Part shown: positions 1 through 64,000 of the stretch, piece after piece
Position numbering within the stretch: the stretch's first letter is position 1
Layout of the letters: every line of letters begins with the position of its first letter
DNA from: Rhodocyclaceae bacterium
GTDB lineage: Bacteria; Pseudomonadota; Gammaproteobacteria; Burkholderiales; Rhodocyclaceae
Length of the DNA: 64,000 bases
Reading direction: 5' to 3'
NCBI GenBank assembly: GCA_030824115.1
Contig: JAVBYI010000004.1
Coordinates: 186,001 to 250,000 of the forward strand
Program-made: the position numbers and the translations under genes
Notes under the pieces: generated by a model
The model's input: only the letters and a program-made list of their open reading frames with translations
Database searches by the model: none
Told to the model about the DNA's origin: nothing

Positions 1-2387
1 CATGGCAGCGTGGCGCCGGTGGGGACGCGCAGCGGCAAGGACTTGGCCAGCGAACGGATTGCCCCGCGAATTTCGGCGACGCCCCAGAGGCGCCAGATGA
101 CCACCGCAGCGACAATGAGCAGCGCGCTGACGACGAAACGTGTCGGCAAGGTTTCGGTCAGCACGATAAACCCGAGCAGGCCAAAGCCGATGCCCTGGGC
201 GGCGTTTCGGTTGCGCCAGACGGCATTGATACGCGCGCTATGTTCCCACTCGTCGAGCCGTTCCTGGATGCGCAGTACCAACGGTTCGGCACGCAGGAGG
301 GTACGCATCAGCGGTGTGTCGATGGGCAGCCCATCGGCGCGTGCTTCCTCGGTGAGCGCCAGCAGGGACTGACTGGCCGTCGCCGCCGTGCCGCGCTGAA
401 AGGCGCCGGCCAGCAACCCGAGTTCGCAGCTTTCGCGCAGCATCGCGAGCGCCTGATTGACGCGCGACACCAGCGCAGCGCGGCCGGCTGCTTGTGCATC
501 AAGACGATGCTGCAGATTCTGTTGCGCGGCGGCGGCGGCTTTGCGGGCATGCGGCAGCAGCAGGCGGGCGATGATCCAGCCGGCCGGATCGTCCGGCGCC
601 AGCAGCGTGGCGAACCATGGCGCATGTTCCAGATAGGGTGCCAGCCCGGTTTGCAACTGTGTATGCAGCATCTGCGCATAGGCTTCATCGGCCATGGCGA
701 GTACCAAAGGCGGGTGCAGGCGCACCGGTGGCGGTAGTTGCAAGCCTTGCGGCTGGCCGAACACGAGCGCATCGAAGTCGGTGGTGTTGCCGCGCTGCTG
801 CCAGCGGGCCCGCTCGATTTCGGCTTCGTGCCAGAGGCTGTCAAGACGAGAACGCGCCGTTTCCCAGCGCGCGGCCAGCGCGGCTTCCGCCGGGAACTGG
901 GCGGCCGGCAACTCACGTAATACCTGCGCGGTATAGACCGACACCAGCCATTCTGCGGCCGCGCCATCGCCCCGTTCGGCCAGCGCGGCTTGGGCGAGCA
1001 AGGCGGCCTGTAGCAGGCTGCGGCCACGCCAGACCGGCGGCACGTCGGGTGCAAGGCGACGAATCACGCGCAGCAGGCGCAGGTCGTCCGCGCTATCGCC
1101 CCGGTCGCGCCGGTCAAGTTCGTCCTGCACGAAGCGCAGCAGATCGTCGTCGCGCAGTTCCTGGCCGATCCAGACCGAGAGCTGACCGCGCATCAGATCC
1201 TTGCGGCCGGATTCCCAATGCGTGGCGAGCGCCAGCGCCAGCTCGAGCGGCGTGGTGCAAAGCGTGCCTTCGAGACGATACGGGCGGGCGGCGTGTTGCG
1301 TCGCTGCCGGGCTGTCTTCGACGGGGGCTTCAAGCGATGCATCGCCCGCCCGCCAGCGGCGGATTTCGGCCATGCCCCAGCGTCGCTGCGGGTCGCGCAG
1401 CAGCAGGCCGCGACACAGCTTGCGCCATTCGGCATCGTCGATCTCGCTGCAATCGAGTGTGCTGGTGACAAGACGATGGGTAATCACCGCGTCGGAAAGG
1501 CCTTCGAAGGGATGGTGACCGGTCAGCAGTTCGACGAGGATGAGGCCGAGCGACCACCAGTCGGCGGCATGGTCGAGCACGCCGGCGAGCGTTTCCGGCG
1601 CGCCGTATTTGACGGTGCGCGCGGTACTGGTGAACAGTTGCGTGGCATCGGCCACCGAGGCGATGCCGAAGTCGGTGAGCACCAGATCGAGCGGTTCGGC
1701 GCGGCGCACCAGGATGTTTTCCGGCTTGAGGTCGCGGTGAATGACCTGCAATTCGTGCAGCGCGGCGAGCGCCTCGGCAATCTCGCCGAGGATGTCGCGC
1801 AACTGGTCGCGCCGCAAGGGCATTGCTTGCGTCATCCACTGGCGTAGCGAACCGCCGCTGCAATATTCCATCACCTCGTAGCCGACGCCCTCCGATTCGC
1901 CCCAGGCGATCAGATGCACGACATGGCGGAAGGCGGCCTTCGACACGCGCTCCAGCACCTCGGCCTTGGGCATCAGTCCGGGACGGTAAAGTTTGGCGAT
2001 GACCTTGACGCCGGAGCTGAGTCCTTCGAGCAGCATGATTTCGGCTTCGGCGCCGCCAGCGGGTAGCACTTCGGCGATGCGAAACTTGCTGGCCAGCGTG
2101 GCGGGGAGGCGGTAAAAAGTCGGCGCTCGGGAGACGGCATCCGTTATAGGCCGACCGCAGTAAAGACACTGCTTGCTGCCCGGCGGATTGGGCATCGCGC
2201 AATCGGCATGCGGGCAAACCAGTTCTGCGGCAACCGCAGCCGGTGCGGCGACGGGAGCGGGCGGCGGTGCCGCGTCCTTGAGCGTCAGATCAACGCCCTG
2301 CAGCAGCGTGCCGCAGTGGCCGCACTGCACTTCCTCGGGCGGTGCCTCCGTCATGCAGACGGGGCAGCGGCGAATGTAATCCTTCAT
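1..2387 (-). CDS. Zinc-ribbon membrane Ser/Thr protein kinase (partial, C-terminus off window)
   Basis: The reading frame is open from ATG at 2387 to the left edge (at least 795 codons). Two zinc ribbons come first (CPVCM...CGHCG and CPHADC...CLYCG, residues 8-80). A Hanks-type kinase domain follows: catalytic Lys132 in VIAKLYRPG, HRDLKPEN with Asp219, TDFG with Asp239, and an APE motif. A long helical region then leads to two predicted membrane helices at about residues 732-775, so the kinase is probably membrane-anchored by its C-terminus. The start overlaps the radical SAM stop as ATGA, indicating translational coupling. A repeat copy (AVSRAPTF) sits between the ribbons and the kinase domain. 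The substrate is unknown; the neighbouring AAA+ protein is a reasonable partner, by inference only. Confidence 0.85.
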   Translation of the reverse strand, partial: MKDYIRRCPVCMTEAPPEEVQCGHCGTLLQGVDLTLKDAAPPPAPVAAPAAVAAELVCPHADCAMPNPPGSKQCLYCGRPITDAVSRAPTFYRLPATLASKFRIAEVLPAGGAEAEIMLLEGLSSGVKVIAKLYRPGLMPKAEVLERVSKAAFRHVVHLIAWGESEGVGYEVMEYCSGGSLRQWMTQAMPLRRDQLRDILGEIAEALAALHELQVIHRDLKPENILVRRAEPLDLVLTDFGIASVADATQLFTSTARTVKYGAPETLAGVLDHAADWWSLGLILVELLTGHHPFEGLSDAVITHRLVTSTLDCSEIDDAEWRKLCRGLLLRDPQRRWGMAEIRRWRAGDASLEAPVEDSPAATQHAARPYRLEGTLCTTPLELALALATHWESGRKDLMRGQLSVWIGQELRDDDLLRFVQDELDRRDRGDSADDLRLLRVIRRLAPDVPPVWRGRSLLQAALLAQAALAERGDGAAAEWLVSVYTAQVLRELPAAQFPAEAALAARWETARSRLDSLWHEAEIERARWQQRGNTTDFDALVFGQPQGLQLPPPVRLHPPLVLAMADEAYAQMLHTQLQTGLAPYLEHAPWFATLLAPDDPAGWIIARLLLPHARKAAAAAQQNLQHRLDAQAAGRAALVSRVNQALAMLRESCELGLLAGAFQRGTAATASQSLLALTEEARADGLPIDTPLMRTLLRAEPLVLRIQERLDEWEHSARINAVWRNRNAAQGIGFGLLGFIVLTETLPTRFVVSALLIVAAVVIWRLWGVAEIRGAIRSLAKSLPLRVPTGATLP
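2114..2142 (-). repeat. Dispersed coding repeat, copy 1
   Basis: Reads AVSRAPTF on the coding strand of the kinase gene, just before its catalytic domain. About 3 mismatches to the 24-nt core, all in the variable centre. Confidence 0.65.
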
Positions 2388-3037
2388 CGCCACGACACCT
2401 CATTGAGGGAAAGCCCGCGCTGCTGGCACAAGGTTTCGAGCGCTGCCATGTCGCCGCGATGCGGAATGCCGATGAACCACAGCTTGCCGTTTTCGAGCGA
2501 GACCTGCATGCGTTTCTCGTCTGGCGCCTGCGGCGCTGCACTGAAATCGGCATAGCGCGCGGTGCCGCGCGCCGACAGCGGCACCAGCGTCTGATTGTCC
2601 GAGCCGCGCCAGAGATGGCCGAGCGGCCGGCCGTCGGCATAAGGCTCGGGGATCACCGCATCGAGCCGTGCGAGCAGCTTCGCGTGCTGCTTCTCAAGAG
2701 TTTTCAACGGATGGCCGCTATAGCAGAGGAGATCGAAATCGAGGCCGGCCGTTTTGCGCCAGGCAATCAGCCCGTCGAGCAACTCGCCCAGCGCCTTCGG
2801 CTGGTCGAAGGGTTCGCCGCCGCTGATGGTGATGCCATCGAGTCCATCCGCTGCAACTTTTCGGCACCAGTCGAGCAGCGCCTTCACCGGCATCGCCCGC
2901 GCCGGATCGGCCGCCCAGGTGTCCTGCGACACGCACCCCTGGCAGCGGATCGTGCAGCCCTGCACCCACAGCCCGATGCGCCGGCCGGGGCCAAGCACGG
3001 TCACGGGGAAGTGGGCCTTGTTGAGGAGGATGTTCAT
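2384..3037 (-). CDS. NrdG-like radical SAM activating enzyme
   Basis: This 217-residue protein has the short radical SAM fold of anaerobic ribonucleotide reductase activases. The N-terminus carries LGPGRRIGLWVQGC and the cluster-binding cysteines in CTIRCQGC (about residues 28-35), followed by ISGGEP, the SAM-binding glycine motif. The family generates a 5'-deoxyadenosyl radical from SAM with a [4Fe-4S] cluster, usually to put a glycyl radical on a partner. No nrdD-like or other glycyl-radical gene is visible. The gene is instead coupled (ATGA) to the membrane kinase gene downstream, so a role inside the kinase/ATPase cluster is more likely than nucleotide reduction. The fold assignment is firm and the function is not. 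Confidence 0.82.
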   Translation of the reverse strand: MNILLNKAHFPVTVLGPGRRIGLWVQGCTIRCQGCVSQDTWAADPARAMPVKALLDWCRKVAADGLDGITISGGEPFDQPKALGELLDGLIAWRKTAGLDFDLLCYSGHPLKTLEKQHAKLLARLDAVIPEPYADGRPLGHLWRGSDNQTLVPLSARGTARYADFSAAPQAPDEKRMQVSLENGKLWFIGIPHRGDMAALETLCQQRGLSLNEVSWR

Positions 3038-3157
3038 GCAGGGAGTGAGTGTACGCCGATCTGCCAGCGCCTACTTCTGGATGCTGGTACAAAATTTGAC
3101 TGTTTAGGTCGGGTAATCTAAGGTGAACATATACGAGTCTGCAAGAGGAGCGCCATC

Positions 3158-3349
3158 ATGAAGACCCTGAACGAACTCTGTCAATCCGTGTTGGCGCAGG
3201 ATGCCGGTAAGGGTCCGCTGCATGAGGCATGTACCTTGCCGCGCTCACCAACGGACATGCGCCCCTTGCCCGAACCGCAGGCGGCGGCGTCATTTGATTC
3301 CTCGTGGGAAGTGATGCAGGGGGCGAACGAGGGTGCGAAGCCGCGCTGA
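3158..3349 (+). CDS. Small orphan protein, 63 aa
   Basis: ATG at 3158 follows a good ribosome-binding site (GAGGAG at 3145-3150). The product is soluble, rich in Pro, Ala and Ser, with a C-terminal stretch FDSSWEVMQGANEG and no signal peptide or membrane segment. It is transcribed opposite to all its neighbours and lies between the radical SAM gene and a 41-bp palindrome. I do not recognise the family. The ribosome-binding site and the plain amino-acid composition favour a real gene, but no homology supports it here. Confidence 0.45.
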   Translation: MKTLNELCQSVLAQDAGKGPLHEACTLPRSPTDMRPLPEPQAAASFDSSWEVMQGANEGAKPR

Positions 3350-3370
3350 ATTTTGGCGGTCTGTCGGCGG

Positions 3371-3411
3371 GAAATTTCAGTCGGTGACAAATTGTCACCG
3401 ACTGAAATTTC
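3371..3411. repeat. 41-bp perfect palindrome (20-bp arms, 1-nt centre)
   Basis: Arms 3371-3390 and 3392-3411 are exact reverse complements around A3391. The left arm begins GAAATTTCAG and the inner part is TCGGTGACAA. No T-run follows on either strand, so an ordinary terminator is unlikely. It lies 24 bp from repeat copy 2, beside the nuclease gene. Confidence 0.9.
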
Positions 3412-3434
3412 TCTCCTTACATCGGTGAGTGTCA

Positions 3435-3463
3435 GTGCCGTCCCGCCAGCGCCGACTTTTTCG
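3435..3463 (+). repeat. Dispersed coding repeat, copy 2 (intergenic)
   Basis: An exact consensus copy with flanking TTTTTC, between the palindrome and the 3' end of the nuclease gene. It is inverted relative to copy 3 on the other side of that gene. It is followed by a motif reading GGGGTCGGGGTCG on the minus strand. Confidence 0.85.
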
Positions 3464-3499
3464 ACCCCGACCCCTTTAATGTCCGACTTGAGAGTCTGC

Positions 3500-4045
3500 C
3501 TATTCAAGCCCCAAGAGATACCAAGCATTTCGATACTTCTCAAGCCAACCTGCGGTATGGTCTTTCATGAATTGTTCCTGATTCAGGTCGAGACGCATCC
3601 GATCATTGTGCTTGTATTCTGGCAGTAACCGGCGCATATCAGAGTGGTTGTGCTGCTTACCATTTACACCGGGTGTTTCTTCCCAAATCTGGTGGCTGAT
3701 CCTGCAGGCATCAGCTACGACCTTTGATGGCATGACATAAAAAGCAGGGGGGGTGTCTGACGATTGCCCTACATCCACCAGCACATAAAACATACGCTCA
3801 GAAAACAGCATTTCATGCTTTGCTTTCATGTGCCAGCCTTTGTCTCCGCCTTTGTAGTCACGCCGGGTCTTGACCTGAATAGCAAGCAGCCTATTACCTT
3901 CCAGATCAGTTGTGACGATGTCCATGTTTGGCGCGCCCTCTGGTGCCTTCGCGGCAATAACGCCACGTCGAAGTAATTCCGCCATTACGTAATGCTCACC
4001 AGCAGCGCCAAGTATGGTGCTGCTGGTTCTTTTGATTTCACTCAT
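3500..4045 (-). CDS. PD-(D/E)XK-type nuclease-like protein
   Basis: This 181-residue protein begins with a GEHYVMAELLRRG helix, then has NMDIVTTD and, about 15 residues later, IQVKTR. This is the Glu/Asp...QxK layout of small restriction-endonuclease-fold proteins. The start has a GAGGAAAG ribosome-binding site. The gene is visibly less GC-rich than the flanking ATPase and radical SAM genes, lies between them on the same strand, and is bracketed by inverted repeat copies at 3435-3463 and 4092-4117. It looks like a later insertion. It could be a nuclease, an inactive relative or an antitoxin-like partner. Fold call moderate, function unknown. Confidence 0.6.
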   Translation of the reverse strand: MSEIKRTSSTILGAAGEHYVMAELLRRGVIAAKAPEGAPNMDIVTTDLEGNRLLAIQVKTRRDYKGGDKGWHMKAKHEMLFSERMFYVLVDVGQSSDTPPAFYVMPSKVVADACRISHQIWEETPGVNGKQHNHSDMRRLLPEYKHNDRMRLDLNQEQFMKDHTAGWLEKYRNAWYLLGLE

Positions 4046-4091
4046 TTGCTCTTTCCTCTTTCACGTAAGCGACTATTGCTGGCCCCCAGTA

Positions 4092-4117
4092 GAAAGTCGG
4101 CGCTGGCAAGACGGCAC
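4092..4117 (-). repeat. Dispersed coding repeat, copy 3
   Basis: Begins at the TAG stop codon of the AAA+ gene (4117-4119), so the stop abuts the repeat. It is inverted relative to copy 2 across the nuclease gene, with two central mismatches to consensus. Confidence 0.8.
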
Positions 4118-5955
4118 TATTGCAGCGTGACGCTGAATACCTTGTCCTGCTCCTCAATGCTCGTTACCGTCACCTGCGCACGTCCCTCGAGATCAATCGC
4201 GAACAGCGCCCGCGCCAGCGGGTTGATGAACACCGATTCCAGCGTGTTGCCGATGCCACGGCCGCCGTTGGAGAGGTCGCGGGTGCAGAGGTCGAGCAGT
4301 TGCGCGCGGATAGGATCGGGGAGGATGAGTTCGAGTTTGTGTTCTTCGGCGAGGCGGCGCACGACATTTTTCAGCATGCCGTTCAAGATCAACGCGGCGA
4401 CTTCGGGGCGGATGAAGTTGAAGACGACGATGTTGTCGCCGATGCGGTTGAGGATTTCGGGGCGACCGAGGCGGTATTTGAAGTGGTCGGCGATGGCTTC
4501 GCGCACGCGCAGCTCAACGGTTTCGTAGGGATCGTCGGGCTTGACGTTCTGCACGCGGTTGCCGTGGCCGTCGTCGATGTAGATGCCGAGGTTGGAGGTG
4601 AAGATCAGCACGGCTTCGGAGAAGTAGGCGGTGTCGCCACGGCCATCGGTGAGGCGGCCGTCTTCGAGGATTTGCAGAAACTTGTCAAGGATGCGCGGGT
4701 GGGCCTTTTCGATCTCGTCGAAGAGGATCACCGCGAAGGGGCGTTCCTTCACCGCGTCGGTGAGTTCGCCGCCGGCGTCGTAGCCGATGTAGCCGGGGGG
4801 CGCGCCGAGCAGCCGTGCGCCGGTGTGTTCTTCGGCGAACTCGCTCATGTCGAAGCGGATGTAGGCGCGCTCGTCGCCGAACATCAGTTGGGTGAGCGTC
4901 TTGGCCAGTTCGGTCTTGCCGACGCCGGTGGGACCGGCGAAAAAGAGTACGCCACGCGGGCGCCCGCCGCCGGATCTGGCTTGCGCGCCGGTAAGACCCA
5001 TGACCGAGCGCATGAGGATATCGACGGTTTTGGTGGCGGCCTGGTGCTGGCCTTTGACGCGATCTTCGAGCGTGGCACGGGCGGTGCGAATCTTGTCCTT
5101 GAGGTAGTCCTTGCGCCAGGGGTTGTCGGTGGCGCCGACCTTGTAGCTACGCACAGCGTCCTCGACGCCGCCCACGGTGATGCCCTGGCGCATGGCGAGT
5201 TGGGCGATGTCGGCGAGGGCCGTGAGCGTCAGGCCATCCGTGCCGTCGGCGTAGCGGCGCACAGCTTCGGCTTGTTGTGTCGCGTCGGCTTCCTTCGCGC
5301 CGGGGAAGAGGCGGATGAGCTGTTTGGCGGCGGCTTCGCGCGTTTCGTAGTCGGGCTTGCCGACGATCAGTGAGCTGATGCGTTCCGAATCGAGCGCGAA
5401 CCACGAGGGCAGGTCTTGCGGGCGATTCACCAGCCACAGGATTGGATTGAACAGAGGTTGTGCCGTCGATCCATTCGGGATGATCGGGCTGGCGGCGAGC
5501 GAGAGCTTTTCGGCAGCGACAAAGAAGCGATGCTCACCGGCATCAAGATGGTCGGGCGCACGGGCGAGGCGCGAGGCAAAGTCGAGGATCAGCGCGGCAT
5601 GGGCGTCGCGGCTGGCGGTCAGCTTGCGCATCAGGGTCACGAGGGACTCCAGCCCCATCGGCATGACGCCATCCTGCAGTTTCAGCTCATGAACCTTCGT
5701 CGCCTGTTCCACCACGGCTGGCTCGTTGGGATAAACGCGGATACCGTCGGCCGGGTCGTAGATCAACAGGTAGCGAAAATCCTGCGCCTTGAGTTTCTCC
5801 CACAGGCCGCGCAGCAGCGGCACGGGGACCAGCGTTTGTCCAACCGGGGAAAGCACGGTATCGCGGATGTTGCCGGAGGCGATGAACTGCGAGCGGATCG
5901 GCAGCAGGCGTTCAAAGTCGCGCAGCCAGCGCGGGGTCAGGTCCGTATTGATCAT
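4117..5955 (-). CDS. ClpB/ClpA-like AAA+ ATPase with degenerate N-terminal ATPase half
   Basis: The 612-residue protein has two halves. Residues 1-250 resemble an ATPase core without a visible Walker A. From about residue 290 there is a full Clp/Hsp100 D2-type module: Walker A GPTGVGKTE with Lys347, Walker B ILFDEIEKAH with Asp413/Glu414, the pore-loop GAPPGYIGYD, sensor 1 TSNLG and a sensor 2 GGRGIGN. Hsp100 proteins thread substrates through a hexameric pore. No ClpP-binding loop or protease gene is seen, so remodelling is more likely than degradation. The start overlaps the coiled-coil gene stop as ATGA. Co-occurrence with a membrane kinase suggests phosphorylation-controlled remodelling (inference). 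Confidence 0.8.
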   Translation of the reverse strand: MINTDLTPRWLRDFERLLPIRSQFIASGNIRDTVLSPVGQTLVPVPLLRGLWEKLKAQDFRYLLIYDPADGIRVYPNEPAVVEQATKVHELKLQDGVMPMGLESLVTLMRKLTASRDAHAALILDFASRLARAPDHLDAGEHRFFVAAEKLSLAASPIIPNGSTAQPLFNPILWLVNRPQDLPSWFALDSERISSLIVGKPDYETREAAAKQLIRLFPGAKEADATQQAEAVRRYADGTDGLTLTALADIAQLAMRQGITVGGVEDAVRSYKVGATDNPWRKDYLKDKIRTARATLEDRVKGQHQAATKTVDILMRSVMGLTGAQARSGGGRPRGVLFFAGPTGVGKTELAKTLTQLMFGDERAYIRFDMSEFAEEHTGARLLGAPPGYIGYDAGGELTDAVKERPFAVILFDEIEKAHPRILDKFLQILEDGRLTDGRGDTAYFSEAVLIFTSNLGIYIDDGHGNRVQNVKPDDPYETVELRVREAIADHFKYRLGRPEILNRIGDNIVVFNFIRPEVAALILNGMLKNVVRRLAEEHKLELILPDPIRAQLLDLCTRDLSNGGRGIGNTLESVFINPLARALFAIDLEGRAQVTVTSIEEQDKVFSVTLQ

Positions 5956-6959
5956 TCGATGCTCCGGGCTTTCAGCGGTTCGTGGCGGCGTTCTTCGGTT
6001 TGTCGTTGCGGCAGACTGGCGGCATCGACGACCTGTACCGGCGCTTCGCCGGCCTGCAAGAGGCGCGTGACGGTGATCGGAATGCCGCGCGCTTTCAAGG
6101 TCTCAAAGAGTTTCGGAAACGCGCTGCACCAGCGATCTTCGGCGAGCATGTCTTCATGCCGGCGGTCTTCGCCGGCGGTGCCGCTGCGCACGACATTGAA
6201 GTTCATCGCACCGCGCTTGGGGTCGATGCGCAGGCGGATGAAATAGTCGCCCCATTCCGGGCGCTGGAAATGCGCGATGCCGCCTTCGATAAACAGGGTC
6301 GCCTCAATATCCTCGACGGCGTAGCCAAGGTCCTTGAGCGATTGTTCGAGCACGATGGCGGCGGCTTCCTGCAGCTTCCTTTGTTCTGCCGCACTGGCCA
6401 GTGCTTCATTGTGGCGCTGTACCTGTAGGCGCAGTTCGGAGGTCAGCGCTTCGGCGCGCTCGTCCGAGGGGGTGGCCACCACCTGCTGGGCGAGCGTGAG
6501 CAGCGACTCCGGGATCGGCAGGGCGACATCCAGTGTCAGGCGGTCGAGCACATGGGCGACCAGGGCCTGGCGCTGGCTGACGCGATTCTGCGCGGCGGCG
6601 GCGGTGGCTTGCGCCAGAAAGGCAGTGAGTTCAGCCTGTAGCGAAACACCGTTGGCGAGTAGCTCGGTCATGCGGGCATCGAGATTGGCGGCGCCAGCCG
6701 GATCGACCACGTTAACCAGTTGCGTCAGGCGTGCCAGTTGATCTTTGGCAGCGGCATCGCGTTGCTGTTGCACCGCGCCGGCCTGTTGGGCGGCGCGCAT
6801 CTGCTGGCGTTCGGCATGGCGTTGCTGGCGCCGTTCTTCCGCTGCGCGCTCGGCCTCGTTCATGCCGGCGGCGATTTCGGCTGCGCCCTGAATGATCGAT
6901 TGGGCGGAAATCAAAACGGCGGCTTCGATGCCGAAGCCTGCGGCCATCGGGCCGCTCAT
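5952..6959 (-). CDS. Coiled-coil protein of unknown function, first gene of the kinase/ATPase cluster
   Basis: A 335-residue protein with a hydrophobic N-terminal helix (about residues 9-32). A long Ala/Glu/Gln/Arg-rich coiled coil follows (to about residue 210), then a compact C-terminal domain containing GGIAHFQRPEWGDYFIRLRI. I do not recognise the family. It overlaps the AAA+ start by ATGA, so the two are probably made in fixed ratio. It could be an adaptor or membrane tether for the ATPase. A five-codon ORF (6958-6973) with a better ribosome-binding site overlaps its start codon. Gene reality is well supported by codon use and the overlap; function is unknown. Confidence 0.65.
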   Translation of the reverse strand: MSGPMAAGFGIEAAVLISAQSIIQGAAEIAAGMNEAERAAEERRQQRHAERQQMRAAQQAGAVQQQRDAAAKDQLARLTQLVNVVDPAGAANLDARMTELLANGVSLQAELTAFLAQATAAAAQNRVSQRQALVAHVLDRLTLDVALPIPESLLTLAQQVVATPSDERAEALTSELRLQVQRHNEALASAAEQRKLQEAAAIVLEQSLKDLGYAVEDIEATLFIEGGIAHFQRPEWGDYFIRLRIDPKRGAMNFNVVRSGTAGEDRRHEDMLAEDRWCSAFPKLFETLKARGIPITVTRLLQAGEAPVQVVDAASLPQRQTEERRHEPLKARSIE

Positions 6960-7028
6960 GTTGCACCACTCATCGCTTGCCTCCCCAGGGTCGTGGTGGC
7001 ATTGATTCTAGCCGTTACAATGAACGCC

Positions 7029-7937
7029 ATGACCCTCACCGAACTGCGCTACATCGTTGCCCTTGCGCGCGAAAAACATTTTGGCCGTGCGGCCGAAAAG
7101 TGCTTCGTTTCGCAGCCGACTTTGTCGGTGGCGGTGAAGAAGCTCGAGGAGGAACTGGGCGTCATTCTCTTCGAGCGCGGCCAGAGCGAAGTGAGCGTGA
7201 CGCCGGCGGGTGAGCCGATTGTGCTGCAGGCCGAACGTGTGCTCTCCGAAGCGGCGCGCGTCAAGGAGCTGGCCGAAACCGCCGGCGATCCGCTGGCCGG
7301 GCCGCTACGCCTCGGTGCAATTTTCACCATCGGCCCTTATCTGCTGCCGAAACTGGTGCCGTTGATCAAGTCGCGTGCGCCGAAGATGCCGCTGATGATC
7401 CAGGAAAATTTCACCAGCAAGCTATTGGATGCGCTGAAGAGCGGCGAACTCGATGTGGCGGTGCTGGCTCTGCCGATTCAGGAGCCGGGGCTGGTGGCGC
7501 AGGCGGTGTATGACGAAGCCTTCCGTGTACTGGTGCCCGCGAATCACCCATGGTCGACGCATGCGGCGGCCGAGGTGGATGCCCTGCTTAGTGAGCCTTT
7601 ATTGATGCTTGGGCGCGGCAACTGTTTCCGTGATCAGGTGCTGGATCTGTGCACACGGGCCGGGGCGGGCGGCCCACAGGTACTTGAAGGCTCGTCGCTC
7701 GAAACGATTCGCCTGATGGTCGCTTCTGGCGTGGGGATTACCGTGATGCCGGCTACTGCGGTGGACACACTGCCGAAGGATGATCCGCTCCTGCGCGCCC
7801 TGCCGTTTGCCGGTGTGACACCGACGCGCCGTGTCGGGCTGGTGTGGCGCGCCAGCTTCCCGCGCCATCAGGCTATCGACCTGTTGCGGCAGGTTTTGCT
7901 TGATTGTCAGTTGCCCGGCACCAGTCTGGCCAAATAG
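7029..7937 (+). CDS. oxyR: Hydrogen-peroxide sensor and transcription factor OxyR
   Basis: A 302-residue LysR-type regulator: N-terminal winged helix (LTELRYIVALAREKHFGRAA, SQPTLS) and a C-terminal sensor domain. The peroxide-sensing cysteines fall exactly on the E. coli numbers: Cys199 in GRGNCFRDQ and Cys208 in VLDLC, counted from the ATG at 7029. An in-frame ATG three codons upstream (7020) is possible but would shift the numbering. The next gene is dps, a standard OxyR target, read the same way. A TACAAT box ends 7 nt before the chosen ATG, so the transcript may have almost no leader. Confidence 0.95.
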   Translation: MTLTELRYIVALAREKHFGRAAEKCFVSQPTLSVAVKKLEEELGVILFERGQSEVSVTPAGEPIVLQAERVLSEAARVKELAETAGDPLAGPLRLGAIFTIGPYLLPKLVPLIKSRAPKMPLMIQENFTSKLLDALKSGELDVAVLALPIQEPGLVAQAVYDEAFRVLVPANHPWSTHAAAEVDALLSEPLLMLGRGNCFRDQVLDLCTRAGAGGPQVLEGSSLETIRLMVASGVGITVMPATAVDTLPKDDPLLRALPFAGVTPTRRVGLVWRASFPRHQAIDLLRQVLLDCQLPGTSLAK

Positions 7938-8042
7938 CGGTTGGCTATAAGGAAGATTGAAACAATTCGCTGGCGATAATGAGGGCGGCGTTGCACAATT
8001 CCCTCATCGTAGTACGGAAATCAAACTGAACAGGAGACCATG
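7938..8042 (+). promoter_or_regulatory. oxyR-dps intergenic region, candidate OxyR-controlled dps promoter
   Basis: This 105-nt gap is more AT-rich than its flanks. It holds CTATAAGG at its left side and GATAAT at 7974-7979, a possible -10 without a good -35, as expected for an activator-dependent promoter. A complete four-part ATAG/CTAT OxyR operator was not found, so the assignment rests mainly on context. Confidence 0.35.
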
Positions 8043-8531
8043 ATGAAAGCCAAGAAAGCCACTCGCATCGACATCGGCATCAGCGACGCAGACCGCGCCA
8101 AAATCGCACAAGGGCTGTCCCGTCTGCTGGCCGACAGCTACACGCTCTACCTGATGACGCACAACTTCCACTGGAACGTCACCGGGCCGATGTTCAATAC
8201 CCTGCACCTGATGTTCATGGGCCAGTACACCGAGCAGTGGAATGCGCTCGACATCATCGCCGAACGCATTCGGGCGCTGGGCCATCCCGCCCCCGGCACC
8301 TACAAGGAGTTCGTCAAGCTCGCCTCGATCAAGGAACCGGAAGGCGTGCCGAAGGCCACCGAGATGATCAAGCTGCTGGTCGCGGCGCAGGAAGCCACGG
8401 CGCGCACTGCCCGCGAACTGTTCCCGCTGGTCGACAAGGCCAACGACCAGCCGACCGCCGATGTGCTGACCCAGCGCCTCGATGTGCATGAGAAGACTGC
8501 CTGGATGTTGCGCAGTCTGCTGGAAGCGTAA
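8043..8531 (+). CDS. dps: Dps ferritin-like DNA-protection protein
   Basis: A 162-residue Dps with the canonical ferroxidase-site region THNFHWNVTGPMF followed by TEQWNALDIIAERIRALG. These residues form the intersubunit iron site of the dodecamer, which oxidises Fe(II) with peroxide and shields DNA. Two adjacent ATG codons are possible (8040, 8043). The second is better spaced from AGGAG at 8032-8036. The N-terminus has three lysines near its start, consistent with weak DNA contact. It lies directly behind oxyR, so peroxide induction is likely. Confidence 0.95.
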   Translation: MKAKKATRIDIGISDADRAKIAQGLSRLLADSYTLYLMTHNFHWNVTGPMFNTLHLMFMGQYTEQWNALDIIAERIRALGHPAPGTYKEFVKLASIKEPEGVPKATEMIKLLVAAQEATARTARELFPLVDKANDQPTADVLTQRLDVHEKTAWMLRSLLEA

Positions 8532-8572
8532 CGCTTCAGCTATACTGGCGTGTCGGGTTCCTGAGCATAGGC

Positions 8573-8665
8573 GCCCGCAGTTAAGGGCAAACCAGGGCGA
8601 AAGCCTTGGTGCGCAAAGCTACCTACCTAAGGACCAAGTCTATGGCAGAGGGGCCGCCAAGCGAT
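8573..8665 (+). ncRNA. Cyclic di-GMP-I riboswitch (GEMM-I)
   Basis: The aptamer signature is clear: GGGCAAACC at 8585-8593 leads into a 7-bp stem closed by a GAAA tetraloop (8599-8602). GCGCAAAGC follows at 8611-8619, then both halves of the 11-nt tetraloop receptor, CCTAAG (8626-8631) and TATGG (8641-8645), around a GAC/GTC mini-hairpin. This is the layout of the class I c-di-GMP aptamer. Downstream, AGCGG can pair with CCGCT immediately before the ATG at 8698, a possible translational switch. It controls the EAL-HDOD gene and probably the coupled histidine kinase. Confidence 0.92.
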
Positions 8666-8697
8666 TTGGATGCTGAAGCGGTCGATCTGCTCCGCTC

Positions 8698-9948
8698 ATG
8701 TCGTTACCCGATCACGCCCAAGATGTTTTTCTGGCACGTCAGCCTATCCTGGATCGCAATCAGGAACTGGTTGCCTATGAATTGCTGTTTCGCAGCGGCG
8801 ATCATGACGAGGCGCGGTTTTCCTGCGGACATGCGGCAACGGCAACTGTCATCAGTCATGCCTTCGGGAATCTGGGGATAACGGCTGCACTGGGGCCCTA
8901 CCGCGCCTTTATCAATATCGACAAAGATTTCCTGCAACACGAGGCCCTGCAGTTCCTGCCCCCAGACCAGGTGGTGATCGAGGTTCTTGAAGGCAACCTC
9001 GTCACGCCTGAAGTGGTGGCCCGCTGCGCGGAACTGAAGGCAATGGGCTATACCTTGGCGCTGGACGATTTCACCCGCGTTACCGATGACTATGTGCCGC
9101 TGTTGCCGCTTGCATCGATCATCAAGGTCGATCTCACCCTGGTTGCCACGGAAGATCTGCCCGGTCTGGTGGCCCAGTTGCGGCCGCTGGTCTCCCAGTT
9201 GTTGGCGGAGAAGGTCGAGACGGCCGAACAGTTTGAGTGCTGCCTGAATCTCGGCTTCGACCTGTTCCAGGGTTACTACTTCGCGCGCCCGACGATTATT
9301 GCCGGCCGGCGTCTGCAGCCCAGCCAGATAACGACCTTGCGGCTGATCGCCATGGTGGCCAAGGAGGCCGAGACCCCGGAGATCGAGCTGGCCCTCAAGC
9401 AGGATCCGGCACTGTCGGTATCCATGCTGCGACTGGTGAACTCGGTGGGCTTGAGCGGGGGCAGAAATATCAGCTCACTGCGGCAGGCCGTCATGGTGCT
9501 TGGCCGGCAACAGTTTTCACGCTGGCTGCAACTGCTGCTTTACACCGATACCAGCAAGCGTTCGAAATCGCCGCTGCTGACGATGGCCGCATTGCGCGGG
9601 CGATTTTCGGAGTTGGTGGCGGAGCAGACCTGCCCGGGCGATCGGCACATGAAGGATTCGGCATTCATGGTCGGCATTTTGTCCTTGACGCCAGCGTTGC
9701 TGGGCCAGTCGATGGATACCATTCTGCAGCACCTGAACTTGTCGGCATCGATTCAGGAAGCCCTGTTTGAAAGAAAAGGCATCCTCGGGGCGATTCTCGA
9801 GATGGCCGAGTCGCTTGAGTCGGGGGCAATTTCCACGTGCCAGGATTGCCTGCACAAGCTGCCGCTGCTCGATGCCGGGCAGCTCAATGACTGCCATGCC
9901 GAGGCGCTGGCCTGGGCGAACAAGATCGGCTGTGACGTTCATGAGTGA
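8698..9948 (+). CDS. EAL-HDOD (YuxH-type) signalling protein with degenerate EAL domain
   Basis: A 416-residue protein. An N-terminal EAL-like domain starts with VFLARQPILDRNQELVAYELLFR, and an HDOD domain fills the second half (from about residue 200). The catalytic EAL signature is replaced by EVL (VIEVLEGN). DDF and KVD remain, so c-di-GMP hydrolysis is unlikely. Such proteins act as scaffolds in motility or stress signalling. ATG 8698 is the first start after an in-frame stop at 8674 and lacks a strong ribosome-binding site, as expected if the upstream riboswitch gates translation. It overlaps the next gene by 8 nt. Confidence 0.85.
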   Translation: MSLPDHAQDVFLARQPILDRNQELVAYELLFRSGDHDEARFSCGHAATATVISHAFGNLGITAALGPYRAFINIDKDFLQHEALQFLPPDQVVIEVLEGNLVTPEVVARCAELKAMGYTLALDDFTRVTDDYVPLLPLASIIKVDLTLVATEDLPGLVAQLRPLVSQLLAEKVETAEQFECCLNLGFDLFQGYYFARPTIIAGRRLQPSQITTLRLIAMVAKEAETPEIELALKQDPALSVSMLRLVNSVGLSGGRNISSLRQAVMVLGRQQFSRWLQLLLYTDTSKRSKSPLLTMAALRGRFSELVAEQTCPGDRHMKDSAFMVGILSLTPALLGQSMDTILQHLNLSASIQEALFERKGILGAILEMAESLESGAISTCQDCLHKLPLLDAGQLNDCHAEALAWANKIGCDVHE

Positions 9949-12667
9949 CGGGATTTCCATCCGCACGCGTCTCCTGTTTCTGGTCGTGGCAGGTGCCATA
10001 TCGCTTGCAGCGAGCGTCGGCTACGGCATCTATACCGACATGCACCAGACCATCGATGCGACCAAAGCCTCGTTGCGTACCTTGGCGATTACGATGGTCG
10101 GCAAGACCGGCGGCAAGATTGCCAATGCCCGCCAGACACTGGAGCGTCTGGCGGAGCGTCCGCTGGTCAAATTGGTTGACGCCAAGCAGTGCGACGATAT
10201 TTTGAAGGAACTGCTGTACCTGAATCCCGACTATGCCAATGCGACGTACACGACGCGCGAGGGCGTGGCGGTCTGTTCTGCGGTGCCGCAACCCGGCGGC
10301 AAGCAGGTCAATGTTGGCAAGGCACCCTGGTTCCAGCGCTTCGTCAAAAACCAGCATTTCACCGTCGGTGAGCCATTTTTCGGGCCGATTACCGGCAAGT
10401 GGGTTTCTGTCCTCAGCGCGCCGATCTGGAATGAACAGCACGAATTGGTCGGCGGGGTGCAGTTTCCGTTTGATCTCAATGCCTACGATCCACAGATCCC
10501 GACCCAATTTTTGCCCGCCGGGACGCGCTATGGCTTTGTGTCGGAAGGCGGCATTCTGGTCTGGCGGAATGCAGATCCCGAAGGGGAAATTGGCAAGCGG
10601 ACCCAGTCGGAAGCTGCGCAGCGGACGATTGAGGTTCGTGACGGAGAGTTTGAAAGTACGGGTAGTGATGGGGTAAGCCGCTACTATGCCGTCGTGCCGA
10701 TGCCGGAGACCGGGTGGGTTGCGTTTGTCGGGGTGCCGGTGTCGGCGATTTATGCGGATGCCCGGCAGCGCGCACTGAGTGCTGTGCTGCTGGCGTTGGC
10801 CGGGATTTGCCTGCTGTTGCTTCTATCCTTCCTGGTCGCACACAGGATTGTCCGGCCGGTGGCCCTGCTTGAGAAAACGGCACGCGCATTACATGGCGGC
10901 AATCTCGGGGCCAGAATGGCGGTGACAGGCCCCAGCGAGGTGGTCGAGGTCGCGAAGGCCTTTAATGCCATGGCGGATAGCGTTCAGGCTTATACCGTCA
11001 GGCTTGAGGCAGAGGTTGAGGCACACCAGCGTGCCGAGGAGTTGTTACGGGAAAGCAAGGAGGATCTCTCAATCACCTTGAATGCCATCGGTGATGGCGT
11101 CATCGCTACGGACGCTGAAGGTCGTGTCACCCGTATGAATCCAACCGCCGAGCGTCTGTGCGGCTGGGTGCTGGATGACGCCAAGGGCCAGCCGCTGCCT
11201 GATGTATTCCGTATCGTCAACGCGACCACGCGCGCGACGGTGGTTAACCCTGTGGAATTGGTGATGGCACATGGCCAAGTGGTCGGTCTCGCCAACCATA
11301 CCGTGTTGCTGGCCAAGGGTGGGCGGGAATTCCATATTGCCGACAGCGCAGCACCCATCCGCAACGCGGCTGGCGAGATCGTCGGCGTGGTGCTGGTGTT
11401 CAGCGATGTCACGCCGCGCGTGACAGCCGAACTCGAACTGGCGCAATACCGCGAGCATCTGGAAGCTCTGGTCGAGGAGCGTACGCAGGCGCTCACGGTT
11501 GCCAAGGATGTGGCCGAAGCGGCCAATCGTGCCAAAAGCACCTTCCTCGCCAATATGAGTCACGAGTTGCGCACGCCCATGAATGCCATCATGGGTATGA
11601 CCGATCTGGCCTTGCGCCATACCGAAGACCCGAAACTCCAGGATCAGTTGAGCAAGGTCATTCAGGCTTCGCGGCATTTGCTGGCTGTCATCAACGACAT
11701 CCTCGACATTTCCAAGATCGAGGCGGATCGACTGACCCTGGAAGCGGTCAGCTTCAAGTTCGGCGAGGTGCTGGAAAATCTGATGAGCCTGACCGGCCAC
11801 CGGGCCAGCGAAAAACACCTGAAGCTGCTGCTCGACCTGACGCCGGAAATCAACCACCTCTCGCTGCTGGGCGACCCGTTGCGCCTCGGCCAGATCCTGC
11901 TTAACCTGACTGGCAATGCCTTGAAGTTTACCGAGCACGGGTCGATTACCGTACGCACCCGATTGCTGGAAAACCACCCGGACAGCGTGCGCTTGCGCAT
12001 CGAAGTGACTGACACCGGCATCGGTATCACACCTGAAAATCAGCAGCACTTGTTCACTGCCTTTGAGCAGGCAGACGGCTCGATGACCCGCAAATACGGC
12101 GGCACGGGCCTTGGCCTTGCCATCAGCAAGCGGCTGACCAAGTTGATGGGCGGCGAGATTGGGGTGGACAGTGTTCCCGGTCAGGGCAGTACCTTCTGGT
12201 TTACCGTGCGCCTGAGCAAGGCGACGGATGCCGTCCTGCCAGCGCCGACTTTCTCGGGGCAGGCCGCTGATGAACGCCTGCTCGACGAGTTCGCCGGCAC
12301 CCTCATCCTGCTGGCCGAAGACGAGCCGATCAATCAGGAGGTCTCGCGCGGCCTGTTGGAAGATGCCGGTCTGGCCGTTGATCTGGCCGAGGATGGGGTT
12401 GAGGCCGTGGCCCTGGCCAGGAAAAACCGCTATGCCCTGATCCTGATGGACATGCAGATGCCCAACCTCAATGGCATTGATGCCACGAAGGCGATTCGTG
12501 CGCTGCCGGGCTATGCCCGGACGCCGATCCTCGCCATGACAGCCAACGCTTTCGATGAGGATCGCCAGGTCTGCCTGAGCGCCGGCATGAACGACCACAT
12601 CGCCAAGCCGGTCGATCCAGACAAGTTGTTCGAGACTTTGCTGAAGTGGCTGGCGACGACGCGCTAG
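9941..12667 (+). CDS. dCache-HAMP-PAS hybrid histidine kinase
   Basis: The 908-residue protein has TM1 (residues 9-32), a periplasmic double-Cache-like sensor, TM2 (about 277-303), HAMP, a short coiled coil and PAS (about 373-490). HisKA follows with His541 in [12 protein letters not shown], then HATPase_c (N box [10 protein letters not shown] boxes) and a receiver domain with acceptor Asp837 in LILMDMQMP. No Hpt domain is present, so phosphotransfer must go to a separate protein. Its ATG lies inside the end of the EAL-HDOD gene, so the pair is one translational unit under the c-di-GMP riboswitch. A repeat copy (AVLPAPTF) forms the linker between the ATPase and receiver domains. Confidence 0.9.
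12229..12256 (+). repeat. Dispersed coding repeat, copy 4
   Basis: Read AVLPAPTF in the histidine kinase, in the linker between the HATPase and receiver domains. One or two differences from consensus. Confidence 0.8.
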
Positions 12668-12679
12668 TTTGCTGTCGAC

Positions 12680-13507
12680 CTATCCAGCGAAACGCTGTCC
12701 GAGCCAGTCGATAAGGTCCTGCGCGACGATCTGCCAGTCGCGTTCCAGCATCAGGCCGTGGCCCATGCCGGGATATAGCGTGGCATCGACGCCATAGCTG
12801 TGTGCCGTCATCTCGACCAGCGCGGCGGGGATGATCAGGTCAAGTTCTGCACCCATCACGCGCAGGTCATCGCGCTGACGCGGCAGATGCTCGATAACCC
12901 GGTGGATGTTCGGCAGGTTGAGCAGCATCATGTCCCAGATGGCGCGATGGGATTCCGGCTGGGCCATGCGCACGTAGCGTCCCAGATCGTCCATCGACAC
13001 GGGTTGGGCGAACAGCGCTTCCTGCAGGCTGCTGAGGGCGACATGGCCGCCGCTCATCAGGCCGTTCAGGTCGACGAACAGGTTGGGGCGGGAAAAGAGC
13101 ATGCCGAAGGCCGAGGCGGCCAGCCCCTGCGGCGGCACAGAGCACATCAGTACGGCCGCAGCAGCCGGATGCTGCTCCAGGTACTTTTGCACCACGAAGC
13201 CGCCCATTGAATGACCGATCAGCACGGGTGGTGTGGGCAGCAGGGCGGCGACTTCAGCCACATCGTTGATGTAATCGTCGACGGAATAACTGTCGAGGTG
13301 GTCGCGGCGTCGGCTGGCACCATGTCCCGACAGGCTGAGGGCCTGGCAGTTGAAGCCGGCTTGGGCGAAATACGGCAGGAAATGCTCGGCCCAGCACCAG
13401 GCGGCGGTGTAGGCGCCATGGATGAACAGCAGGGGGGGCATGCCGGGCCGTGCCCGGGCGGCGGGGGTCGCGAGGATTTCCAGTGTTTCGGTACGACGTG
13501 AGTTCAT
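12680..13507 (-). CDS. Alpha/beta hydrolase
   Basis: A 275-residue alpha/beta-hydrolase with an oxyanion region LLFIHGAYTAAWCW, nucleophile elbow GHSMGG (Ser at about residue 100), candidate acid in GAELDLIIP and catalytic His in GMGHGLMLE near the C-terminus. All triad members are present. The substrate is not predictable: esterase, lactonase or C-C hydrolase are possible. ATG 13507 is chosen because homology-like sequence begins just after it. An in-frame ATG at about 13576 would add 23 residues. It is convergent with the histidine kinase, with 12 nt between stops. Confidence 0.82.
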   Translation of the reverse strand: MNSRRTETLEILATPAARARPGMPPLLFIHGAYTAAWCWAEHFLPYFAQAGFNCQALSLSGHGASRRRDHLDSYSVDDYINDVAEVAALLPTPPVLIGHSMGGFVVQKYLEQHPAAAAVLMCSVPPQGLAASAFGMLFSRPNLFVDLNGLMSGGHVALSSLQEALFAQPVSMDDLGRYVRMAQPESHRAIWDMMLLNLPNIHRVIEHLPRQRDDLRVMGAELDLIIPAALVEMTAHSYGVDATLYPGMGHGLMLERDWQIVAQDLIDWLGQRFAG

Positions 13508-13636
13508 TGGGGCTGCCGGAGAGAGGCCAGCCTGCGATTCTATTGCCCCGGGACTAGGCCCGGCGCGCTTGATCATGGTTAATTTCTTGGCAGCGGGGAA
13601 GGAGTAGCCTGTGCCAACGGACGACTGGAGGGAGTC

Positions 13637-15700
13637 ATGTTCAAGCAACTGAATAATCTGCGTTTCCGCTTCATTCTGCTGGCCAGTCTGGGGGCGCCGG
13701 CCTTGCTGGTGTGGATCTCGGGCTATTACGCCTGGGAGAACTGGCGTGATTACCGCATGGTGCGCACCACCATCGAGGCCAACACGATGGCCGACCAGAT
13801 CATCGCGGCGGCTGGCCTGCAGGCACTTGAGCGCGGCGTGGCGGCCAGCCTGCTTTCTGCTGCCGGTCCAGCCCCTGAAGCGGGCCGTCAGCGGCTCACC
13901 AACCTGCGTGCCAAGAGCGACCAACTCTGGCAGGATGCCTTCACGACGGCGGGCGTACTCGAACAAAAAGGGGTGGTGTTCGAGAAGGCAGTGATTACGC
14001 GCAAGCTGGCCGGTGAGGCCTATGCCGAGCTGCAGACGGCGCGCAAGCGCGTCGATAGCAGCCTGACGAAGGCGGAGCGCGACATCCAGGCACCGGAGTG
14101 GATTCCGGTCATGACGCGCTTTATCAATGCAGCGGCACGCATGCGCATGGCCTCGTTTGGTGGCGCAGCTTTTCCGCCGCGCATCACCTACCCGAACCTG
14201 ACGGCCAAGCAGAGTGTCTGGCTGGCCTCCGAATACGCCGGGCTGGAACGCGCCAATGTGGCCGCCCTGCTCAATTCGAACGCACCGGCTTCAGGTGAGG
14301 TGTTGGCGCGTTTGGGCGCTTTTCGCCAAAACGTCGATGCGGCCATTGCCGACATTCTCCTGCTCAAGCGCGTCAGCGATACGCCGCCGGAAGTGCGCAC
14401 TGCCATTGAGGGCATGGAGGCGCATTTTCTCGGTTCGTTCGAGCAGTTGCGCAAGGATCTCTATCGGGAAGCCCGCTCGGCCACCCCGGTCGGCGAACGC
14501 CATTTCTCGCTAACCAGTCCGGCATGGATCGAAAAGTCCACTGCCGCCATCGATACCATTCTCAAGGTTTCCGAGGCTTATTCGCACGTGAACAACCGTG
14601 ATGCCGAGGAGACCGCGCAACTCCGTTTCCTGCAGATGTGGGGCTATATCGCCTTGTTCATCGCCATCATCGCTACGTCGCTCGTGATGGTCACGCTGCT
14701 GTTCAACAAGCTGCGCCACCTCGATATCCTGCACGATTCGATGATCGAACTGGCCGGTGGTCAGGGCGATCTGACCTTCCGTCTGCAAGCCGACACGAGC
14801 GACGAGATTGGCGAGATCTCGTCGGCCTTCAATAAATTTGCCGCCAAGTTGCGTGACATCATTGCCGAAACCCATGAGGTTGTCGGGCAACTGGCCGCTA
14901 CCGCGACCAAACTGACCGTTGCCAGCAACCGTGTCGCAGGCAGTTCGAATACCCAGAGCGAGATGTCGCTCGCCACGGCCACGGCTGTGGAGGAAATTAC
15001 CGCCAGCATGGCACAGGTGGCCGAACGGGCGCGTGAGACCTCGGAGGAATCGAAACAGGCCGGGGCGCTTGCTGAGGATGGTGCTCGTGTGGTGCGCGAC
15101 GTCTCTGCCCAGATTCATGAACTGGCGGGTGGGGTGGCCGAAAATTCGGAACGCATTGAAGGGCTGGGTGAGCGTTCGCGCGAAATCGGCGGCATTGTTG
15201 GCGTGATTCGCGAGATTGCCGATCAGACCAATCTGCTGGCGCTGAACGCAGCCATCGAAGCGGCGCGCGCCGGCGAGCAGGGCCGCGGGTTTGCCGTGGT
15301 GGCCGACGAGGTGCGCAAGCTCGCCGAGCGCACCGGCACTGCAACCGTGGATATCTCGGCCAAGATCGAGGCGATCCAGCGCGATACGGACGGCGCCGTT
15401 AAGGGCATGCACGCCAGCAGCAAGCGGCTTGAAGAGGTGGTGGCGCTTTCCGCCGATGCGGCGGAATCGCTGGGACGTATCAGTGACGGCACGGCGGCGG
15501 CACGCCGTCGCGTCGAGGAAATCGCGCATGCCACCGAGGAAGAGAGCCAGGCTGGTGCTGCCATCGCACGCAACGTCGAACAGGTCGCCGCGATGGCCGA
15601 GGAGAACAAGCAGGCTGTTGGTGAAACTGCGCAGGATGCACTGCAACTCACGGAACTCGCCGGCCGCCTCGACAAACTGGTCGGGCGGTTTAAGGTTTAG
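13637..15700 (+). CDS. Methyl-accepting chemotaxis protein with NIT-like sensor
   Basis: A 687-residue chemoreceptor. TM1 is at residues 11-31. The large periplasmic helical domain carries [15 protein letters not shown], as in nitrate/nitrite-sensing NIT domains. TM2 is at about 336-356, then HAMP and a full signalling domain with the conserved hairpin tip [20 protein letters not shown]. There is no C-terminal CheR/CheB-tethering pentapeptide (the end is LVGRFKV). A GGAGGGA ribosome-binding site precedes ATG 13637. No che genes lie nearby, so it is an orphan receptor feeding an array encoded elsewhere. The ligand guess (nitrate or nitrite) rests on fold resemblance only. Confidence 0.9.
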
Positions 15701-15722
15701 GCGGGTACCGGCCTATATTTTT
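15699..15722 (+). terminator. Weak candidate terminator after the chemoreceptor gene
   Basis: A short imperfect AGGC/GCCT stem at 15699-15714 is followed by TATATTTTTT. It would lie between convergent genes. The stem is weak, so this is tentative. Confidence 0.25.
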
Positions 15723-16099
15723 TGCAGCTTGTCCTCACAACTGACATAGACGGTGATGTTTCGTCGTAGCAGGTCATCCAGTACGCCCGCGCGAAAAGCC
15801 TTGCTTTGCCATGCGTCCGGCCGGTCTGGTGTGACATAGAGCACGACATCCTCACCCTGGTTGGTTGTGCCAATGACGACCCGCGATTTATCGGGTCGTA
15901 GTTCAAATGGAATCGGGCGGCTCATCCGTTGCGTTTGCAACCAGATGCACTCATAGACTCGACAGGATTCTGGCCTGGTTTCATATATGCCGCAACCAAC
16001 GCCTATTTTGCAGTGCTGGCACCATGTGTTGCCAGGCTTGTCCAACTCGCGAATCTTCAATACCTTGCAGCAGGCCGTGCAACCTTCACAGTTGTGCAT
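15713..16099 (-). CDS. YkgJ-family cysteine-cluster protein
   Basis: A 128-residue protein. Cysteines in CEGCTACC, CQHC, GCGIYETRPESC and YEC form the CxxxCxxC...C...C pattern of the YkgJ/UPF0153 family, thought to bind zinc or an Fe-S cluster. The C-terminal half lacks cysteines except one near the end (VSCEDKLQKI). No clear operon partner: it is convergent with the chemoreceptor gene and 29 nt from the PIN gene on the same strand. The biochemical role of the family is not established. Confidence 0.75.
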   Translation of the reverse strand: MHNCEGCTACCKVLKIRELDKPGNTWCQHCKIGVGCGIYETRPESCRVYECIWLQTQRMSRPIPFELRPDKSRVVIGTTNQGEDVVLYVTPDRPDAWQSKAFRAGVLDDLLRRNITVYVSCEDKLQKI

Positions 16100-16128
16100 A
16101 CATACCTCTTATGTCCTGTCGTTCCATT

Positions 16129-16584
16129 TTATTCTGCCGTCCCGCCAGCACCGACTTTTTCAAGCACCTCGTCGGGTGTAAAGACATGAAACAGGTGATC
16201 GAGGCGGCGGCTGCGGCGTAATTTGAGCAGCAGCTTGTCGGCGGTGACCAGCCAGTCGGCTTGCCCGTCACGGGCGAGTTCGAGGAATTTCTGGTCGTCC
16301 TTGTCCTGGCATTTCGGCAAGACAATCCCGGTGCGCGGTGGGCTATCGATGATCTGGACGAGTTCGAGATAGGCAGCATAAGCGGCTGCCTGTTGTTCTA
16401 CGGAAAGCTCGAACAGGGGATAGCCGAGCACGCGCTGATATTCGGCCAGACAGGCCGGGCTGGTCAATGCAATCCAGCGGCCGCAAACGACTTCGCCCCG
16501 CAAGGGGGCGAAGCGACTGTCGGCAAAGACGAACAGCGAGAGCAGGACGTTCGTGTCGAATACAACACAAACGGCTTGCGTCAT
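16129..16584 (-). CDS. PIN-domain putative ribonuclease (COG1569-like), orphan toxin
   Basis: A 151-residue PIN protein: VVFDTNVLLS supplies the first acidic residue, AEYQRVL the conserved Glu, and KDDQKFLELA plus ADWLVTADK the remaining acidic residues of the metal-dependent RNase site. The family is annotated as toxins of type II toxin-antitoxin pairs, but no antitoxin-like gene is adjacent. Its ATG overlaps the phaC stop by 1 nt (TGATG), so it is translated from the PHA synthase message. The C-terminus EKVGAGGTAE followed by stop is entirely a repeat copy, so the native tail may have been replaced. Confidence 0.8.
   Translation of the reverse strand: MTQAVCVVFDTNVLLSLFVFADSRFAPLRGEVVCGRWIALTSPACLAEYQRVLGYPLFELSVEQQAAAYAAYLELVQIIDSPPRTGIVLPKCQDKDDQKFLELARDGQADWLVTADKLLLKLRRSRRLDHLFHVFTPDEVLEKVGAGGTAE
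16135..16162 (+). repeat. Dispersed coding repeat, copy 5
   Basis: Read in reverse as KVGAGGTA, giving the last residues of the PIN protein just before its stop codon. One mismatch to the core. Confidence 0.85.
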
Positions 16585-18422
16585 CAGGACTTCTTCTGCT
16601 GGTCGAGACGGAATTTTACGAAGGAGCCCGGCGCATCTTCGATCACGCCGAGCTTGCCCTTGACCGGATCGCGCACCGGGATGGTCTCATCGCTTTGCGC
16701 CATCAGCCAGGCCTGCCAGTCATTCCACCACGAGCCTTCGTTCTGCTTGGCGGCTTCGAAGAAGGCATCGGCGGTTTCCGGCAGGGTCTTGGTGGGCACT
16801 GTCCAGTAGCCATACTTGTTGGCGGCGGGCGGGTTGACGATGCCGGCGATGTGGCCGGAGCCGCCGAGCACGAACTTGGTCGGGCCGGCAAACAGCTTGG
16901 CGCCGAGATAGGTGCTCTGCCACGGGGCGATGTGGTCCTCGATGGTGGAGATGAAGTAGGCCGGCACCTTGATCTTGCGCAGGTCGATTTCGACATCGCC
17001 GATCATGATGCCGCCCGGATCTTTCAGCAGGTTCTGCATGTACATGTTGCGCAGGTAGAAGCTGTGCATCGCCGCCGGCATGCGCGTTGAATCGGAGTTC
17101 CAGTAGAGCAGGTCGAAGGGGAAGGGGTCCTTGCCCATCAGGTAGTTATTCACCACGAAGGACCAGATCAGGTCGTTGGCGCGCAGCATGTTGAAGGTGC
17201 CGGCCATTTCGGTGCCTTCGAGGAAGCCACGTCCGCTCATCTTCTTTTCGAGCGCAGAGATCTGCTGCTCGTCGATGAACACGCCCAACTCGCCCGGGTA
17301 GGAGAAATCGAGCATGGTGGTGAAGAAGGTGGCGGAGGCGATGCGCGGGTCGCTGGCCTTGGGCTTCTTGGCCGCCAGATAAGCGGCGGTGGTGGCGAGC
17401 AGCGTGCCGCCGAGGCAGTAGCCGGCGACGTTGATTTCCTTCTCGCCGGTCTGCTCGGCTACCTTCTCAAGGGCAACCAGCGTGCCTTCGAAGACGTAGT
17501 CCTCGAAGCTCTTCTGCGCCAGCTTGGCATCCGGGTTAACCCAGGACATGGTGAACACGGTGTGCCCCTGGTCGAGCGCCCACTTGATGTAGGAGTTCTT
17601 CTCGCGCAGATCGAGGATGTAGTACTTGTTGATCCAGGGCGGCACGATCAACAGCGGACGCTTGAACTGCGTCTTGGTGGTCGGCGTGAATTGCAGCAAC
17701 TGGAACAGGTCGTTCTGGAACACCACCTTGCCCGGCGTGGTGGCGACATTCTTGCCGAGTTCAAAAACGGTGGTGTCGGTCATCTTGACGCGCAACTGGC
17801 CGTCGCCGTCTTCCATGTCGCGCAGCAGGTTGTTGAAGCCATTGAGCAGGTTCTGCCCGTTCGACTTCACCGTCTCGCGGAACACTTCCGGGTTGGTGTG
17901 GGCGAAGTTGGAGGGCGACATCGCATCGATGAACTGGCGCGTGAAGAAATTAACCTTGTCTTGCGTATGGCCGTCGAGGCCCTTGACGCCGCTGACCGTG
18001 TCATGAATATGACGTGCGGAGATCAGGTAGGACTGCTTGATGAAGTCGAACAGGAAATGCTCCTCCCACTGTTCATCCTTGAAGCGCTTGTCGCCCTTGG
18101 CTGGACTCGCGACGGGCGGGGTATGCATGCCCATGAAGCGCAGCGTCGAATGCTGCCAGAGCGAGAAATAGTCCCATACCAGGTTCATCTGCGCCTGGGC
18201 CATCTGATAGGGATTGGCGAGCATCTTGGCCATCATGTCCATGAAGGCCTGGGCAAGGCCCAGCTCGTCCTGCGGCGGGCTCACGCCCTTGGCGACCTGA
18301 CGCTGGATGTGGCCTTGCAGAATCTTGGAAGCGCGTTGGGCAACCTCGGCATAGGTCTTGGCGATTTCCTGCGGATCGGGCAGGGCGGCGTTTTCGTTTG
18401 CGGTGTCGGTGGTTTTGGTCAT
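16584..18422 (-). CDS. phaC: Class I poly(3-hydroxyalkanoate) synthase
   Basis: A 612-residue synthase that polymerises (R)-3-hydroxyacyl-CoA at the granule surface. The N-terminal PhaC_N domain is followed by an alpha/beta-hydrolase core. The lipase-like box GYCLGG carries the catalytic Cys (about residue 336), the catalytic Asp lies in STIEDHIAPW and the His in GGSGHIAGIVNPP. ATG 18422 has GGAGTGAGAG upstream. phaA, phaB and a phasin are not adjacent. A palindrome matching CTGC-N3-GCAG lies in the promoter region (18503-18519), hinting at PhaR control. The PIN gene follows with a 1-nt overlap. Confidence 0.97.
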   Translation of the reverse strand: MTKTTDTANENAALPDPQEIAKTYAEVAQRASKILQGHIQRQVAKGVSPPQDELGLAQAFMDMMAKMLANPYQMAQAQMNLVWDYFSLWQHSTLRFMGMHTPPVASPAKGDKRFKDEQWEEHFLFDFIKQSYLISARHIHDTVSGVKGLDGHTQDKVNFFTRQFIDAMSPSNFAHTNPEVFRETVKSNGQNLLNGFNNLLRDMEDGDGQLRVKMTDTTVFELGKNVATTPGKVVFQNDLFQLLQFTPTTKTQFKRPLLIVPPWINKYYILDLREKNSYIKWALDQGHTVFTMSWVNPDAKLAQKSFEDYVFEGTLVALEKVAEQTGEKEINVAGYCLGGTLLATTAAYLAAKKPKASDPRIASATFFTTMLDFSYPGELGVFIDEQQISALEKKMSGRGFLEGTEMAGTFNMLRANDLIWSFVVNNYLMGKDPFPFDLLYWNSDSTRMPAAMHSFYLRNMYMQNLLKDPGGIMIGDVEIDLRKIKVPAYFISTIEDHIAPWQSTYLGAKLFAGPTKFVLGGSGHIAGIVNPPAANKYGYWTVPTKTLPETADAFFEAAKQNEGSWWNDWQAWLMAQSDETIPVRDPVKGKLGVIEDAPGSFVKFRLDQQKKS

Positions 18423-18482
18423 CTCTCTCACTCCGTTTGTTGTTGGCAAGCCCCGGCGGCTAAACTGGCGCAAATCATGAGT

Positions 18483-18519
18483 TTATCGTAAATCAACGAT
18501 AATTGCTGCAGTGCAGCAA
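18483..18519. promoter_or_regulatory. phaC upstream operators: CTGC-N3-GCAG palindrome and adjacent inverted repeat
   Basis: TTGCTGCA and TGCAGCAA (18503-18510, 18512-18519) form a perfect palindrome around G18511, containing CTGC-AGT-GCAG. This resembles sites reported for the PHA regulator PhaR. Immediately beside it TTATCGT (18483-18489) and ACGATAA (18496-18502) form a second inverted repeat. The region separates divergent phaC and the DMT exporter gene. Confidence 0.55.
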
Positions 18520-18557
18520 ATGCTTTTTCCTCCCTGTTATCCTGACCATTATCCTGC

Positions 18558-19469
18558 ATGACACCGCTCGCGCCCGTCTATTTCCGTCTGATTCTGACCA
18601 TGTTCTTCTGGGGCGGCACCTGGGTGGCGGCGCGCTATGCGGTGCAGGAGGTACATCCCCTTGCCGTGGCGGTCTGGCGTTTCTTCTTCGCCGCAACGAG
18701 TCTGCTGGCGATTGTCTTCTGGCGCCACGGCCGCCTGCCCGCCGTCACGCGGCGTGAGGGACTGCTGATCCTGGGCCTGGGCACTACGGGCATTTTTCTT
18801 TACAACCTCTTTTTTCTCTTCGGCATGCAGTCGATGAGCGCGGGGCGCGGGGCGCTGGTGGTTGCCCTTAGTCCAGTCATCACCCTGCTGGCTGCCGCCT
18901 GGCTGCTCAAGGAGGGGATGAGCCGACAAAAAATGGTTGGCAGCGTGCAGGCTTTTGCCGGCTGCCTGACCGTAATCGGCAAGGGCGACCCGCTGGCCTT
19001 TCTCGATGGAAACGTGGGCACTAGCGAAATGCTGATTCTTGGTTGTGCCTTCATGTGGTCGGCCTACACGTTGATTGGTCGGCTCGGTACGCGTTCGCTC
19101 AGCGCGCTGGTCATGACTGCCTATGCCAGCGGTGCCGGTTTTCTGATGTTGCTTATCACAGCGCTGGTGGCGGCACCGGCATCGCTTGCACCGACTTATT
19201 CGATCAGTGCCTGGAGTGCCATCATGTTCCTTGGCCTGCTCGGCACAACATTGGGCTTCACCTGGTTTTCGGCCGCAGTGCAGCAGATCGGCGCGCAGCG
19301 CGCCTCGATCTTCATCAACCTCGTACCCGTGGCGGCAGTATTGCAGGGGGCACTGTTGCTGAGCGAGCGGCTTGACCTGTCCGCACTGGTGGGCGGCACG
19401 CTGGTGATTGCCGGTGTGTTGCAAACGCAACGAAGTAATGAGCAAAACGGTAGACTGAAGACACCATGA
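18558..19469 (+). CDS. DMT-superfamily (EamA) transporter
   Basis: A 303-residue integral membrane protein with about ten hydrophobic segments arranged as two EamA repeats. It opens with MFFWGGTWVAARY, and the second repeat holds MWSAYTLIGR and GLLGTTLGFTWF. Family members export metabolites such as amino acids or nucleobases by proton antiport. No substrate-specific feature can be read. It starts on the other side of the phaC operator region, and its stop overlaps the crotonase start (ATGA), so the two are co-translated. Confidence 0.85.
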   Translation: MTPLAPVYFRLILTMFFWGGTWVAARYAVQEVHPLAVAVWRFFFAATSLLAIVFWRHGRLPAVTRREGLLILGLGTTGIFLYNLFFLFGMQSMSAGRGALVVALSPVITLLAAAWLLKEGMSRQKMVGSVQAFAGCLTVIGKGDPLAFLDGNVGTSEMLILGCAFMWSAYTLIGRLGTRSLSALVMTAYASGAGFLMLLITALVAAPASLAPTYSISAWSAIMFLGLLGTTLGFTWFSAAVQQIGAQRASIFINLVPVAAVLQGALLLSERLDLSALVGGTLVIAGVLQTQRSNEQNGRLKTP

Positions 19470-20095
19470 CATCAGACACCATCCTGACCGAAATCGATGC
19501 CGGTATTGGCATCGTGACCTTCAACCGGCCCGCGCACTACAACGCTTACGATGGCGCGATGCTGGCCGAGTTCAGCGCCGCGATTGGCCGGATGGGCGAG
19601 GATGCAAGCGTCCGTGTGGTGGTGATTTCCAGCGTGGGCGAAAGTTTTTGCGCCGGCGCCGATCAGTCGGCGCAGGCCATCGAAGCGGCCGCACTGGCCG
19701 AATTGCTCAATGGCATGACGGCCTGCCCCAAACCGCTGATTGCGCGCGTGCAGGGCGTCGTGTGTGGTGGCGGAGTTGGCATTGTGGCGGCCTGTGACCT
19801 GGCCGTGGCGAGCTTCGATGCGCGCTTTGCGGCGCGCGATCCGAACAGTGGACAAGTGCCGGGCGCGATCACCGCAGTGGTCCGTGAGGCGATGGGCCTG
19901 CGTCATGCCCGCCGCTATCTGCTGACCGGCGAAACCTTGTCGGCGGCCGAGGCTTACCGGATTGGCCTGGTTCATGAAATGGTGGCGGACACGGCCGCAC
20001 TCGACGAGGCCATCGGTGAATGGATCGATGCCCTGCTGACTCAGGAGGGTGAGACGCTGGCCGCTTGCAAGGAACGTTGCCGTGGACAGCGCTGA
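19466..20095 (+). CDS. Enoyl-CoA hydratase/isomerase family protein (short)
   Basis: A crotonase-fold protein of 209 residues, shorter than the usual 255-265. GIGIVTFNRPAHYNAYDG, SFCAGADQSA and GVVCGGGVGIVAACDLAVAS give the CoA-binding core and oxyanion hole. The stretch where a second catalytic Glu usually lies (typically FxxPExxLGL) reads FAARDPNSGQVPG, so hydratase activity is doubtful. It could act as an isomerase, hydrolase or lyase. The C-terminal trimerisation helix is short. It is coupled to the transporter upstream and to the DUF1289-type gene, which starts within its last codons. Confidence 0.8.
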   Translation: MTSDTILTEIDAGIGIVTFNRPAHYNAYDGAMLAEFSAAIGRMGEDASVRVVVISSVGESFCAGADQSAQAIEAAALAELLNGMTACPKPLIARVQGVVCGGGVGIVAACDLAVASFDARFAARDPNSGQVPGAITAVVREAMGLRHARRYLLTGETLSAAEAYRIGLVHEMVADTAALDEAIGEWIDALLTQEGETLAACKERCRGQR

Positions 20096-20264
20096 CTATG
20101 AGGCGCTGTATCACTGCGTCGGCATCTGCCTGCCGGATGAGGATGAAGCTTATTGCATTGGCTGCGGTCGGCCGTGGACGACCCAACCACCTGCCGTCTC
20201 GCCAGCGCCGACATTTGACGAATCTGATCAGCGGACTTCGTACTCGAAGCTACCGCCGACCTGA
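20082..20264 (+). CDS. Small DUF1289-type cysteine protein with repeat-derived tail
   Basis: GTG at 20082 follows AAGGAA (20069-20074) and gives a 60-residue protein. HCVGICLPDEDEAYCIGCGRPW is the CxxxC...CxxCGR signature of DUF1289 proteins, likely a metal site. After this the usual C-terminal helix is missing: the frame enters repeat copy 6 (AVSPAPTF) and ends in unrelated residues. The last 37 nt overlap the 3' end of the convergent gene at 20228-20680. The signature makes the gene credible, and its tail seems to have been rewritten by the repeat. Confidence 0.65.
   Translation: MDSADYEALYHCVGICLPDEDEAYCIGCGRPWTTQPPAVSPAPTFDESDQRTSYSKLPPT
20192..20217 (+). repeat. Dispersed coding repeat, copy 6
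   Basis: Read AVSPAPTF in the DUF1289-type gene, directly after its cysteine motif. It carries the ACATTT variant of the 3' flank, shared with copies 7 and 13. Confidence 0.8.
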
Positions 20265-20680
20265 CCTTCGATAATCACCTGCAGGTGGCGCTTGCCGGTG
20301 GGTTCGCCAGGGCCGATGGCCCACTCGCCGATGATCTGGCCACGGACCGGCACCAACTGGCGCTGGCTGACCTGATGCCGCTTCGGCAGCGGAATCTCCA
20401 ATTTTTGGCCGTTGGGACTTATCGTCACGCCGGCTTCACTCGCCACGGTCGGCAGCAGATATTCCTCGCGGACCTCGACGCTGCGCTTTTTCGTGCGTAA
20501 CTGAATGATCCAGCCGTAGCGCTGACCTTCCTTGTGGGGAATGACCGTTGCGGGTTCGAAGATCGTTGCACGCGGATCGCTGGTGTCGAACAAGCCAAAC
20601 TCTGCCGAGACAATTTGCACAGCGGATTGGGCAAAGGCGCTGCTACTGACGATAAGCAACAGGAGGAAGAATGCTCTCAT
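20228..20680 (-). CDS. Secreted/periplasmic protein of unknown function
   Basis: A 150-residue protein with a clear signal peptide (MRAFFLLLLIVSSSAFAQS, cleavage likely after AFA). The mature part is beta-rich, with EYLLPTVASEAGVT and a C-terminal GGSFEYEVR. I do not recognise a family. The start overlaps the ubiC stop as ATGA, so it is expressed with chorismate lyase. This may be genome compaction and not shared function. Its end overlaps the convergent DUF1289-type gene. Confidence 0.7.
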   Translation of the reverse strand: MRAFFLLLLIVSSSAFAQSAVQIVSAEFGLFDTSDPRATIFEPATVIPHKEGQRYGWIIQLRTKKRSVEVREEYLLPTVASEAGVTISPNGQKLEIPLPKRHQVSQRQLVPVRGQIIGEWAIGPGEPTGKRHLQVIIEGQVGGSFEYEVR

Positions 20681-21222
20681 GGTCGCAGGTCGAAAATGCC
20701 GGGCAGAAAAACTTCGGTCACCAGCAGGGGACGGCCCAGTCGCGTAAAGCGCGAACGGCGGCTCCACAGCAGCGGCAAGGCGCGTCCGCTGACTTGGCTG
20801 GCCTGACGGTGCAGCGGGTGGGCTGATGAGATGCGCGCGGCGTGCAAGTCGCCGCGCTGGATGCCGGGATCGGCAAACAAGGCCGCGCCGAGCGGACGGC
20901 TGCCGATGGCACGCGCCATGTGCCATGCACCGGTGAGATCCTGCAAGCGCAGCGCGCTATGGGCAAAAACCACTGGCTGGTCGTCGGCGATCAGCAGCAC
21001 CTCGCGGATCCAGGCATGACGGCCCAGTGGTACGTCAATCAAGGCGTGTTCATCGAGATGGGGACGCGCAAGAATTTCGCGGATGACCTGAACGCGAAAG
21101 CGCTGGCAGCGGACCATGATGCGGGCGGTCAGCGAGCCGGGATCGGCCAGCCATGGGTGCAGTGCCGCCGGCGCGCCGGCCAGCGTGGCGCTGGGCTTCC
21201 AGTGAGCAAGCGGGCTGGGCAT
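20677..21222 (-). CDS. ubiC: Chorismate lyase (chorismate to 4-hydroxybenzoate and pyruvate)
   Basis: A 181-residue UbiC-type protein. IDVPLGRHAWIREVLL carries the conserved substrate-binding arginines, and PLLVTEVFLPGIF includes the conserved C-terminal Glu. The enzyme makes 4-hydroxybenzoate, the head-group precursor of ubiquinone, in the cytoplasm. The ATG at 21222 agrees with the family start. The gene stands alone among ubi genes here apart from ubiX at 23032 on the other strand. Confidence 0.85.
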   Translation of the reverse strand: MPSPLAHWKPSATLAGAPAALHPWLADPGSLTARIMVRCQRFRVQVIREILARPHLDEHALIDVPLGRHAWIREVLLIADDQPVVFAHSALRLQDLTGAWHMARAIGSRPLGAALFADPGIQRGDLHAARISSAHPLHRQASQVSGRALPLLWSRRSRFTRLGRPLLVTEVFLPGIFDLRP

Positions 21223-21304
21223 GTGGCGGTCGTTCCCGTTCCATCGCGTTCCAATTGGGGCGCCGATGCTACCATAGCGATTCCAGCGTTTTCCTCCGCC
21301 CTCC

Positions 21305-22153
21305 ATGCAACTCGTGCTGATCAGCGGGCTCTCGGGCTCCGGCAAATCCATCGCCCTCAATGTCCTGGAGGACGCCGGTTTCTATTGTGTCGATAACCTG
21401 CCGGCACCGCTGCTGGGTGAGCTGGTGACACACCTGAAACTGGAAGAGCATCAGCGGGTTGCCGTCGCTGCCGACATGCGCGGCGGCACCTCGATTGCTG
21501 CCCTGCCGGCGCAGTTGCGTAAGCTCGAAGCAGACGGCGTGTCCCTGCGTTTCATTTTCCTCGATGCCCGTGACGACGTGCTGATCCAGCGCTTTTCCGA
21601 AACGCGGCGACGTCACCCGCTGGCCGATGGCGAGAGCACGCTGGCCGAAGCCATCGCCTGCGAACGGGCCGCGCTTGAAACGCTGTGCAGTCTGGGCCAT
21701 CGCATTGATACCAGCAACATCCGCCCGAACGCCCTGCGCGCCATGATCAAGGAGTTTGTGGCCAGCGAAGGCGATACCACGGATGGCTTGACGCTGCTGT
21801 TTGAATCCTTCGGCTTCAAGCACGGACTGCCGCTCGATGCCGACTTGGTATTCGATGTGCGCTGTCTACCGAATCCCCATTACGACCCGGCGCTGCGTCC
21901 GCTGACCGGTCGTGATGCGCCGGTGATTGCGTTCCTCGAAGCCCAGCCGGAAGTGCTGCGGATGCGCGCGGATATCCAGCGTTTTATCAACGACTGGCTG
22001 CCAGCCTACATTCGCGACAATCGTTCCTACCTGACGGTAGCGATCGGCTGTACCGGTGGGCAGCATCGCTCGGTCTGGTTCGCCGAAACCTTGGCCAGCG
22101 ATTTCAAGGCGCAAGCTCGCGTGCTGGTGCGGCATCGCGTGCTGACCCAGTGA
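21305..22153 (+). CDS. rapZ: RNase adapter protein RapZ (YvcJ/YhbJ family)
   Basis: A 282-residue P-loop protein. Walker [15 protein letters not shown] is at the N-terminus, with the family signatures [16 protein letters not shown] and a C-terminal [14 protein letters not shown]. RapZ binds nucleotides and glucosamine-6-phosphate in enterobacteria and directs RNase E to the small RNA GlmZ. In betaproteobacteria it is usually close to hprK/ptsN, which are not seen here. The start lies 82 nt from divergent ubiC. The next gene starts at GTG 22150, overlapping the stop. Confidence 0.95.
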
Positions 22154-22527
22154 AAACGGGTTGGCGTCTGTTACGGCCCGGCGACTGGGCCGTGGTGTTG
22201 CTCTCAGCGTTATTGGTGGCCGGCTCCTTCCCGCTGTTGTGGACAGGCGGTACGGCCGAACGTGCCGTCGTGCGGCTGGATGGGCGCGTGGTCGCGGCGT
22301 TTCCGCTGACGGCGCCGCGCCGTTATGCGGTGCAAGGACCGCTGGGCGAAACGCAGATCGAGATTGCGCCCGGTCGGGCACGGGTACTGGCCGATCCCGG
22401 CCCGCGCCAGTATTGCGTGCAACAGGGCTGGCTGACGCGCCCCAACGCCATTGCCATCTGTGCGCCGAACCATGTGAGCCTGTCCCTGTCGGGGCGTGAT
22501 CCGAGCCATGACAGTCTCAACTACTAA
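22150..22527 (+). CDS. NusG domain II-like membrane-anchored protein
   Basis: GTG 22150 overlaps the rapZ stop. The 125-residue product has one N-terminal membrane helix ([19 protein letters not shown]). A small beta domain follows, with [15 protein letters not shown] and [10 protein letters not shown] and two cysteines (YCVQ, ICAP), matching secreted NusG_II-type domains. These are commonly paired with Gx-family transporters, as here, where the next gene overlaps by 20 nt. The molecular role is unknown. Confidence 0.65.
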
Positions 22528-23035
22528 TTCAATCATTGAACTGCCGATCCGCCCGGAGGATCGTCGCATCGCCCGTTATGCGGCGGCGGCGATTGCCCTC
22601 TCCGTTGCCGAAGCGGCCTTGCCATCGCCCTTGCCCGGCGTAAAGCCCGGTCTGGCGAACATTGTCATCCTGCTGGTGCTGGCACGGCACGGCTGGCGCG
22701 ATGCGGCCTGGGTGTCGCTGTTGCGCGTCCTGGCCGGCAGCCTGCTGGTGGGGCAGTTTCTCGCCCCCGGTTTTTTTCTGGCCCTTGTCGGTGCGCTGGC
22801 GAGCCTGGCTGTTCTCGCGGGTACGGCAAAATTGCCGGTGCGCTGGTTTGGGCCGGTCAGTGCCAGCGTGCTCGCCGCTTTTGCGCACGTTGGCGGCCAG
22901 TTGTTGCTGGCGCGCCTGTGGCTGGTGCCGCATGATGGCATCATCTATCTGGTGCCAATCTTTGCCGCGAGCGCCTTGCTTTTCGGTATCGTGAACGGCT
23001 TGATCGTCGCCAAACTGTTGAAGGAATTTCCGTGA
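22508..23035 (+). CDS. Gx-transporter family membrane protein (COG4769-like)
   Basis: A 175-residue integral membrane protein with four to five hydrophobic segments. ALPSPLPGVKPGLANIVIL is the family signature: Gly/Pro-rich, with a buried Asn, resembling ECF S components. It was once annotated as heptaprenyl-diphosphate synthase component I. ATG 22508 is preferred; GTG 22496 would add four residues. It overlaps ubiX (GTGA at 23032). The relatives usually accompany NusG_II proteins and flavin-transfer genes, so transport of a flavin or prenyl precursor is a fair guess only. Confidence 0.75.
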   Translation: MTVSTTNSIIELPIRPEDRRIARYAAAAIALSVAEAALPSPLPGVKPGLANIVILLVLARHGWRDAAWVSLLRVLAGSLLVGQFLAPGFFLALVGALASLAVLAGTAKLPVRWFGPVSASVLAAFAHVGGQLLLARLWLVPHDGIIYLVPIFAASALLFGIVNGLIVAKLLKEFP

Positions 23036-23637
23036 AGACTGTTGCTGTCGCCTGGACCGGTGCCTCCGGCCTGCCTTACGGCTTGCGGCTGGTGGATTGC
23101 CTGCTGGCCGCTGGTTGCCGTGTTTGGCTGATGTATTCGCAGGCCGCGCAGATTGTCGCCAAGCAGGAGACCGATCTGGTACTGCCGACGCAACCGCGCG
23201 AAGCGCAGCGCCTGCTGGCAGAACGCTTTGCCGATGCGGATGCTCGATTACACGTGTTCGATCGTAATGACTGGAATGCGCCGCCCGCCTCGGGTTCCAA
23301 TCCACCGGATGGCTATGTGATTTGCCCCTGCACCATGGGTACGCTGGCCGAGGTGGCCGCAGGAACGGCCAAAGATCTGATCACACGTGCCGCCGATGTC
23401 GTGCTCAAGGAAGGCAAGCCGCTGATTCTGGTGCCGCGCGAAACACCGCTCTCGGCCATCCATCTGGAGAACATGCTGAAGCTCTCTCGTGCCGGTGCGG
23501 TGATCCTGCCGCCCAGCCCGGGTTTCTATCACCGGCCGCAGCGCATTGAGGATCTGGTCGACTTCGTGGTGGCGCGCATTCTCGATCGGCTCGGCGTCGC
23601 GCATGCCCTGATGCCGCGCTGGGGCGAAGCGGAATAA
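23032..23637 (+). CDS. ubiX: Flavin prenyltransferase UbiX
   Basis: A 201-residue flavoprotein that makes prenylated FMN, the cofactor of UbiD-type decarboxylases, for ubiquinone synthesis. AWTGASGLPYGLRLVDCLL is the FMN-binding start, and CPCTMGTLAEVAAGTAKDLITRAADV and LILVPRETPLSAIHLENMLKL are the hallmark catalytic stretches. The GTG start overlaps the transporter stop, and the stop overlaps the next gene start (TAATG). No ubiD is in the window. Confidence 0.95.
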   Translation: MKTVAVAWTGASGLPYGLRLVDCLLAAGCRVWLMYSQAAQIVAKQETDLVLPTQPREAQRLLAERFADADARLHVFDRNDWNAPPASGSNPPDGYVICPCTMGTLAEVAAGTAKDLITRAADVVLKEGKPLILVPRETPLSAIHLENMLKLSRAGAVILPPSPGFYHRPQRIEDLVDFVVARILDRLGVAHALMPRWGEAE

Positions 23638-24209
23638 TGGACATTCCCCTCTTCCTGCTCAATACCGTACTCCACTCGGGCGGTCGCCTGCCCCTGCGCG
23701 TGTTCGAAACGCGCTACATGGACATGGTCAAGGATTGCCTGCGCCACGAAACGCCCTTCGGCATCTGCCTGATCGCGCAGGGCGAGGAGGTCGGCCCGGG
23801 GGCTGAACCGCACACGGTCGGTACGCTGGCAAAAATCGTCGATTGGGAAATGCCGCAGTTGGGCATCCTCAATCTGGTCGTCAATGGCGGTGAACGTTTT
23901 CGTGTCTTTGCGCATCGCCAGACCCCAAGTGGCTTGGTGCGCGCCGAGGTGGAACTGTTGCCTGATCCATCCGTGACGCCGATTCCCGGCGACTATGCGC
24001 GACTGGTGCCGATGTTGCGGGCGCTGCTGGAGGCGCTTGAAGACCCGCCGCCGCAACCCCATCGTTTCTTCGATGCCGCCTGGGTCGCCGACCGCTGGGC
24101 GGAGTTGCTGCCCTTGCCGATGACGCTGCGCCAGGAAATGCTGGAGATGAGCGATGGGGTCGCCCGGCTGGATGCCATCTACCGTTTTCTCGAACAGGAA
24201 GCGCGCTGA
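23637..24209 (+). CDS. LON substrate-binding domain protein (protease-less)
   Basis: A 190-residue protein equal to the N-terminal domain of Lon alone: IPLFLLNTVLHSGGRLPLRVFETRYMDMV, FGICLI and GTLAKIVDW are typical. No AAA+ or protease domain follows, as in other stand-alone LON-domain proteins whose role is unproven. It overlaps ubiX by 1 nt. It ends the rapZ-to-LON run of five genes, all start/stop overlapped. Confidence 0.88.
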   Translation: MDIPLFLLNTVLHSGGRLPLRVFETRYMDMVKDCLRHETPFGICLIAQGEEVGPGAEPHTVGTLAKIVDWEMPQLGILNLVVNGGERFRVFAHRQTPSGLVRAEVELLPDPSVTPIPGDYARLVPMLRALLEALEDPPPQPHRFFDAAWVADRWAELLPLPMTLRQEMLEMSDGVARLDAIYRFLEQEAR

Positions 24210-24222
24210 TATTCAAGGTAGT

Positions 24223-24265
24223 TTGACAGGCTCGGCGAACGCGAATAAATTACTGACCGTTCAGT
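24223..24265 (+). promoter_or_regulatory. Sigma-70 promoter with TetR-type operator for the RND operon
   Basis: TTGACA (24223-24228), a 17-nt spacer and TAAATT (24246-24251) form a good promoter. ACTGA-CCGT-TCAGT (24252-24265) is an inverted repeat lying just after the -10, at the expected transcription start. This position fits repression by the TetR protein encoded directly downstream. Confidence 0.7.
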
Positions 24266-24284
24266 CATTAACCGTATTCGCACT

Positions 24285-24938
24285 GTGCCTAATTCTCTCG
24301 CTGCCAAAGTCGCGCCGTCGCGCCGCCGTCGCAAAGAAGCCCGTCCTGCAGAGCTGACGGCGGCGGCGCTCGACGTTTTTGTCGAGAAAGGCTATGCCGC
24401 CACGCGCCTTGAGGATGTGGCTGCGCAGGCGGGTGTCTCGAAGGGCACCTTGTATTTGTATTTCGATAGCAAGGAAGCGCTGTTCAAGGCGGTTGTGCGC
24501 GAAGGGATACTACCGGCGCTGACCGAAGGCGAGACACTGGTGGCCGGCTTCAAGGGCAGCAGCGAGGATTTGCTGCGCGAGGTGATCGGCGGCATGTGGC
24601 GGCTGATTGGCTCGCAGCGCATCGGCGGCATTCCCAAACTGGTGTTTGCCGAGGCGCGCAATTTCCCCGAGATCGCCAGCTTCTACCATCAGGAAGTGAT
24701 CATGCGCGGCACGGCAATGATTCGTTCGGTGATCGAGCGTGGTATCAAGCGCAAGGAGTTTCGCAAGGTCAATGTCGATGCCACCGTGTATCTGGTGATC
24801 GGGCCGGTACTGATGCGCATGATCTGGCGCCATTCACTCGACTGCTGCCTGGCGGCGAATGTCGATGATAAGGCCTATTTCGACGAATACTTCGCCATCA
24901 TGCTGCGCGGCCTGTGGGCGGAAAGGAAAGCCTCATGA
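24285..24938 (+). CDS. TetR/AcrR-family repressor of the RND operon
   Basis: A 217-residue regulator starting at GTG 24285. A basic N-terminus precedes the helix-turn-helix AALDVFVEKGYAATRLEDVAAQAGVSKGTLYLYFDSKEALF. The C-terminal half is an all-helical ligand-binding domain. The operator-like inverted repeat 20 nt upstream and the ATGA overlap with the first adaptor gene show an autoregulated pump operon. The ligand is unknown. Confidence 0.9.
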   Translation: MPNSLAAKVAPSRRRRKEARPAELTAAALDVFVEKGYAATRLEDVAAQAGVSKGTLYLYFDSKEALFKAVVREGILPALTEGETLVAGFKGSSEDLLREVIGGMWRLIGSQRIGGIPKLVFAEARNFPEIASFYHQEVIMRGTAMIRSVIERGIKRKEFRKVNVDATVYLVIGPVLMRMIWRHSLDCCLAANVDDKAYFDEYFAIMLRGLWAERKAS

Positions 24939-25951
24939 GGTACTTGATACTCGCTACTCTGCTGCTGGCCGCCTGTGGCAAGGAGCAGGCCGCTGCACCT
25001 GCCGTCCCGCCAGCGCCGACATTTTTAGTACAAGCATTAGGGGAGGTGGCTATCCATCCCGAGCGCAGCGCGCCGGCGGCGGTGGTCGGCAAGAACGAAG
25101 CGCGTATTTCGGCGGAGGTGGCGGCGGTGATTCTTGCCCTGCCGGTGGATGTCGGGCAGCGCGTCAGGCAGGGCGCCATCGTTGCCCGTCTGGATAGTCG
25201 CGATGCGGCGCTGGCACAAGAACGGGCCGATGCCGCCCTGGCGCAAACGCAGGCGCGCTACGCCCAGGCAGCAGCGCAATTCAAGCGGGCGCAAACGCTG
25301 CGCGAAAAGAACTTCTACTCGGCCGAGGCCTTGACGCTCAAGGAAACCGAACTGGCTGCCGCTGATGCCGACCTGCGCGCTGCCCGGGCGCAACGCGATA
25401 CGGCACGCCGCAACGTCGAGAAACACACCCTCGTCGCTCCCTTTGATGCTGTGGTGCGCGCCCGCAGCGGACAGGTCGGTGAGTTCGCTGCCCCCGGCAC
25501 GGCGCTGCTGACGCTGGTTTCCGCCGGGGAGGTGGAACTGGCCGCGCAACTGCAGGCAGCGGATGCCGCCAGCCATACCAGTGCCGTCCCGCCAGCGCCG
25601 ACTTTTGAGGCCAATGGCACGTCCTATGCGCTCAAGTTACTGCGCGTATCCCCGGCGGTGAATCGCGACTCGCGCAGCATTGAGGCACGCTTTGCTTTTA
25701 AAGATAGTGCGCCGCCAGCCGGCACGGAAGGGCGGCTGGTCTGGCGCGAGCCGGCGCCGTGGCTGCCGGCCGATCTGCTGGTGCGGCGCAATGGACGCTA
25801 TGGCATCTTCATCGCCGCGGAGGGCAAAGCCCGCTTCCATCCTTTGGCGAATGCACAGGAAGGCCGCCCGGCCGCGCTTGATTTGCCGCCGGAAACGCAG
25901 ATCGTGACCCAGGGGCGCCACGCCCTGCAGGACGGCGTGGCGCTGCAATGA
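24935..25951 (+). CDS. RND efflux periplasmic adaptor lipoprotein (first)
   Basis: A 338-residue adaptor with a lipoprotein signal (LLLAACGKE, lipidated Cys at residue 14). It has the split lipoyl/hairpin/beta-barrel layout of HlyD-type membrane fusion proteins: VDVGQRVRQGAIVARLDSRD, an Ala-rich helical hairpin (LREKNFYSAEAL) and THT-type barrel strands. Two full repeat copies are read in-frame as AVPPAPTF, one just after the lipid anchor (residues 23-30) and one in the barrel (about 217-224). Both are tolerated in linker-like positions. It overlaps its RND partner by ATGA. Confidence 0.9.
   Translation: MRYLILATLLLAACGKEQAAAPAVPPAPTFLVQALGEVAIHPERSAPAAVVGKNEARISAEVAAVILALPVDVGQRVRQGAIVARLDSRDAALAQERADAALAQTQARYAQAAAQFKRAQTLREKNFYSAEALTLKETELAAADADLRAARAQRDTARRNVEKHTLVAPFDAVVRARSGQVGEFAAPGTALLTLVSAGEVELAAQLQAADAASHTSAVPPAPTFEANGTSYALKLLRVSPAVNRDSRSIEARFAFKDSAPPAGTEGRLVWREPAPWLPADLLVRRNGRYGIFIAAEGKARFHPLANAQEGRPAALDLPPETQIVTQGRHALQDGVALQ
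25000..25026 (+). repeat. Dispersed coding repeat, copy 7
   Basis: Read AVPPAPTF near the N-terminus of the first adaptor lipoprotein. Exact 20-nt core. Confidence 0.9.
25581..25606 (+). repeat. Dispersed coding repeat, copy 8
   Basis: Second copy in the same adaptor gene, read SAVPPAPTF. Exact 20-nt core, same orientation and frame as copy 7, 581 nt away. Confidence 0.9.
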
Positions 25952-28900
25952 ATTTCTATCGGCGCCTGCTCGCCAATCATCCGCTCGCCAACATCGCCTT
26001 CATGGTGGTGCTGGCGATGGGCGCGCTCGCCTATCTGGCGATGCCGCGCGAGCAGGACCCCGAGATTAATTTCAACTGGGTGGTGATCACCACCGTCCTC
26101 CCCGGCGCCTCGGCCGAGGATGTGGAAAAGCGCGTCACCAAGCCGCTGGAGGACGCCATCAAGGGCGTGGCAGACATCCGCTTCTCGATGTCTTCCTCGC
26201 GCGAGAATGTGTCGAACATTTTGGTGCGCTTTCGCGAGATTTCGGAACGCGTGTTCGACAAGCGCGTCAATGACCTGCGTCGCGATATCCAGAACAAGGC
26301 GTCCAGCGAGCTGCCGGCCGAGGCAAAAGATCCGCGGGTGATGGAGATCACCACCTCCAACGGTTTCCCGACCGCGCTGGTGGTGGTGACTGGTTCGGCC
26401 AATGACGAAAATTTGCGCCGTCGGGCGCGCCTGTTGCGTGACGACTTCGAGCGCATGGCGGGTATCGATCAGGTGTTTGCCACGGGGCTCGCCGACACGG
26501 AGTTGCGCGTCGAATTCGATCCGGCGGCACTGGCCAACCGCGGCCTGTCGGGCGCCGATGTGGCCGATGCCGCCTTTGCGTGGTTTCGCGATACCTTTGC
26601 CGGTAAGGCGGAAACCCTCACGCATGAGGGACGCGATGCCTGGTTGGTGCGCGTGGTCGGGCAGCATGCCGACCCGGAACGGCTGGCGCAGATTCCTGTG
26701 GGCAAAGGCCGTGACCAGGTACCGCTGGGCAGCGTCGCCGAGGTGCAGCGCGCGCGGGCCAAGCCGGGCAGCCTCGCCAGCCATGACGGTCAGCCGGCGG
26801 TGATGCTGGCGATCACCAAGAAGAGCCGCACCAATACGCTCGAATTGATCGAGCGCATCAACATCTTCATCGCCGAGAAAAATACTGTCATGGCCAGCGA
26901 GGGCGTGCAGTTGCAACTGTTGGATGATCAGACCCACCGCACCCGCGAGTCGATCCAGATCATGGAATCAAATGCCGTGGTCGGCCTGTTGGTGGTGCTG
27001 GCGATTTGCTGGCTGTTTCTCGGCACGCGCATTGCCGTGCTGGTTGGCTTGGGGCTGCCCTTCTCGCTGGCCGGCACCTTTGCGATCCTCGGCGCGCTCG
27101 GCTACACGGTGAATATTTCGGTGCTGCTTGGGGTGGTGATTGCGCTGGGCATGCTGGTGGACGACGCCGTGGTGGTGGTCGAGGCGATTTACTACAAGAT
27201 GCAACGCGGGCTGGCCGCCATGGAGGCCAGCGTGGATGCGATGCGCGAGGTGTTCGCCCCGGTGACCTCGTCGGTGTTGACGACCATGGCGGCCTTCCTG
27301 CCGCTCCTGTTGCTGCCCGGCATTGTCGGCAAGTTCATGTTCGTGATTCCGTTCATCGTCACGCTGGCGCTGGCGATCAGCCTGATCGAAGCCTACTGGA
27401 TGCTGCCGGTGCATGTGGTGGCGGCGGGTGGCGCTGCACCGCCCGACAATGACTGGCGCGCGCGCTTCAACCATCTGCTGCGCGTGAAATATTCACGCTG
27501 GCTGATTACCGTGATGCGCTGGCCGCGTTTGTCGCTGGCGGTAGCGGCCCTGATGTTCGTGCTGGCGGGTGCGGCGGTGGCGACCGGGATGGTGCGCGTG
27601 CAGTTCTTCGCCTTTGATCCGATGCGCATCTTCTACGTGAATGTCGATATGCCGGCTGGTGCCCCGATCGAGGAAAGTCTGGCCCAGGCGGCCAGGCTGG
27701 AGGCGAAAGTGCGCGAGCAGCTGACGAGCGACGAGGTGCGCAACAGCGCGGCCTACGCCGGCATCAAATTCACCGACACCGAGCCGCTTTATGGCGGTGC
27801 CTATGGGCAGGTAGTGGTGTCGCTCAAGCCGCTGGCGGACGGTGGACGCAGCGTGCAGGAGATTGTGGCGGCCGTACGTCCCGAGATCGAGGCGCTGCCC
27901 AGTCCGGGCAAGGTCAGCTTCACCATGATCTCCGGCGGGCCACCGACCACCAAGCCGGTACGGGTACGCGTGCGCGGTGATGATCCGCTCGAATTGCGGG
28001 CTGCCGCCGATGCCTTGCTGGCGGTGACGCAAGCGGTGCCGGGTGCGCGCGATGTGACCGATGACGACATTCCGGGACGGCCGCAACTGGTGCTCGAACT
28101 GGATCGCGAGGCCTTGCGCGCCGCCGGGCTGGATGCCGCACGGGTGGCGCGACTGGTGCGTCTCGCGGTGGATGGCGAAATCATTGCCCAGACGCGCGAT
28201 CTGGGCGAGAAGTTGGAACTGCGCGTGCGGGCGCAGCGAACTGCCGACAGCGTCGGTCACGATATCCTCAATCTGCTCAACGATCCGGTGGCTCTGGCAA
28301 ATGGTCAGACCACCACGCTCGGCGCCTTGGTCAAGGCCGAGACCAAGGTCGGTGCGGGCGTCATCAAGCACTACAACCTGGTGCGGTCGATCACCGTCGA
28401 GGCCGATCTCGACAAGACGATCACCGATACGACGCAGGCCGATGCATTGATCCACGCCGGCTGGCGCAAGATCGCCGCCCAGTTCCCGCATACCAGCATC
28501 GATTTCAGCGGCGAGATGGAAGACATTCGCGAAAGCCTCGATGCGATGAAGGCGCTGTTCCTGTTTGGCGTCGGGCTGATTTACCTGATCCTCGCCGCGC
28601 AGTTCAAGAGCTATTTCCAGCCGCTGCTGATTCTCGTGACTGTACCGCTGGCCTTTACCGGCGTGGCGCTGGGGCTGCTGGTGTCGCGCAATCCGCTCTC
28701 GCTCTACACCCTCTACGGCGTGATCGCGCTGACCGGCATTGCCGTCAATTCGGCCATCGTGTTGATCGATGCTGCCAATGATCGGCTGCAATCCGGTATG
28801 AGCGTGCTGCATGCCGCTGTCTATGCTGCACGGCGGCGCGTGGTGCCGATCCTGATTACCTCGGTGACGACCATCGGTGGCCTGTTCTCACTGGCGTTCG

Positions 28901-29040
28901 GCTTGGCCGGTGATTCGCTGCTGTGGGGGCCGGTGGCGCAATCGATTGTCTGGGGGCTGACGTTCTCGACCGTGCTGACCCTGTTTGTGATTCCGCTTCT
29001 CTACTGGATGGCCATGCGCCGTCGAAAGCTTGCGACATGA
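25948..29040 (+). CDS. RND inner-membrane efflux transporter (first)
   Basis: A 1030-residue AcrB-type pump with twelve predicted membrane helices in two halves separated by large periplasmic loops. It opens with LLANHPLANIAFMVVLAMG. TM4 carries the adjacent acidic pair in LGMLVDDAVVVVEAIYYK, the proton-relay signature of the superfamily. Substrate specificity (drugs or other small molecules) cannot be read from sequence. It is coupled to the adaptor upstream and the second adaptor downstream by ATGA overlaps. Confidence 0.93.
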   Translation: MNFYRRLLANHPLANIAFMVVLAMGALAYLAMPREQDPEINFNWVVITTVLPGASAEDVEKRVTKPLEDAIKGVADIRFSMSSSRENVSNILVRFREISERVFDKRVNDLRRDIQNKASSELPAEAKDPRVMEITTSNGFPTALVVVTGSANDENLRRRARLLRDDFERMAGIDQVFATGLADTELRVEFDPAALANRGLSGADVADAAFAWFRDTFAGKAETLTHEGRDAWLVRVVGQHADPERLAQIPVGKGRDQVPLGSVAEVQRARAKPGSLASHDGQPAVMLAITKKSRTNTLELIERINIFIAEKNTVMASEGVQLQLLDDQTHRTRESIQIMESNAVVGLLVVLAICWLFLGTRIAVLVGLGLPFSLAGTFAILGALGYTVNISVLLGVVIALGMLVDDAVVVVEAIYYKMQRGLAAMEASVDAMREVFAPVTSSVLTTMAAFLPLLLLPGIVGKFMFVIPFIVTLALAISLIEAYWMLPVHVVAAGGAAPPDNDWRARFNHLLRVKYSRWLITVMRWPRLSLAVAALMFVLAGAAVATGMVRVQFFAFDPMRIFYVNVDMPAGAPIEESLAQAARLEAKVREQLTSDEVRNSAAYAGIKFTDTEPLYGGAYGQVVVSLKPLADGGRSVQEIVAAVRPEIEALPSPGKVSFTMISGGPPTTKPVRVRVRGDDPLELRAAADALLAVTQAVPGARDVTDDDIPGRPQLVLELDREALRAAGLDAARVARLVRLAVDGEIIAQTRDLGEKLELRVRAQRTADSVGHDILNLLNDPVALANGQTTTLGALVKAETKVGAGVIKHYNLVRSITVEADLDKTITDTTQADALIHAGWRKIAAQFPHTSIDFSGEMEDIRESLDAMKALFLFGVGLIYLILAAQFKSYFQPLLILVTVPLAFTGVALGLLVSRNPLSLYTLYGVIALTGIAVNSAIVLIDAANDRLQSGMSVLHAAVYAARRRVVPILITSVTTIGGLFSLAFGLAGDSLLWGPVAQSIVWGLTFSTVLTLFVIPLLYWMAMRRRKLAT

Positions 29041-30053
29041 AATACTGGACACTTCTACTGTTGCCCCTGCTGGCCGCCTGCGGTGAAAAGATGCCGCCCC
29101 CCGATGCGGCGACGAATGGCCCGAAATTGGTGAAAGCCATGAAAGTCGGCGCTGACAGGACGGCACAGGAAAACCAATATAGCGGTGAAGTGCGCGCCCG
29201 GATTGAATCGACACTCGGTTTTCGGGTAGGTGGCAAGCTGGTCGAACGGCTGGTTGATGTGGGTGCCAAGGTCAAGGCGGGCCAGCCACTGGCGCGCCTT
29301 GACCCAGCCGATCAGCAACTGGCGGCGACGCAGGCGGCGGCCAGCCGCGCGCTGGCAGAGGCCGACTTGAAGCGGACGCAGGAGTTGCGCGAGAAAAATT
29401 TCATCAGCCAGGCCGCCCTCGATGCCAAGGCCACTGCCGCCGAGGTGGCCGGCAGTCAGGCACGGCTGGCTCAGAATCAGGCGAGCTACACCACGTTGGT
29501 GGCCGATGCAGCAGGCGTCGTGTCGGCGGTGTTGGCCGAGCCGGGGCAGGTGGTGGCCGCCGGACAAGGCGTGTTTCGGCTGGCGCGCGACGGCCAGCGC
29601 GAAGTGGCGATTGTCATTCCCGAATCGCGCCTTGCCGGGCTGAAGGTGGGTATGGGTGCCACGGTGGATTTATGGGCAGGTAAATCCTACCGGGGCGTGC
29701 TGCGCGAACTGGCGCCGATGGCCGATGCGGCAACGCGCACCTTCGCGGCACGGGTGAGCCTGCCGGATGCCGACGAAGTGGTGGCGCTGGGCATGACAGC
29801 GACCGTGCGTTTCGCCCGGGAAAGCGCGACCGAGCTTGTCGTGCCGCTGGCGGCCATCCTGCAGCAAGGCGATAAAGCAGCCGTGTGGGTGATCGCAGAA
29901 GACAGCACGGTGCGCCAGCAGCCGATCGAGATTGCCCGCTATTCCGATCAAGGAGCGGTTGTGGCTTCCGGCCTGGACGGCAGCGAAACTATTGTCGCTG
30001 CGGGTGCATTCATGTTGTCCGCCGGCGAAAAAGTCAGGATCGCCCAACCATGA
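29037..30053 (+). CDS. RND efflux periplasmic adaptor lipoprotein (second)
   Basis: A 338-residue membrane fusion protein with lipobox LPLLAACGEK, lipoyl halves (VDVGAKVKAGQPLARLDPAD and AGVVSAVLAEPGQVV), a helical hairpin (LREKNFISQAALDAK) and beta-barrel plus membrane-proximal domains. Repeat copy 9 is read KVGADRTA just before the first barrel strand. It pairs with the RND gene that overlaps its stop (ATGA), making this the second complete adaptor/pump set in one operon. Confidence 0.9.
   Translation: MKYWTLLLLPLLAACGEKMPPPDAATNGPKLVKAMKVGADRTAQENQYSGEVRARIESTLGFRVGGKLVERLVDVGAKVKAGQPLARLDPADQQLAATQAAASRALAEADLKRTQELREKNFISQAALDAKATAAEVAGSQARLAQNQASYTTLVADAAGVVSAVLAEPGQVVAAGQGVFRLARDGQREVAIVIPESRLAGLKVGMGATVDLWAGKSYRGVLRELAPMADAATRTFAARVSLPDADEVVALGMTATVRFARESATELVVPLAAILQQGDKAAVWVIAEDSTVRQQPIEIARYSDQGAVVASGLDGSETIVAAGAFMLSAGEKVRIAQP
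29141..29166 (-). repeat. Dispersed coding repeat, copy 9
   Basis: Reverse orientation relative to the gene, read KVGADRTA in the second adaptor. Two central mismatches. Confidence 0.8.
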
Positions 30054-33000
30054 AGGGTCCCAACCTTTCCGAATGGGCGCTCGAACACCCGTCGATGGTG
30101 CTGTATCTGATCATCGTGCTGATGGTCGGCGGGGTGTTGTCCTTCTTGACGCTGGGCCGCGCCGAAGACCCTGACTTCACCTTCAAGGTCATGGTGGTGC
30201 GTACCCAGTGGCCGGGCGCGACAGCGCAGGAAGTCGAGCGTGAGCTGACCGAGCGGATCGAAAAGAAGCTGCAGGAGACGCCGTATGTCGATGTGATCCG
30301 TTCGGCCTCGCGCGCCGGCGAGTCGCTGGTCTTTATTCAGGTCAAGGATTACACGCCGCGCGCCGAGGTGCCCGAGTCGTGGCGGCAAGTACGGAAGAAA
30401 CTTGACGATATCCGCCACCAGTTGCCACCCGGCGTGCAGGGCCCGTTCCCGAACGATGAATTCGGCGACGTCTACGTCAATATCTACGCATTGACTGGCA
30501 CGGGTTACGACCACGGCGATTTGCGCCGCGAGGCAACCCGTATTGCTCGGGAGTTGCGCAATGTGGCGGATGTGAAAAAGGTCGATCTGCTCGGGGTGCA
30601 GGACGAGAAGATCACCATCGAGGTGGCACCGACACGGCTGGCGGCGCTCGGGCTGACGCCGGCCCTCGTCGCCGAGGCGCTGGCGAAACAGAATGCCGTG
30701 GTGCCCGCCGGCTTCGTGGAGACGGCGACGGATCGGGTGCGCTTGCGCGTGACCGGCGGTTTTGATTCCGTGGCACAGATTCGCGCCACCGACCTTGCGG
30801 TGGGCGGTCGCCATTTCCGGCTTGGTGATATTGCCGAGGTCAGCCGTGGTTTTGCCGAACCGCCCAATCCGAAGATGCGTGTCAGCGGTCAGGATGCCGT
30901 GGGGATTGCGGTGGTGATGGCCAAGGGCGGCAATGTCATCGCGCTGGGTGACCGCCTGCGCGCCGATATTGATCGCTTGTCGCATGAACTGCCGCTGGGC
31001 ATGGCAGTCACCACGGTGGCCGACCAGCCGACGATTGTGCAGATCTCGCTGAAGCTCTTCCTGCAATCGCTGGCGGAAGCCATCATCATCGTGCTGGCGG
31101 TGAGTTTCCTCAGCCTCGGCATGCGCACCGGCATGGTGGTGGCTTTGTCGATCCCACTGGTGCTGGCGATGACCTTCCTGCTGATGAAGGTGTTTGGCAT
31201 CGACCTGCACCGGATTTCGCTGGGTGCGCTGATCATTGCGCTGGGCCTGCTGGTCGACGATGCCATCATCGCGGCCGAGATGATGGTGGTGAAGATCGAG
31301 CAGGGCTGGGAGAAAGCCAAGGCGGCGACCTTTGCCTACACCTCGACGGCATTTCCGATGCTTACCGGCACGCTGATCACGGCAGCCGGTTTTACCCCGG
31401 TGGGTTTTGCCAAGTCGGGTGCGGGCGAGTATGCCGGGGCGATCTTTTCGGTGACGACCATCGCGTTGCTGGTGTCCTGGATTGTCGCCGTGGTGTTTAC
31501 GCCCTACATTGGCTATAAGCTGCTCGACGAACAGGCACTGCGCAAGATCGGTGCGGCGCATCATGGCGACATCTACGACACGCCCTTCTATCGCCGCTTC
31601 CGGGCCTTGCTGGAGTGGTGTCTGCGCCATCGCTGGCGCGTGATCGGCATGACGGTGGTGGCTTTCATCTTCGGCATGGTGCTGTTTGCCACCGGCGTAC
31701 AAAAGCAGTTTTTCCCGCCGTCGTCACGCCCCGAATTACTGGTCGACCTTTGGCTGCCGCAAGGGGCTTCGCTCAAAGCGACCGAGGCGGAGGTGCGGCG
31801 CGTCGAGGCGCTGCTGCAAGATGCCTCAATCAAGGATGCCATCGCCAGCCAGTCGGCTTACATCGGTAATGGTGCGCCACGTTTTTATCTGCCGCTCGAC
31901 CAGCAACTGTTCAACGACAACTTCGGCCAGTTCATTGTCGTGACCAAGGGTTTTGAGGAGCGTGAGGCGGTGCGCGCATATCTGATGAAGGCTTTCGATG
32001 CGCCGGATGGCGCCTGGTCGCACGTGCGTACGCGCGTGCAGCGGCTGGAGAATGGACCGCCTATCGGGTTCCCGGTGGTCTTCCGCGTCGTCGGCGAGAA
32101 TGTGGATACCTTGCGGCGTATTGCCCATGAGGTGGCGACGGTGATGCGCACCAATCCCAATGTGCGCGATGTGCATCTGGACTGGAATGAAAAATCCAAG
32201 AGCGTGCGCGTGGTGATTGACCAGGATCGTGCCCGTCTGCTCGGCGTGTCGAGCCAGGATGTGGCGCAGGCACTGCAGGCCCATCAGGTGGGACTGACGC
32301 TGACCCAGTATCGCGAGGGCGACCAGTTGATCGATGTGATCTGGCGCGCCGGCGATGCGGATCGCGGGCGTCTTGATCGACTGGCCGACTTGCCGATTCT
32401 CGCCAATGGCAAATGGATACCGCTGGCGCAGGTGGCCAGGCTTGAGCCGGTGCTGGAAGAAGGCATCATCTGGCGGCGCGACCGACTGCCGGCGATTCAG
32501 GTGCGTGCCGATCTGGCCAATCCGACCGTGACCGGTCCGACCGCCACCCTGCAGATCGATCCGCTCCTCAACGAGATTCGCAAGGATCTGCCACCGGGCT
32601 ATCGCGTCGAGATCGGCGGCACCATCGAGGAGTCGGCCAAGAACGAGGGGGCGCTCAAAGCAGTGATGCCGCTGATGATTGTGGCGGTCATTACCTTGCT
32701 GATGATCCAGTTGCAAAGCATCCGGCGGACGGTGATGGCCCTGCTGACCGCGCCGCTCGGCCTGATCGGCGTGGCGCTGGCCTTGATCGCCTTCGGCAAG
32801 CCCTTCGGTTTCGTCGCCAACCTAGGCATCATCGCGCTGCTGGGGATGATCTTGCGCAATTCGGTGATCCTGCTGGACCAGATCGATCAGGACGAGCGTG
32901 CCGGGAAATCCTCCTGGGAGGCGATCATCGGTGCGGCGGTACGACGCTTCCGGCCGATTATGCTGACGGCGGCGGCGGCGGTGCTGGCGATGATTCCCTT

Positions 33001-33130
33001 GTCGCGGCAGATCTTCTGGGGCCCGATGGCGGTCGCAATCATGGGCGGTCTGATCATTGCGACGGTGCTGACCCTGCTGTTCCTGCCCGCCTTGTATGCT
33101 GCGTGGTACCGTGTCAAGGAGCCAGCGTAA
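30050..33130 (+). CDS. RND inner-membrane efflux transporter (second)
   Basis: A 1026-residue RND pump with the same two-half topology as the first. LGLLVDDAIIAAEMMVVK provides the acidic pair in TM4. Its sequence differs strongly from the first pump, for example SEWALEHPSMVLYLIIVLM at the start, so the operon did not arise by recent tandem duplication. Two dissimilar pumps could form a mixed trimer or serve different substrates with a shared TolC-type channel, as encoded at 34179. Confidence 0.93.
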   Translation: MKGPNLSEWALEHPSMVLYLIIVLMVGGVLSFLTLGRAEDPDFTFKVMVVRTQWPGATAQEVERELTERIEKKLQETPYVDVIRSASRAGESLVFIQVKDYTPRAEVPESWRQVRKKLDDIRHQLPPGVQGPFPNDEFGDVYVNIYALTGTGYDHGDLRREATRIARELRNVADVKKVDLLGVQDEKITIEVAPTRLAALGLTPALVAEALAKQNAVVPAGFVETATDRVRLRVTGGFDSVAQIRATDLAVGGRHFRLGDIAEVSRGFAEPPNPKMRVSGQDAVGIAVVMAKGGNVIALGDRLRADIDRLSHELPLGMAVTTVADQPTIVQISLKLFLQSLAEAIIIVLAVSFLSLGMRTGMVVALSIPLVLAMTFLLMKVFGIDLHRISLGALIIALGLLVDDAIIAAEMMVVKIEQGWEKAKAATFAYTSTAFPMLTGTLITAAGFTPVGFAKSGAGEYAGAIFSVTTIALLVSWIVAVVFTPYIGYKLLDEQALRKIGAAHHGDIYDTPFYRRFRALLEWCLRHRWRVIGMTVVAFIFGMVLFATGVQKQFFPPSSRPELLVDLWLPQGASLKATEAEVRRVEALLQDASIKDAIASQSAYIGNGAPRFYLPLDQQLFNDNFGQFIVVTKGFEEREAVRAYLMKAFDAPDGAWSHVRTRVQRLENGPPIGFPVVFRVVGENVDTLRRIAHEVATVMRTNPNVRDVHLDWNEKSKSVRVVIDQDRARLLGVSSQDVAQALQAHQVGLTLTQYREGDQLIDVIWRAGDADRGRLDRLADLPILANGKWIPLAQVARLEPVLEEGIIWRRDRLPAIQVRADLANPTVTGPTATLQIDPLLNEIRKDLPPGYRVEIGGTIEESAKNEGALKAVMPLMIVAVITLLMIQLQSIRRTVMALLTAPLGLIGVALALIAFGKPFGFVANLGIIALLGMILRNSVILLDQIDQDERAGKSSWEAIIGAAVRRFRPIMLTAAAAVLAMIPLSRQIFWGPMAVAIMGGLIIATVLTLLFLPALYAAWYRVKEPA

Positions 33131-33175
33131 AATGCTTGATCTACTGTTTTTCAACCCCATCTTTCGGGCCAAGCC

Positions 33176-33826
33176 ATGAACTACGAACTTGCACGTCATC
33201 ATATGATTCAGCAGCAACTACGCCCATGCGAAGTGCTGGGGAGTTCGGTTGTCGAGGTGTTGTATGCCGACCACCGTGAGCATTTCGTGCCAGCGGCGCA
33301 TCGGGCATTGGCCTTTGCCGACATCGCGATCCCGCTGAAGGAAGGGGCCGCCATGTTCTCGCCCAAGCTTGAGGCGCGCATTCTCCAGTCGCTGGCGCTC
33401 AAATCGACGGATCGTGTACTGGAAGTCGGTACCGGTTCCGGCCACATGGCCGCTTTGCTTGCAGCGCGGAGTCAGGCGGTCTGGAGTGTCGAGATTGATC
33501 CGACCCTGGCCGAGCAGGCACGCCGCAATCTGGCGCAGGCCGGTGTGCATAATGTGCATGTCGAGGTGGGCGATGGCCTTGCGGGTTTGGCTGTCCAGGC
33601 GCCTTTCGATGTCATCGTCGTGTCGGGTGGCGTGACGGAGATTCCGGCGGTTTTGAAGGAACAACTGGCTGTTGGCGGTCGCCTGATTGCCGTCGTGGGT
33701 GCTGGTCCCGTCATGAGCCTGCTGCGTCTGACCCGCATTGCGCCGGAAGCGCTGATTACCGATGATCTGATGGAAACCAGTGTGGTCATGCTCCAGCAAC
33801 CCGCCAAGGCGCAATTTTCTTTCTGA
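33176..33826 (+). CDS. Protein-L-isoaspartate O-methyltransferase-like protein
   Basis: A 216-residue SAM methyltransferase of the PCMT family. MIQQQLRPCEVL and FVPAAHRALAFADIAIPL are family N-terminal signatures. SAM motif I is LEVGTGSGHMAALLA and motif II PFDVIVVSGGV. The family repairs isoaspartyl residues. The usual active-site loop around the isoaspartyl carboxylate is less clear, so the substrate is not certain. It precedes a rhodanese gene by 1 nt and the channel gene, and may belong to the pump operon (45 nt gap). Confidence 0.82.
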   Translation: MNYELARHHMIQQQLRPCEVLGSSVVEVLYADHREHFVPAAHRALAFADIAIPLKEGAAMFSPKLEARILQSLALKSTDRVLEVGTGSGHMAALLAARSQAVWSVEIDPTLAEQARRNLAQAGVHNVHVEVGDGLAGLAVQAPFDVIVVSGGVTEIPAVLKEQLAVGGRLIAVVGAGPVMSLLRLTRIAPEALITDDLMETSVVMLQQPAKAQFSF

Positions 33827-33827
33827 G

Positions 33828-34160
33828 ATGAAGCAGATCAATGCCGTTCAACTCAAGGAGTGGCTCGACGACGTCAAGGCCGGCAAGCGTGCGCCGCCGT
33901 TGTTGCTCGACGTGCGCGAACCCTGGGAATTCGATGCGGCGCGTATCCCCGGTGCCAAGCTGGTGCCGATGCGGGCGATTCCGGCGCGCTACATGGAGTT
34001 GCAGCGCGATGCCGAAACGGTGGTGATCTGCCATCACGGTGCGCGCAGCTATCAGGTCGGCTTGTTTCTTGAGCAACAGGGTTTCGACAACATCATCAAT
34101 CTTTACGGCGGTATGGCGGCGTGGTCACGCGACGCCGATCCCGCCACCCCAACTTATTAA
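33828..34160 (+). CDS. Rhodanese-domain protein (single domain)
   Basis: A 110-residue single-domain rhodanese. LLLDVREPWEFDAARIPGA is the CH2A-like start, and CHHGARS holds the active-site Cys. The loop CHHGAR is of the GlpE/PspE-like sulfurtransferase type, transferring sulfur from thiosulfate or persulfide to acceptors. Cytoplasmic, with no signal peptide. It sits between the methyltransferase and TolC-type genes, an arrangement that does not reveal its acceptor. Confidence 0.88.
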   Translation: MKQINAVQLKEWLDDVKAGKRAPPLLLDVREPWEFDAARIPGAKLVPMRAIPARYMELQRDAETVVICHHGARSYQVGLFLEQQGFDNIINLYGGMAAWSRDADPATPTY

Positions 34161-34178
34161 GAAGATTCGGAGCATTCC

Positions 34179-35498
34179 ATGAAGCTGCCACGTTTATTGC
34201 CTCTTGCCCTGCTGGTGACGACAGCCTTTGCCCAGGCGGCAGACCTGATGGAGGTCTATCGCGATGCACAGGCTTACGATGCGCAATACGCGTCGGCCCG
34301 CGCAGCGCGTGATGCCGGTGTGGAGAGGCTGCCGCAAGGCCGTGCCGGCCTTTTGCCGACGATTGGTCTGTCGGCGAACAGGACCCGCAACGATCTCGAG
34401 TCGACCTCACGTGCCACAGGCGTGACGACGGATGTCGATTACAAGAGCAATGCCTGGAGCCTGACCCTGACCCAGCCTTTGTTCCGCTGGCAGAACTGGG
34501 CGGGCTACAAGCAGGGCGAACTGGCGGCTGTCAGTGCCGAGGCGCAATTTGTTCAGGCCAGCCAGGATCTGATCCTGCGCGTCACCCAGGCCTATTTCGA
34601 CGCATTGCTTGCCCAGGAAACGCTGGCGACCGCTAAGGCGCAGAAAATCGCGACGGCCGAGCAGCTCGAGTCGGCCAAGCGCAATTTCGAGGTCGGCACA
34701 TCCACCATTACCGATACGCACGAGGCGCAGGCCCGCTACGACCTGATCGTGGCGCAGGAGATTGCCGCCGAGAACGATCTGGCCGTCAAACGCCAGATCC
34801 TGCGTACCCTGACCGGCAAGGAGACCGATAATCTCAAGGGCCTGAAAGCCAAGCTTGAGATTGGGCGCCCACAACCCGACGATATCGGCCAGTGGGTTAC
34901 CTCTGCCGAGGGCGGCAACATTGGTATCCAACTGGCGCAGACCGCCTTCGAGATTGCCGGACGCGAAGTTGAGAAGCAGCGCGCCGGCCATTACCCGACG
35001 CTGGATCTCGTGGCAACGCGTGGCAAGGCCGGGACGGGGTTCAGCAGCACGGGTGGCGGTGGTTCCGATAGCAAGACCAGCACCATCGGGCTGCAACTGG
35101 CCGTGCCGATTTTTTCGGGCGGCGCGACCGTGTCGCGTGATCGCGAGGCAGTCGCCTTGCAGGAAAAGGCGCGCTCCGATCTCGACAATGCACGGCGTCA
35201 GGCGGCTTTGGCGGCACGTCAGGCGTATCTGGGCGTGAGCGCAGGCCTTGCTCAGGTCAGGGCACTGGAAGCCGGTGTCGCCTCGTCGCAATTGGCGGTT
35301 GAATCGAACAAGCTCGGTTACGAGGTCGGCGTGCGTATCAACATCGATGTGCTGAACGCCCAAAGCCAGTTGTTCGATACACGCCAGAAACTGGCCAAGG
35401 CACGCCTCGATACGCTGATTGCCCAACTGCGCCTCAAGTCCGCGGCTGGCAACCTGTCGCCAGATGACCTGACGGCAATCAACGCGCTGCTGGAATAA
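34179..35498 (+). CDS. TolC-family outer-membrane channel protein
   Basis: A 439-residue protein with a signal peptide (LLPLALLVTTAFAQA, cleavage after AQA) and two outer-membrane-factor repeats. Typical motifs are LLPTIGLSANR near the start, LTLTQPLFRWQNW, YFDALLAQETLATAKAQ and, in the second half, a similar VPIFSGGATVSR. The trimer forms a beta-barrel and a periplasmic tunnel docking with RND or ABC pumps. Position after two RND/adaptor sets makes it their likely exit duct. Its 3' end overlaps waaA by 20 nt in convergent orientation. Confidence 0.9.
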   Translation: MKLPRLLPLALLVTTAFAQAADLMEVYRDAQAYDAQYASARAARDAGVERLPQGRAGLLPTIGLSANRTRNDLESTSRATGVTTDVDYKSNAWSLTLTQPLFRWQNWAGYKQGELAAVSAEAQFVQASQDLILRVTQAYFDALLAQETLATAKAQKIATAEQLESAKRNFEVGTSTITDTHEAQARYDLIVAQEIAAENDLAVKRQILRTLTGKETDNLKGLKAKLEIGRPQPDDIGQWVTSAEGGNIGIQLAQTAFEIAGREVEKQRAGHYPTLDLVATRGKAGTGFSSTGGGGSDSKTSTIGLQLAVPIFSGGATVSRDREAVALQEKARSDLDNARRQAALAARQAYLGVSAGLAQVRALEAGVASSQLAVESNKLGYEVGVRINIDVLNAQSQLFDTRQKLAKARLDTLIAQLRLKSAAGNLSPDDLTAINALLE

Positions 35499-36726
35499 AG
35501 CGTTCGATCAAGGCAAGGTTGCGCGCGGTTGCCCCGCGATGCTGTGTGGTGAATTGACGGCCGGCGGTGGCCATCGTGCTTTTTCGTGTGTCGTCGCCCA
35601 ATAAGGCCAGCGCTTGGGTCACCAGCTCTGTCGCGTTACCCACTTGAATGGCGGCACCGGCCTTGATCGCTCCACGTGCCGCTTCGGCAAAATTGTAGGT
35701 CGATGGCCCAATTAGCACGGGTGTGCCGACAGCACACGGCTCGATAAGATTCTGGCAGCCGAAATCGAGCAGGCTGCCGCCGACAAAAACGACATCCGCA
35801 GCGGCATGGTAGGCAAACATTTCACCCATGCTGTCACCGAGCCAGACTTGGGTGTCGGCGGCAACGGCTTGTTCATCCGAGCGCCGTTGCAGTTTGAGGC
35901 CGCGCATTGCAATGAGGCTGGCGACTTCATCAAAGCGTTGCGGATGACGGGGGACGATGACCAATAGTGCCGTCCCACCACCGACTTTTTGCCAAGCATC
36001 GAGAATTAGGGCTTCTTCGCCCTCGCGCGAGCTGGCACAAAGAAAAACCGGTCGCTGACCGATCTGCAGGCGGAAGTCGCGAAGATTGTCGGGCGGCGTG
36101 ATATCAAACTTGACGCTGCCGAACACGGAAACCTCAGGTGCACCCAGTGCGCGCAAGCGCACTGCATCCTCCTCGCCAATCGCTGAAATTGCTGCCAGAT
36201 GCGTTAGTGCCGTCCGTGTGAGATTCGGAAAGCGGCGATAGCGTCGCGCTGATCGTTCTGACAGTCGTGCATTGACGAGCAGTAAGGGTATCTGCTGCGT
36301 TCTGCAGGTGGTAATCAGGTTGGGCCACAACTCCGTTTCCATGATCAGGCCGATATGTGGCCGGAAGTGGCGCAGGAAACGACGAACACCCCACGGTGTG
36401 TCGTAGGGCAGATAAACCCGTGTCACCGTGTCGCCGAACAAGTCCTCCGACGTCGCCCGTCCGGTGGGTGTCATGTGGGTGAGCAGGATGCGGTGATCGG
36501 GATAGCGTGCCATGAGGGCTGCCACCAAGGGTTGCGCCGCGCGCGTTTCACCGACGGAAACGGCGTGAATCCAGATTGTCGGCGCTGGGACGACGGCATC
36601 GTAGTGGCCGAAACGCTCCGCCCAATGACGCAAGTAGGCTGGTTGCCGGCGTGCGCGCCAGAGCAGGTGCAGCAGCGCCCAGGGCAGCAGGGTGACGATG
36701 ACCAGCGTATAGATCGGATGGGTCAT
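35479..36726 (-). CDS. waaA: 3-deoxy-D-manno-octulosonic acid (Kdo) transferase
   Basis: A 415-residue GT30 enzyme that adds Kdo to lipid IVA at the inner membrane. An N-terminal membrane helix is followed by IWIHAVSVGETRAA (with the catalytic Glu), METELWPNL, LLVNARLSERS and a second Rossmann half ending FGCQNLIEP...TYNF. Two repeat-like segments lie in it: AVVPAPTI directly before the catalytic motif and KVGGGTALL in the inter-domain region. It overlaps waaC (ATGA) and is the last gene of the 18-gene operon. Confidence 0.95.
   Translation of the reverse strand: MTHPIYTLVIVTLLPWALLHLLWRARRQPAYLRHWAERFGHYDAVVPAPTIWIHAVSVGETRAAQPLVAALMARYPDHRILLTHMTPTGRATSEDLFGDTVTRVYLPYDTPWGVRRFLRHFRPHIGLIMETELWPNLITTCRTQQIPLLLVNARLSERSARRYRRFPNLTRTALTHLAAISAIGEEDAVRLRALGAPEVSVFGSVKFDITPPDNLRDFRLQIGQRPVFLCASSREGEEALILDAWQKVGGGTALLVIVPRHPQRFDEVASLIAMRGLKLQRRSDEQAVAADTQVWLGDSMGEMFAYHAAADVVFVGGSLLDFGCQNLIEPCAVGTPVLIGPSTYNFAEAARGAIKAGAAIQVGNATELVTQALALLGDDTRKSTMATAGRQFTTQHRGATARNLALIERFIPAAR
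35966..35992 (+). repeat. Dispersed coding repeat, copy 10 (3-nt deletion)
   Basis: Read in reverse as KVGGGTA in waaA. One codon is missing compared with KVGAGGTA, so the frame is kept. Confidence 0.6.
36575..36600 (-). repeat. Dispersed coding repeat, copy 11
   Basis: Read AVVPAPTI in waaA, just ahead of the conserved IHAVSVGE motif. Several mismatches in the centre and T-run. Confidence 0.6.
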
Positions 36727-37682
36727 GCAGCCGGCAGTTGCAAGGCTGTTTCGATGACCTCGGCCGGCGCAGGCGTTTGCCCGATGCCACCGAGATTGCG
36801 GTGGGGTGCCGTGCCGAGGACACCTGTAAGCGACGGGTCCGAGCCGCAATAAATCGCCACGGTGGGCCGTTGCAGGGCTGCTGCCAGATGCACGAGACCG
36901 GTATCGACGCCGATGACCAGGGCAGCGCCTGCCATCAGGCCCGCCAGATCGGTCAGGTTCATCGCGGGTGCGGCTACTGCATGCGGTAGCGTTTCCGCAA
37001 TGCGCGCAGCCCGCGCCCGTTCCGCTGAATTGCCGCCGGGCAGCACGCAATGCAGCCCGGCAGCATTCAAGGCAGTGCCCAGCGTATGCCAGCGATCTTC
37101 CGGCCATTCCTTGTCGGTACGGCTGGTTGCGGTGAGCAGCACGGCATAGTTCCCCGTCGCCAGCCAGTCCGCCTGCAGCGCGGGCGCAGTGATGCCGTAG
37201 TCAAGCGGCAAATCGTCAAGCGCATAACCGAGCGCGGCGGCGGCCAGCTGGCGGTTGCGCAGGACGGCGTTCTGCTGGCGCGGAATGTCAAAGCAGCGAT
37301 CGTAAAACCGGGCGGCCAGCGGTTCGCGAGCCGAAGCGGCACTCTGACCAAATTTATGACCGCGTGCCTGCGAGGCGAGCAGGGCACTTTTGACGAGCCC
37401 CTGCGTGTCGATCACCGCATCATAAATGTCGGCGCTGACCAGACGGCGGAAGTGGCCGATCTCACGCCAAGTGGCACGGGATAGCAGCGATTTTCGCCAG
37501 CGACGCATGGCGACTGGAATGACCTGCCCTACGGCGGGGTGAAAGCGGGGAATTTCTGCGAAATTTTCTTCCACAAGCCAGTCAATGCTTGCCTCCGGCA
37601 AGCACCGCCGGATGTCGCTGGCGACCGGCAGGTTGTGGATGACATCGCCGAGCGAGGAGGTTTTGACAAGCAGGATGCGCAT
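36723..37682 (-). CDS. waaC: LPS heptosyltransferase I
   Basis: A 319-residue GT9 enzyme adding the first L-glycero-D-manno-heptose to Kdo. MRILLVKTSSLGDVIHNLP is the classic N-terminus with the catalytic Asp. VIDTQGLVKSA, TATSRTDKEWPEDRW and VIGVDTGLVHLAAAL are the nucleotide-sugar half. No ribosome-binding site precedes ATG 37682; instead TATAAT lies 10 nt upstream, so an internal near-leaderless transcript is possible. A repeat-like stretch at 37424-37448 is read in a different frame here (RLVSADIYD). Confidence 0.95.
   Translation of the reverse strand: MRILLVKTSSLGDVIHNLPVASDIRRCLPEASIDWLVEENFAEIPRFHPAVGQVIPVAMRRWRKSLLSRATWREIGHFRRLVSADIYDAVIDTQGLVKSALLASQARGHKFGQSAASAREPLAARFYDRCFDIPRQQNAVLRNRQLAAAALGYALDDLPLDYGITAPALQADWLATGNYAVLLTATSRTDKEWPEDRWHTLGTALNAAGLHCVLPGGNSAERARAARIAETLPHAVAAPAMNLTDLAGLMAGAALVIGVDTGLVHLAAALQRPTVAIYCGSDPSLTGVLGTAPHRNLGGIGQTPAPAEVIETALQLPAA
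37424..37448 (-). repeat. Repeat-like sequence in waaC (copy 15, alternative frame)
   Basis: About 22 of 24 nt match the ACATTT variant of the repeat, but it is read as RRLVSADI, the third frame. It may be a genuine copy adapted to the heptosyltransferase or a chance match. Confidence 0.35.
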
Positions 37683-37691
37683 GGCCGGGGG

Positions 37692-37697
37692 ATTATA
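37692..37697 (-). promoter_or_regulatory. Candidate internal -10 box before waaC
   Basis: A perfect TATAAT on the minus strand ends 10 nt before the waaC ATG. TTGGAG 16 nt further upstream is a weak -35. It would allow waaC-waaA expression independent of the long operon. Confidence 0.3.
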
Positions 37698-37705
37698 ACG
37701 ACCGG

Positions 37706-38677
37706 CTATGCGTCTCCAATGCGATCAAGCAGGCGGCAGTACGCAGTAACAGCCTCATCGACCGAAATATCGGTCACGTCTTGTGAAGGCTTTTGCAGCA
37801 ACTCGTAGGGTATCCCCCAAGGATGCCAGCGCGTTGCCGACGAGTTGCCGAAGAAGCAGACGATCGGCTTACGCAGCCCCGCAGCGACGTGCATGGCTCC
37901 ACCATCGGAACAGAGCACCATGTTGGCAAACGACAGGCCTGCGACCAATGTTTCCAGCGTATGCGTTGGAACTGCGGTGACCGGCAGGCCATCTAGGGTA
38001 TGAAGGAGTTGCGCCGCCTTGTCATCGTCGCCCGGATGCAGGGGGTCGTCAGCCGCACCTGGCGCCCAGAACAACAGGATGCGGGTGGCCAGGCCTTCTG
38101 ACAGTACGCGCCGAATCAAGGCGGCATGGCGATCGATCGGCCAGCGCTGGCGCGGCTTGCGTGCTGAAAGGTGCACGGCCAGGCAGCGCTCGTTCTGTCC
38201 TAGTTTCAGGTCTGAACGCAATTGATCAAGCCGGGCGGCATTCGGCCGTAGCGTGAGCGCGCCAGGTTTGGTATTCAGCCCAAGTTCAGCCAGCAGACGG
38301 CTGGTTATCTCTGTTTCATGGCCGTTCCCGGAACGATCTGCCTCAATGATGCGTCGCGTGCCGAGCAAGCGTGCAAAGCGCCGGGCGCCCGGCGAGGCGC
38401 ACAGAACCAGATCGAAGCGCATGCGCCTCAGCCGCCAGATTAGTGCGGCAGTCGCAGCCCACACACCAAGTCGGCTTTCGTTTGCGGCACGGTGCTTGGC
38501 TTTGCGGTAGGCGAAAAAGGCATTGATATCCGGGTTGCCTTCCAGGATGGGGGCGTTGTAGGCATTCGCCATGACACCGATCCAGGCTTGCGGATAGGCT
38601 TGCCGCAATGCGGATAGCAAGGGGGTGGTGCAGATCAAGTCGCCGATGTTGTCGCGGCGGATGACGAGAATTTTCAC
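37706..38677 (-). CDS. Glycosyltransferase family 9 (heptosyltransferase-like)
   Basis: A 323-residue GT9 protein: MKILVIRRDNIGDLICTTPLL at the N-terminus includes the catalytic Asp of heptosyltransferases. HLSARKPRQRWPIDRHAAL and LCSDGGAMHVAAGLRKPIVCFFG are the donor-binding parts. It differs from WaaC and from the two other GT9 enzymes in the operon (47364, 54849), so the core likely carries several heptose or related residues. ATGA overlap with the GT4 gene upstream. Confidence 0.85.
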   Translation of the reverse strand: MKILVIRRDNIGDLICTTPLLSALRQAYPQAWIGVMANAYNAPILEGNPDINAFFAYRKAKHRAANESRLGVWAATAALIWRLRRMRFDLVLCASPGARRFARLLGTRRIIEADRSGNGHETEITSRLLAELGLNTKPGALTLRPNAARLDQLRSDLKLGQNERCLAVHLSARKPRQRWPIDRHAALIRRVLSEGLATRILLFWAPGAADDPLHPGDDDKAAQLLHTLDGLPVTAVPTHTLETLVAGLSFANMVLCSDGGAMHVAAGLRKPIVCFFGNSSATRWHPWGIPYELLQKPSQDVTDISVDEAVTAYCRLLDRIGDA

Positions 38678-39801
38678 GGTAAAGTTGCGCTCACCCAGCG
38701 GACAACTGGGCGCAATCGCTCAATGAATGCCTCAAAAGAAAATCGCGTTAGACAGTCAGGGGCATCTTGAGGGTTCAGTGGCCTGGGTAACGCTTGTAAC
38801 TTTTCTAGTAGAAGGCTGAAGCTGCGGCCGTTGTCTTCACGCGGGTCGTTGTATAGAAACCCGGTTTTCCCATCAACAATTGTTTCCGTGAACGGAGGAG
38901 CCCTCGGGGCGAGAACAGGTATCCCACAGTTTTGTGCCTCAATGATGTTGAGCCCTAAAGCCTCCTTCTCAGGCAGCCCGGTCATCAAGTAATCCAAACA
39001 GCGGTAAGCCGCTGTTACGTTCGATTGATGGCCCCAGAAGCGTACTTTGCTGACAATAGGTTGAAGCACCTTGCTGAGATCCCGGATGGATGCGTAACCG
39101 CCGCTACCGAAAAACTCCAGATTGATGTGGGTGGTTTTCGCGAGCACGGGGGCTAATTGTGAAAAAAGCAAAGGAAATTGTTTGATCGGTGTAATGCGTG
39201 AAACGATACCGAGCGTCAGTCCTGGGCGACGTACAAACGCAGGGTGAGGCCTAAGCGATTCGATGCTGGGTTCAATCCAGGAAAGGAGTCGATCCCGTAG
39301 TTTCCTGCGATCCCAGTCATATCGGCTATTGCGCGTGACGGTATTGTCCTCTGACGAGCGGGAAAGATCGGCTACGCCATAGAGTGGTTCATGCCAGGCG
39401 GGAATTCCGGCAGCGATCAGCCCATCTTGAACCCACCTCGAGACAGGAAACACCATGTCATGGCCGTCGAATGACATCGCATTTCTACCTTGTATCGGCA
39501 TATGTGCAATGGCCGTCCGCAGGTGTTGAGGAACGACAGCGCGCAACTCAATGGGGAGCGGTCCGTGTGCCAACAACCAGATAGGTCGCTCGGGCAGATA
39601 TTTCCTTAGTGATGCCCCCGCAGCAGTCCTGACAATTTCGATATCGGCCGGCAAATTCAACCGCCCCCAAAATTTTGCTTGCGGATGGACTAGCAGACGA
39701 GTCTTGATGCCGAGCATTGAAAGTGCGCGACAGGCAAATGCAGTGTAAATCTCTCCCCCACCGAGGTGGGTTTGAAAATTGAGTTGGACGCACCCAGGCA
39801 T
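38674..39801 (-). CDS. Glycosyltransferase, GT4-like
   Basis: A 375-residue GT-B fold enzyme. An N-terminal LGGGEIYTAF acceptor loop is followed by RPGLTLGIVSRITPIKQ (donor domain start), FFGSGGY and the E-x7-E-like GLPEKEALGLNIIEAQNCGIPVLAP, which binds the nucleotide sugar. ATG 39801 follows the upstream stop by 2 nt; an in-frame TTG at 39807 is an alternative. The gene is noticeably lower in GC than waaA/waaC, as are its neighbours up to 44 kb, typical for variable core or O-antigen genes. Confidence 0.8.
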   Translation of the reverse strand: MPGCVQLNFQTHLGGGEIYTAFACRALSMLGIKTRLLVHPQAKFWGRLNLPADIEIVRTAAGASLRKYLPERPIWLLAHGPLPIELRAVVPQHLRTAIAHMPIQGRNAMSFDGHDMVFPVSRWVQDGLIAAGIPAWHEPLYGVADLSRSSEDNTVTRNSRYDWDRRKLRDRLLSWIEPSIESLRPHPAFVRRPGLTLGIVSRITPIKQFPLLFSQLAPVLAKTTHINLEFFGSGGYASIRDLSKVLQPIVSKVRFWGHQSNVTAAYRCLDYLMTGLPEKEALGLNIIEAQNCGIPVLAPRAPPFTETIVDGKTGFLYNDPREDNGRSFSLLLEKLQALPRPLNPQDAPDCLTRFSFEAFIERLRPVVRWVSATLP

Positions 39802-39803
39802 GC

Positions 39804-40463
39804 TCAAGCAGGTGTGCTTATGGGTTTAACCCCGACAATTGCAAACTGGACATAACGCATATCATCCAATGCATTGGCGCACATGAAGTTGAGCACTTTG
39901 AGCCAAAAGGGAAATTTGCGTGGATTGATGCCATCGATCAGTTTTACCTGAAGCCCGCTGGATTCGAAGAGTTGAATGATCGCATTCCGCGTAAAAAAAC
40001 GCAGATGGGTACGGTCAAGAATTCCAATCTCCGCATAATTCCAATCCCCTGGCCAGATTAAGGGGCGTAGCACCTTGTGATGGCGGATGTTGGGAATGGA
40101 GGCTATTACCTCACCCCCCGGCTTTAGTGAATGCGTGAGTTCGGCAAGAACATGCCATGGGTCGACGAGGTGCTCAAGGACGTCGTTGCAGATAATGCAA
40201 TCGAACTCATCCTTTTCGAAGGGCAGGGAGTCAACCCCAAGGTTGATCACAACTGTTCGATCAAGATTGTTGGCGGCAACACGAATGGCATCTGGCGAGA
40301 TGTCGATACCGGTTACATGGGCAGATTGAGCTTCTTTGAGTAGTTTCCCAAAGTGGCCATGACCGCATCCAACTTCCAATATTCGCTTTGCAGATGGGGC
40401 AACGTAGCCAAGCATTCCCTGGCGTTGATTATCGTAGTAAGAGGCGGCGTGGTGAGTTTTCAT
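39804..40463 (-). CDS. Class I SAM-dependent methyltransferase
   Basis: A 219-residue methyltransferase with motif I ILEVGCGHGHFGKLLK, an acidic ribose-binding GIDISPDAI, and CNDVLEHLVDPWHVLAELTHSLKPGG. This is typical of polysaccharide- or lipid-modifying small-molecule methyltransferases. ATG 40463 (MKTHHAAS) overlaps the upstream stop as ATGA and is preferred over an ATG 18 nt upstream. Expected to methylate a glycan residue or precursor; the acceptor is not known. Confidence 0.8.
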   Translation of the reverse strand: MKTHHAASYYDNQRQGMLGYVAPSAKRILEVGCGHGHFGKLLKEAQSAHVTGIDISPDAIRVAANNLDRTVVINLGVDSLPFEKDEFDCIICNDVLEHLVDPWHVLAELTHSLKPGGEVIASIPNIRHHKVLRPLIWPGDWNYAEIGILDRTHLRFFTRNAIIQLFESSGLQVKLIDGINPRKFPFWLKVLNFMCANALDDMRYVQFAIVGVKPISTPA

Positions 40464-41260
40464 AGTGATGTTGCACCCCATTCGAAAAGGCGCTTGCGTA
40501 GCGATGCTTTTAATCGTTGTCTAAAGCTCTTGCGTCCCTTGGTTTCCCCAAAGTTATTGCTGCCGAAAGTGGCGCGATAACGGCCTTGGATTAGAGAGGA
40601 TGGTGCGACAGGTAGTTCATCTCCATCGTGCCGACGAGCGGAAAAGAAGGCAAGCACGCGTCGGCGACCACCAAGTGCATATGGAATCGGCGGGTCCCGC
40701 AATGGATCGTAGCTGATATAGCTTTCCTTGTTTCCGTGTATGAAATGAATCTTCAGGCTCAGATCCTTGAATCCTGCAGCCTCGTAGTAGTCAAAGAAAA
40801 GCGTCGGGGAAAACTGGTAAAAGCCATGATTGACCCAGTTGTTGATAGGTACATGGTGAATAATTCTGCCGCCGGCAGCGCATAGGGCGACCGTATTTCG
40901 CAATACCTGCGCAGGATCAAAACAATGTTCCAGCGTTCCCCCGTCATAGACCAGGTCAAAAGACCGGGAGAGATCCTCCGGCAGTGAGCCGTTGAGATCG
41001 ACACAGATGGATGGCCCTTCATCCGGGTAGTAGTCGATGCTGTCAATTTGCCGGTAGCCCAAACTTTTAAACAGGGCAGTCTGCCCCATGTCTTTTTCAG
41101 CGAGATATGGGGATTGATAACCATAGGTGTTGAGAATCCCCTGTATCTCGGACAAACCAGCCCCCAGCTTTTGAACCCCAAAGGTTACGGCCCTCCCTTT
41201 TTGCGCGTCGCCAAGGAGCGTCATTGCCAACAGGTGGATCGCACCTTTGGATATCCCCAT
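40460..41260 (-). CDS. Putative methyltransferase-like protein of the polysaccharide operon
   Basis: A 266-residue protein. FDLVYDGGTLEHCFDPAQVLRN and AAGGRIIHHVPINNWVNHGFYQFSP match the post-motif I part of class I methyltransferases found in glycan clusters, although a clear glycine-rich SAM loop is not visible. The basic C-terminus (RQRLKASLRKRLF) may face membrane or RNA. It abuts the WaaL-like gene (stop 41261) and overlaps the next methyltransferase. Function uncertain. Confidence 0.6.
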   Translation of the reverse strand: MGISKGAIHLLAMTLLGDAQKGRAVTFGVQKLGAGLSEIQGILNTYGYQSPYLAEKDMGQTALFKSLGYRQIDSIDYYPDEGPSICVDLNGSLPEDLSRSFDLVYDGGTLEHCFDPAQVLRNTVALCAAGGRIIHHVPINNWVNHGFYQFSPTLFFDYYEAAGFKDLSLKIHFIHGNKESYISYDPLRDPPIPYALGGRRRVLAFFSARRHDGDELPVAPSSLIQGRYRATFGSNNFGETKGRKSFRQRLKASLRKRLFEWGATSL

Positions 41261-42535
41261 CTAGATTGACTCCTGTAGGTCGCTAGTCCGGTTTTTTTGG
41301 AGGTGCCCAATCAACAATCCCATCCACAACCAGAAGAACAAGGCGACATTCCGCACGAAAAAATCGTCTGTCATGTTTTTGGCGAAGATTGCAGCTAAAG
41401 CAGCAAGCCCCGCAATTGCCAAGCCCTGCCTATTTCCTGAAGGTGACGCTAGGCGTAATAGCGTTATTGCCAAGGCTACCCATAGCCCGAGAAAGGCCAA
41501 CATTCCGGGAACTCCCATCTGGATACCCTTATTGAGGATCATATTGTGCGTGTGCCACAGCATGCCATTTTCCGGCATGAACTCAGGGTAGAGAAAATCA
41601 AATACCTGACGCCCGATGCCGCCACCGACCCAGGGGTTTTCGGCGATCTTCGTGATTGAAAATTTCCATAATTGGGGACGGACATCGGTGGATAATGAAT
41701 CGCCAATGCTAACGGCAATTTCACTGGCCGTTGCTGTCGTAGCAATATCGGTTGTGGACGCCGGAAGCACATACTCGACACGGCGCGTGCTTTGAATCAG
41801 AAATAACGCAGCAACGCAAAGAAGCAGTCCGGAGAACAACATGACGCGCTGCAGGGTGACGCGTTGCCGAAGGATCAACACAGCTCCGACTGATATTCCC
41901 AAGCCTAGGGCAATCAGGTTTTGACGATTCTGAGTCGCCATCATGGCCCATATATCCAATAACAGAAGTAATACAAGAATGAACGGTACGCTGCGCCCAC
42001 CGCTGCGCCACAGTTGATGAATAAGCCAGCCAATCAGGAACATGGCGATCAGAAGCCAGTTGCCATCCATTCCGGCATAAGCAAATTTTGGAATGCTCAT
42101 AATGGTGCCAAAGTCCATATCAAGGCGGGCGTAATAAAACGCCGACAAGGTCAGAACAGCATTCATGACGGCCAGGAAAATAACCAAACGCCGAAAGTCG
42201 TACAGCTGCTTCCCCCACGTTACCCCGATCATGAATATCACAATCCAATAAACAACCTCTACCCGCAATTCACTGAAAGACATTGCCGGATCGACTGCAA
42301 AAGCCACAGAAACTGCAGCAACGCCGAAATAGGCAAACCAATATGGGTAGAAGGGAAGCGTGGGGATTGTTCTTTGCCGTAACGATAAAGCGACCGTAAA
42401 GATGATCAACAGGATGAACGCCAAGTACCGAAGTGCCGTGGTATGGGCGATGGGCAGCACAAAGAGGTAAACCGCCAGGGTCGGCCAGAAGAGGCGGCCA
42501 ATCCAATTTTGCTGGCGATACGCGGAGGTATTCAT
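41261..42535 (-). CDS. O-antigen ligase / polymerase family membrane protein (WaaL-like)
   Basis: A 424-residue protein with about eleven membrane helices and one large periplasmic loop (about residues 250-330). The loop carries ENPWVGGGIGRQ and WHTHNMILNKGIQMGVPG, the conserved Wzy_C-type motif with a catalytic-candidate His. Such proteins either ligate O-antigen to lipid A core or polymerise repeat units; sequence alone does not separate the two. Position in the core operon favours WaaL. It overlaps the GT2 gene upstream by 4 nt. Confidence 0.8.
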   Translation of the reverse strand: MNTSAYRQQNWIGRLFWPTLAVYLFVLPIAHTTALRYLAFILLIIFTVALSLRQRTIPTLPFYPYWFAYFGVAAVSVAFAVDPAMSFSELRVEVVYWIVIFMIGVTWGKQLYDFRRLVIFLAVMNAVLTLSAFYYARLDMDFGTIMSIPKFAYAGMDGNWLLIAMFLIGWLIHQLWRSGGRSVPFILVLLLLLDIWAMMATQNRQNLIALGLGISVGAVLILRQRVTLQRVMLFSGLLLCVAALFLIQSTRRVEYVLPASTTDIATTATASEIAVSIGDSLSTDVRPQLWKFSITKIAENPWVGGGIGRQVFDFLYPEFMPENGMLWHTHNMILNKGIQMGVPGMLAFLGLWVALAITLLRLASPSGNRQGLAIAGLAALAAIFAKNMTDDFFVRNVALFFWLWMGLLIGHLQKNRTSDLQESI

Positions 42536-43497
42536 AAAAAGCTCATGAGCCAGTTTTTCGCTATGCGCCGCGAGTGAGCGCTATCGCTTGAGTGTCGCCA
42601 TAGCAGTCCGAATAAGCCGGAACGCCGCAAGTCAAGACGGATCGAGTACGCTTTCTTCTGATCCGGCATTTGCTTCAGTTTATGAAAAATGGAGAGCGCA
42701 CCATCCACGAGTTGATGTCTGATGACTTTCTGCGCATCGGCTTCGAGCGGGCTGGTCTGCAAAATCGTATCAAGCGTTCTGGCATTTAGAACACTGCTTT
42801 CAACTATGGCTTCCAATCTGCGCTGGGTTTCCTGCGGCCCGGCGTGACGTAATGGTTTGCGATAAAAATATCGAGGTGTTCTGTCATACGCAACACGTTT
42901 GGCAGCAATAAGGGTACGTGTTACCCAGGGAACATCCTCGTTGAATTTCTGGCCAGGAATAAACTGTATGCGATTTTCCAGCAGAAAATCCCTTTTGTAG
43001 ATATTTGGCCAAGGATAATGCAAGAATTTCGTTCCCAGTTGTGCGGTGACAATCCACTCTTGTCCCGTGCAGGGGCCGTAATTCAGCAAGTCGGGGTAAA
43101 CAAGCCGATCCTGCTCTCTGCCTTCAAAGTGATACCAACCGTTAAACATCATGATGTCAAGGTTATCCCGCTCTGCCTGTGCCAACGCTGCTGAATAGGC
43201 GTCCGGCGTGAGAAAGTCGTCGGAATCCAAGAAAGCCAGATATTTCCCTTGTGCCATATCAAGACCCACATTGCGGGCAACGGCAGCCCCCGCGTTTTCT
43301 TGTCGCAGGATCTTCAGTCCAGGGATTTGTGATCGATAAGCTTCCAAAATGTGTATCGAGCCATCCGTCGAACCATCGTCTACAGCGATGACTTCGCTGC
43401 ATGGAGGGCTCAAGGCAATCAAGCTTTCCAGACAGCGCGGCAAATATTTCGCCACGTTATAAACCGGGATGGCAATTGTCAGAAGTGTTGCTGTCAC
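42532..43497 (-). CDS. Glycosyltransferase family 2
   Basis: A 321-residue GT-A enzyme: TIAIPVYNVAKYLPRCLESL, EVIAVDDGSTDGS (nucleotide-binding Asp), AVARNVGLDMAQGKYLAFLDSDD (DxD metal site), then a helical acceptor region. GTG 43497 overlaps the upstream stop (GTGA) and lies eight residues before the first beta strand, so it is preferred over a TTG at 43527. It transfers one sugar during core or O-unit assembly on the cytoplasmic face. Linkage unknown. Confidence 0.85.
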   Translation of the reverse strand: MTATLLTIAIPVYNVAKYLPRCLESLIALSPPCSEVIAVDDGSTDGSIHILEAYRSQIPGLKILRQENAGAAVARNVGLDMAQGKYLAFLDSDDFLTPDAYSAALAQAERDNLDIMMFNGWYHFEGREQDRLVYPDLLNYGPCTGQEWIVTAQLGTKFLHYPWPNIYKRDFLLENRIQFIPGQKFNEDVPWVTRTLIAAKRVAYDRTPRYFYRKPLRHAGPQETQRRLEAIVESSVLNARTLDTILQTSPLEADAQKVIRHQLVDGALSIFHKLKQMPDQKKAYSIRLDLRRSGLFGLLWRHSSDSAHSRRIAKNWLMSFL

Positions 43498-44462
43498 GAG
43501 AGTCGATCCCGTTTGCCGCGATGCCAAGCCTCAAATGATGCGATGAGCTTTTCAGCGCGACGATCATAGGTGTGCTCCGTCAATACGTGGGCATGGCATC
43601 GTTCGGCCAATTGGCGTGCCTCATCGAAATGGCTGAGCCAATATTGAATTTTCACCACACAGTCGTCCAAGCTGACAAATTCAGCCCAATTATGGCCCGG
43701 CGTGAAATCGTTCAGCGCATGTGTGCGCTGGTCGCTAAGCAGAAAACCACCACAAGCGGGAATTCCAAAGCAGCGCTCAGGAAGGCCTGATGCGAAGGGG
43801 GCTAGATATTCGCAAGAGGCACCAAAATTGAGATTGATCTTTGAGTGTTGCACAAGGGACACCTGATCTTTCACCCCCATCCCTTCCGCCTCACGAAACA
43901 GGAAACGCAGACCCATTGCCTGTAGTCGGTCCGCCAAGGCAGCAAAGAATTCTTGGCGAAGCCGCATTTCCTTATACCGCGCACCATTCATGGCGCCAAA
44001 AAAACTGACATCGTAGTGGTAACGTTCTGGGTTGCGAAGATCTTTCAGGCTAATGCCACTCAGGTTGTAATTGTCTGTATCTGCAGCATTCGGGAGATAT
44101 AGCCAGGTATTTGCAAAACGACGCTTGTCAGCCAACGTATGGGTGGCATAAATATCCAGCAATTTTGCATGGTTGTACCAGTTGAGGCGCCAAGCTGATC
44201 GATTGAGGTAATGAGGGGCATCGCGGTTCCATGCAAACAGCGGAATGCCATGACGGCGCAAACGCCTGGCCAGTTGCCAGATACGCCAAGGGGAGCGCAT
44301 CCCTTCATAAAACCAGACAATACACCCGAGCATATTTCGCAGATCATCTGCTGCTGCATCAGATTCACTGTCGACGAGTGTGATCCCTTTTCGCTCCAAA
44401 GCATTGATGAATGGCTTGGGCATAACGGAGTCGACAATCAGCAGCCGATTTCGCAGCGTCAC
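43494..44462 (-). CDS. CgeB-like glycosyltransferase (Glyco_trans_1_2 type)
   Basis: A 322-residue protein starting at GTG 44462 (GTGA overlap with asnB). The N-terminal half contains GIPLFAWNRDAPHYLNRSAW. The C-terminal half has DVSFFGAMNGARYKEMR, INLNFGASCEYLAPFASGLPERCFGIPACGGFLLSD and a final HTYDRRAEKLI. This is the pattern of CgeB/spore-protein YkvP-type glycosyltransferases found in glycan clusters. Donor and acceptor are unknown. Confidence 0.72.
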   Translation of the reverse strand: MTLRNRLLIVDSVMPKPFINALERKGITLVDSESDAAADDLRNMLGCIVWFYEGMRSPWRIWQLARRLRRHGIPLFAWNRDAPHYLNRSAWRLNWYNHAKLLDIYATHTLADKRRFANTWLYLPNAADTDNYNLSGISLKDLRNPERYHYDVSFFGAMNGARYKEMRLRQEFFAALADRLQAMGLRFLFREAEGMGVKDQVSLVQHSKINLNFGASCEYLAPFASGLPERCFGIPACGGFLLSDQRTHALNDFTPGHNWAEFVSLDDCVVKIQYWLSHFDEARQLAERCHAHVLTEHTYDRRAEKLIASFEAWHRGKRDRLS

Positions 44463-46303
44463 GATTCAACGTACTCCAATGGGTGCGATTCAAGCCAGTT
44501 GAGCAGCACCAGCAGGGTATACAACAGGCGCAGATTGCCGCGTCCCCCCATCGTCTCTTTTGCCAGTGCTGCAACGGCTTCTGCATGAAGCCAATGTGCC
44601 CGTGTTTCGGCTTGCGCTACTTGCGCCTCAAGCCAGTCATGCCAGGGTCCCCTGAAGTTATTTCTCAGCGGCACCGAAAATCCGTGTTTGGGCCGACCCC
44701 ATACCGCCTCTGGCAGGTGGCGACGGGCCAGCGCGCGCAATATGGATTTGCCCCCATCCTTATCGAAGTGCACCTCTGCAGGTAGCTTAAGTATTCTGTC
44801 CTGCAAGGCGTTTGCGAGCAGAGGGACGCGCACCTCCAGACCATGACTCATACTGGCCCTGTCTGTCTTGGCGAGGCAATTTTCAGATAGATAGGTCCAC
44901 AGGTCTGCACGCAACAAGGCTGCTTGATTGTAGCTACCGTGGGTTTCGGCGAGGCTTCGCCAAAGCAGAAGGGTGTCATCTGGCCGTGCAGCAGTGGTGA
45001 TCCCGGGTGAAAGATATCGCCTTAAATCCTTGCGGCTGCCCGGATAATTGCCGAGTTCGACGCGGCGGTAGAGCAACAATTCACGGCCTGCCAGCGAACG
45101 TCTTGTCAGGCTTGCCGGCGCAAGACCATATTTCAGCAGCGTGCGCAGCAGTTGTTTGCCGATAGAGTCCGGATGACGATTCGCGGTGTCGAGAAAGCGG
45201 GGGTATCCACCAAAGAGTTCATCGCCACCATCCCCGGAGATGGCCACCGTGACATGTTCTCGGGTCAGTCGCGCCAGTGCCCATGTGGGTATATAGGCGG
45301 GATCTGCAAGTGGCTGATCAAGGTCGGCCAAGGCGGAGATCGCCAAATCGGCGGTGAGATCCGGGGCATCAAGAACATGGTGCTCCGTGCCGTACTGCTG
45401 CGCGACGGCCTTGGCGGCATGACTTTCGTCGAAAGCCGCTTCCGCAAAACGGACACTGAACGTTTTGAGTGGCGTTGCACCCGCCTGCGCCATGTAATGC
45501 ACCATCAGACTGCTGTCGATACCACCAGACAGGAAGGCGCCCAACGGTACATCTGCCACTAACTGGTCCTTGACGGCCTGGCCCAGTAGAGCGTCCGTTT
45601 CATCGATCAGTGACGGGCGATCAGGGATGGCCTCATCGGGATCGGGAATCGTCCACCACTGCCTTGCCGTTCCGCCAGCGCCGACTTTCCACTTTAGGCA
45701 GGCGCCTGGTGGTAGGGCATGAATATCCTTGACCAGTGTATGGGGCGCCAGCGGAGTTTGAAAGGCCAGGTAATCGCGCAAACCTTCCGGATCGAGCTTT
45801 TTCGGAAAAGAGGGAAAGGCAAAAAATGGCGCCAGGGTCGATGCTGCCAGCAACCCGCCCCCATGGTCGCTCCAGAACAAGGGCTTGATGCCCATCCGGT
45901 CGCGAGCGAGAAATACGCTCCCATCGGCCAAGTCGTGGATGGCGAATGCAAACATGCCATCGAGTTTACTGACAATGTCTTCGCCCCAGTGCAAATAGCC
46001 GGTCAGCAGAACCTCGGTGTCAGAGCGGGTAGCGAATGTATGGCCAGCATGCTCAAGATTCCGACGAAGGGATGCAAAGTTATAAATTTCCCCATTGAAA
46101 ACGATCGCCAAGCGGTTATTTGCCGCTGTCATGGGCTGGCGCCCGCCCGCAAAATCAATGACGGCTAAGCGTGAATGTCCCAGCAGGGCATCCCCATGAG
46201 TCAGCACCTCACGGGCATCAGGGCCACGCGAACGCAAGGTTGCCAGGGCAGCCTCAAAGTCGGATCGGAAGGCACTACCAATGGCAAGCAGAATTCCGCA
46301 CAT
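44459..46303 (-). CDS. asnB: Asparagine synthase (glutamine-hydrolysing), polysaccharide-cluster type
   Basis: A 614-residue two-domain enzyme. N-terminal Cys2 (MCGILLAIG) is the glutaminase nucleophile, with FNGEIYNF and RSDTEVLL of that domain. The synthase half has the PP-loop LSGGIDSSLM and ISGDGGDELFGGYPR. Copies inside glycan operons may amidate sugar carboxyl groups instead of aspartate. Repeat copy 12 inserts KVGAGGTA at about residues 205-212, in the linker between the two domains. It overlaps the glycosyltransferase genes on both sides. Confidence 0.9.
   Translation of the reverse strand: MCGILLAIGSAFRSDFEAALATLRSRGPDAREVLTHGDALLGHSRLAVIDFAGGRQPMTAANNRLAIVFNGEIYNFASLRRNLEHAGHTFATRSDTEVLLTGYLHWGEDIVSKLDGMFAFAIHDLADGSVFLARDRMGIKPLFWSDHGGGLLAASTLAPFFAFPSFPKKLDPEGLRDYLAFQTPLAPHTLVKDIHALPPGACLKWKVGAGGTARQWWTIPDPDEAIPDRPSLIDETDALLGQAVKDQLVADVPLGAFLSGGIDSSLMVHYMAQAGATPLKTFSVRFAEAAFDESHAAKAVAQQYGTEHHVLDAPDLTADLAISALADLDQPLADPAYIPTWALARLTREHVTVAISGDGGDELFGGYPRFLDTANRHPDSIGKQLLRTLLKYGLAPASLTRRSLAGRELLLYRRVELGNYPGSRKDLRRYLSPGITTAARPDDTLLLWRSLAETHGSYNQAALLRADLWTYLSENCLAKTDRASMSHGLEVRVPLLANALQDRILKLPAEVHFDKDGGKSILRALARRHLPEAVWGRPKHGFSVPLRNNFRGPWHDWLEAQVAQAETRAHWLHAEAVAALAKETMGGRGNLRLLYTLLVLLNWLESHPLEYVES
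45665..45689 (+). repeat. Dispersed coding repeat, copy 12
   Basis: Read in reverse as KVGAGGTA in asnB, between the glutaminase and synthase domains. One mismatch to the core. Confidence 0.88.
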
Positions 46304-47364
46304 CAGGCGATTTCCTTCGCCAACGACTCCCAGGCACCCATAGCCTGTTCTTGGCTATAGGGGGAGAGGGCTGCATCAATGTCAGCAGGTGCAGGACGGG
46401 GCACTTTCAGCACATCGTCTATGGCGCTTGACAAGACAGCAGCATTTCCACACGGCACCAACCAGCGGGACAGATCGCCTTGGAGGATTTCCCGGGGGCC
46501 AGAGGGACAGTCGGTACTGATTACTCGTGTGCCGCAGGCAAGCGCTTCAATGAGTACATTGGGCAAACCTTCATGGTCGGAGCATAGAACCAAAAGGTCA
46601 GATCCCGCCATCCAGGGATAGGGATTGGCCTGGAATCCGGCCACAATGACACGATGCTTCAAACCATGCTGGTCGATGAGTGCGTTCAACAGGCTGCTGG
46701 CTGGTGTGAGTAGCACGAGTTTGTGCGGCAAGTCGAGCGCAGAGAAGGCTGCGAACAGGAGGTCATGACGCTTTTGGGGAGCAAAGCGACCAACGTGCAA
46801 AATGTAAGGTTCTGTCGGGCATGAAGGACAAAGTTCGCTGGCGCGACGACGAATCTCGGCACGGTCAAATGGATTTGCGATCATGCGAGAAGCTACGCCA
46901 AAATGGGTGCGTAAATCATCCGCAACCCCCTTCGAGACCGCCACAACCGGTCGCTGCCCGTAGAGCGTTTGATAACGATTTGATCGACGTGTTGCCTTTG
47001 TCGGCGGCAAACGCATGATCTCCGCAGACAGCGTATTGGCAATGCGACAGACGTGACGAGATGCCCCAGATAAAATGGCAACCTCGTCTGCAAATGGCAA
47101 AGTGGAAATCAATAAATCATATGGGCGACTGGCAAGATAGCGGCGCAGCCGCCAGGCGAGATGGCGCTTTCCAAGCCAGCCATGACCGGCCTGCACAGAA
47201 AGTGCGTGGAAACGGCAGTCTGGGGGGGCTTGATAGACACCGGCGTTTTCACAGACGACAAAATCGATATCGTGTCCGCGAGTCGCCAAGCCACTGCCAA
47301 TCTTGACGAGGGCCTTTTCAGCGCCACCGCCGGACAGGTTTGTGGTGAGCAAGACAAACCGCAT
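46303..47364 (-). CDS. Glycosyltransferase family 4
   Basis: A 353-residue GT-B enzyme. Start TNLSGGGAEKALVKIGSGL is the acceptor-side loop. YILHVGRFAPQKRHDLLFAAF opens the donor domain, and CSDHEGLPNVLIEALACGTRVISTDCPSGPREIL is the sugar-nucleotide signature with its E-x7-E motif. ATG 47364 overlaps the upstream TAA by 1 nt; a longer in-frame start exists but lies in the preceding gene. One step of core or O-antigen assembly. Confidence 0.87.
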   Translation of the reverse strand: MRFVLLTTNLSGGGAEKALVKIGSGLATRGHDIDFVVCENAGVYQAPPDCRFHALSVQAGHGWLGKRHLAWRLRRYLASRPYDLLISTLPFADEVAILSGASRHVCRIANTLSAEIMRLPPTKATRRSNRYQTLYGQRPVVAVSKGVADDLRTHFGVASRMIANPFDRAEIRRRASELCPSCPTEPYILHVGRFAPQKRHDLLFAAFSALDLPHKLVLLTPASSLLNALIDQHGLKHRVIVAGFQANPYPWMAGSDLLVLCSDHEGLPNVLIEALACGTRVISTDCPSGPREILQGDLSRWLVPCGNAAVLSSAIDDVLKVPRPAPADIDAALSPYSQEQAMGAWESLAKEIA

Positions 47365-48383
47365 TATCTTGGAGGATGATCCTGCAAGGCCTGTTGCACA
47401 GCCTTCCAAGCACGCTCGACAGTAATATCTGCCATGGTAACTTCCATGGTGCAATCCGGGCCTGCCAAAGGGTGATCCAGCGGATAAAAGCATGGATGAT
47501 CCAGTGGCCCGATCAGTTCGCTACGTGAGTAGCCGTGATATAAGCCAACCAGCGGTATATCAAATGCACTCATCAAGTGAGTCGGCCCTGTATCTACGCC
47601 AATATACAAATCCAACTGGCTCATTAGCGCGCCTGTCTGTCGCAAGCTCAGTCTGCCGGCAAACAGTGTCGCCGCCGGCCCCAGTTTTTCCTTGAGCGCT
47701 TCCGTTCGTTCATGTTCTGCAGCGCCACCGAATATCAAAAAATGGGCTTGGGGCCACTGGTTGCAAATAGTTTCGCATAGCGCCATGAAAGACTTGATGG
47801 GCCAGTCCCGGTAGGCCTTGGTGGGGAAGCTGGCAACCTGAATGCCGATGAGCGGGCGGGCACCGGCGGATGCTTCGTTGGTAATTTCATGCTTGGCCCA
47901 TGCGATTTCATCGGGTGTGACGGAGTAGGACAGACGTCCATTTAGTCGCGGGATACCCAAGGCCGCAGGTAAGGAAAATGTTTGCCAGACGGCATGGCTA
48001 GCAAACAAGGTGGGCGGCTCGACAACGGTACCCAACCCCTGATTGAGCTTTATATCCGGCTGGCGAAAGGCCACCACATGTTGGGCGATGCGTTTTGCGT
48101 AACGTACGAGTGCTGAGTCGAAGCCATAAACAAATGCAAGATCGTAAGGTTTATGTTTGGTAAAGCGATCAACCCACCCAAGAAAGGGGGCAGAACGCTT
48201 GCTGATACCTCTCACCCATCGCAAGAATGGCAGGCATTCAAGTACCTGAATTCGACTCGGATGTCCCAATACATCAATCTTTGCCTCTGGCCAAGCGGCA
48301 GCCATGGCACGTAAAGAAGGCGTAGACAGCAACGTATCGCCAATACGCGAAACGTTGATGACCAGAACTGTCTGCGGCCTCAT
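47364..48383 (-). CDS. Glycosyltransferase family 9 (heptosyltransferase-like)
   Basis: A 339-residue GT9 member: TVLVINVSRIGDTLLSTPSL with the catalytic Asp, IGIQVASFPTKAYRDWPIKSFMAL, LIFGGAAEHERTEAL and LYIGVDTGPTHLMSAFDIPLVGLY. ATG 48383 overlaps the FkbM gene stop as TGATG; a GTG directly before it is an alternative. It is one of four GT9 enzymes in this operon. Confidence 0.87.
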   Translation of the reverse strand: MRPQTVLVINVSRIGDTLLSTPSLRAMAAAWPEAKIDVLGHPSRIQVLECLPFLRWVRGISKRSAPFLGWVDRFTKHKPYDLAFVYGFDSALVRYAKRIAQHVVAFRQPDIKLNQGLGTVVEPPTLFASHAVWQTFSLPAALGIPRLNGRLSYSVTPDEIAWAKHEITNEASAGARPLIGIQVASFPTKAYRDWPIKSFMALCETICNQWPQAHFLIFGGAAEHERTEALKEKLGPAATLFAGRLSLRQTGALMSQLDLYIGVDTGPTHLMSAFDIPLVGLYHGYSRSELIGPLDHPCFYPLDHPLAGPDCTMEVTMADITVERAWKAVQQALQDHPPR

Positions 48384-49096
48384 CACGCTACATTGCGACG
48401 AAAGATACGGTTGCGCCCCTCGCTGTGGATCAGGCAGAAACCTGCAGCAGCCAAACGTATCGTCGTACCTTGTGTGTCTGCCTCGGTATGACTGGTAACG
48501 CCATGGTGAAACTCAACGAGCAACTGGTGAACAACGTTGATTCGACCACTATCGATCAGTGAATCGATGAGCGTGTATTCCGCTCCTTCGATGTCCAATT
48601 TCAGAATCGGACATGAACTTCGACCCGTACGAGCAAGCACTGAATCCAGACTCTCCGTTACGGCTTCAATTTTCTCGCCCCCCTCGACATACTCGTGGGT
48701 GGATTCCAGACTTCCGGAGACACCATCAGCCCCTTTCGGCAACATTTCCTGTGGTCTCGGTAAATAAAAGGTGACAGTTTCTCCTGCGGTGGTCCAGAAA
48801 GCGGCATCGAGAATTTCCATCCCGGACGGGCAATGCTGCTGGCAGTAGGCGAGGCTGCGCGGATTGGGATCTACACCGATGACTTGTGCCCCCGGGAAGC
48901 GTTTCAGAAAGGCGGTAGGAAAACTAATATCTTCACCCAAACCGCAATCGATCAGTAGCGGCTTGGTGCCGACGAGTCGGGTGTCAATCCACCATCCGCC
49001 GTAGCGAGTCCCTAAACGTTCATACCCTTTTGGCAAGCGCCATTCTCGCCAGCGACGCCCCAGACTGCGCTTCAGTCGATCCCAGTGTTTCCCCAT
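48383..49096 (-). CDS. FkbM-family methyltransferase
   Basis: A 237-residue methyltransferase with LLIDCGLGEDISFPTAFLKRF (SAM motif I variant), VIGVDPNPRSLAYCQ, and the FkbM hallmark CPILKLDIEGAEYTLIDSLI. The family O-methylates sugars or polyketides. It follows the GT4 gene by 1 nt and probably methylates an exposed O-antigen residue, in line with two further methyltransferases in the same operon. Confidence 0.85.
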   Translation of the reverse strand: MGKHWDRLKRSLGRRWREWRLPKGYERLGTRYGGWWIDTRLVGTKPLLIDCGLGEDISFPTAFLKRFPGAQVIGVDPNPRSLAYCQQHCPSGMEILDAAFWTTAGETVTFYLPRPQEMLPKGADGVSGSLESTHEYVEGGEKIEAVTESLDSVLARTGRSSCPILKLDIEGAEYTLIDSLIDSGRINVVHQLLVEFHHGVTSHTEADTQGTTIRLAAAGFCLIHSEGRNRIFRRNVA

Positions 49097-49097
49097 G

Positions 49098-50192
49098 TCA
49101 TTTCCTCATGGCCGTGTGCGCGGAGGAAAAAATGGATTCCATCCTGTCCAGCATGGACGCTCTCGAAAAGTAGGTAATGGCAGTATCGCGTGCAGCCAAC
49201 CCTAGACGTGTTGCCAACGCATCCTCCTCCAGTAGGCGAGTAATGGCTTTGGCAAGTTGGGCGGCGTCCTTGGGGGGTACGACAAGCGCGGTTTCGGTAT
49301 CGGTGACCGCCTCAAGAATGGCGCCTACCGGTGTTGTGACAATCGGTAGCGCACAGAGCATCGCCTGCAGGATGGCTTGCGGCACGCCTTCGTTGGCGTA
49401 GGAAGGCAGACAAAAAACATCCATCGCCTGCATCCATTGTTCGGGCTGCGCTTGTTGGCCTACCAGCATGACGCGCTCAGCGATGTTGAGGTGCCGGATG
49501 GCCTCCTCGATCGGGCCGCGCATGGGACCTTCCCCGACGACGATCAGCCGGAGATCCGGTTGGTCCAGTTGAGCGAAAGCCTCCAGCAGGTAGAGGTGAC
49601 CTTTCCAGCTGCGCAGGGTAGCGACGATGCCAACATGACGTTCATGGGTGTTTAGTCCCAAGGCACGTTTTGCGGCAATCCGATCAGTTGGGCAGAAACG
49701 GTGGGTGTCTATGCCGGTGGGGACCGAAAAAATCCTTGCGGGATCCAGCGTGAGCTTCTCAATCAGATGACGACGCAAACTTTCGCCAGTGGTTACGACA
49801 GCAGCAGCGCGATGGTAGAGCCAGCGATTTGGAAAATGACGACTGACCGGCGCGGAAATGTGGCGGGTGCGCACCAAGGCTGGGGGACACTTCATCGTGG
49901 CGCAGGCAAGTGCGGCAAGCCAGGAGTCGGCCGAACTGTGCGTGTTGACGATGTCGACCTGATGGGCGGCGAGATACCGTCGTAGAGCCTGCCAGCCCGC
50001 AAGCGTCCTGAATTCGATGGGAAGCTCGGTTACGGGCACGCCAAAACGGCCAGCCTCCTGAGCGAGCCGGGCGTGCGCCGGACAGGCAACGCTCACGCGA
50101 TACCCCCGCTCAATGAGCCCCCGGGATTCCTCGAGAATGCGAATTTCCTGCCCGCCCCAGCCACAGGACGCCTCGGTATGGAGAATGATCAC
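49098..50192 (-). CDS. Glycosyltransferase family 4
   Basis: A 364-residue GT-B enzyme. SCGWGGQEIRILEESRGL is the acceptor loop and GIVATLRSWKGHLYLLEAF the donor-domain start. VGEGPMRGPIEEAI and CLPSYANEGVPQAILQAMLCALPIVTTPVG give the nucleotide-sugar site. ATGA overlap with the carbamoyltransferase gene upstream suggests coordinated production of the sugar and its modification. Confidence 0.87.
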   Translation of the reverse strand: MIILHTEASCGWGGQEIRILEESRGLIERGYRVSVACPAHARLAQEAGRFGVPVTELPIEFRTLAGWQALRRYLAAHQVDIVNTHSSADSWLAALACATMKCPPALVRTRHISAPVSRHFPNRWLYHRAAAVVTTGESLRRHLIEKLTLDPARIFSVPTGIDTHRFCPTDRIAAKRALGLNTHERHVGIVATLRSWKGHLYLLEAFAQLDQPDLRLIVVGEGPMRGPIEEAIRHLNIAERVMLVGQQAQPEQWMQAMDVFCLPSYANEGVPQAILQAMLCALPIVTTPVGAILEAVTDTETALVVPPKDAAQLAKAITRLLEEDALATRLGLAARDTAITYFSRASMLDRMESIFSSAHTAMRK

Positions 50193-51967
50193 CGGATCTT
50201 TGTACGCAAGGGGTTATCCACCCAGAAGGAACCAATGGCCAAGGCATCGATACGGTCTTCGGCAAGTGCGCGAACGCCCTCCGAGGGAGCGCACACAATC
50301 GGTTCTTCATGGACATTGAAGCTGGTATTCAATACCAGCGGAATGCCGGATAGTTCACTGTAGCGCTTGATCAAGGCATGGTAGCGTGGGTTGCGATCGG
50401 CGCGGACCAATTGGGGCCGCGCCGTGCCATCCACATGCACCACCGCAGGGATGCGTGCTTTCCACTCGTCACGGACGTCAAACGTAACCGTCATGAACTC
50501 GGCGGGATGGGCGGCTTTTTCAACACCGATAAAAATTTCATCCGCCCGTTCAGCCAGCACACTGGGTGCAAAGGGCATGAATTCTGTCCGCTCCAGCCGA
50601 TCATTCAGGGACTTGTTGATCTCGGCATCAGTCGGGCGCCCCACCATGCTGCGGTTGCCCAAGGCGCGCGGGCCGAATTCCATTCGCCCCTGAAACCAGC
50701 CGATAACCAGTCCATCCTGCATGGCGCGTGCGGCACGGTCGATGAGTGTCGATTCATCAAGCTTTTCATAGGGTAGTTGGTGCTGGCGCAAAGCCTCTTC
50801 AATGGCGGCATCATCGAAAGATGGCCCAAGATAAACATCATGCAAGGCATGTTGATGCCCCGCAATAAATCCGGGCGACTCCTGCTCTATCGCCAGCAAG
50901 GCGCTCCCTACCGAGTTGCCTGCGTCACTCATCCCGGGGAAAACAAAAATGCGCTCGACTTCGGGCAATTGGGCAACACGCTGATTCAGTTTGACGTTGG
51001 CCGCAACACCGCCGTTCATCGCGACACGCTGGATCCCCGTGCGGGCAATCAGTTCCTTGATATGGGCAACATAGGAATCTTCGAGCACCTGTTGCGCCGC
51101 CGCCGCAACGTTTTCCCGGGAGTGACCCTCAATGGCTTTCTTGAGAAAGGCCACGCGATCCTGATGTGCCGTATTTTCGTCATTGAAATCGGAGGTAAAA
51201 CTCATCCGGTCGTTTTCGATGCGAAGTGCCTGGGTAAAAGCGGGAAGCAGCGGTGCAGAGTCACCGAATGCCGCGAGTCCAAGCACCTTGCCTTCGTGGC
51301 GAACAGGACGAAAGCCGAGCAATTCGGTGATCGTCATATAGAACAGGCCCGCAGAGCGACCGACGCCATTGGTGAGACTGATTGGCTCGATTTTCCCATT
51401 GCGGTAAATGCTGGATGTATGCGCCTCGTCCAGATCGCCAAAACCGTCGGCAGTCACAACCAGGCAAGTATCAAAACCGGAATAAAAGCCAGCAAGAATC
51501 GCATGGGCACCATGGTGGGAATGCAGGCTGACCTTCGTGTCCGGCCGGAAACCCTCTCGTCGCAGAAACAGATCTTTGCGCATGCGACTTTCCAGTGTGA
51601 CGCCAGCCGCTCTGGCTTCCCGGTCGTTATGGCCGGTCCAGATAATTTCGGTTGACTTCCCGCGCAAGCGTCGCGTCAGTCGCTTGAGTTTTCGCGCCCA
51701 TTCTTTGCGAGGGCTAAGCCACTCGAAATACTCCTCGGGATAGTAGCCGCTCAGGAGGCCGATGTGGGTCACGTCTTGGCGACCAAGACCAGCAAGACTT
51801 AGGACGCCATCGATAGCGAGCTGCGGAATATCCTTTCCGCTACATTTCAGCCGGTTCAGTCGCTCTTCGGCAATGGAACCGATCAGTTTGCCATCAACAA
51901 AAAGCGCCGCCGAGGAATCATGGCTGGTACAGGAAAAACCGAGGACGACTGTCAATTTGCTCTCCAT
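50189..51967 (-). CDS. Carbamoyltransferase (NodU/CmcH family)
   Basis: A 592-residue two-domain enzyme. The N-terminal Kae1-like ATPase part has GFSCTSHDSSAALFVDG, HSHHGAHAILAGFYSGF (metal-binding His residues) and VVTADGFGDLDE. The C-terminal YrdC-like half follows RMEFGPRALGNRS, with LNTSFNVHEEPIV. It transfers carbamoyl from carbamoyl phosphate through carbamoyl-AMP to a hydroxyl group, here presumably of a sugar in the LPS glycan. It is separated from msbA by 3 nt. Confidence 0.92.
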   Translation of the reverse strand: MESKLTVVLGFSCTSHDSSAALFVDGKLIGSIAEERLNRLKCSGKDIPQLAIDGVLSLAGLGRQDVTHIGLLSGYYPEEYFEWLSPRKEWARKLKRLTRRLRGKSTEIIWTGHNDREARAAGVTLESRMRKDLFLRREGFRPDTKVSLHSHHGAHAILAGFYSGFDTCLVVTADGFGDLDEAHTSSIYRNGKIEPISLTNGVGRSAGLFYMTITELLGFRPVRHEGKVLGLAAFGDSAPLLPAFTQALRIENDRMSFTSDFNDENTAHQDRVAFLKKAIEGHSRENVAAAAQQVLEDSYVAHIKELIARTGIQRVAMNGGVAANVKLNQRVAQLPEVERIFVFPGMSDAGNSVGSALLAIEQESPGFIAGHQHALHDVYLGPSFDDAAIEEALRQHQLPYEKLDESTLIDRAARAMQDGLVIGWFQGRMEFGPRALGNRSMVGRPTDAEINKSLNDRLERTEFMPFAPSVLAERADEIFIGVEKAAHPAEFMTVTFDVRDEWKARIPAVVHVDGTARPQLVRADRNPRYHALIKRYSELSGIPLVLNTSFNVHEEPIVCAPSEGVRALAEDRIDALAIGSFWVDNPLRTKIR

Positions 51968-51970
51968 TAT

Positions 51971-53722
51971 TCATTCCGGTGGGTTATCGGGCGCATTGTA
52001 AAGGTTGGCGTAAATCTGGCGCTTGGAAAGAAGCTCCCCATGTGTACCCTGCTCGACGATTCTTCCGCCGGCCAGAACGACAATCTGGTCGGCGTTTTCG
52101 ATGGTCGATAGACGATGGGCGATGACCAGAGTGGTTCGTCCCTTCATCAGGATTTCAAGGGCCTCTTGTACTTGCCGCTCCGATTCGGAGTCGAGTGCGG
52201 AGGTGGCTTCGTCGAGAATCAGTACCGGGGCATTCTTGAGCAGGGCCCGGGCTATCGCGAGACGCTGGCGTTGGCCACCCGAAAGACGAATGCCATTTTC
52301 GCCGATCGATGTTTCGTAGCCAGCGGGCATCGCCATGATGAAATCATGCGCATGCGCTGCGCGCGCGGCCGCTTCAATTTCAGCGGGAGATACGTTGTGA
52401 AGGGCCCCATAGGCAATGTTGGCCGCAATACTGTCATCGAAGAGAACGACATCCTGGCTAACTAGGGCAATGTTGGCACGCAGACTGGTCAGCGTGAGAT
52501 CCTGAAGATCGATACCATCCAGCAGGATTCGCCCTGAGCTAGGCGGGTAAAACCGCGGAAGCAGGTTGGCAATGGTTGTTTTGCCTCCACCGGACGGACC
52601 GACGAGTGCGACAGTCTGCCCAGGGGAAATGTTCAGGCTAATGTGATTGAGCGCTTCCCGTTCAGCACCTGGGTATTGAAAATGCACGCACTCAAAAATA
52701 ATTTCACCACTGGCTCGGGCTATCGTACGTGTTCCACGGTCATCCTCCGGGGCCTCGTCGAGAAGCGTGAAGACACTCTCCGATGCCGCCAGCCCGCGTT
52801 GCAAGGGGGCATTGATATCCGTGAGATGCCTCAAAGGGGCAAGCAGCATCAGCATGGCGGTAATAAATGAAACAAATCCGCCGACGGTCGTTTGGGCAGA
52901 TGAGGACTGTAGTAACGCGATATACACCACGATGGCGACAGCGACAGAAGCGGCAAGCTGTACCAGCGGAACTGAACCCGCCGCAGCCATGGCCTGCCGC
53001 ATCCCGTAACGGCGCAAATCTTCACTGATCTTGCGGAAACGCGCGACCTCCTGCGGTTCGCCACCGTAGATCTTCACTACTTTCTGGCCGTCGATGACCT
53101 CTTGCAAGGTTTGCGTCATATGTGCCATGCCAATCTGCGAGGCACGACTCATGCTGCGCAAGCGATGGCCAAAGACACGTATGACGAAAGCGATGGCTGG
53201 CGCAATGATCAGCAGCACCAGCGTTAGTTGCCAATTCAGATACACCAGCCAGGCGATCAGACCAATCACGGTCAGCGAGTCTTTCAGGATGGTCGTGATG
53301 ACCGTCGTGGCCGCTGCAGCAATACCACCCACATCGTAGGTGATGCGGGAAATCAGCTGGCCGGAAGGGTGAGCCTGAAAATGGGCAGTGGGCAGGCGTA
53401 CGATGCGCTCGAACATCTGGGCGCGCAGATCGGTAATCACCCGGTTCGATACCCAGGACATGCAGTAGGAAGCGATGTAGCCAAATAAACCGCGTATGGC
53501 AAAAATCGCCACAATGGCGAAAGGCGCCAGATAAAGGTCATCGCGTGGTTTCCCGTCAAAACCTTTGTCCAGAATTGGCTTCAGCAAGGCCGGAAAAAGA
53601 GGTTCGGTCGCTGCCGTGATGACAAGCGCAGCAATGGCCAGCGCAAACACTCGCCAGTAAGGACGCACATAGCCAAGCAGCCGGAAATAAAGCGTACGAC
53701 TCGATACGGGGGTGGCGATCAT
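51971..53722 (-). CDS. msbA: Lipid A-core flippase, ABC exporter
   Basis: A 583-residue half transporter: six membrane helices, then an ATPase with Walker A LVGPSGGGKTT, Q-loop VSQDVVLFDD, signature LSGGQRQRLAIARAL, Walker B PVLILDEATSALDS and the switch His in VIAHRLST. The N-terminus (YFRLLGYVRPYWRVF) is MsbA-like. It flips lipid A-core across the inner membrane as a homodimer. ATG 53722 is preferred over a TTG at 53725. Placement inside the LPS operon supports the assignment over a drug exporter. Confidence 0.93.
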   Translation of the reverse strand: MIATPVSSRTLYFRLLGYVRPYWRVFALAIAALVITAATEPLFPALLKPILDKGFDGKPRDDLYLAPFAIVAIFAIRGLFGYIASYCMSWVSNRVITDLRAQMFERIVRLPTAHFQAHPSGQLISRITYDVGGIAAAATTVITTILKDSLTVIGLIAWLVYLNWQLTLVLLIIAPAIAFVIRVFGHRLRSMSRASQIGMAHMTQTLQEVIDGQKVVKIYGGEPQEVARFRKISEDLRRYGMRQAMAAAGSVPLVQLAASVAVAIVVYIALLQSSSAQTTVGGFVSFITAMLMLLAPLRHLTDINAPLQRGLAASESVFTLLDEAPEDDRGTRTIARASGEIIFECVHFQYPGAEREALNHISLNISPGQTVALVGPSGGGKTTIANLLPRFYPPSSGRILLDGIDLQDLTLTSLRANIALVSQDVVLFDDSIAANIAYGALHNVSPAEIEAAARAAHAHDFIMAMPAGYETSIGENGIRLSGGQRQRLAIARALLKNAPVLILDEATSALDSESERQVQEALEILMKGRTTLVIAHRLSTIENADQIVVLAGGRIVEQGTHGELLSKRQIYANLYNAPDNPPE

Positions 53723-53733
53723 CAAACAGGACT

Positions 53734-54852
53734 TTAGTCAGCCCGCAAAGCGGCGGATTCTATCAGTCGCCCGTAAAGTGCCACCAGTTGCCCGGCCATG
53801 GCCGCAGGCGTTAACGATGAAGTGCTGGTACACGCCGCCTGTCTCATTGCGTCCGCAGCGCCGGGCATGCAGAGGGCGTCGAGGCAACCGGCGAGATCAG
53901 TGGGTGTGTTCGGCGGGCAGACCAGGCCATTGTGCCCTGCTTCGATCAACTCGGCGGCACCGCAACTGGCGGTCGTTACTAGCGGCAGGCCGCTCGCGAG
54001 TGCCTCCAGGGCTGCATTGGGAAAGGGATCATAGAGCGTCGGTAGGCAACAAATATCGGCTGCCCCATAGAAAGGGCGGACATCGGTCTGAGCACCCAGG
54101 AAGCGGACACGGCCTGTAACCCCGAGCCGCCGTGCCAGATGACGATAGCGCCTGACATCTTTATCCTGCCCCACAACCCAGATTTCTGCATGCTGTGCTG
54201 CCATGCGCGCGCTGGCTTCGATCAGCGTCGCAACGCCCTTGCGCGCGAAGCCGGAGCCGACGAAGAGAATCACGGGGGCCGTCTCGCCAGCGCCGACATT
54301 TGCGCGAACCTGTGCCCGATGTTGCTCACGCAGCCCGGGATGGAACTGCTTCGGATCGACACCGCTGTAGATAACCTCAAGTTTTTCAGCAGCTTGCGGG
54401 AATCGTCGGGCGATATCGTCGCGCACCATCCGTGAGTTGCAGATGACTGCTTTCAGATTGGGGTGGCGAAACATGGCGGCTTCGGCGGCCAGCGTGTAAC
54501 GATGCCATGGTGACAGGCGGGTGAAAGGCTTGTGGGCGAGTTCCAGCCAGGTGGCATGGACGCCGTCACCAGCCCGATAGACATGGCAGCCCGGAATGCG
54601 CTCATGAGACTGCACGATATCGTAACGTCCGCTGACGATTACTTTCTGGACGCAATGGGCAAAACTGCGGTCACGCCAGGTGCGGCCAAGATAAAACGGG
54701 TCGCAAGTAATACCCGTCACATCGCCTTTCCATTGTCGCGCAATGATCTCGACATCAATCCCCTTGGCCTGCAACGCATCCAGGGCACGCGCCACAAAGC
54801 GTTCCGCGCCCCCGAAGGGGGTGTATTTTTGCCGAACGATGGCAAGCTTCAT
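53734..54852 (-). CDS. Glycosyltransferase family 4 (WaaG-like)
   Basis: A 372-residue GT-B enzyme. RQKYTPFGGAERFVARALDAL, VICNSRMVRDDIARRFP and IYSGVDPKQFHPG are close to the LPS core glucosyltransferase WaaG. ILFVGSGFARKGVATLIEA and PTLYDPFPNAALEALASGLPLVTT form the donor side. Repeat copy 13 is read NVGAGETA immediately before the strand PVILFVGSG. It overlaps the GT9 gene upstream by ATGA. Confidence 0.87.
   Translation of the reverse strand: MKLAIVRQKYTPFGGAERFVARALDALQAKGIDVEIIARQWKGDVTGITCDPFYLGRTWRDRSFAHCVQKVIVSGRYDIVQSHERIPGCHVYRAGDGVHATWLELAHKPFTRLSPWHRYTLAAEAAMFRHPNLKAVICNSRMVRDDIARRFPQAAEKLEVIYSGVDPKQFHPGLREQHRAQVRANVGAGETAPVILFVGSGFARKGVATLIEASARMAAQHAEIWVVGQDKDVRRYRHLARRLGVTGRVRFLGAQTDVRPFYGAADICCLPTLYDPFPNAALEALASGLPLVTTASCGAAELIEAGHNGLVCPPNTPTDLAGCLDALCMPGAADAMRQAACTSTSSLTPAAMAGQLVALYGRLIESAALRAD
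54278..54302 (+). repeat. Dispersed coding repeat, copy 13
   Basis: Read in reverse as NVGAGETA at the inter-domain boundary of the WaaG-like gene. It carries the ACATTT-type flank. Confidence 0.75.
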
Positions 54853-55940
54853 GGCTTGGTCTCGGAGAGCAATTCATCACAAGCCGTAAGCACTTGTGAG
54901 ACGGGTAGGGTTGTCAGACATTCGCTGATCTTGCTGCCTTCGCAACCATCGCGTCCGCAGGGGCGACAGGGGTGATGATCCGAAGTGACGATTCGACTGG
55001 CAACCTGCCAAGGGCCCCATTCTTGATCTCCCGACGGACCGAAGAGAGCGATGGTTGGTGTATCCATTGCGGCAGCGATGTGCATGGGGGCCGAGTCGAC
55101 ACCCACAAACAATCGGGCACGGGCAGTAAGCGCGGCTAACTGCTTAAGTGAGAGTTGCCCCGATAGGTCGATAAGGGACGTAGCCGAGTCACATACGCGT
55201 GCCTTGATGGCATCAATCAACGCCTGCTCCTTGGGGTCGGGGGCGGCCGTCAGGACAATCGGCCAGCCACACTCGCGCAGGTGATCGCACAAAGCAGCCA
55301 CCTTGTCGGCGGGCCAACACTTGAATTGCCAGCGCGAACCGGGGTGGAGATGAATGAAATCCTTGCCACTGAGGGCATGCTGACTGAGCAAGGCCTCAAT
55401 GCGGGATTCGGCATCCCGGCCTGGAATCAAGGTAACCCGTTTGCCAGCGGCGCGTGGTTCGATGCCCAGTATGCGCAGACTATCAAGGTTGCTCTCGACC
55501 GTGTGGCGATCCGGATGTGATTGCGCAGGATAGATATGTGTAAAGCTTCCAGCCCAGAATGCGCCTTTGTAAGCAGGGGCAACTGACCATTGTGGTCGCA
55601 AGAGCCGCGTCAGCCAGGCGCCGCGCCGCTGTACCGAGAGATGCACGATCAAGTCGTAATGGCGGGCGTGCAGGGCGGTCAGGAGGTGCCACTCGGCAAC
55701 GGCTTGGCCGGCAAGCCCCAGGCGCTTCCAATGACGGCCGATCGTGTGTAGCTGCGACAGGCATGGGTGACCAGAAAGCATCGGTGCGGTATCGTCATAG
55801 ACGAGTGCATCGATCTCGCACTGCGGCGCGACTTCCTTGAGCGCATCCAGAACCGGGGTGGATAACAGCACATCGCCGTGGTGGCGCAGCTTAATGACCA
55901 GGGCGCGGCGAAGGGTAGCGGGTGAAAATGCTTCAGACAT
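54849..55940 (-). CDS. LPS heptosyltransferase (WaaQ-like, GT9)
   Basis: A 363-residue GT9 enzyme: RRALVIKLRHHGDVLLSTPVL, VHLSVQRRGAWLTRLL, IHLHPGSRWQFKCWPADKVAAL and LFVGVDSAPMHIAAAMDTPTIALFGPSG. The pattern RHHGD...GSRWQFKCW fits putative heptosyltransferase III. The C-terminus has CRPCGRDGCEGSKISEC, a cysteine group often seen in this subfamily. Start uncertain: ATG 55940, ATG 55949 or GTG 55961. It is the first gene of the 18-gene operon and is divergent from 55981. Confidence 0.88.
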   Translation of the reverse strand: MSEAFSPATLRRALVIKLRHHGDVLLSTPVLDALKEVAPQCEIDALVYDDTAPMLSGHPCLSQLHTIGRHWKRLGLAGQAVAEWHLLTALHARHYDLIVHLSVQRRGAWLTRLLRPQWSVAPAYKGAFWAGSFTHIYPAQSHPDRHTVESNLDSLRILGIEPRAAGKRVTLIPGRDAESRIEALLSQHALSGKDFIHLHPGSRWQFKCWPADKVAALCDHLRECGWPIVLTAAPDPKEQALIDAIKARVCDSATSLIDLSGQLSLKQLAALTARARLFVGVDSAPMHIAAAMDTPTIALFGPSGDQEWGPWQVASRIVTSDHHPCRPCGRDGCEGSKISECLTTLPVSQVLTACDELLSETKP

Positions 55941-55980
55941 GGGCTGCATTTTGCCAGACACCTATCGTTAGAATGCCCCG

Positions 55981-56778
55981 ATGCACAAACTCTCCGCCGT
56001 TTTGATCACCCGTGATGCGGCTGGCTGCCTGCCAGCCAGCCTGGCTTCACTCGGGTTTTGCGACGAGATGCTGGTGGTCGATTGTGGGAGCCAGGACGGT
56101 ACGGTCGACATCGCGCGGCAGGCGGGTGCGCGCATCATTGAAACTCATTGGCGCGGTTTTGGGTTACAGAAGCAGTTTGCCGTCGAACAGGCAAGCCATG
56201 ACTGGGTACTGTGCATCGACGCTGATGAGCAGGTAACGCCGCAACTGGCGGCCGAAATTCAAGCCGTCCTGTCAGCAGGGAGGCCGTCAGGCCGGAAGCG
56301 GCCCGAAGAGGCTGCGCCGACTTTTTCATGCTACCAATTCTCTCGCTGCAATCGTTTCATGGGCCGCTATTTGCAGCATGGCGAAGGCTATCCGGATTGG
56401 AGTCTGCGCCTGTTCGACCGTCGTCATGCCCGCTGGTCTGAAGATGCCGTGCATGAGCGCGTGATTTCGGCGGGGGCGGTCGGTATGCTGGCCGGAGACC
56501 TGCTGCATGATTCTGCCGAGTCGCTCGAACGCTATCTGGACAAACAAAACCGCTATTCCTCGCTGGCAGCAGAGTCAGCCATCAAAAATGGAAAGCGCAG
56601 TTCGGCGCCTCGCCTTTTGATTTCGCCTGTTATCCGCTTTATCAAGTTCTATTTGTTGCGGGGTGGATTCCGGGATGGGGTGCCCGGCTTGGTGCATATT
56701 CTCATCGGCTGCTACGCCAGTTTCGCCAAGCATGCAAAAATGCTCGCTTGCCAAATCAGCTCAACGGATAAAAAATGA
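55981..56778 (+). CDS. Glycosyltransferase family 2 (WaaE/KdtX-like)
   Basis: A 265-residue GT2 enzyme similar to core beta-1,4-glucosyltransferases: [58 protein letters not shown] and [16 protein letters not shown]. An interrupted copy of the repeat (56264-56330) supplies an insert ending APTF after the DAD motif. TAGAAT ends 6 nt before the ATG, so transcription may begin at the start codon. It overlaps ugd by 4 nt. Confidence 0.87.
56264..56330 (+). repeat. Dispersed coding repeat, copy 14, interrupted
   Basis: GCCGTCCTGTCAGC and GCGCCGACTTTTTC are the two ends of the element, separated by about 38 nt containing a GGCCG-GAAG-CGGCC hairpin (56290-56303). The frame is kept (AV...APTF). Confidence 0.5.
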
Positions 56779-57944
56779 AAATCGCCATTGCCGGGACGGG
56801 ATATGTTGGCCTGTCCAATGCCATTCTGCTTGCACAACATAACGAAGTTGTTGCCCTGGATATCATGCCTGAGAAGGTGGCGATGCTCGGTCGCAAGCAA
56901 TCGCCGATTGAAGATGCCGAGATCGAAGATTTTCTCAAGCACAAGCCCTTGAATTTTCGCGCCACGATGGACAAGCAGGATGCCTATGCCGGGGCTGACT
57001 ACGTCATCATCGCGACGCCCACCGATTACGACCCCGAAACGAACTATTTCAATACCCAGTCCATTGAAGCTGTTATCCGGGATGTGATGGCGATCAATCC
57101 GCAGGCAGTCATGGTGATCAAGTCGACCATTCCGGTCGGCTACACGGAGCGGACACGCGCGGCGCTGGGCACCGAAAACCTGATCTTCTCTCCCGAGTTC
57201 CTGCGTGAGGGACGCGCCCTTTACGACAACCTGCACCCTTCGCGCATCGTCGTCGGCGAGCGCTCCGCCCGCGCCGAGATCTTTGCCAATTTGTTACAGC
57301 AAGGCGCTGTCAAGCAAGACATCCCAACCCTCTTCACCGGCAGCACCGAAGCCGAAGCCGTCAAGCTTTTCGCCAACACCTACTTGGCCATGCGTGTTGC
57401 CTACTTCAACGAACTTGACACCTATGCCGCCCGCCATGGGCTCGATTCCCGCCAGATCATCGACGGCGTTTGCCTCGACCCACGTATCGGCGCCCACTAT
57501 AACAACCCAAGCTTCGGCTATGGCGGTTACTGCCTGCCCAAGGACACCAAGCAGCTATTGGCCAATTACAGCGAAGTACCGCAAAACCTTATCCATGCCA
57601 TCGTCGAAGCCAACACCACGCGCAAAGACTTTATTGCCGACGAGATCCTCAAGCGCAAGCCTAAAGTCGTAGGCGTCTATCGTCTGATCATGAAAGCAGG
57701 TTCCGATAACTTTCGCGCTTCGAGCATTCAGGGCATCATGAAGCGCATCAAGGCCAAAGGCATTCAGGTGATTGTCTATGAGCCGGCCCTGAAGGAAGCT
57801 GAGTTCTACAACTCGAAGGTGATCAAGGATCTCGATGCCTTCAAGCGTGAGGCCGACATCATTATCGCCAACCGCAAGACCGACGCTCTGGCCGATGTGG
57901 CCGACAAGGTCTACACCCGCGATCTGTTCGGGAGCGATTCGTAA
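56775..57944 (+). CDS. ugd: UDP-glucose 6-dehydrogenase
   Basis: A 389-residue NAD-dependent dehydrogenase making UDP-glucuronate. [20 protein letters not shown] is the Rossmann start, [13 protein letters not shown] and [12 protein letters not shown] follow, and the catalytic Cys253 is in [13 protein letters not shown]. The length and short form match the E. coli-type enzyme. It is followed with no gap by the UDP-glucuronate epimerase gene, so the product is UDP-galacturonate or a related uronic acid for the adjacent polysaccharide pathway. Confidence 0.93.
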
Positions 57945-58949
57945 ATGAAAGTCCTCATCACCGGTGCGGCCGGCTTTATCGGTTCCAACTTGGCCTTGAG
58001 GCTGCTGGAACGCGGCGACACCGTCATCGGTATCGACAACCACAACAACTACTACGACCTGGCCATCAAGGAAGCACGCCTGGCACGCCACGCAAACCAC
58101 CCTAACTACACACATCTGCGTATCGATCTCGCCGACCGCAAGGCAATCGAAGAAGCCTTCGCCACCCACAAACCGCAACGCGTCGTCAATCTGGCGGCTC
58201 AGGCCGGGGTGCGCTACTCCATCGAAAATCCACTCGCCTACATCGACAGCAACATTGTCGGCTTTGCACATATTCTCGAAGGCTGTCGACACAACGGTGT
58301 CGAGCACCTCGTCTATGCCAGCAGCTCCAGCGTATATGGCGCTAATACGACGATGCCCTTCTCGGTGCATCATAACGTCGACCACCCGCTATCCTTGTAT
58401 GCGGCGAGCAAGAAAAGCAACGAGCTGATGGCCCACACCTACAGCCACCTCTATAACTTACCCACCACCGGCCTGCGTTTCTTTACTGTCTATGGCCCCT
58501 GGGGTCGGCCCGATATGGCACTGTTCAAATTCACCAAAGCCATCCTTGCGGGCGAGAAGATTCCGGTCTTCAACTATGGCAAACATCGGCGTGACTTCAC
58601 CTACATCGACGACATCGTCGAGGGGGTCATCCGGGTACTCGACAAACCGGCCCAGCCGAACCTCGCCTGGAGTGGTTTGGCGCCAGACGCCGCAACCAGC
58701 AAGGCACCTTGGCGCGTCTACAACATCGGCAACAACAGCCCGGTCGAATTGATGGACTACATTGCAGCCTTGGAAAAGGCTCTTGGCCAGAAGGCAGAAA
58801 TGGAAATGCTGCCTCTGCAACCCGGCGATGTGCCGGATACCTACGCAGACGTTACCGATCTGGCCGAACAGTTCGACTACAAGCCAGCCACTGCTGTTGA
58901 AAAAGGCGTGACCAACTTTGTAGCCTGGTATCGTGAATACTTCAGATAA
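57945..58949 (+). CDS. UDP-glucuronate 4-epimerase-like NAD-dependent epimerase
   Basis: A 334-residue short-chain dehydrogenase/reductase. [18 protein letters not shown] binds NAD, then [15 protein letters not shown], the catalytic [13 protein letters not shown] (Tyr-x3-Lys) and [19 protein letters not shown]. The combination is typical of the GAE/WbnF group acting on UDP-glucuronate. It starts at the nucleotide after the ugd stop. A 53-nt AT-rich gap follows before the GMC gene. Confidence 0.9.
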
Positions 58950-59002
58950 GCGAGATTCCCAATATAAGTGTCGCAAAAGTTGCGTTAATAATTTAGAGCC
59001 CC

Positions 59003-60493
59003 ATGGAAAAAAAGACTGTAGTTATTGTTGGCGGTGGTACGGCAGGACTGGTTATTGCAAACAATCTTCAGGATGATTTCGATGTCGTTGTTGTCGAAAA
59101 AAGCAAATATAAGAGATATCCGTTTATTTTCAAAATACCCTTGCTCATTGGGTTGTTGTACAGAAGAAAAAAGCTGACATACATTTCAAAAAGAGAAATG
59201 GTGTTGGCAAATGGGCGGCAGATACCATTCTTCGAATCAAATGTTCTGGGTGGTGCATCTGTAGTAAATGGATGTGTCCACACGGTTGGGTCGAAACTGA
59301 GATGGGAAGGTATCTTAAGTAAATTTAATGCAAGTTATGATGATTTGTTGAGCAGTTATGGCAGGCTGTACACCAGTAATCCTGATGATTCTGGAAAAAT
59401 AAACCTGATGCTTGCCCCGCAAAATTCAATTGACCTTGCATTCGTCAACGCCTTGAATAGAAACCAAGTGCCGGCTGGCGACATGAACTATTCCAATGAG
59501 GAACACTGCGGGCCTATCTACGATACCACCCGAGGTATCTTTCGGTCATCCGTGATGGATTTAATTAGAAAGGCAAAATTCAAGACATATATAGGTGAAG
59601 TGGTTAAGCGTGTTCTGGTGGATGGTGATGAGCGAGTTGTAGGTGTCGAGACGGATAGAAAGGTAATAAAGTCGGACTTCGTGATTTTGTCTGGCGGGGT
59701 TGTCGGTACATGTAGCCTGTTGTTGCGAGAAAAAGAAAATAAAGAGTCGTTTGGCAATATCAAACACCTTGAAGTGGGCAGTGGGGTGCAGGATCACACC
59801 AATCTCAGGGTTAATGTATTGACAAAATCAGAAATTGGCTCGCTTAACGAGGTGTCTCGGAGTTTTCGAAAGAAACTATCGATGATGGTTGGCCATTTTC
59901 TCGGTAAGTTAACATTGATGGTGGGTACCGGGGCGACCTCTGGCGTCCATTTGGATCTTGATGGCGATGGGAAAGTCGATACGAGGATTCAGGTGGTCCA
60001 GTTTACCGAAACCGGCCGACATGGTAGTGACGGTAAATATTTCTCTGACACCCCGGGATTTTCTTTTTCCATAACGCCAATCAATCCCGACTCCAAAGGA
60101 AAAATCAAAGTTGTAGATGGGGATGTGGTGATTGATCCGATGTTTCTGTCGGAGAAAAATGATTTGGAAATTCTCAAGCTGGCGCTAAGGTATTGCTTAA
60201 AACTACTCCGTAGCAAACCTTTGAGTGATTATGTTCTGGAAATAGTTTCAGAGCAATTAATAGAAAGTGATCCCGAGCGTTATATCAATGAAAATATATT
60301 CAGTGGCCATCATTTGATAGGTGGGGCTCAAAATGCCGTAGGCGATGACTTCAATGTCAAGGGTGTGCGTGGGTTTTATATATGTGATGCAAGCATATTC
60401 GATGGTTATGCTGCAAGTAACATACACTCGTCAGTCGTATTGATTGCTGACATATTTTCAAGAAAATTCATTGCAAGCAATGCCTCCCGTTAG
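59003..60493 (+). CDS. GMC-type FAD oxidoreductase, AT-rich and probably transferred
   Basis: A 496-residue flavoprotein. TVVIVGGGTAGLVIANNL binds the FAD dinucleotide, NVLGGASVVNGCVH is the GMC flavin loop, and the C-terminus GHHLIGGAQNAVGDDFNVKG...YICDASIF with SNIHSSVVLIAD is the GMC_oxred_C pattern with its active-site His. The middle carries DLDGDGKVD, like a calcium-binding EF-hand/dockerin loop, unusual in this family. Codon use is AT-rich (AAA, ATA, AGA common) and unlike the flanking genes. It may oxidise a sugar alcohol in the surface glycan pathway. Substrate unknown. Confidence 0.72.
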   Translation: MEKKTVVIVGGGTAGLVIANNLQDDFDVVVVEKSKYKRYPFIFKIPLLIGLLYRRKKLTYISKREMVLANGRQIPFFESNVLGGASVVNGCVHTVGSKLRWEGILSKFNASYDDLLSSYGRLYTSNPDDSGKINLMLAPQNSIDLAFVNALNRNQVPAGDMNYSNEEHCGPIYDTTRGIFRSSVMDLIRKAKFKTYIGEVVKRVLVDGDERVVGVETDRKVIKSDFVILSGGVVGTCSLLLREKENKESFGNIKHLEVGSGVQDHTNLRVNVLTKSEIGSLNEVSRSFRKKLSMMVGHFLGKLTLMVGTGATSGVHLDLDGDGKVDTRIQVVQFTETGRHGSDGKYFSDTPGFSFSITPINPDSKGKIKVVDGDVVIDPMFLSEKNDLEILKLALRYCLKLLRSKPLSDYVLEIVSEQLIESDPERYINENIFSGHHLIGGAQNAVGDDFNVKGVRGFYICDASIFDGYAASNIHSSVVLIADIFSRKFIASNASR

Positions 60494-60589
60494 CTTGGCC
60501 TGCTGACAGCTAAGATCCTCTGCACCTCACTGCGGGCAGCTGAGCTAGAATAGCGTTCAACGAGTGAACTAGCTTCGGCCAAGCATGCG
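60493..60589 (+). promoter_or_regulatory. Upstream region of the EPS-type MarR gene with nested inverted repeats
   Basis: GTTCA/TGAAC arms (60555-60559, 60565-60569) sit inside outer AGCTA/TAGCT arms (60543-60574). A TAGAAT box is at 60546-60551, overlapping the left part. GCTTGGCC (60493-60500) and GGCCAAGC (60577-60584) are further inverted octamers. A likely autoregulatory operator. Confidence 0.4.
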
Positions 60590-60949
60590 ATGAACAGCGA
60601 TGAAGTGCACTTCCGGGTGATGCGCCTGATACAGGCCAACCCGCAGATAAGTCAGCGGGGACTTTCCAAGGCGTTGGGTGTGAGCCTGGGCAAGGCCAAC
60701 TACTGCCTCAAAGCTTTGGTTGAGAGGGGCTTTGTCAAGGCTGAGAATTTCCGTCGAAGTGATAACAAACTGGCCTATGCCTACCTGCTAACGCCCAGTG
60801 GTCTGGAAGAGAAGGCGCGAGTCACGGCCCGATTTCTTAATATCAAAATGCAGGAGTATGAGGCGCTCAAGGCTGAAATACAGGCATTACAAGCCATGGC
60901 CGAAGATGAGGCTTGTGTTGTGGTGCAACCGATGGGGTCGGCAGAGTGA
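60590..60949 (+). CDS. EPS-associated MarR-family transcriptional regulator
   Basis: A 119-residue winged-helix protein: VHFRVMRLIQANPQISQRGLSKALGVSLGKANYCLKALVERGFVKAENFR, a C-terminal coiled coil (KMQEYEALKAEIQALQAMA). This short type is found at the head of exopolysaccharide loci in many betaproteobacteria. It overlaps the RfaH-like gene (GTGA), so the initiation regulator and the elongation factor are co-translated. The start is ATG 60590. Confidence 0.87.
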   Translation: MNSDEVHFRVMRLIQANPQISQRGLSKALGVSLGKANYCLKALVERGFVKAENFRRSDNKLAYAYLLTPSGLEEKARVTARFLNIKMQEYEALKAEIQALQAMAEDEACVVVQPMGSAE

Positions 60950-61455
60950 ACTCGGTTTGGCACGTAGTTATCTGCAAGCCGCGTCAGGAATTCATCGCGT
61001 TGGATAATTTGCGCCGACAAGGTTTCCATGCCTACCTTCCATGCATACAAGTGCGTAGGCGCTTACAGGGGCGGTGGGTGAGTTCGGTACAGCCCCTTTT
61101 CCCTCGTTACTTATTCGTAACCGTTGAGCAGGGTGTTCAAAATACTGCAGTCATTCGCTCGACACATGGTGCTGTCGGTTTGCTTCGTTTTGGGAGCGAA
61201 CCGGCGCGGGTGCCGGAAAATATTATTGATGCGCTTAGTGCTCGCGAAGACCCGTCGACTGGCTTGATCATCGAAAATCCGGCTGAAAAATATCAATCCG
61301 GGGATCGGATCAAGATGCTCGAAGGTGCATTGGCGGGGATTGAGGGTATTTTCGCCAGCATGAGTGGCGATGAGCGTGTGGTTGTATTGATTGAGTTGCT
61401 TGGAAAAACAAATCAAGTCTGCGTGATGCGGGACGCAATCGCTCTCGCTGCTTGA
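60946..61455 (+). CDS. RfaH-like NusG paralogue, antiterminator for the polysaccharide operon
   Basis: A 169-residue protein starting at GTG 60946. The NGN domain has WHVVICKPRQEFIALDNLRRQGFHAYLPCI and PLFPRYLFV. A KOW-like C-terminal domain follows: SGDRIKMLEGALAGIEGIFASMSGDERVVVLIELLG. The family binds elongating RNA polymerase at ops elements and reduces pausing and termination in long surface-glycan operons. A 13-nt exact ops match lies 51 nt past its stop, which is strong contextual support. Whether it is the orthologue of RfaH or a specialised paralogue cannot be told here. Confidence 0.9.
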   Translation: MNSVWHVVICKPRQEFIALDNLRRQGFHAYLPCIQVRRRLQGRWVSSVQPLFPRYLFVTVEQGVQNTAVIRSTHGAVGLLRFGSEPARVPENIIDALSAREDPSTGLIIENPAEKYQSGDRIKMLEGALAGIEGIFASMSGDERVVVLIELLGKTNQVCVMRDAIALAA

Positions 61456-61491
61456 ATTGATATTTTGATGGTTCAGATGATGCAAAACACA

Positions 61492-61518
61492 TGGGTGTTA
61501 AGCAGGGCGGTAGCGTGC
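61492..61518 (+). promoter_or_regulatory. JUMPstart/ops element
   Basis: GGCGGTAGCGTGC (61506-61518) equals the E. coli ops core over 13 nt. The preceding GTTAAGC (61497-61503) matches the adjoining part of the JUMPstart sequence. It lies in the 141-nt gap before the ABC exporter gene, at the expected position to recruit the RfaH-like protein to polymerase transcribing the export/sialic-acid operon. Confidence 0.9.
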
Positions 61519-61596
61519 CCGGACGAATGATGACATTAACCATTACATGCAGAGATAAGCCGTGGCCAGCCATTCATCTGGTGTGAGAAAACTTTA

Positions 61597-63351
61597 ATGC
61601 CAGAGCACCAGACAAACATCGTCGCACCCATCAAAATGATGCGTGGTTTGTGGCGCCTGCTTATGCCAGCAGAAAAAAAGAGTGCCATCCTGCTCTTTTT
61701 TCTGATGTTGGTCGGTATGGGGCTGGAAACGCTGAGCATCGGCTTGGTGGTACCGCTCATGGTGATGCTGGCCAAGCCGGAAGCGGCTGCTGGTCAACAG
61801 GCTACTCAATGGTTGATGGCATTGGCTGGTGACATCTCGCATGACAGTTTGGTAATGATCACCATGCTGGGCTTTCTGGGTGTCTATGTCTTCAAGACAG
61901 CATTTCTTGCCTTGATGGCCTGGTGGCAGGTAAGCTACACATTTTCCATTCGCGCCAATCTGTCGCAGCGTCTCTTTGCCCATTATCTGTCCTTACCCTA
62001 CCCATTTCATCTGCGACGCAACTCGGCAGAATTGCTGAGAAATGTGACCTTGCAAGCCGACTCGGTGGGAGAAACGCTCTACTTTGGCATACAGTTAATC
62101 GCCGAAATTATGGTGTTGCTCGGGGTTGGCGTCCTGTTGCTCCTGGTCGAACCAGTGGGTGCGATGTCAGTAGTTATCTTGTTTGGCTTGGCCGGATGGG
62201 GATTTTTGCTACTAACCCGCCGCCGAATTGCGGCATGGGGTTCAGCACTTCAATTGCACCAATCCCAGCGTTTGCGCCATCTCAATCAGGGGCTTGGTAG
62301 TCTTAAAGAAATAAAGTTGTTAGGCCGGGAAAACCGCTTTGTCGCGTTATTTGCCGAGCACACGAAAAAAGCCCTGCGGGCCGGGCAACGGCAGTTGACG
62401 CTACAACAGTTCCCGAGGCTTTGGCTCGAGTTGCTCGCGGTGGCCGGCCTGGTGGGCCTCGTTCTGACGATGCAAGGGCGGGGGCGCAGTCTCGATAGTC
62501 TGCTGCCAACGCTAGGCTTGTTCGCGGCGGCAGCGTTTCGTCTGATGCCATCTGTCACGCGCATCATCAATGCAATCCAAACCTTGCGCTTTGGCTATTC
62601 GGCGATTGCCAATCTCAACCATGAGCTGGACGAACCCCGGCAGGCGCAAACAACAACAAATGCATCAGAGCCAAGCGGGCAGATGTTCAACGACCGGATC
62701 GAAATAGCAAACCTGACATATCGATATCCCGGGGCAACACAGGCGGCACTTGAGTCCATATCACTGCAGATAAATCGTGGGGAGTTCATCGGGCTGGTGG
62801 GGGCCAGCGGTGCCGGCAAAAGTACCCTAGTGGATGTGCTGCTGGGATTGCTGCCGGTAGCCCCCGACATGCTGATCGTCGATGGCAAACCGGTTGCCGA
62901 TAACCTGCGCCACTGGCAAAAGCAGATTGGCTACGTACCGCAAACCATTTACCTGACAGATGATTCGCTCCGACGAAACATCGCATTGGGTGTCGAGGAC
63001 GAATCAATTGACGATGAGGCGGTGTGGTCGGCATTACGAGCCGCGCAACTTGAAAGCTTCGTTCGATCTACTCCGGAGGGGCTGGATTTGATCGTGGGGG
63101 AAAGGGGTACTCGACTCTCTGGCGGGCAGCGGCAACGAATTGGCATCGCCCGTGCCCTGTATCACTCACCGGCGCTACTCGTACTTGATGAAGCAACCAG
63201 TGCCTTGGATAATGATACCGAAGCGGAAGTGATGTCGGCCATTACGGGCCTGAAAGGCATCAAGACCATCATCATCATTGCACACCGCCTGACCACCATA
63301 GCGCATTGCGATAGGGTCTATCGATTCGAGAAGGGGCACCTCGTTGATTGA
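61597..63351 (+). CDS. ABC transporter, exporter half-molecule (PglK/lipid-oligosaccharide type)
   Basis: A 584-residue fused membrane/ATPase protein. Six hydrophobic helices (from LFFLMLVGMGLETLSIGLVVPLM) precede an ATPase with Walker A LVGASGAGKST, Q-loop YVPQTIYLTDDSLRRN, signature LSGGQRQRIGIARAL, Walker B ALLVLDEATSALD and switch IIAHRLTTI. It resembles flippases for lipid-linked oligosaccharides more than MsbA. First gene after the ops element, overlapping neuB by 8 nt, so a role in export of a nonulosonate-containing glycan is likely. Confidence 0.85.
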   Translation: MPEHQTNIVAPIKMMRGLWRLLMPAEKKSAILLFFLMLVGMGLETLSIGLVVPLMVMLAKPEAAAGQQATQWLMALAGDISHDSLVMITMLGFLGVYVFKTAFLALMAWWQVSYTFSIRANLSQRLFAHYLSLPYPFHLRRNSAELLRNVTLQADSVGETLYFGIQLIAEIMVLLGVGVLLLLVEPVGAMSVVILFGLAGWGFLLLTRRRIAAWGSALQLHQSQRLRHLNQGLGSLKEIKLLGRENRFVALFAEHTKKALRAGQRQLTLQQFPRLWLELLAVAGLVGLVLTMQGRGRSLDSLLPTLGLFAAAAFRLMPSVTRIINAIQTLRFGYSAIANLNHELDEPRQAQTTTNASEPSGQMFNDRIEIANLTYRYPGATQAALESISLQINRGEFIGLVGASGAGKSTLVDVLLGLLPVAPDMLIVDGKPVADNLRHWQKQIGYVPQTIYLTDDSLRRNIALGVEDESIDDEAVWSALRAAQLESFVRSTPEGLDLIVGERGTRLSGGQRQRIGIARALYHSPALLVLDEATSALDNDTEAEVMSAITGLKGIKTIIIIAHRLTTIAHCDRVYRFEKGHLVD

Positions 63352-64000
63352 AAACAAGCCGCATACCCTGATCATTGCTGAAGCAGGCGTGAACCATAAT
63401 GGTGATCCCGATACGGCGCTCAGATTGGTCGATGCGGCTGCGGAGGCAGGTGCTGATTGTGTGAAATTTCAGACTTTTCAGGCTTCCAGGCTGGTGAGTA
63501 TCAATGCTCCAAAAGCGGAGTATCAGTTGCGCACGACGGATGCGGGGCAATCGCAATACGAAATGCTGCAGCACTTCGAACTCTCCCGCGAACTGCACGA
63601 GCAACTGATCAGTCGATGCAGCCAGAAGGGCATTACTTTCCTGTCCACGGCCTTCGATCCGGCCAGCCTTGATCTATTGCTGGCGCTGGGCATCGATACC
63701 ATCAAGATTCCTTCGGGAGAACTGACCAACCTGCCTGAGCTACGTCGCATGGGTGGCCTCGGCCTACCCGTCATATTGTCAACGGGTATGGCTACCCTGG
63801 GTGAAATAGAGGCGGCGATTGATGTCCTTGAACACTCGGGTTTGCAGCGCAAACACATCACCGTCCTGCATTGCACAACGGAATACCCCACCCCAATGGC
63901 CGAGGTAAACCTGCGGGCCATGTGTGCGATCCGTGAGGCATTCGGCGTGTCCGTTGGCTATTCCGACCACACTGCCGGAATCGAGGTGGCCATAGCCGCA
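63344..64000 (+). CDS. neuB: N-acetylneuraminate/nonulosonate synthase (partial, C-terminus off window)
   Basis: TTG at 63344 has AAGGGG about 8 nt upstream and gives 219 codons to the right edge. TLIIAEAGVNHNGDPDTAL, CVKFQTF, FLSTAFDPASLDLLLALG, IKIPSGELTNLPEL, VILSTGMATLGEI, LHCTTEYPTP and VGYSDHTAG are the NeuB-family TIM-barrel motifs. The family condenses phosphoenolpyruvate with ManNAc or a 6-deoxy relative to make sialic, legionaminic or pseudaminic acid. The exact sugar cannot be read without the C-terminal antifreeze-like domain and neighbours. Confidence 0.9.
   Translation, partial: MIENKPHTLIIAEAGVNHNGDPDTALRLVDAAAEAGADCVKFQTFQASRLVSINAPKAEYQLRTTDAGQSQYEMLQHFELSRELHEQLISRCSQKGITFLSTAFDPASLDLLLALGIDTIKIPSGELTNLPELRRMGGLGLPVILSTGMATLGEIEAAIDVLEHSGLQRKHITVLHCTTEYPTPMAEVNLRAMCAIREAFGVSVGYSDHTAGIEVAIAA

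What the first reader, a model, noticed from the sequence alone, without database searches (positions are those of the whole stretch)
2114..56330. A short, stop-free, in-frame repeat is scattered through about 13 unrelated genes
Seen directly: the core GCCGTCCCGCCAGCGCCGAC plus TTTTTC occurs at 2114, 3435, 4092, 12229, 16135, 20192, 25000, 25581, 29141, 35966, 36575, 37424 (weak), 45665, 54278 and 56264 (split). The outer parts are conserved and the centre varies. It has no stop codon in any of six frames, and in genes it is read as AVPPAPTF or, reversed, KVGAGGTA, with one exception out of 13. Positions are linkers, domain borders or C-termini. Inference: a mobile or recombining element selected to be harmless in coding DNA, comparable in behaviour to Rickettsia palindromic elements. 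A single-copy frame bias would not arise by chance.
Basis: partly seen in the sequence, partly recalled or inferred. Interest (0 to 1): 0.88.

Follow-up and report, generated by a model that had tools for sequence, protein, structure and literature searches.

The report
Genome-wide 25-letter self-marking DNA motif
A 25-letter DNA word occurs hundreds of times through this bacterium's genome, is kept closely even inside conserved genes, and differs between related species like a dialect, so it is probably a label by which the cell recognises its own DNA rather than a jumping element.

Summary
The repeat is real: a sharply bounded, non-palindromic 25-mer, [TC]GCCGTC[CT][CT]GCCAGCGCCGAC[TA]TTT, with 384 exact cores in the 3.0 Mb genome (reversed control 0) and 710 copies of a looser core at up to 2 mismatches. 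Of 15 listed positions 13 hold; one is a shortened variant, one (56264) is unsupported. The frame bias is real. Mobile insertion is not supported: orthologues lacking a copy show no 24-27-nt insert class, though indels are commoner there than elsewhere; a PolA copy sits ungapped in a near-invariant protein motif; third codon positions are far more conserved inside the motif than beside it. Eighteen of 19 genus members carry it; the five modelled have differing dialects, and one HlyD site shows two of them in place. It shows no replication polarity in the one genome tested, avoids close neighbours, and is missing from a 45-kb low-GC region. This resembles the DNA uptake sequences of Neisseriaceae and Pasteurellaceae. 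Against it: none of 20 motif-bearing genomes tested has a recognisable ComEA, and no specific reader was found. Best reading: an uptake-sequence-like self-recognition motif in a third family; uptake itself is untested.

The parts
2115..2139 (-). copy in a protein-kinase-like gene (frame 88% identical to G011, contains HRDLKPEN), read AVSRAPTF in the linker before the kinase part; G011 has the motif in the opposite orientation at this place, read KVGAGETA
3054..3078 (+). weak copy, 4 mismatches (marginal)
3436..3460 (+). perfect copy, called intergenic (a short reverse ORF would read KVGAGGTA)
4092..4116 (-). copy immediately downstream of the AAA-ATPase gene 4117-5955 (-), called intergenic
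12229..12253 (+). copy in hybrid histidine kinase, between HATPase_c and receiver domain ([10 protein letters not shown])
16135..16159 (+). copy near C-terminus of ORF 16129-16584 (-), EKVGAGGTAE, residue 142 of 151
20192..20216 (+). copy in an open frame (PPAVSPAPTFDE); DNA conserved with G011; called intergenic by my gene caller
25000..25024 (+). copy near the N-terminus of HlyD/RND periplasmic adaptor 24914-25951 (PAVPPAPTF); called intergenic by my gene caller, which chose a later start
25582..25606 (+). second, perfect copy in the same adaptor (SAVPPAPTFE)
29141..29165 (-). copy in second HlyD adaptor (KVGADRTA); 13 of 16 genus orthologues have the motif here ungapped, G016 and G004 in forms close to their own dialects
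35966..35987 (+). shortened variant (about 4 nt missing in the middle; end approximate), within the waaA ORF
36574..36598 (-). copy in waaA (Kdo transferase, PF04413), DAVVPAPTIWIHAVSVGE
37424..37448 (-). copy in a waaC-like heptosyltransferase (PF01075), other frame RRLVSADIYD: the one frame exception
45665..45689 (+). copy in asparagine synthase-like gene, between amidotransferase and synthase domains (WKVGAGGTAR)
54277..54301 (+). copy in GT4 glycosyltransferase at the border of its two domains (ANVGAGETAP)

Best explanation
The motif is a genome-wide DNA label whose sequence is read by a dedicated protein and kept at the DNA level. It most likely works like the DNA uptake sequences of Neisseriaceae and Pasteurellaceae. 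Shown here: copy number, length, dialects in five genomes, in-place upkeep at the sites examined, lack of polarity in one genome, spacing, and absence from one low-GC region. Inferred: that a protein reads it and that biased exchange maintains it.
For: 710 copies at up to 2 mismatches in both orientations, control 0. No replichore polarity: best two-arm agreement 0.65 against 0.66 in permutations, 63 exact sites on the main contig of G001. Dialects in the five genomes modelled: e.g. G016 CGCCGCCyCGCCAGCGCCGAgTTT, G004 CACCGTCCCGCCAGCGCCGACTTTy, G001 with T nearly fixed at the first position. At one HlyD site 13 of 16 orthologues carry the motif ungapped; G016 has 1 and G004 2 mismatches to its own dialect. 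In PolA 17 of 20 motif-bearing genomes match within 4 mismatches, all 20 with Ser=AGC, while 10 of 10 others have 8-13 mismatches in the same ungapped stretch. Third-codon-position identity with G011 is 0.887 inside and 0.639 beside the motif at shared sites (sites preselected for similarity). Information is 37.6 bits where about 13 would suffice. Neighbours under 500 bp: 9 observed, 32.5 expected, with the G000 deserts cut out. The longest gap in 430 kb is a 45-kb low-GC region. PolA tree: one gain and one loss suffice. ComEC, type IV pilins and, in 17 of 19 genus genomes, a ComP_DUS-family pilin are present.
Against: ComEA (TIGR00426) exceeds its cut-off in 18 of 61 relatives but in 0 of the 20 motif-bearing ones in that set; the 15 genus genomes with any match have only large sub-cut-off proteins. 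The ComP_DUS family is above cut-off in 88 of 101 relatives, motif-free ones and G005 included, and was not found in motif-bearing G012 and G015, so it does not discriminate; ComEC does not either (91 of 101). No reader was found. The motif is about twice the length of known uptake sequences. Over the whole 430 kb of G000 spacing is less even than random (CV 1.43), which I put down to the deserts. Viral contigs are not clearly free of the motif.
Confidence: 0.6

Rival explanations
1. A genome-wide binding site for an intracellular protein (nucleoid organiser, condensin loader or recombination regulator), kept by selection at each site and changing with the protein.
For: DNA-level constraint, spacing, dialects and absence of ComEA fit this as well.
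Against: 37.6 bits is far more than such sites need; asymmetric and, in G001, not polar; in the three partial tracts it occurs in nearly all 20-kb bins outside the G000 deserts and is not confined to a domain.
Confidence: 0.2
2. A self-mark that protects the chromosome from an own defence nuclease or exonuclease (Chi-like or anti-restriction role).
For: Absence from a low-GC region; spacing of a few kb.
Against: No strand polarity in G001, which Chi-like sites show (recalled). No defence gene was searched for.
Confidence: 0.08
3. A mobile mini-element (MITE, REP/RAYT or Rickettsia-palindrome-like) inserted many times.
For: Sharp boundaries and high copy number; sites lacking the motif in a relative show net gaps more often (18 of 32) than random positions (4-11%), some of 12, 18, 22 and 35 nt.
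Against: No constant insert length, 11 of 20 clear absences without net gap, no hairpin, Y1 transposase in only 5 of 19 genus genomes and not found in this one, PolA and most HlyD sites ungapped, genome-wide dialect differences.
Confidence: 0.07
4. Ordinary conservation or composition: GC-rich linker peptides that happen to look alike.
For: Pro/Ala and Gly-rich linkers are common in GC-rich genomes (general knowledge).
Against: Reversed control 0; both strands, several frames and intergenic copies; third-position conservation.
Confidence: 0.01

Closest known systems
DNA uptake sequence (DUS) of Neisseriaceae
   Same: Hundreds to thousands of copies, dialects between relatives, core-genome bias, new sites facing gaps or dissimilar sequence (PMC3630211 and PMC2397512, passages read).
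   Different: 25 bp against 9-12 nt; different sequence (a shared TGCCGTC start is recalled and probably coincidental); no close inverted pairs in three tracts; no stop codon in any frame, whereas all DUS dialects but one hold TGA in one frame (PMC3630211 passage); no ComEA found in the 20 motif-bearing genomes tested.
Uptake signal sequence (USS) of Pasteurellaceae
   Same: Core plus T-rich part, coding copies, dialect types (PMC7811141 and PMC12616744, passages).
   Different: Unrelated sequence; AT-tracts flank a 9-bp core (PMC7811141 passages), whereas here one TTT(T) tract closes a 25-bp block with no information outside.
Rickettsia palindromic elements
   Same: Tolerated in frame within many genes.
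   Different: Those are longer palindromic insertions (recalled); this is 25 bp, without a hairpin and without a fixed insert length.
REP/REPIN with RAYT
   Same: Short, hundreds of copies.
   Different: No palindrome, no Y1 transposase found in this genome, mostly coding.
Chi, KOPS and similar polar motifs
   Same: Genome-wide and in coding DNA.
   Different: Those are polar with replication (recalled); this is not, in the one genome tested.

Membership tests
DNA uptake sequences (DUS/USS) as a functional kind | Hundreds or more copies, both orientations, far above chance | tested here: met
DNA uptake sequences (DUS/USS) as a functional kind | Dialects among relatives with a constant core | tested here: met
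   five genomes; one site
DNA uptake sequences (DUS/USS) as a functional kind | Core-genome location, rare in acquired DNA | tested here: inconclusive
   deserts in low-GC regions of G000; GC-count correlation 0.74 in G000 but not significant in G011 and G001
DNA uptake sequences (DUS/USS) as a functional kind | DNA with the motif is taken up preferentially by competent cells | not testable with these tools
   needs an uptake assay
DNA uptake sequences (DUS/USS) as a functional kind | Competence machinery: type IV pilins and ComEC | tested here: met
   19 of 19 genus genomes; 18 of 19; not found in G018, 83% complete
DNA uptake sequences (DUS/USS) as a functional kind | Periplasmic DNA receptor ComEA | tested here: not met
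   0 of 20 motif-bearing genomes over cut-off; 18 of 41 others
Neisseriaceae DUS (sequence family) | 10-12-mer with CTG core and ComP receptor | tested here: not met
   the consensus holds no CTG on the motif strand; a ComP_DUS-family pilin is present but not specific
Pasteurellaceae USS (sequence family) | Core with GCGG | tested here: not met
   consensus holds no GCGG on the motif strand
Rickettsia palindromic elements / MITEs | Insertion of a fixed unit relative to orthologues | tested here: not met
Rickettsia palindromic elements / MITEs | Palindromic structure | tested here: not met
REP/RAYT | Y1 transposase (RAYT) in the genome | tested here: not met
Chi/KOPS-like polar motif | Orientation follows replication | tested here: not met
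   one genome (G001)

The most novel reading that the evidence does not exclude
A third DNA self-recognition system of the uptake-sequence kind, in Rhodocyclaceae-like bacteria: a 25-bp motif with species dialects, read by an unidentified (perhaps pilin) receptor and working without canonical ComEA, gained once in the sampled tree and lost in one lineage.
Probability: 0.5. Interest if true: 0.92.

Novelty: new variant of a known kind. Interest (0 to 1): 0.82.

Why it matters
[quoted passage not shown] A third family with its own, dissimilar and longer motif would show that sequence-specific self-recognition evolves repeatedly.

Tried and rejected
Mobile element: judged unlikely from the gap test, hairpin test, Y1 transposase survey, and PolA and HlyD alignments. 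Polar motif: rejected in G001. Terminator pairs: no neighbours under 100 bp in three tracts, 6.3 expected. Search for a discriminating pilin: every pilin group with more than one member in a partial set included G005; net charge of ComP-like pilins did not separate them. Viral contigs: 57 stretches in IMG/VR, 102 copies at up to 4 mismatches; density beyond one copy per stretch 0.089/kb against 0.154/kb in 107 named bacterial stretches; both sets were chosen for a match, so inconclusive. The 'split copy' at 56264 was dropped. Markov 10-mer scoring did not rank the motif first; 12-mer counts did in G000, G011 and G016, not in G001, G004 or G005. My gene caller is simple (codon score, no trained model): it called 20192 and 25000 intergenic although they lie in open frames. 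I first read the 2115 copy in a wrong frame and corrected this. Limits: some sites occur in two comparisons; 'absent' means more than 4 mismatches to the G000 consensus, so 12 of the 32 are diverged or other-dialect copies (5-7 mismatches), and the stricter count is 20. No structure prediction was run.
Full report
WHAT IS THERE. The window lies in contig 1 of a 3.0 Mb, 24-contig genome. In the window 13 of the 15 listed positions are copies of one 25-mer. In 430 kb of contig 1 the mismatch histogram to the 25-mer is 15, 29, 28, 7, 6, 7, 6 for 0 to 6 mismatches; the reversed control has 5 at 6 mismatches and none below. The logo shows information in 25 columns and almost none outside. The total is 37.6 bits, where about 13 would mark 710 places in 6 Mb of both strands. 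It folds no better than shuffles.

HOW MANY, AND WHERE. Exact cores: 199 + and 185 -, control 0. At up to 2 mismatches in a looser pattern: 352 and 358. Eighteen of 19 genus members hold 296 to 730 copies; G005 holds 1. Of 42 other genomes of the family, G019, G026 and G079 hold 400, 694 and 587, G064 holds 26 and the other 38 hold 0-8; the 40 genomes of other families of the order hold 0-5. With my simple gene caller 66 of 91 copies in G000, 80 of 110 in G011 and 57 of 76 in G001 lie inside genes (tracts of 430, 400 and 400 kb). Forward and reverse reading are 32/34, 40/40 and 24/33. The six frames are unequal: 11/1/20/0/9/25 in G000, 15/3/22/0/13/27 in G011, 8/3/13/3/8/22 in G001 (chi-square P 1e-8, 9e-8, 5e-5). 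AVPPAPTF and KVGAGGTA dominate; PSRQRRLF and SRRWRDG are rare.

INSERTED OR GROWN IN PLACE. The nearest relative, G011, is 80-86% identical in aligned DNA. Of the G000 copies that align there, 41 are shared and 6 absent; in the other direction 43 and 4; G000 against G001 8 and 10; G011 against G001 11 and 12. Another 37 to 80 copies per comparison did not align, largely because only part of each genome was held. Of the 32 absent cases 14 have no net gap; the others run from -27 to +35 with none from +23 to +34. Random positions have a net gap in only 4-11% of cases, so gaps do go with gain or loss of sites. Twelve of the 32 still show 5-7 mismatches; of the 20 clearer absences 11 have no net gap. 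In PolA a copy lies in the near-invariant stretch SADYSQ[IV]ELR. Among 30 genomes, 17 of the 20 motif-bearing ones match within 4 mismatches and 3 have 6; the 10 others have 8-13 in the same ungapped stretch. All 20 spell the serine AGC; of the others 8 use TCG or TCC, one AGT, and one has alanine. In a second HlyD-type adaptor (window 29141) 13 of 16 orthologues carry the motif at the same codons. G016 has 1 mismatch and G004 2 to its own dialect, G005 has lost it, and G007 and G008 have extra codons in the middle. At window 2115 the relative carries the motif in the opposite orientation in the linker of a kinase-like protein 88% identical overall, each copy in a favoured frame. These facts speak for upkeep and turnover in place more than for insertion of a unit. 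Treangen and colleagues report that new Neisseria DUS often face gaps or dissimilar sequence and argue for arrival by recombination (PMC2397512, passages including part of the abstract); my mixed gaps fit that.

CONSTRAINT ON DNA. At 45 shared gapless sites, identity to G011 is 0.914 in the motif (0.944 without the four degenerate columns) and 0.832 in the flanks. By codon position, for those in called genes, it is 0.925/0.953/0.887 inside and 0.857/0.899/0.639 outside. Sites were chosen for matching the motif in G000 and for at most 6 mismatches in G011, which raises the inside value somewhat.

DIALECTS AND HISTORY. Iterated motif models give differing consensus sequences in G000, G011, G001, G004 and G016, all with reversed control 0, and no site in 102 kb of G005. 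The other genus members were not modelled. G026 and G079 mostly begin CGCCGTC (first places only; matches of G019 and G064 were counted but not listed). A PolA tree of 30 genomes puts the 20 motif-bearing ones in one group with G005 nested on a long branch: two label changes, read as one gain and one loss (G079 and G064 not included, single gene, midpoint root).

DISTRIBUTION. No replichore polarity in G001. Fewer close neighbours than random: 9 under 500 bp against 32.5 expected, 41 under 1 kb against 60.9, summed over three tracts with the G000 deserts cut out. Over the uncut G000 tract spacing is less even than random (CV 1.43), in G011 and G001 more even (0.82, 0.67). The longest gap, 45 kb at C1 264295-309660, contains two 20-kb bins (260-280 kb in large part, 280-300 kb wholly) of GC 0.46 and 0.50, where most other bins are about 0.60-0.62; its genes look like surface-sugar genes by my reading of translations, without a family search. 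A second gap of 42 kb has GC 0.56-0.58. The GC-count correlation is 0.74 in G000 but not significant in G011 or G001.

MACHINERY. Type IV pilin signals are in 19 of 19 genus genomes and ComEC in 91 of 101 relatives. A 142-residue minor pilin of this genome matches Pfam ComP_DUS, named for the DUS receptor, at 45.6 bits over a cut-off of 27.3. But that family is above cut-off in 88 of 101 relatives, motif-free ones included, and was not found in two motif-bearing genus members, so it proves nothing here. ComEA exceeds its cut-off in none of 20 motif-bearing genomes and in 18 of the other 41. The 20 are one clade, so this may be one event, but it weakens the uptake reading, since ComEA is thought to pull DNA inward (PMC7811141, passage).

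KNOWN OR NEW. [quoted passage not shown] My searches found no paper that prints four 20-base forms of the motif and none joining 'DNA uptake sequence' with Rhodocyclaceae; with Burkholderiales there was one Neisseria paper (listing only). The library lacks most subscription journals.

VERDICT. A real, large and, as far as these searches reach, undescribed genome-wide motif. It resembles an uptake sequence in anatomy and history. I do not file it as a DUS or USS, because the sequences differ and ComEA was not found.

Noticed in passing
L146-L165 (G001 C1 1-400000): A different repeat with a core near ATCAGGGCATGTTTCCTAC occurs about 60 times in 400 kb of G001, perhaps a CRISPR or tandem array.
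   Followed up: no
window 29141 region in L387 (G007) and L385 (G008): Extra codons sit in the middle of the motif while its outer parts remain; a 27-nt internal difference is seen at G000:C1:313870 against G011.
   Followed up: partly
G000:C1 264295-309660 (right of the window) and 73347-115281: Two long motif-free stretches, the first with low GC and apparent surface-polysaccharide genes, look like acquired islands.
   Followed up: partly
G005 (whole genome): A genus member on a very long PolA branch has lost nearly every copy of the motif (1 loose match) but keeps type IV pilins and ComEC.
   Followed up: partly
genus-wide: No ComEA over cut-off in any of 19 genus genomes although ComEC is found in 18.
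   Followed up: partly
L266-L322: 57 viral-contig stretches carry the motif, 47 of them once or twice, two 5-6 times; not checked whether these are proviruses with host flanks.
   Followed up: no
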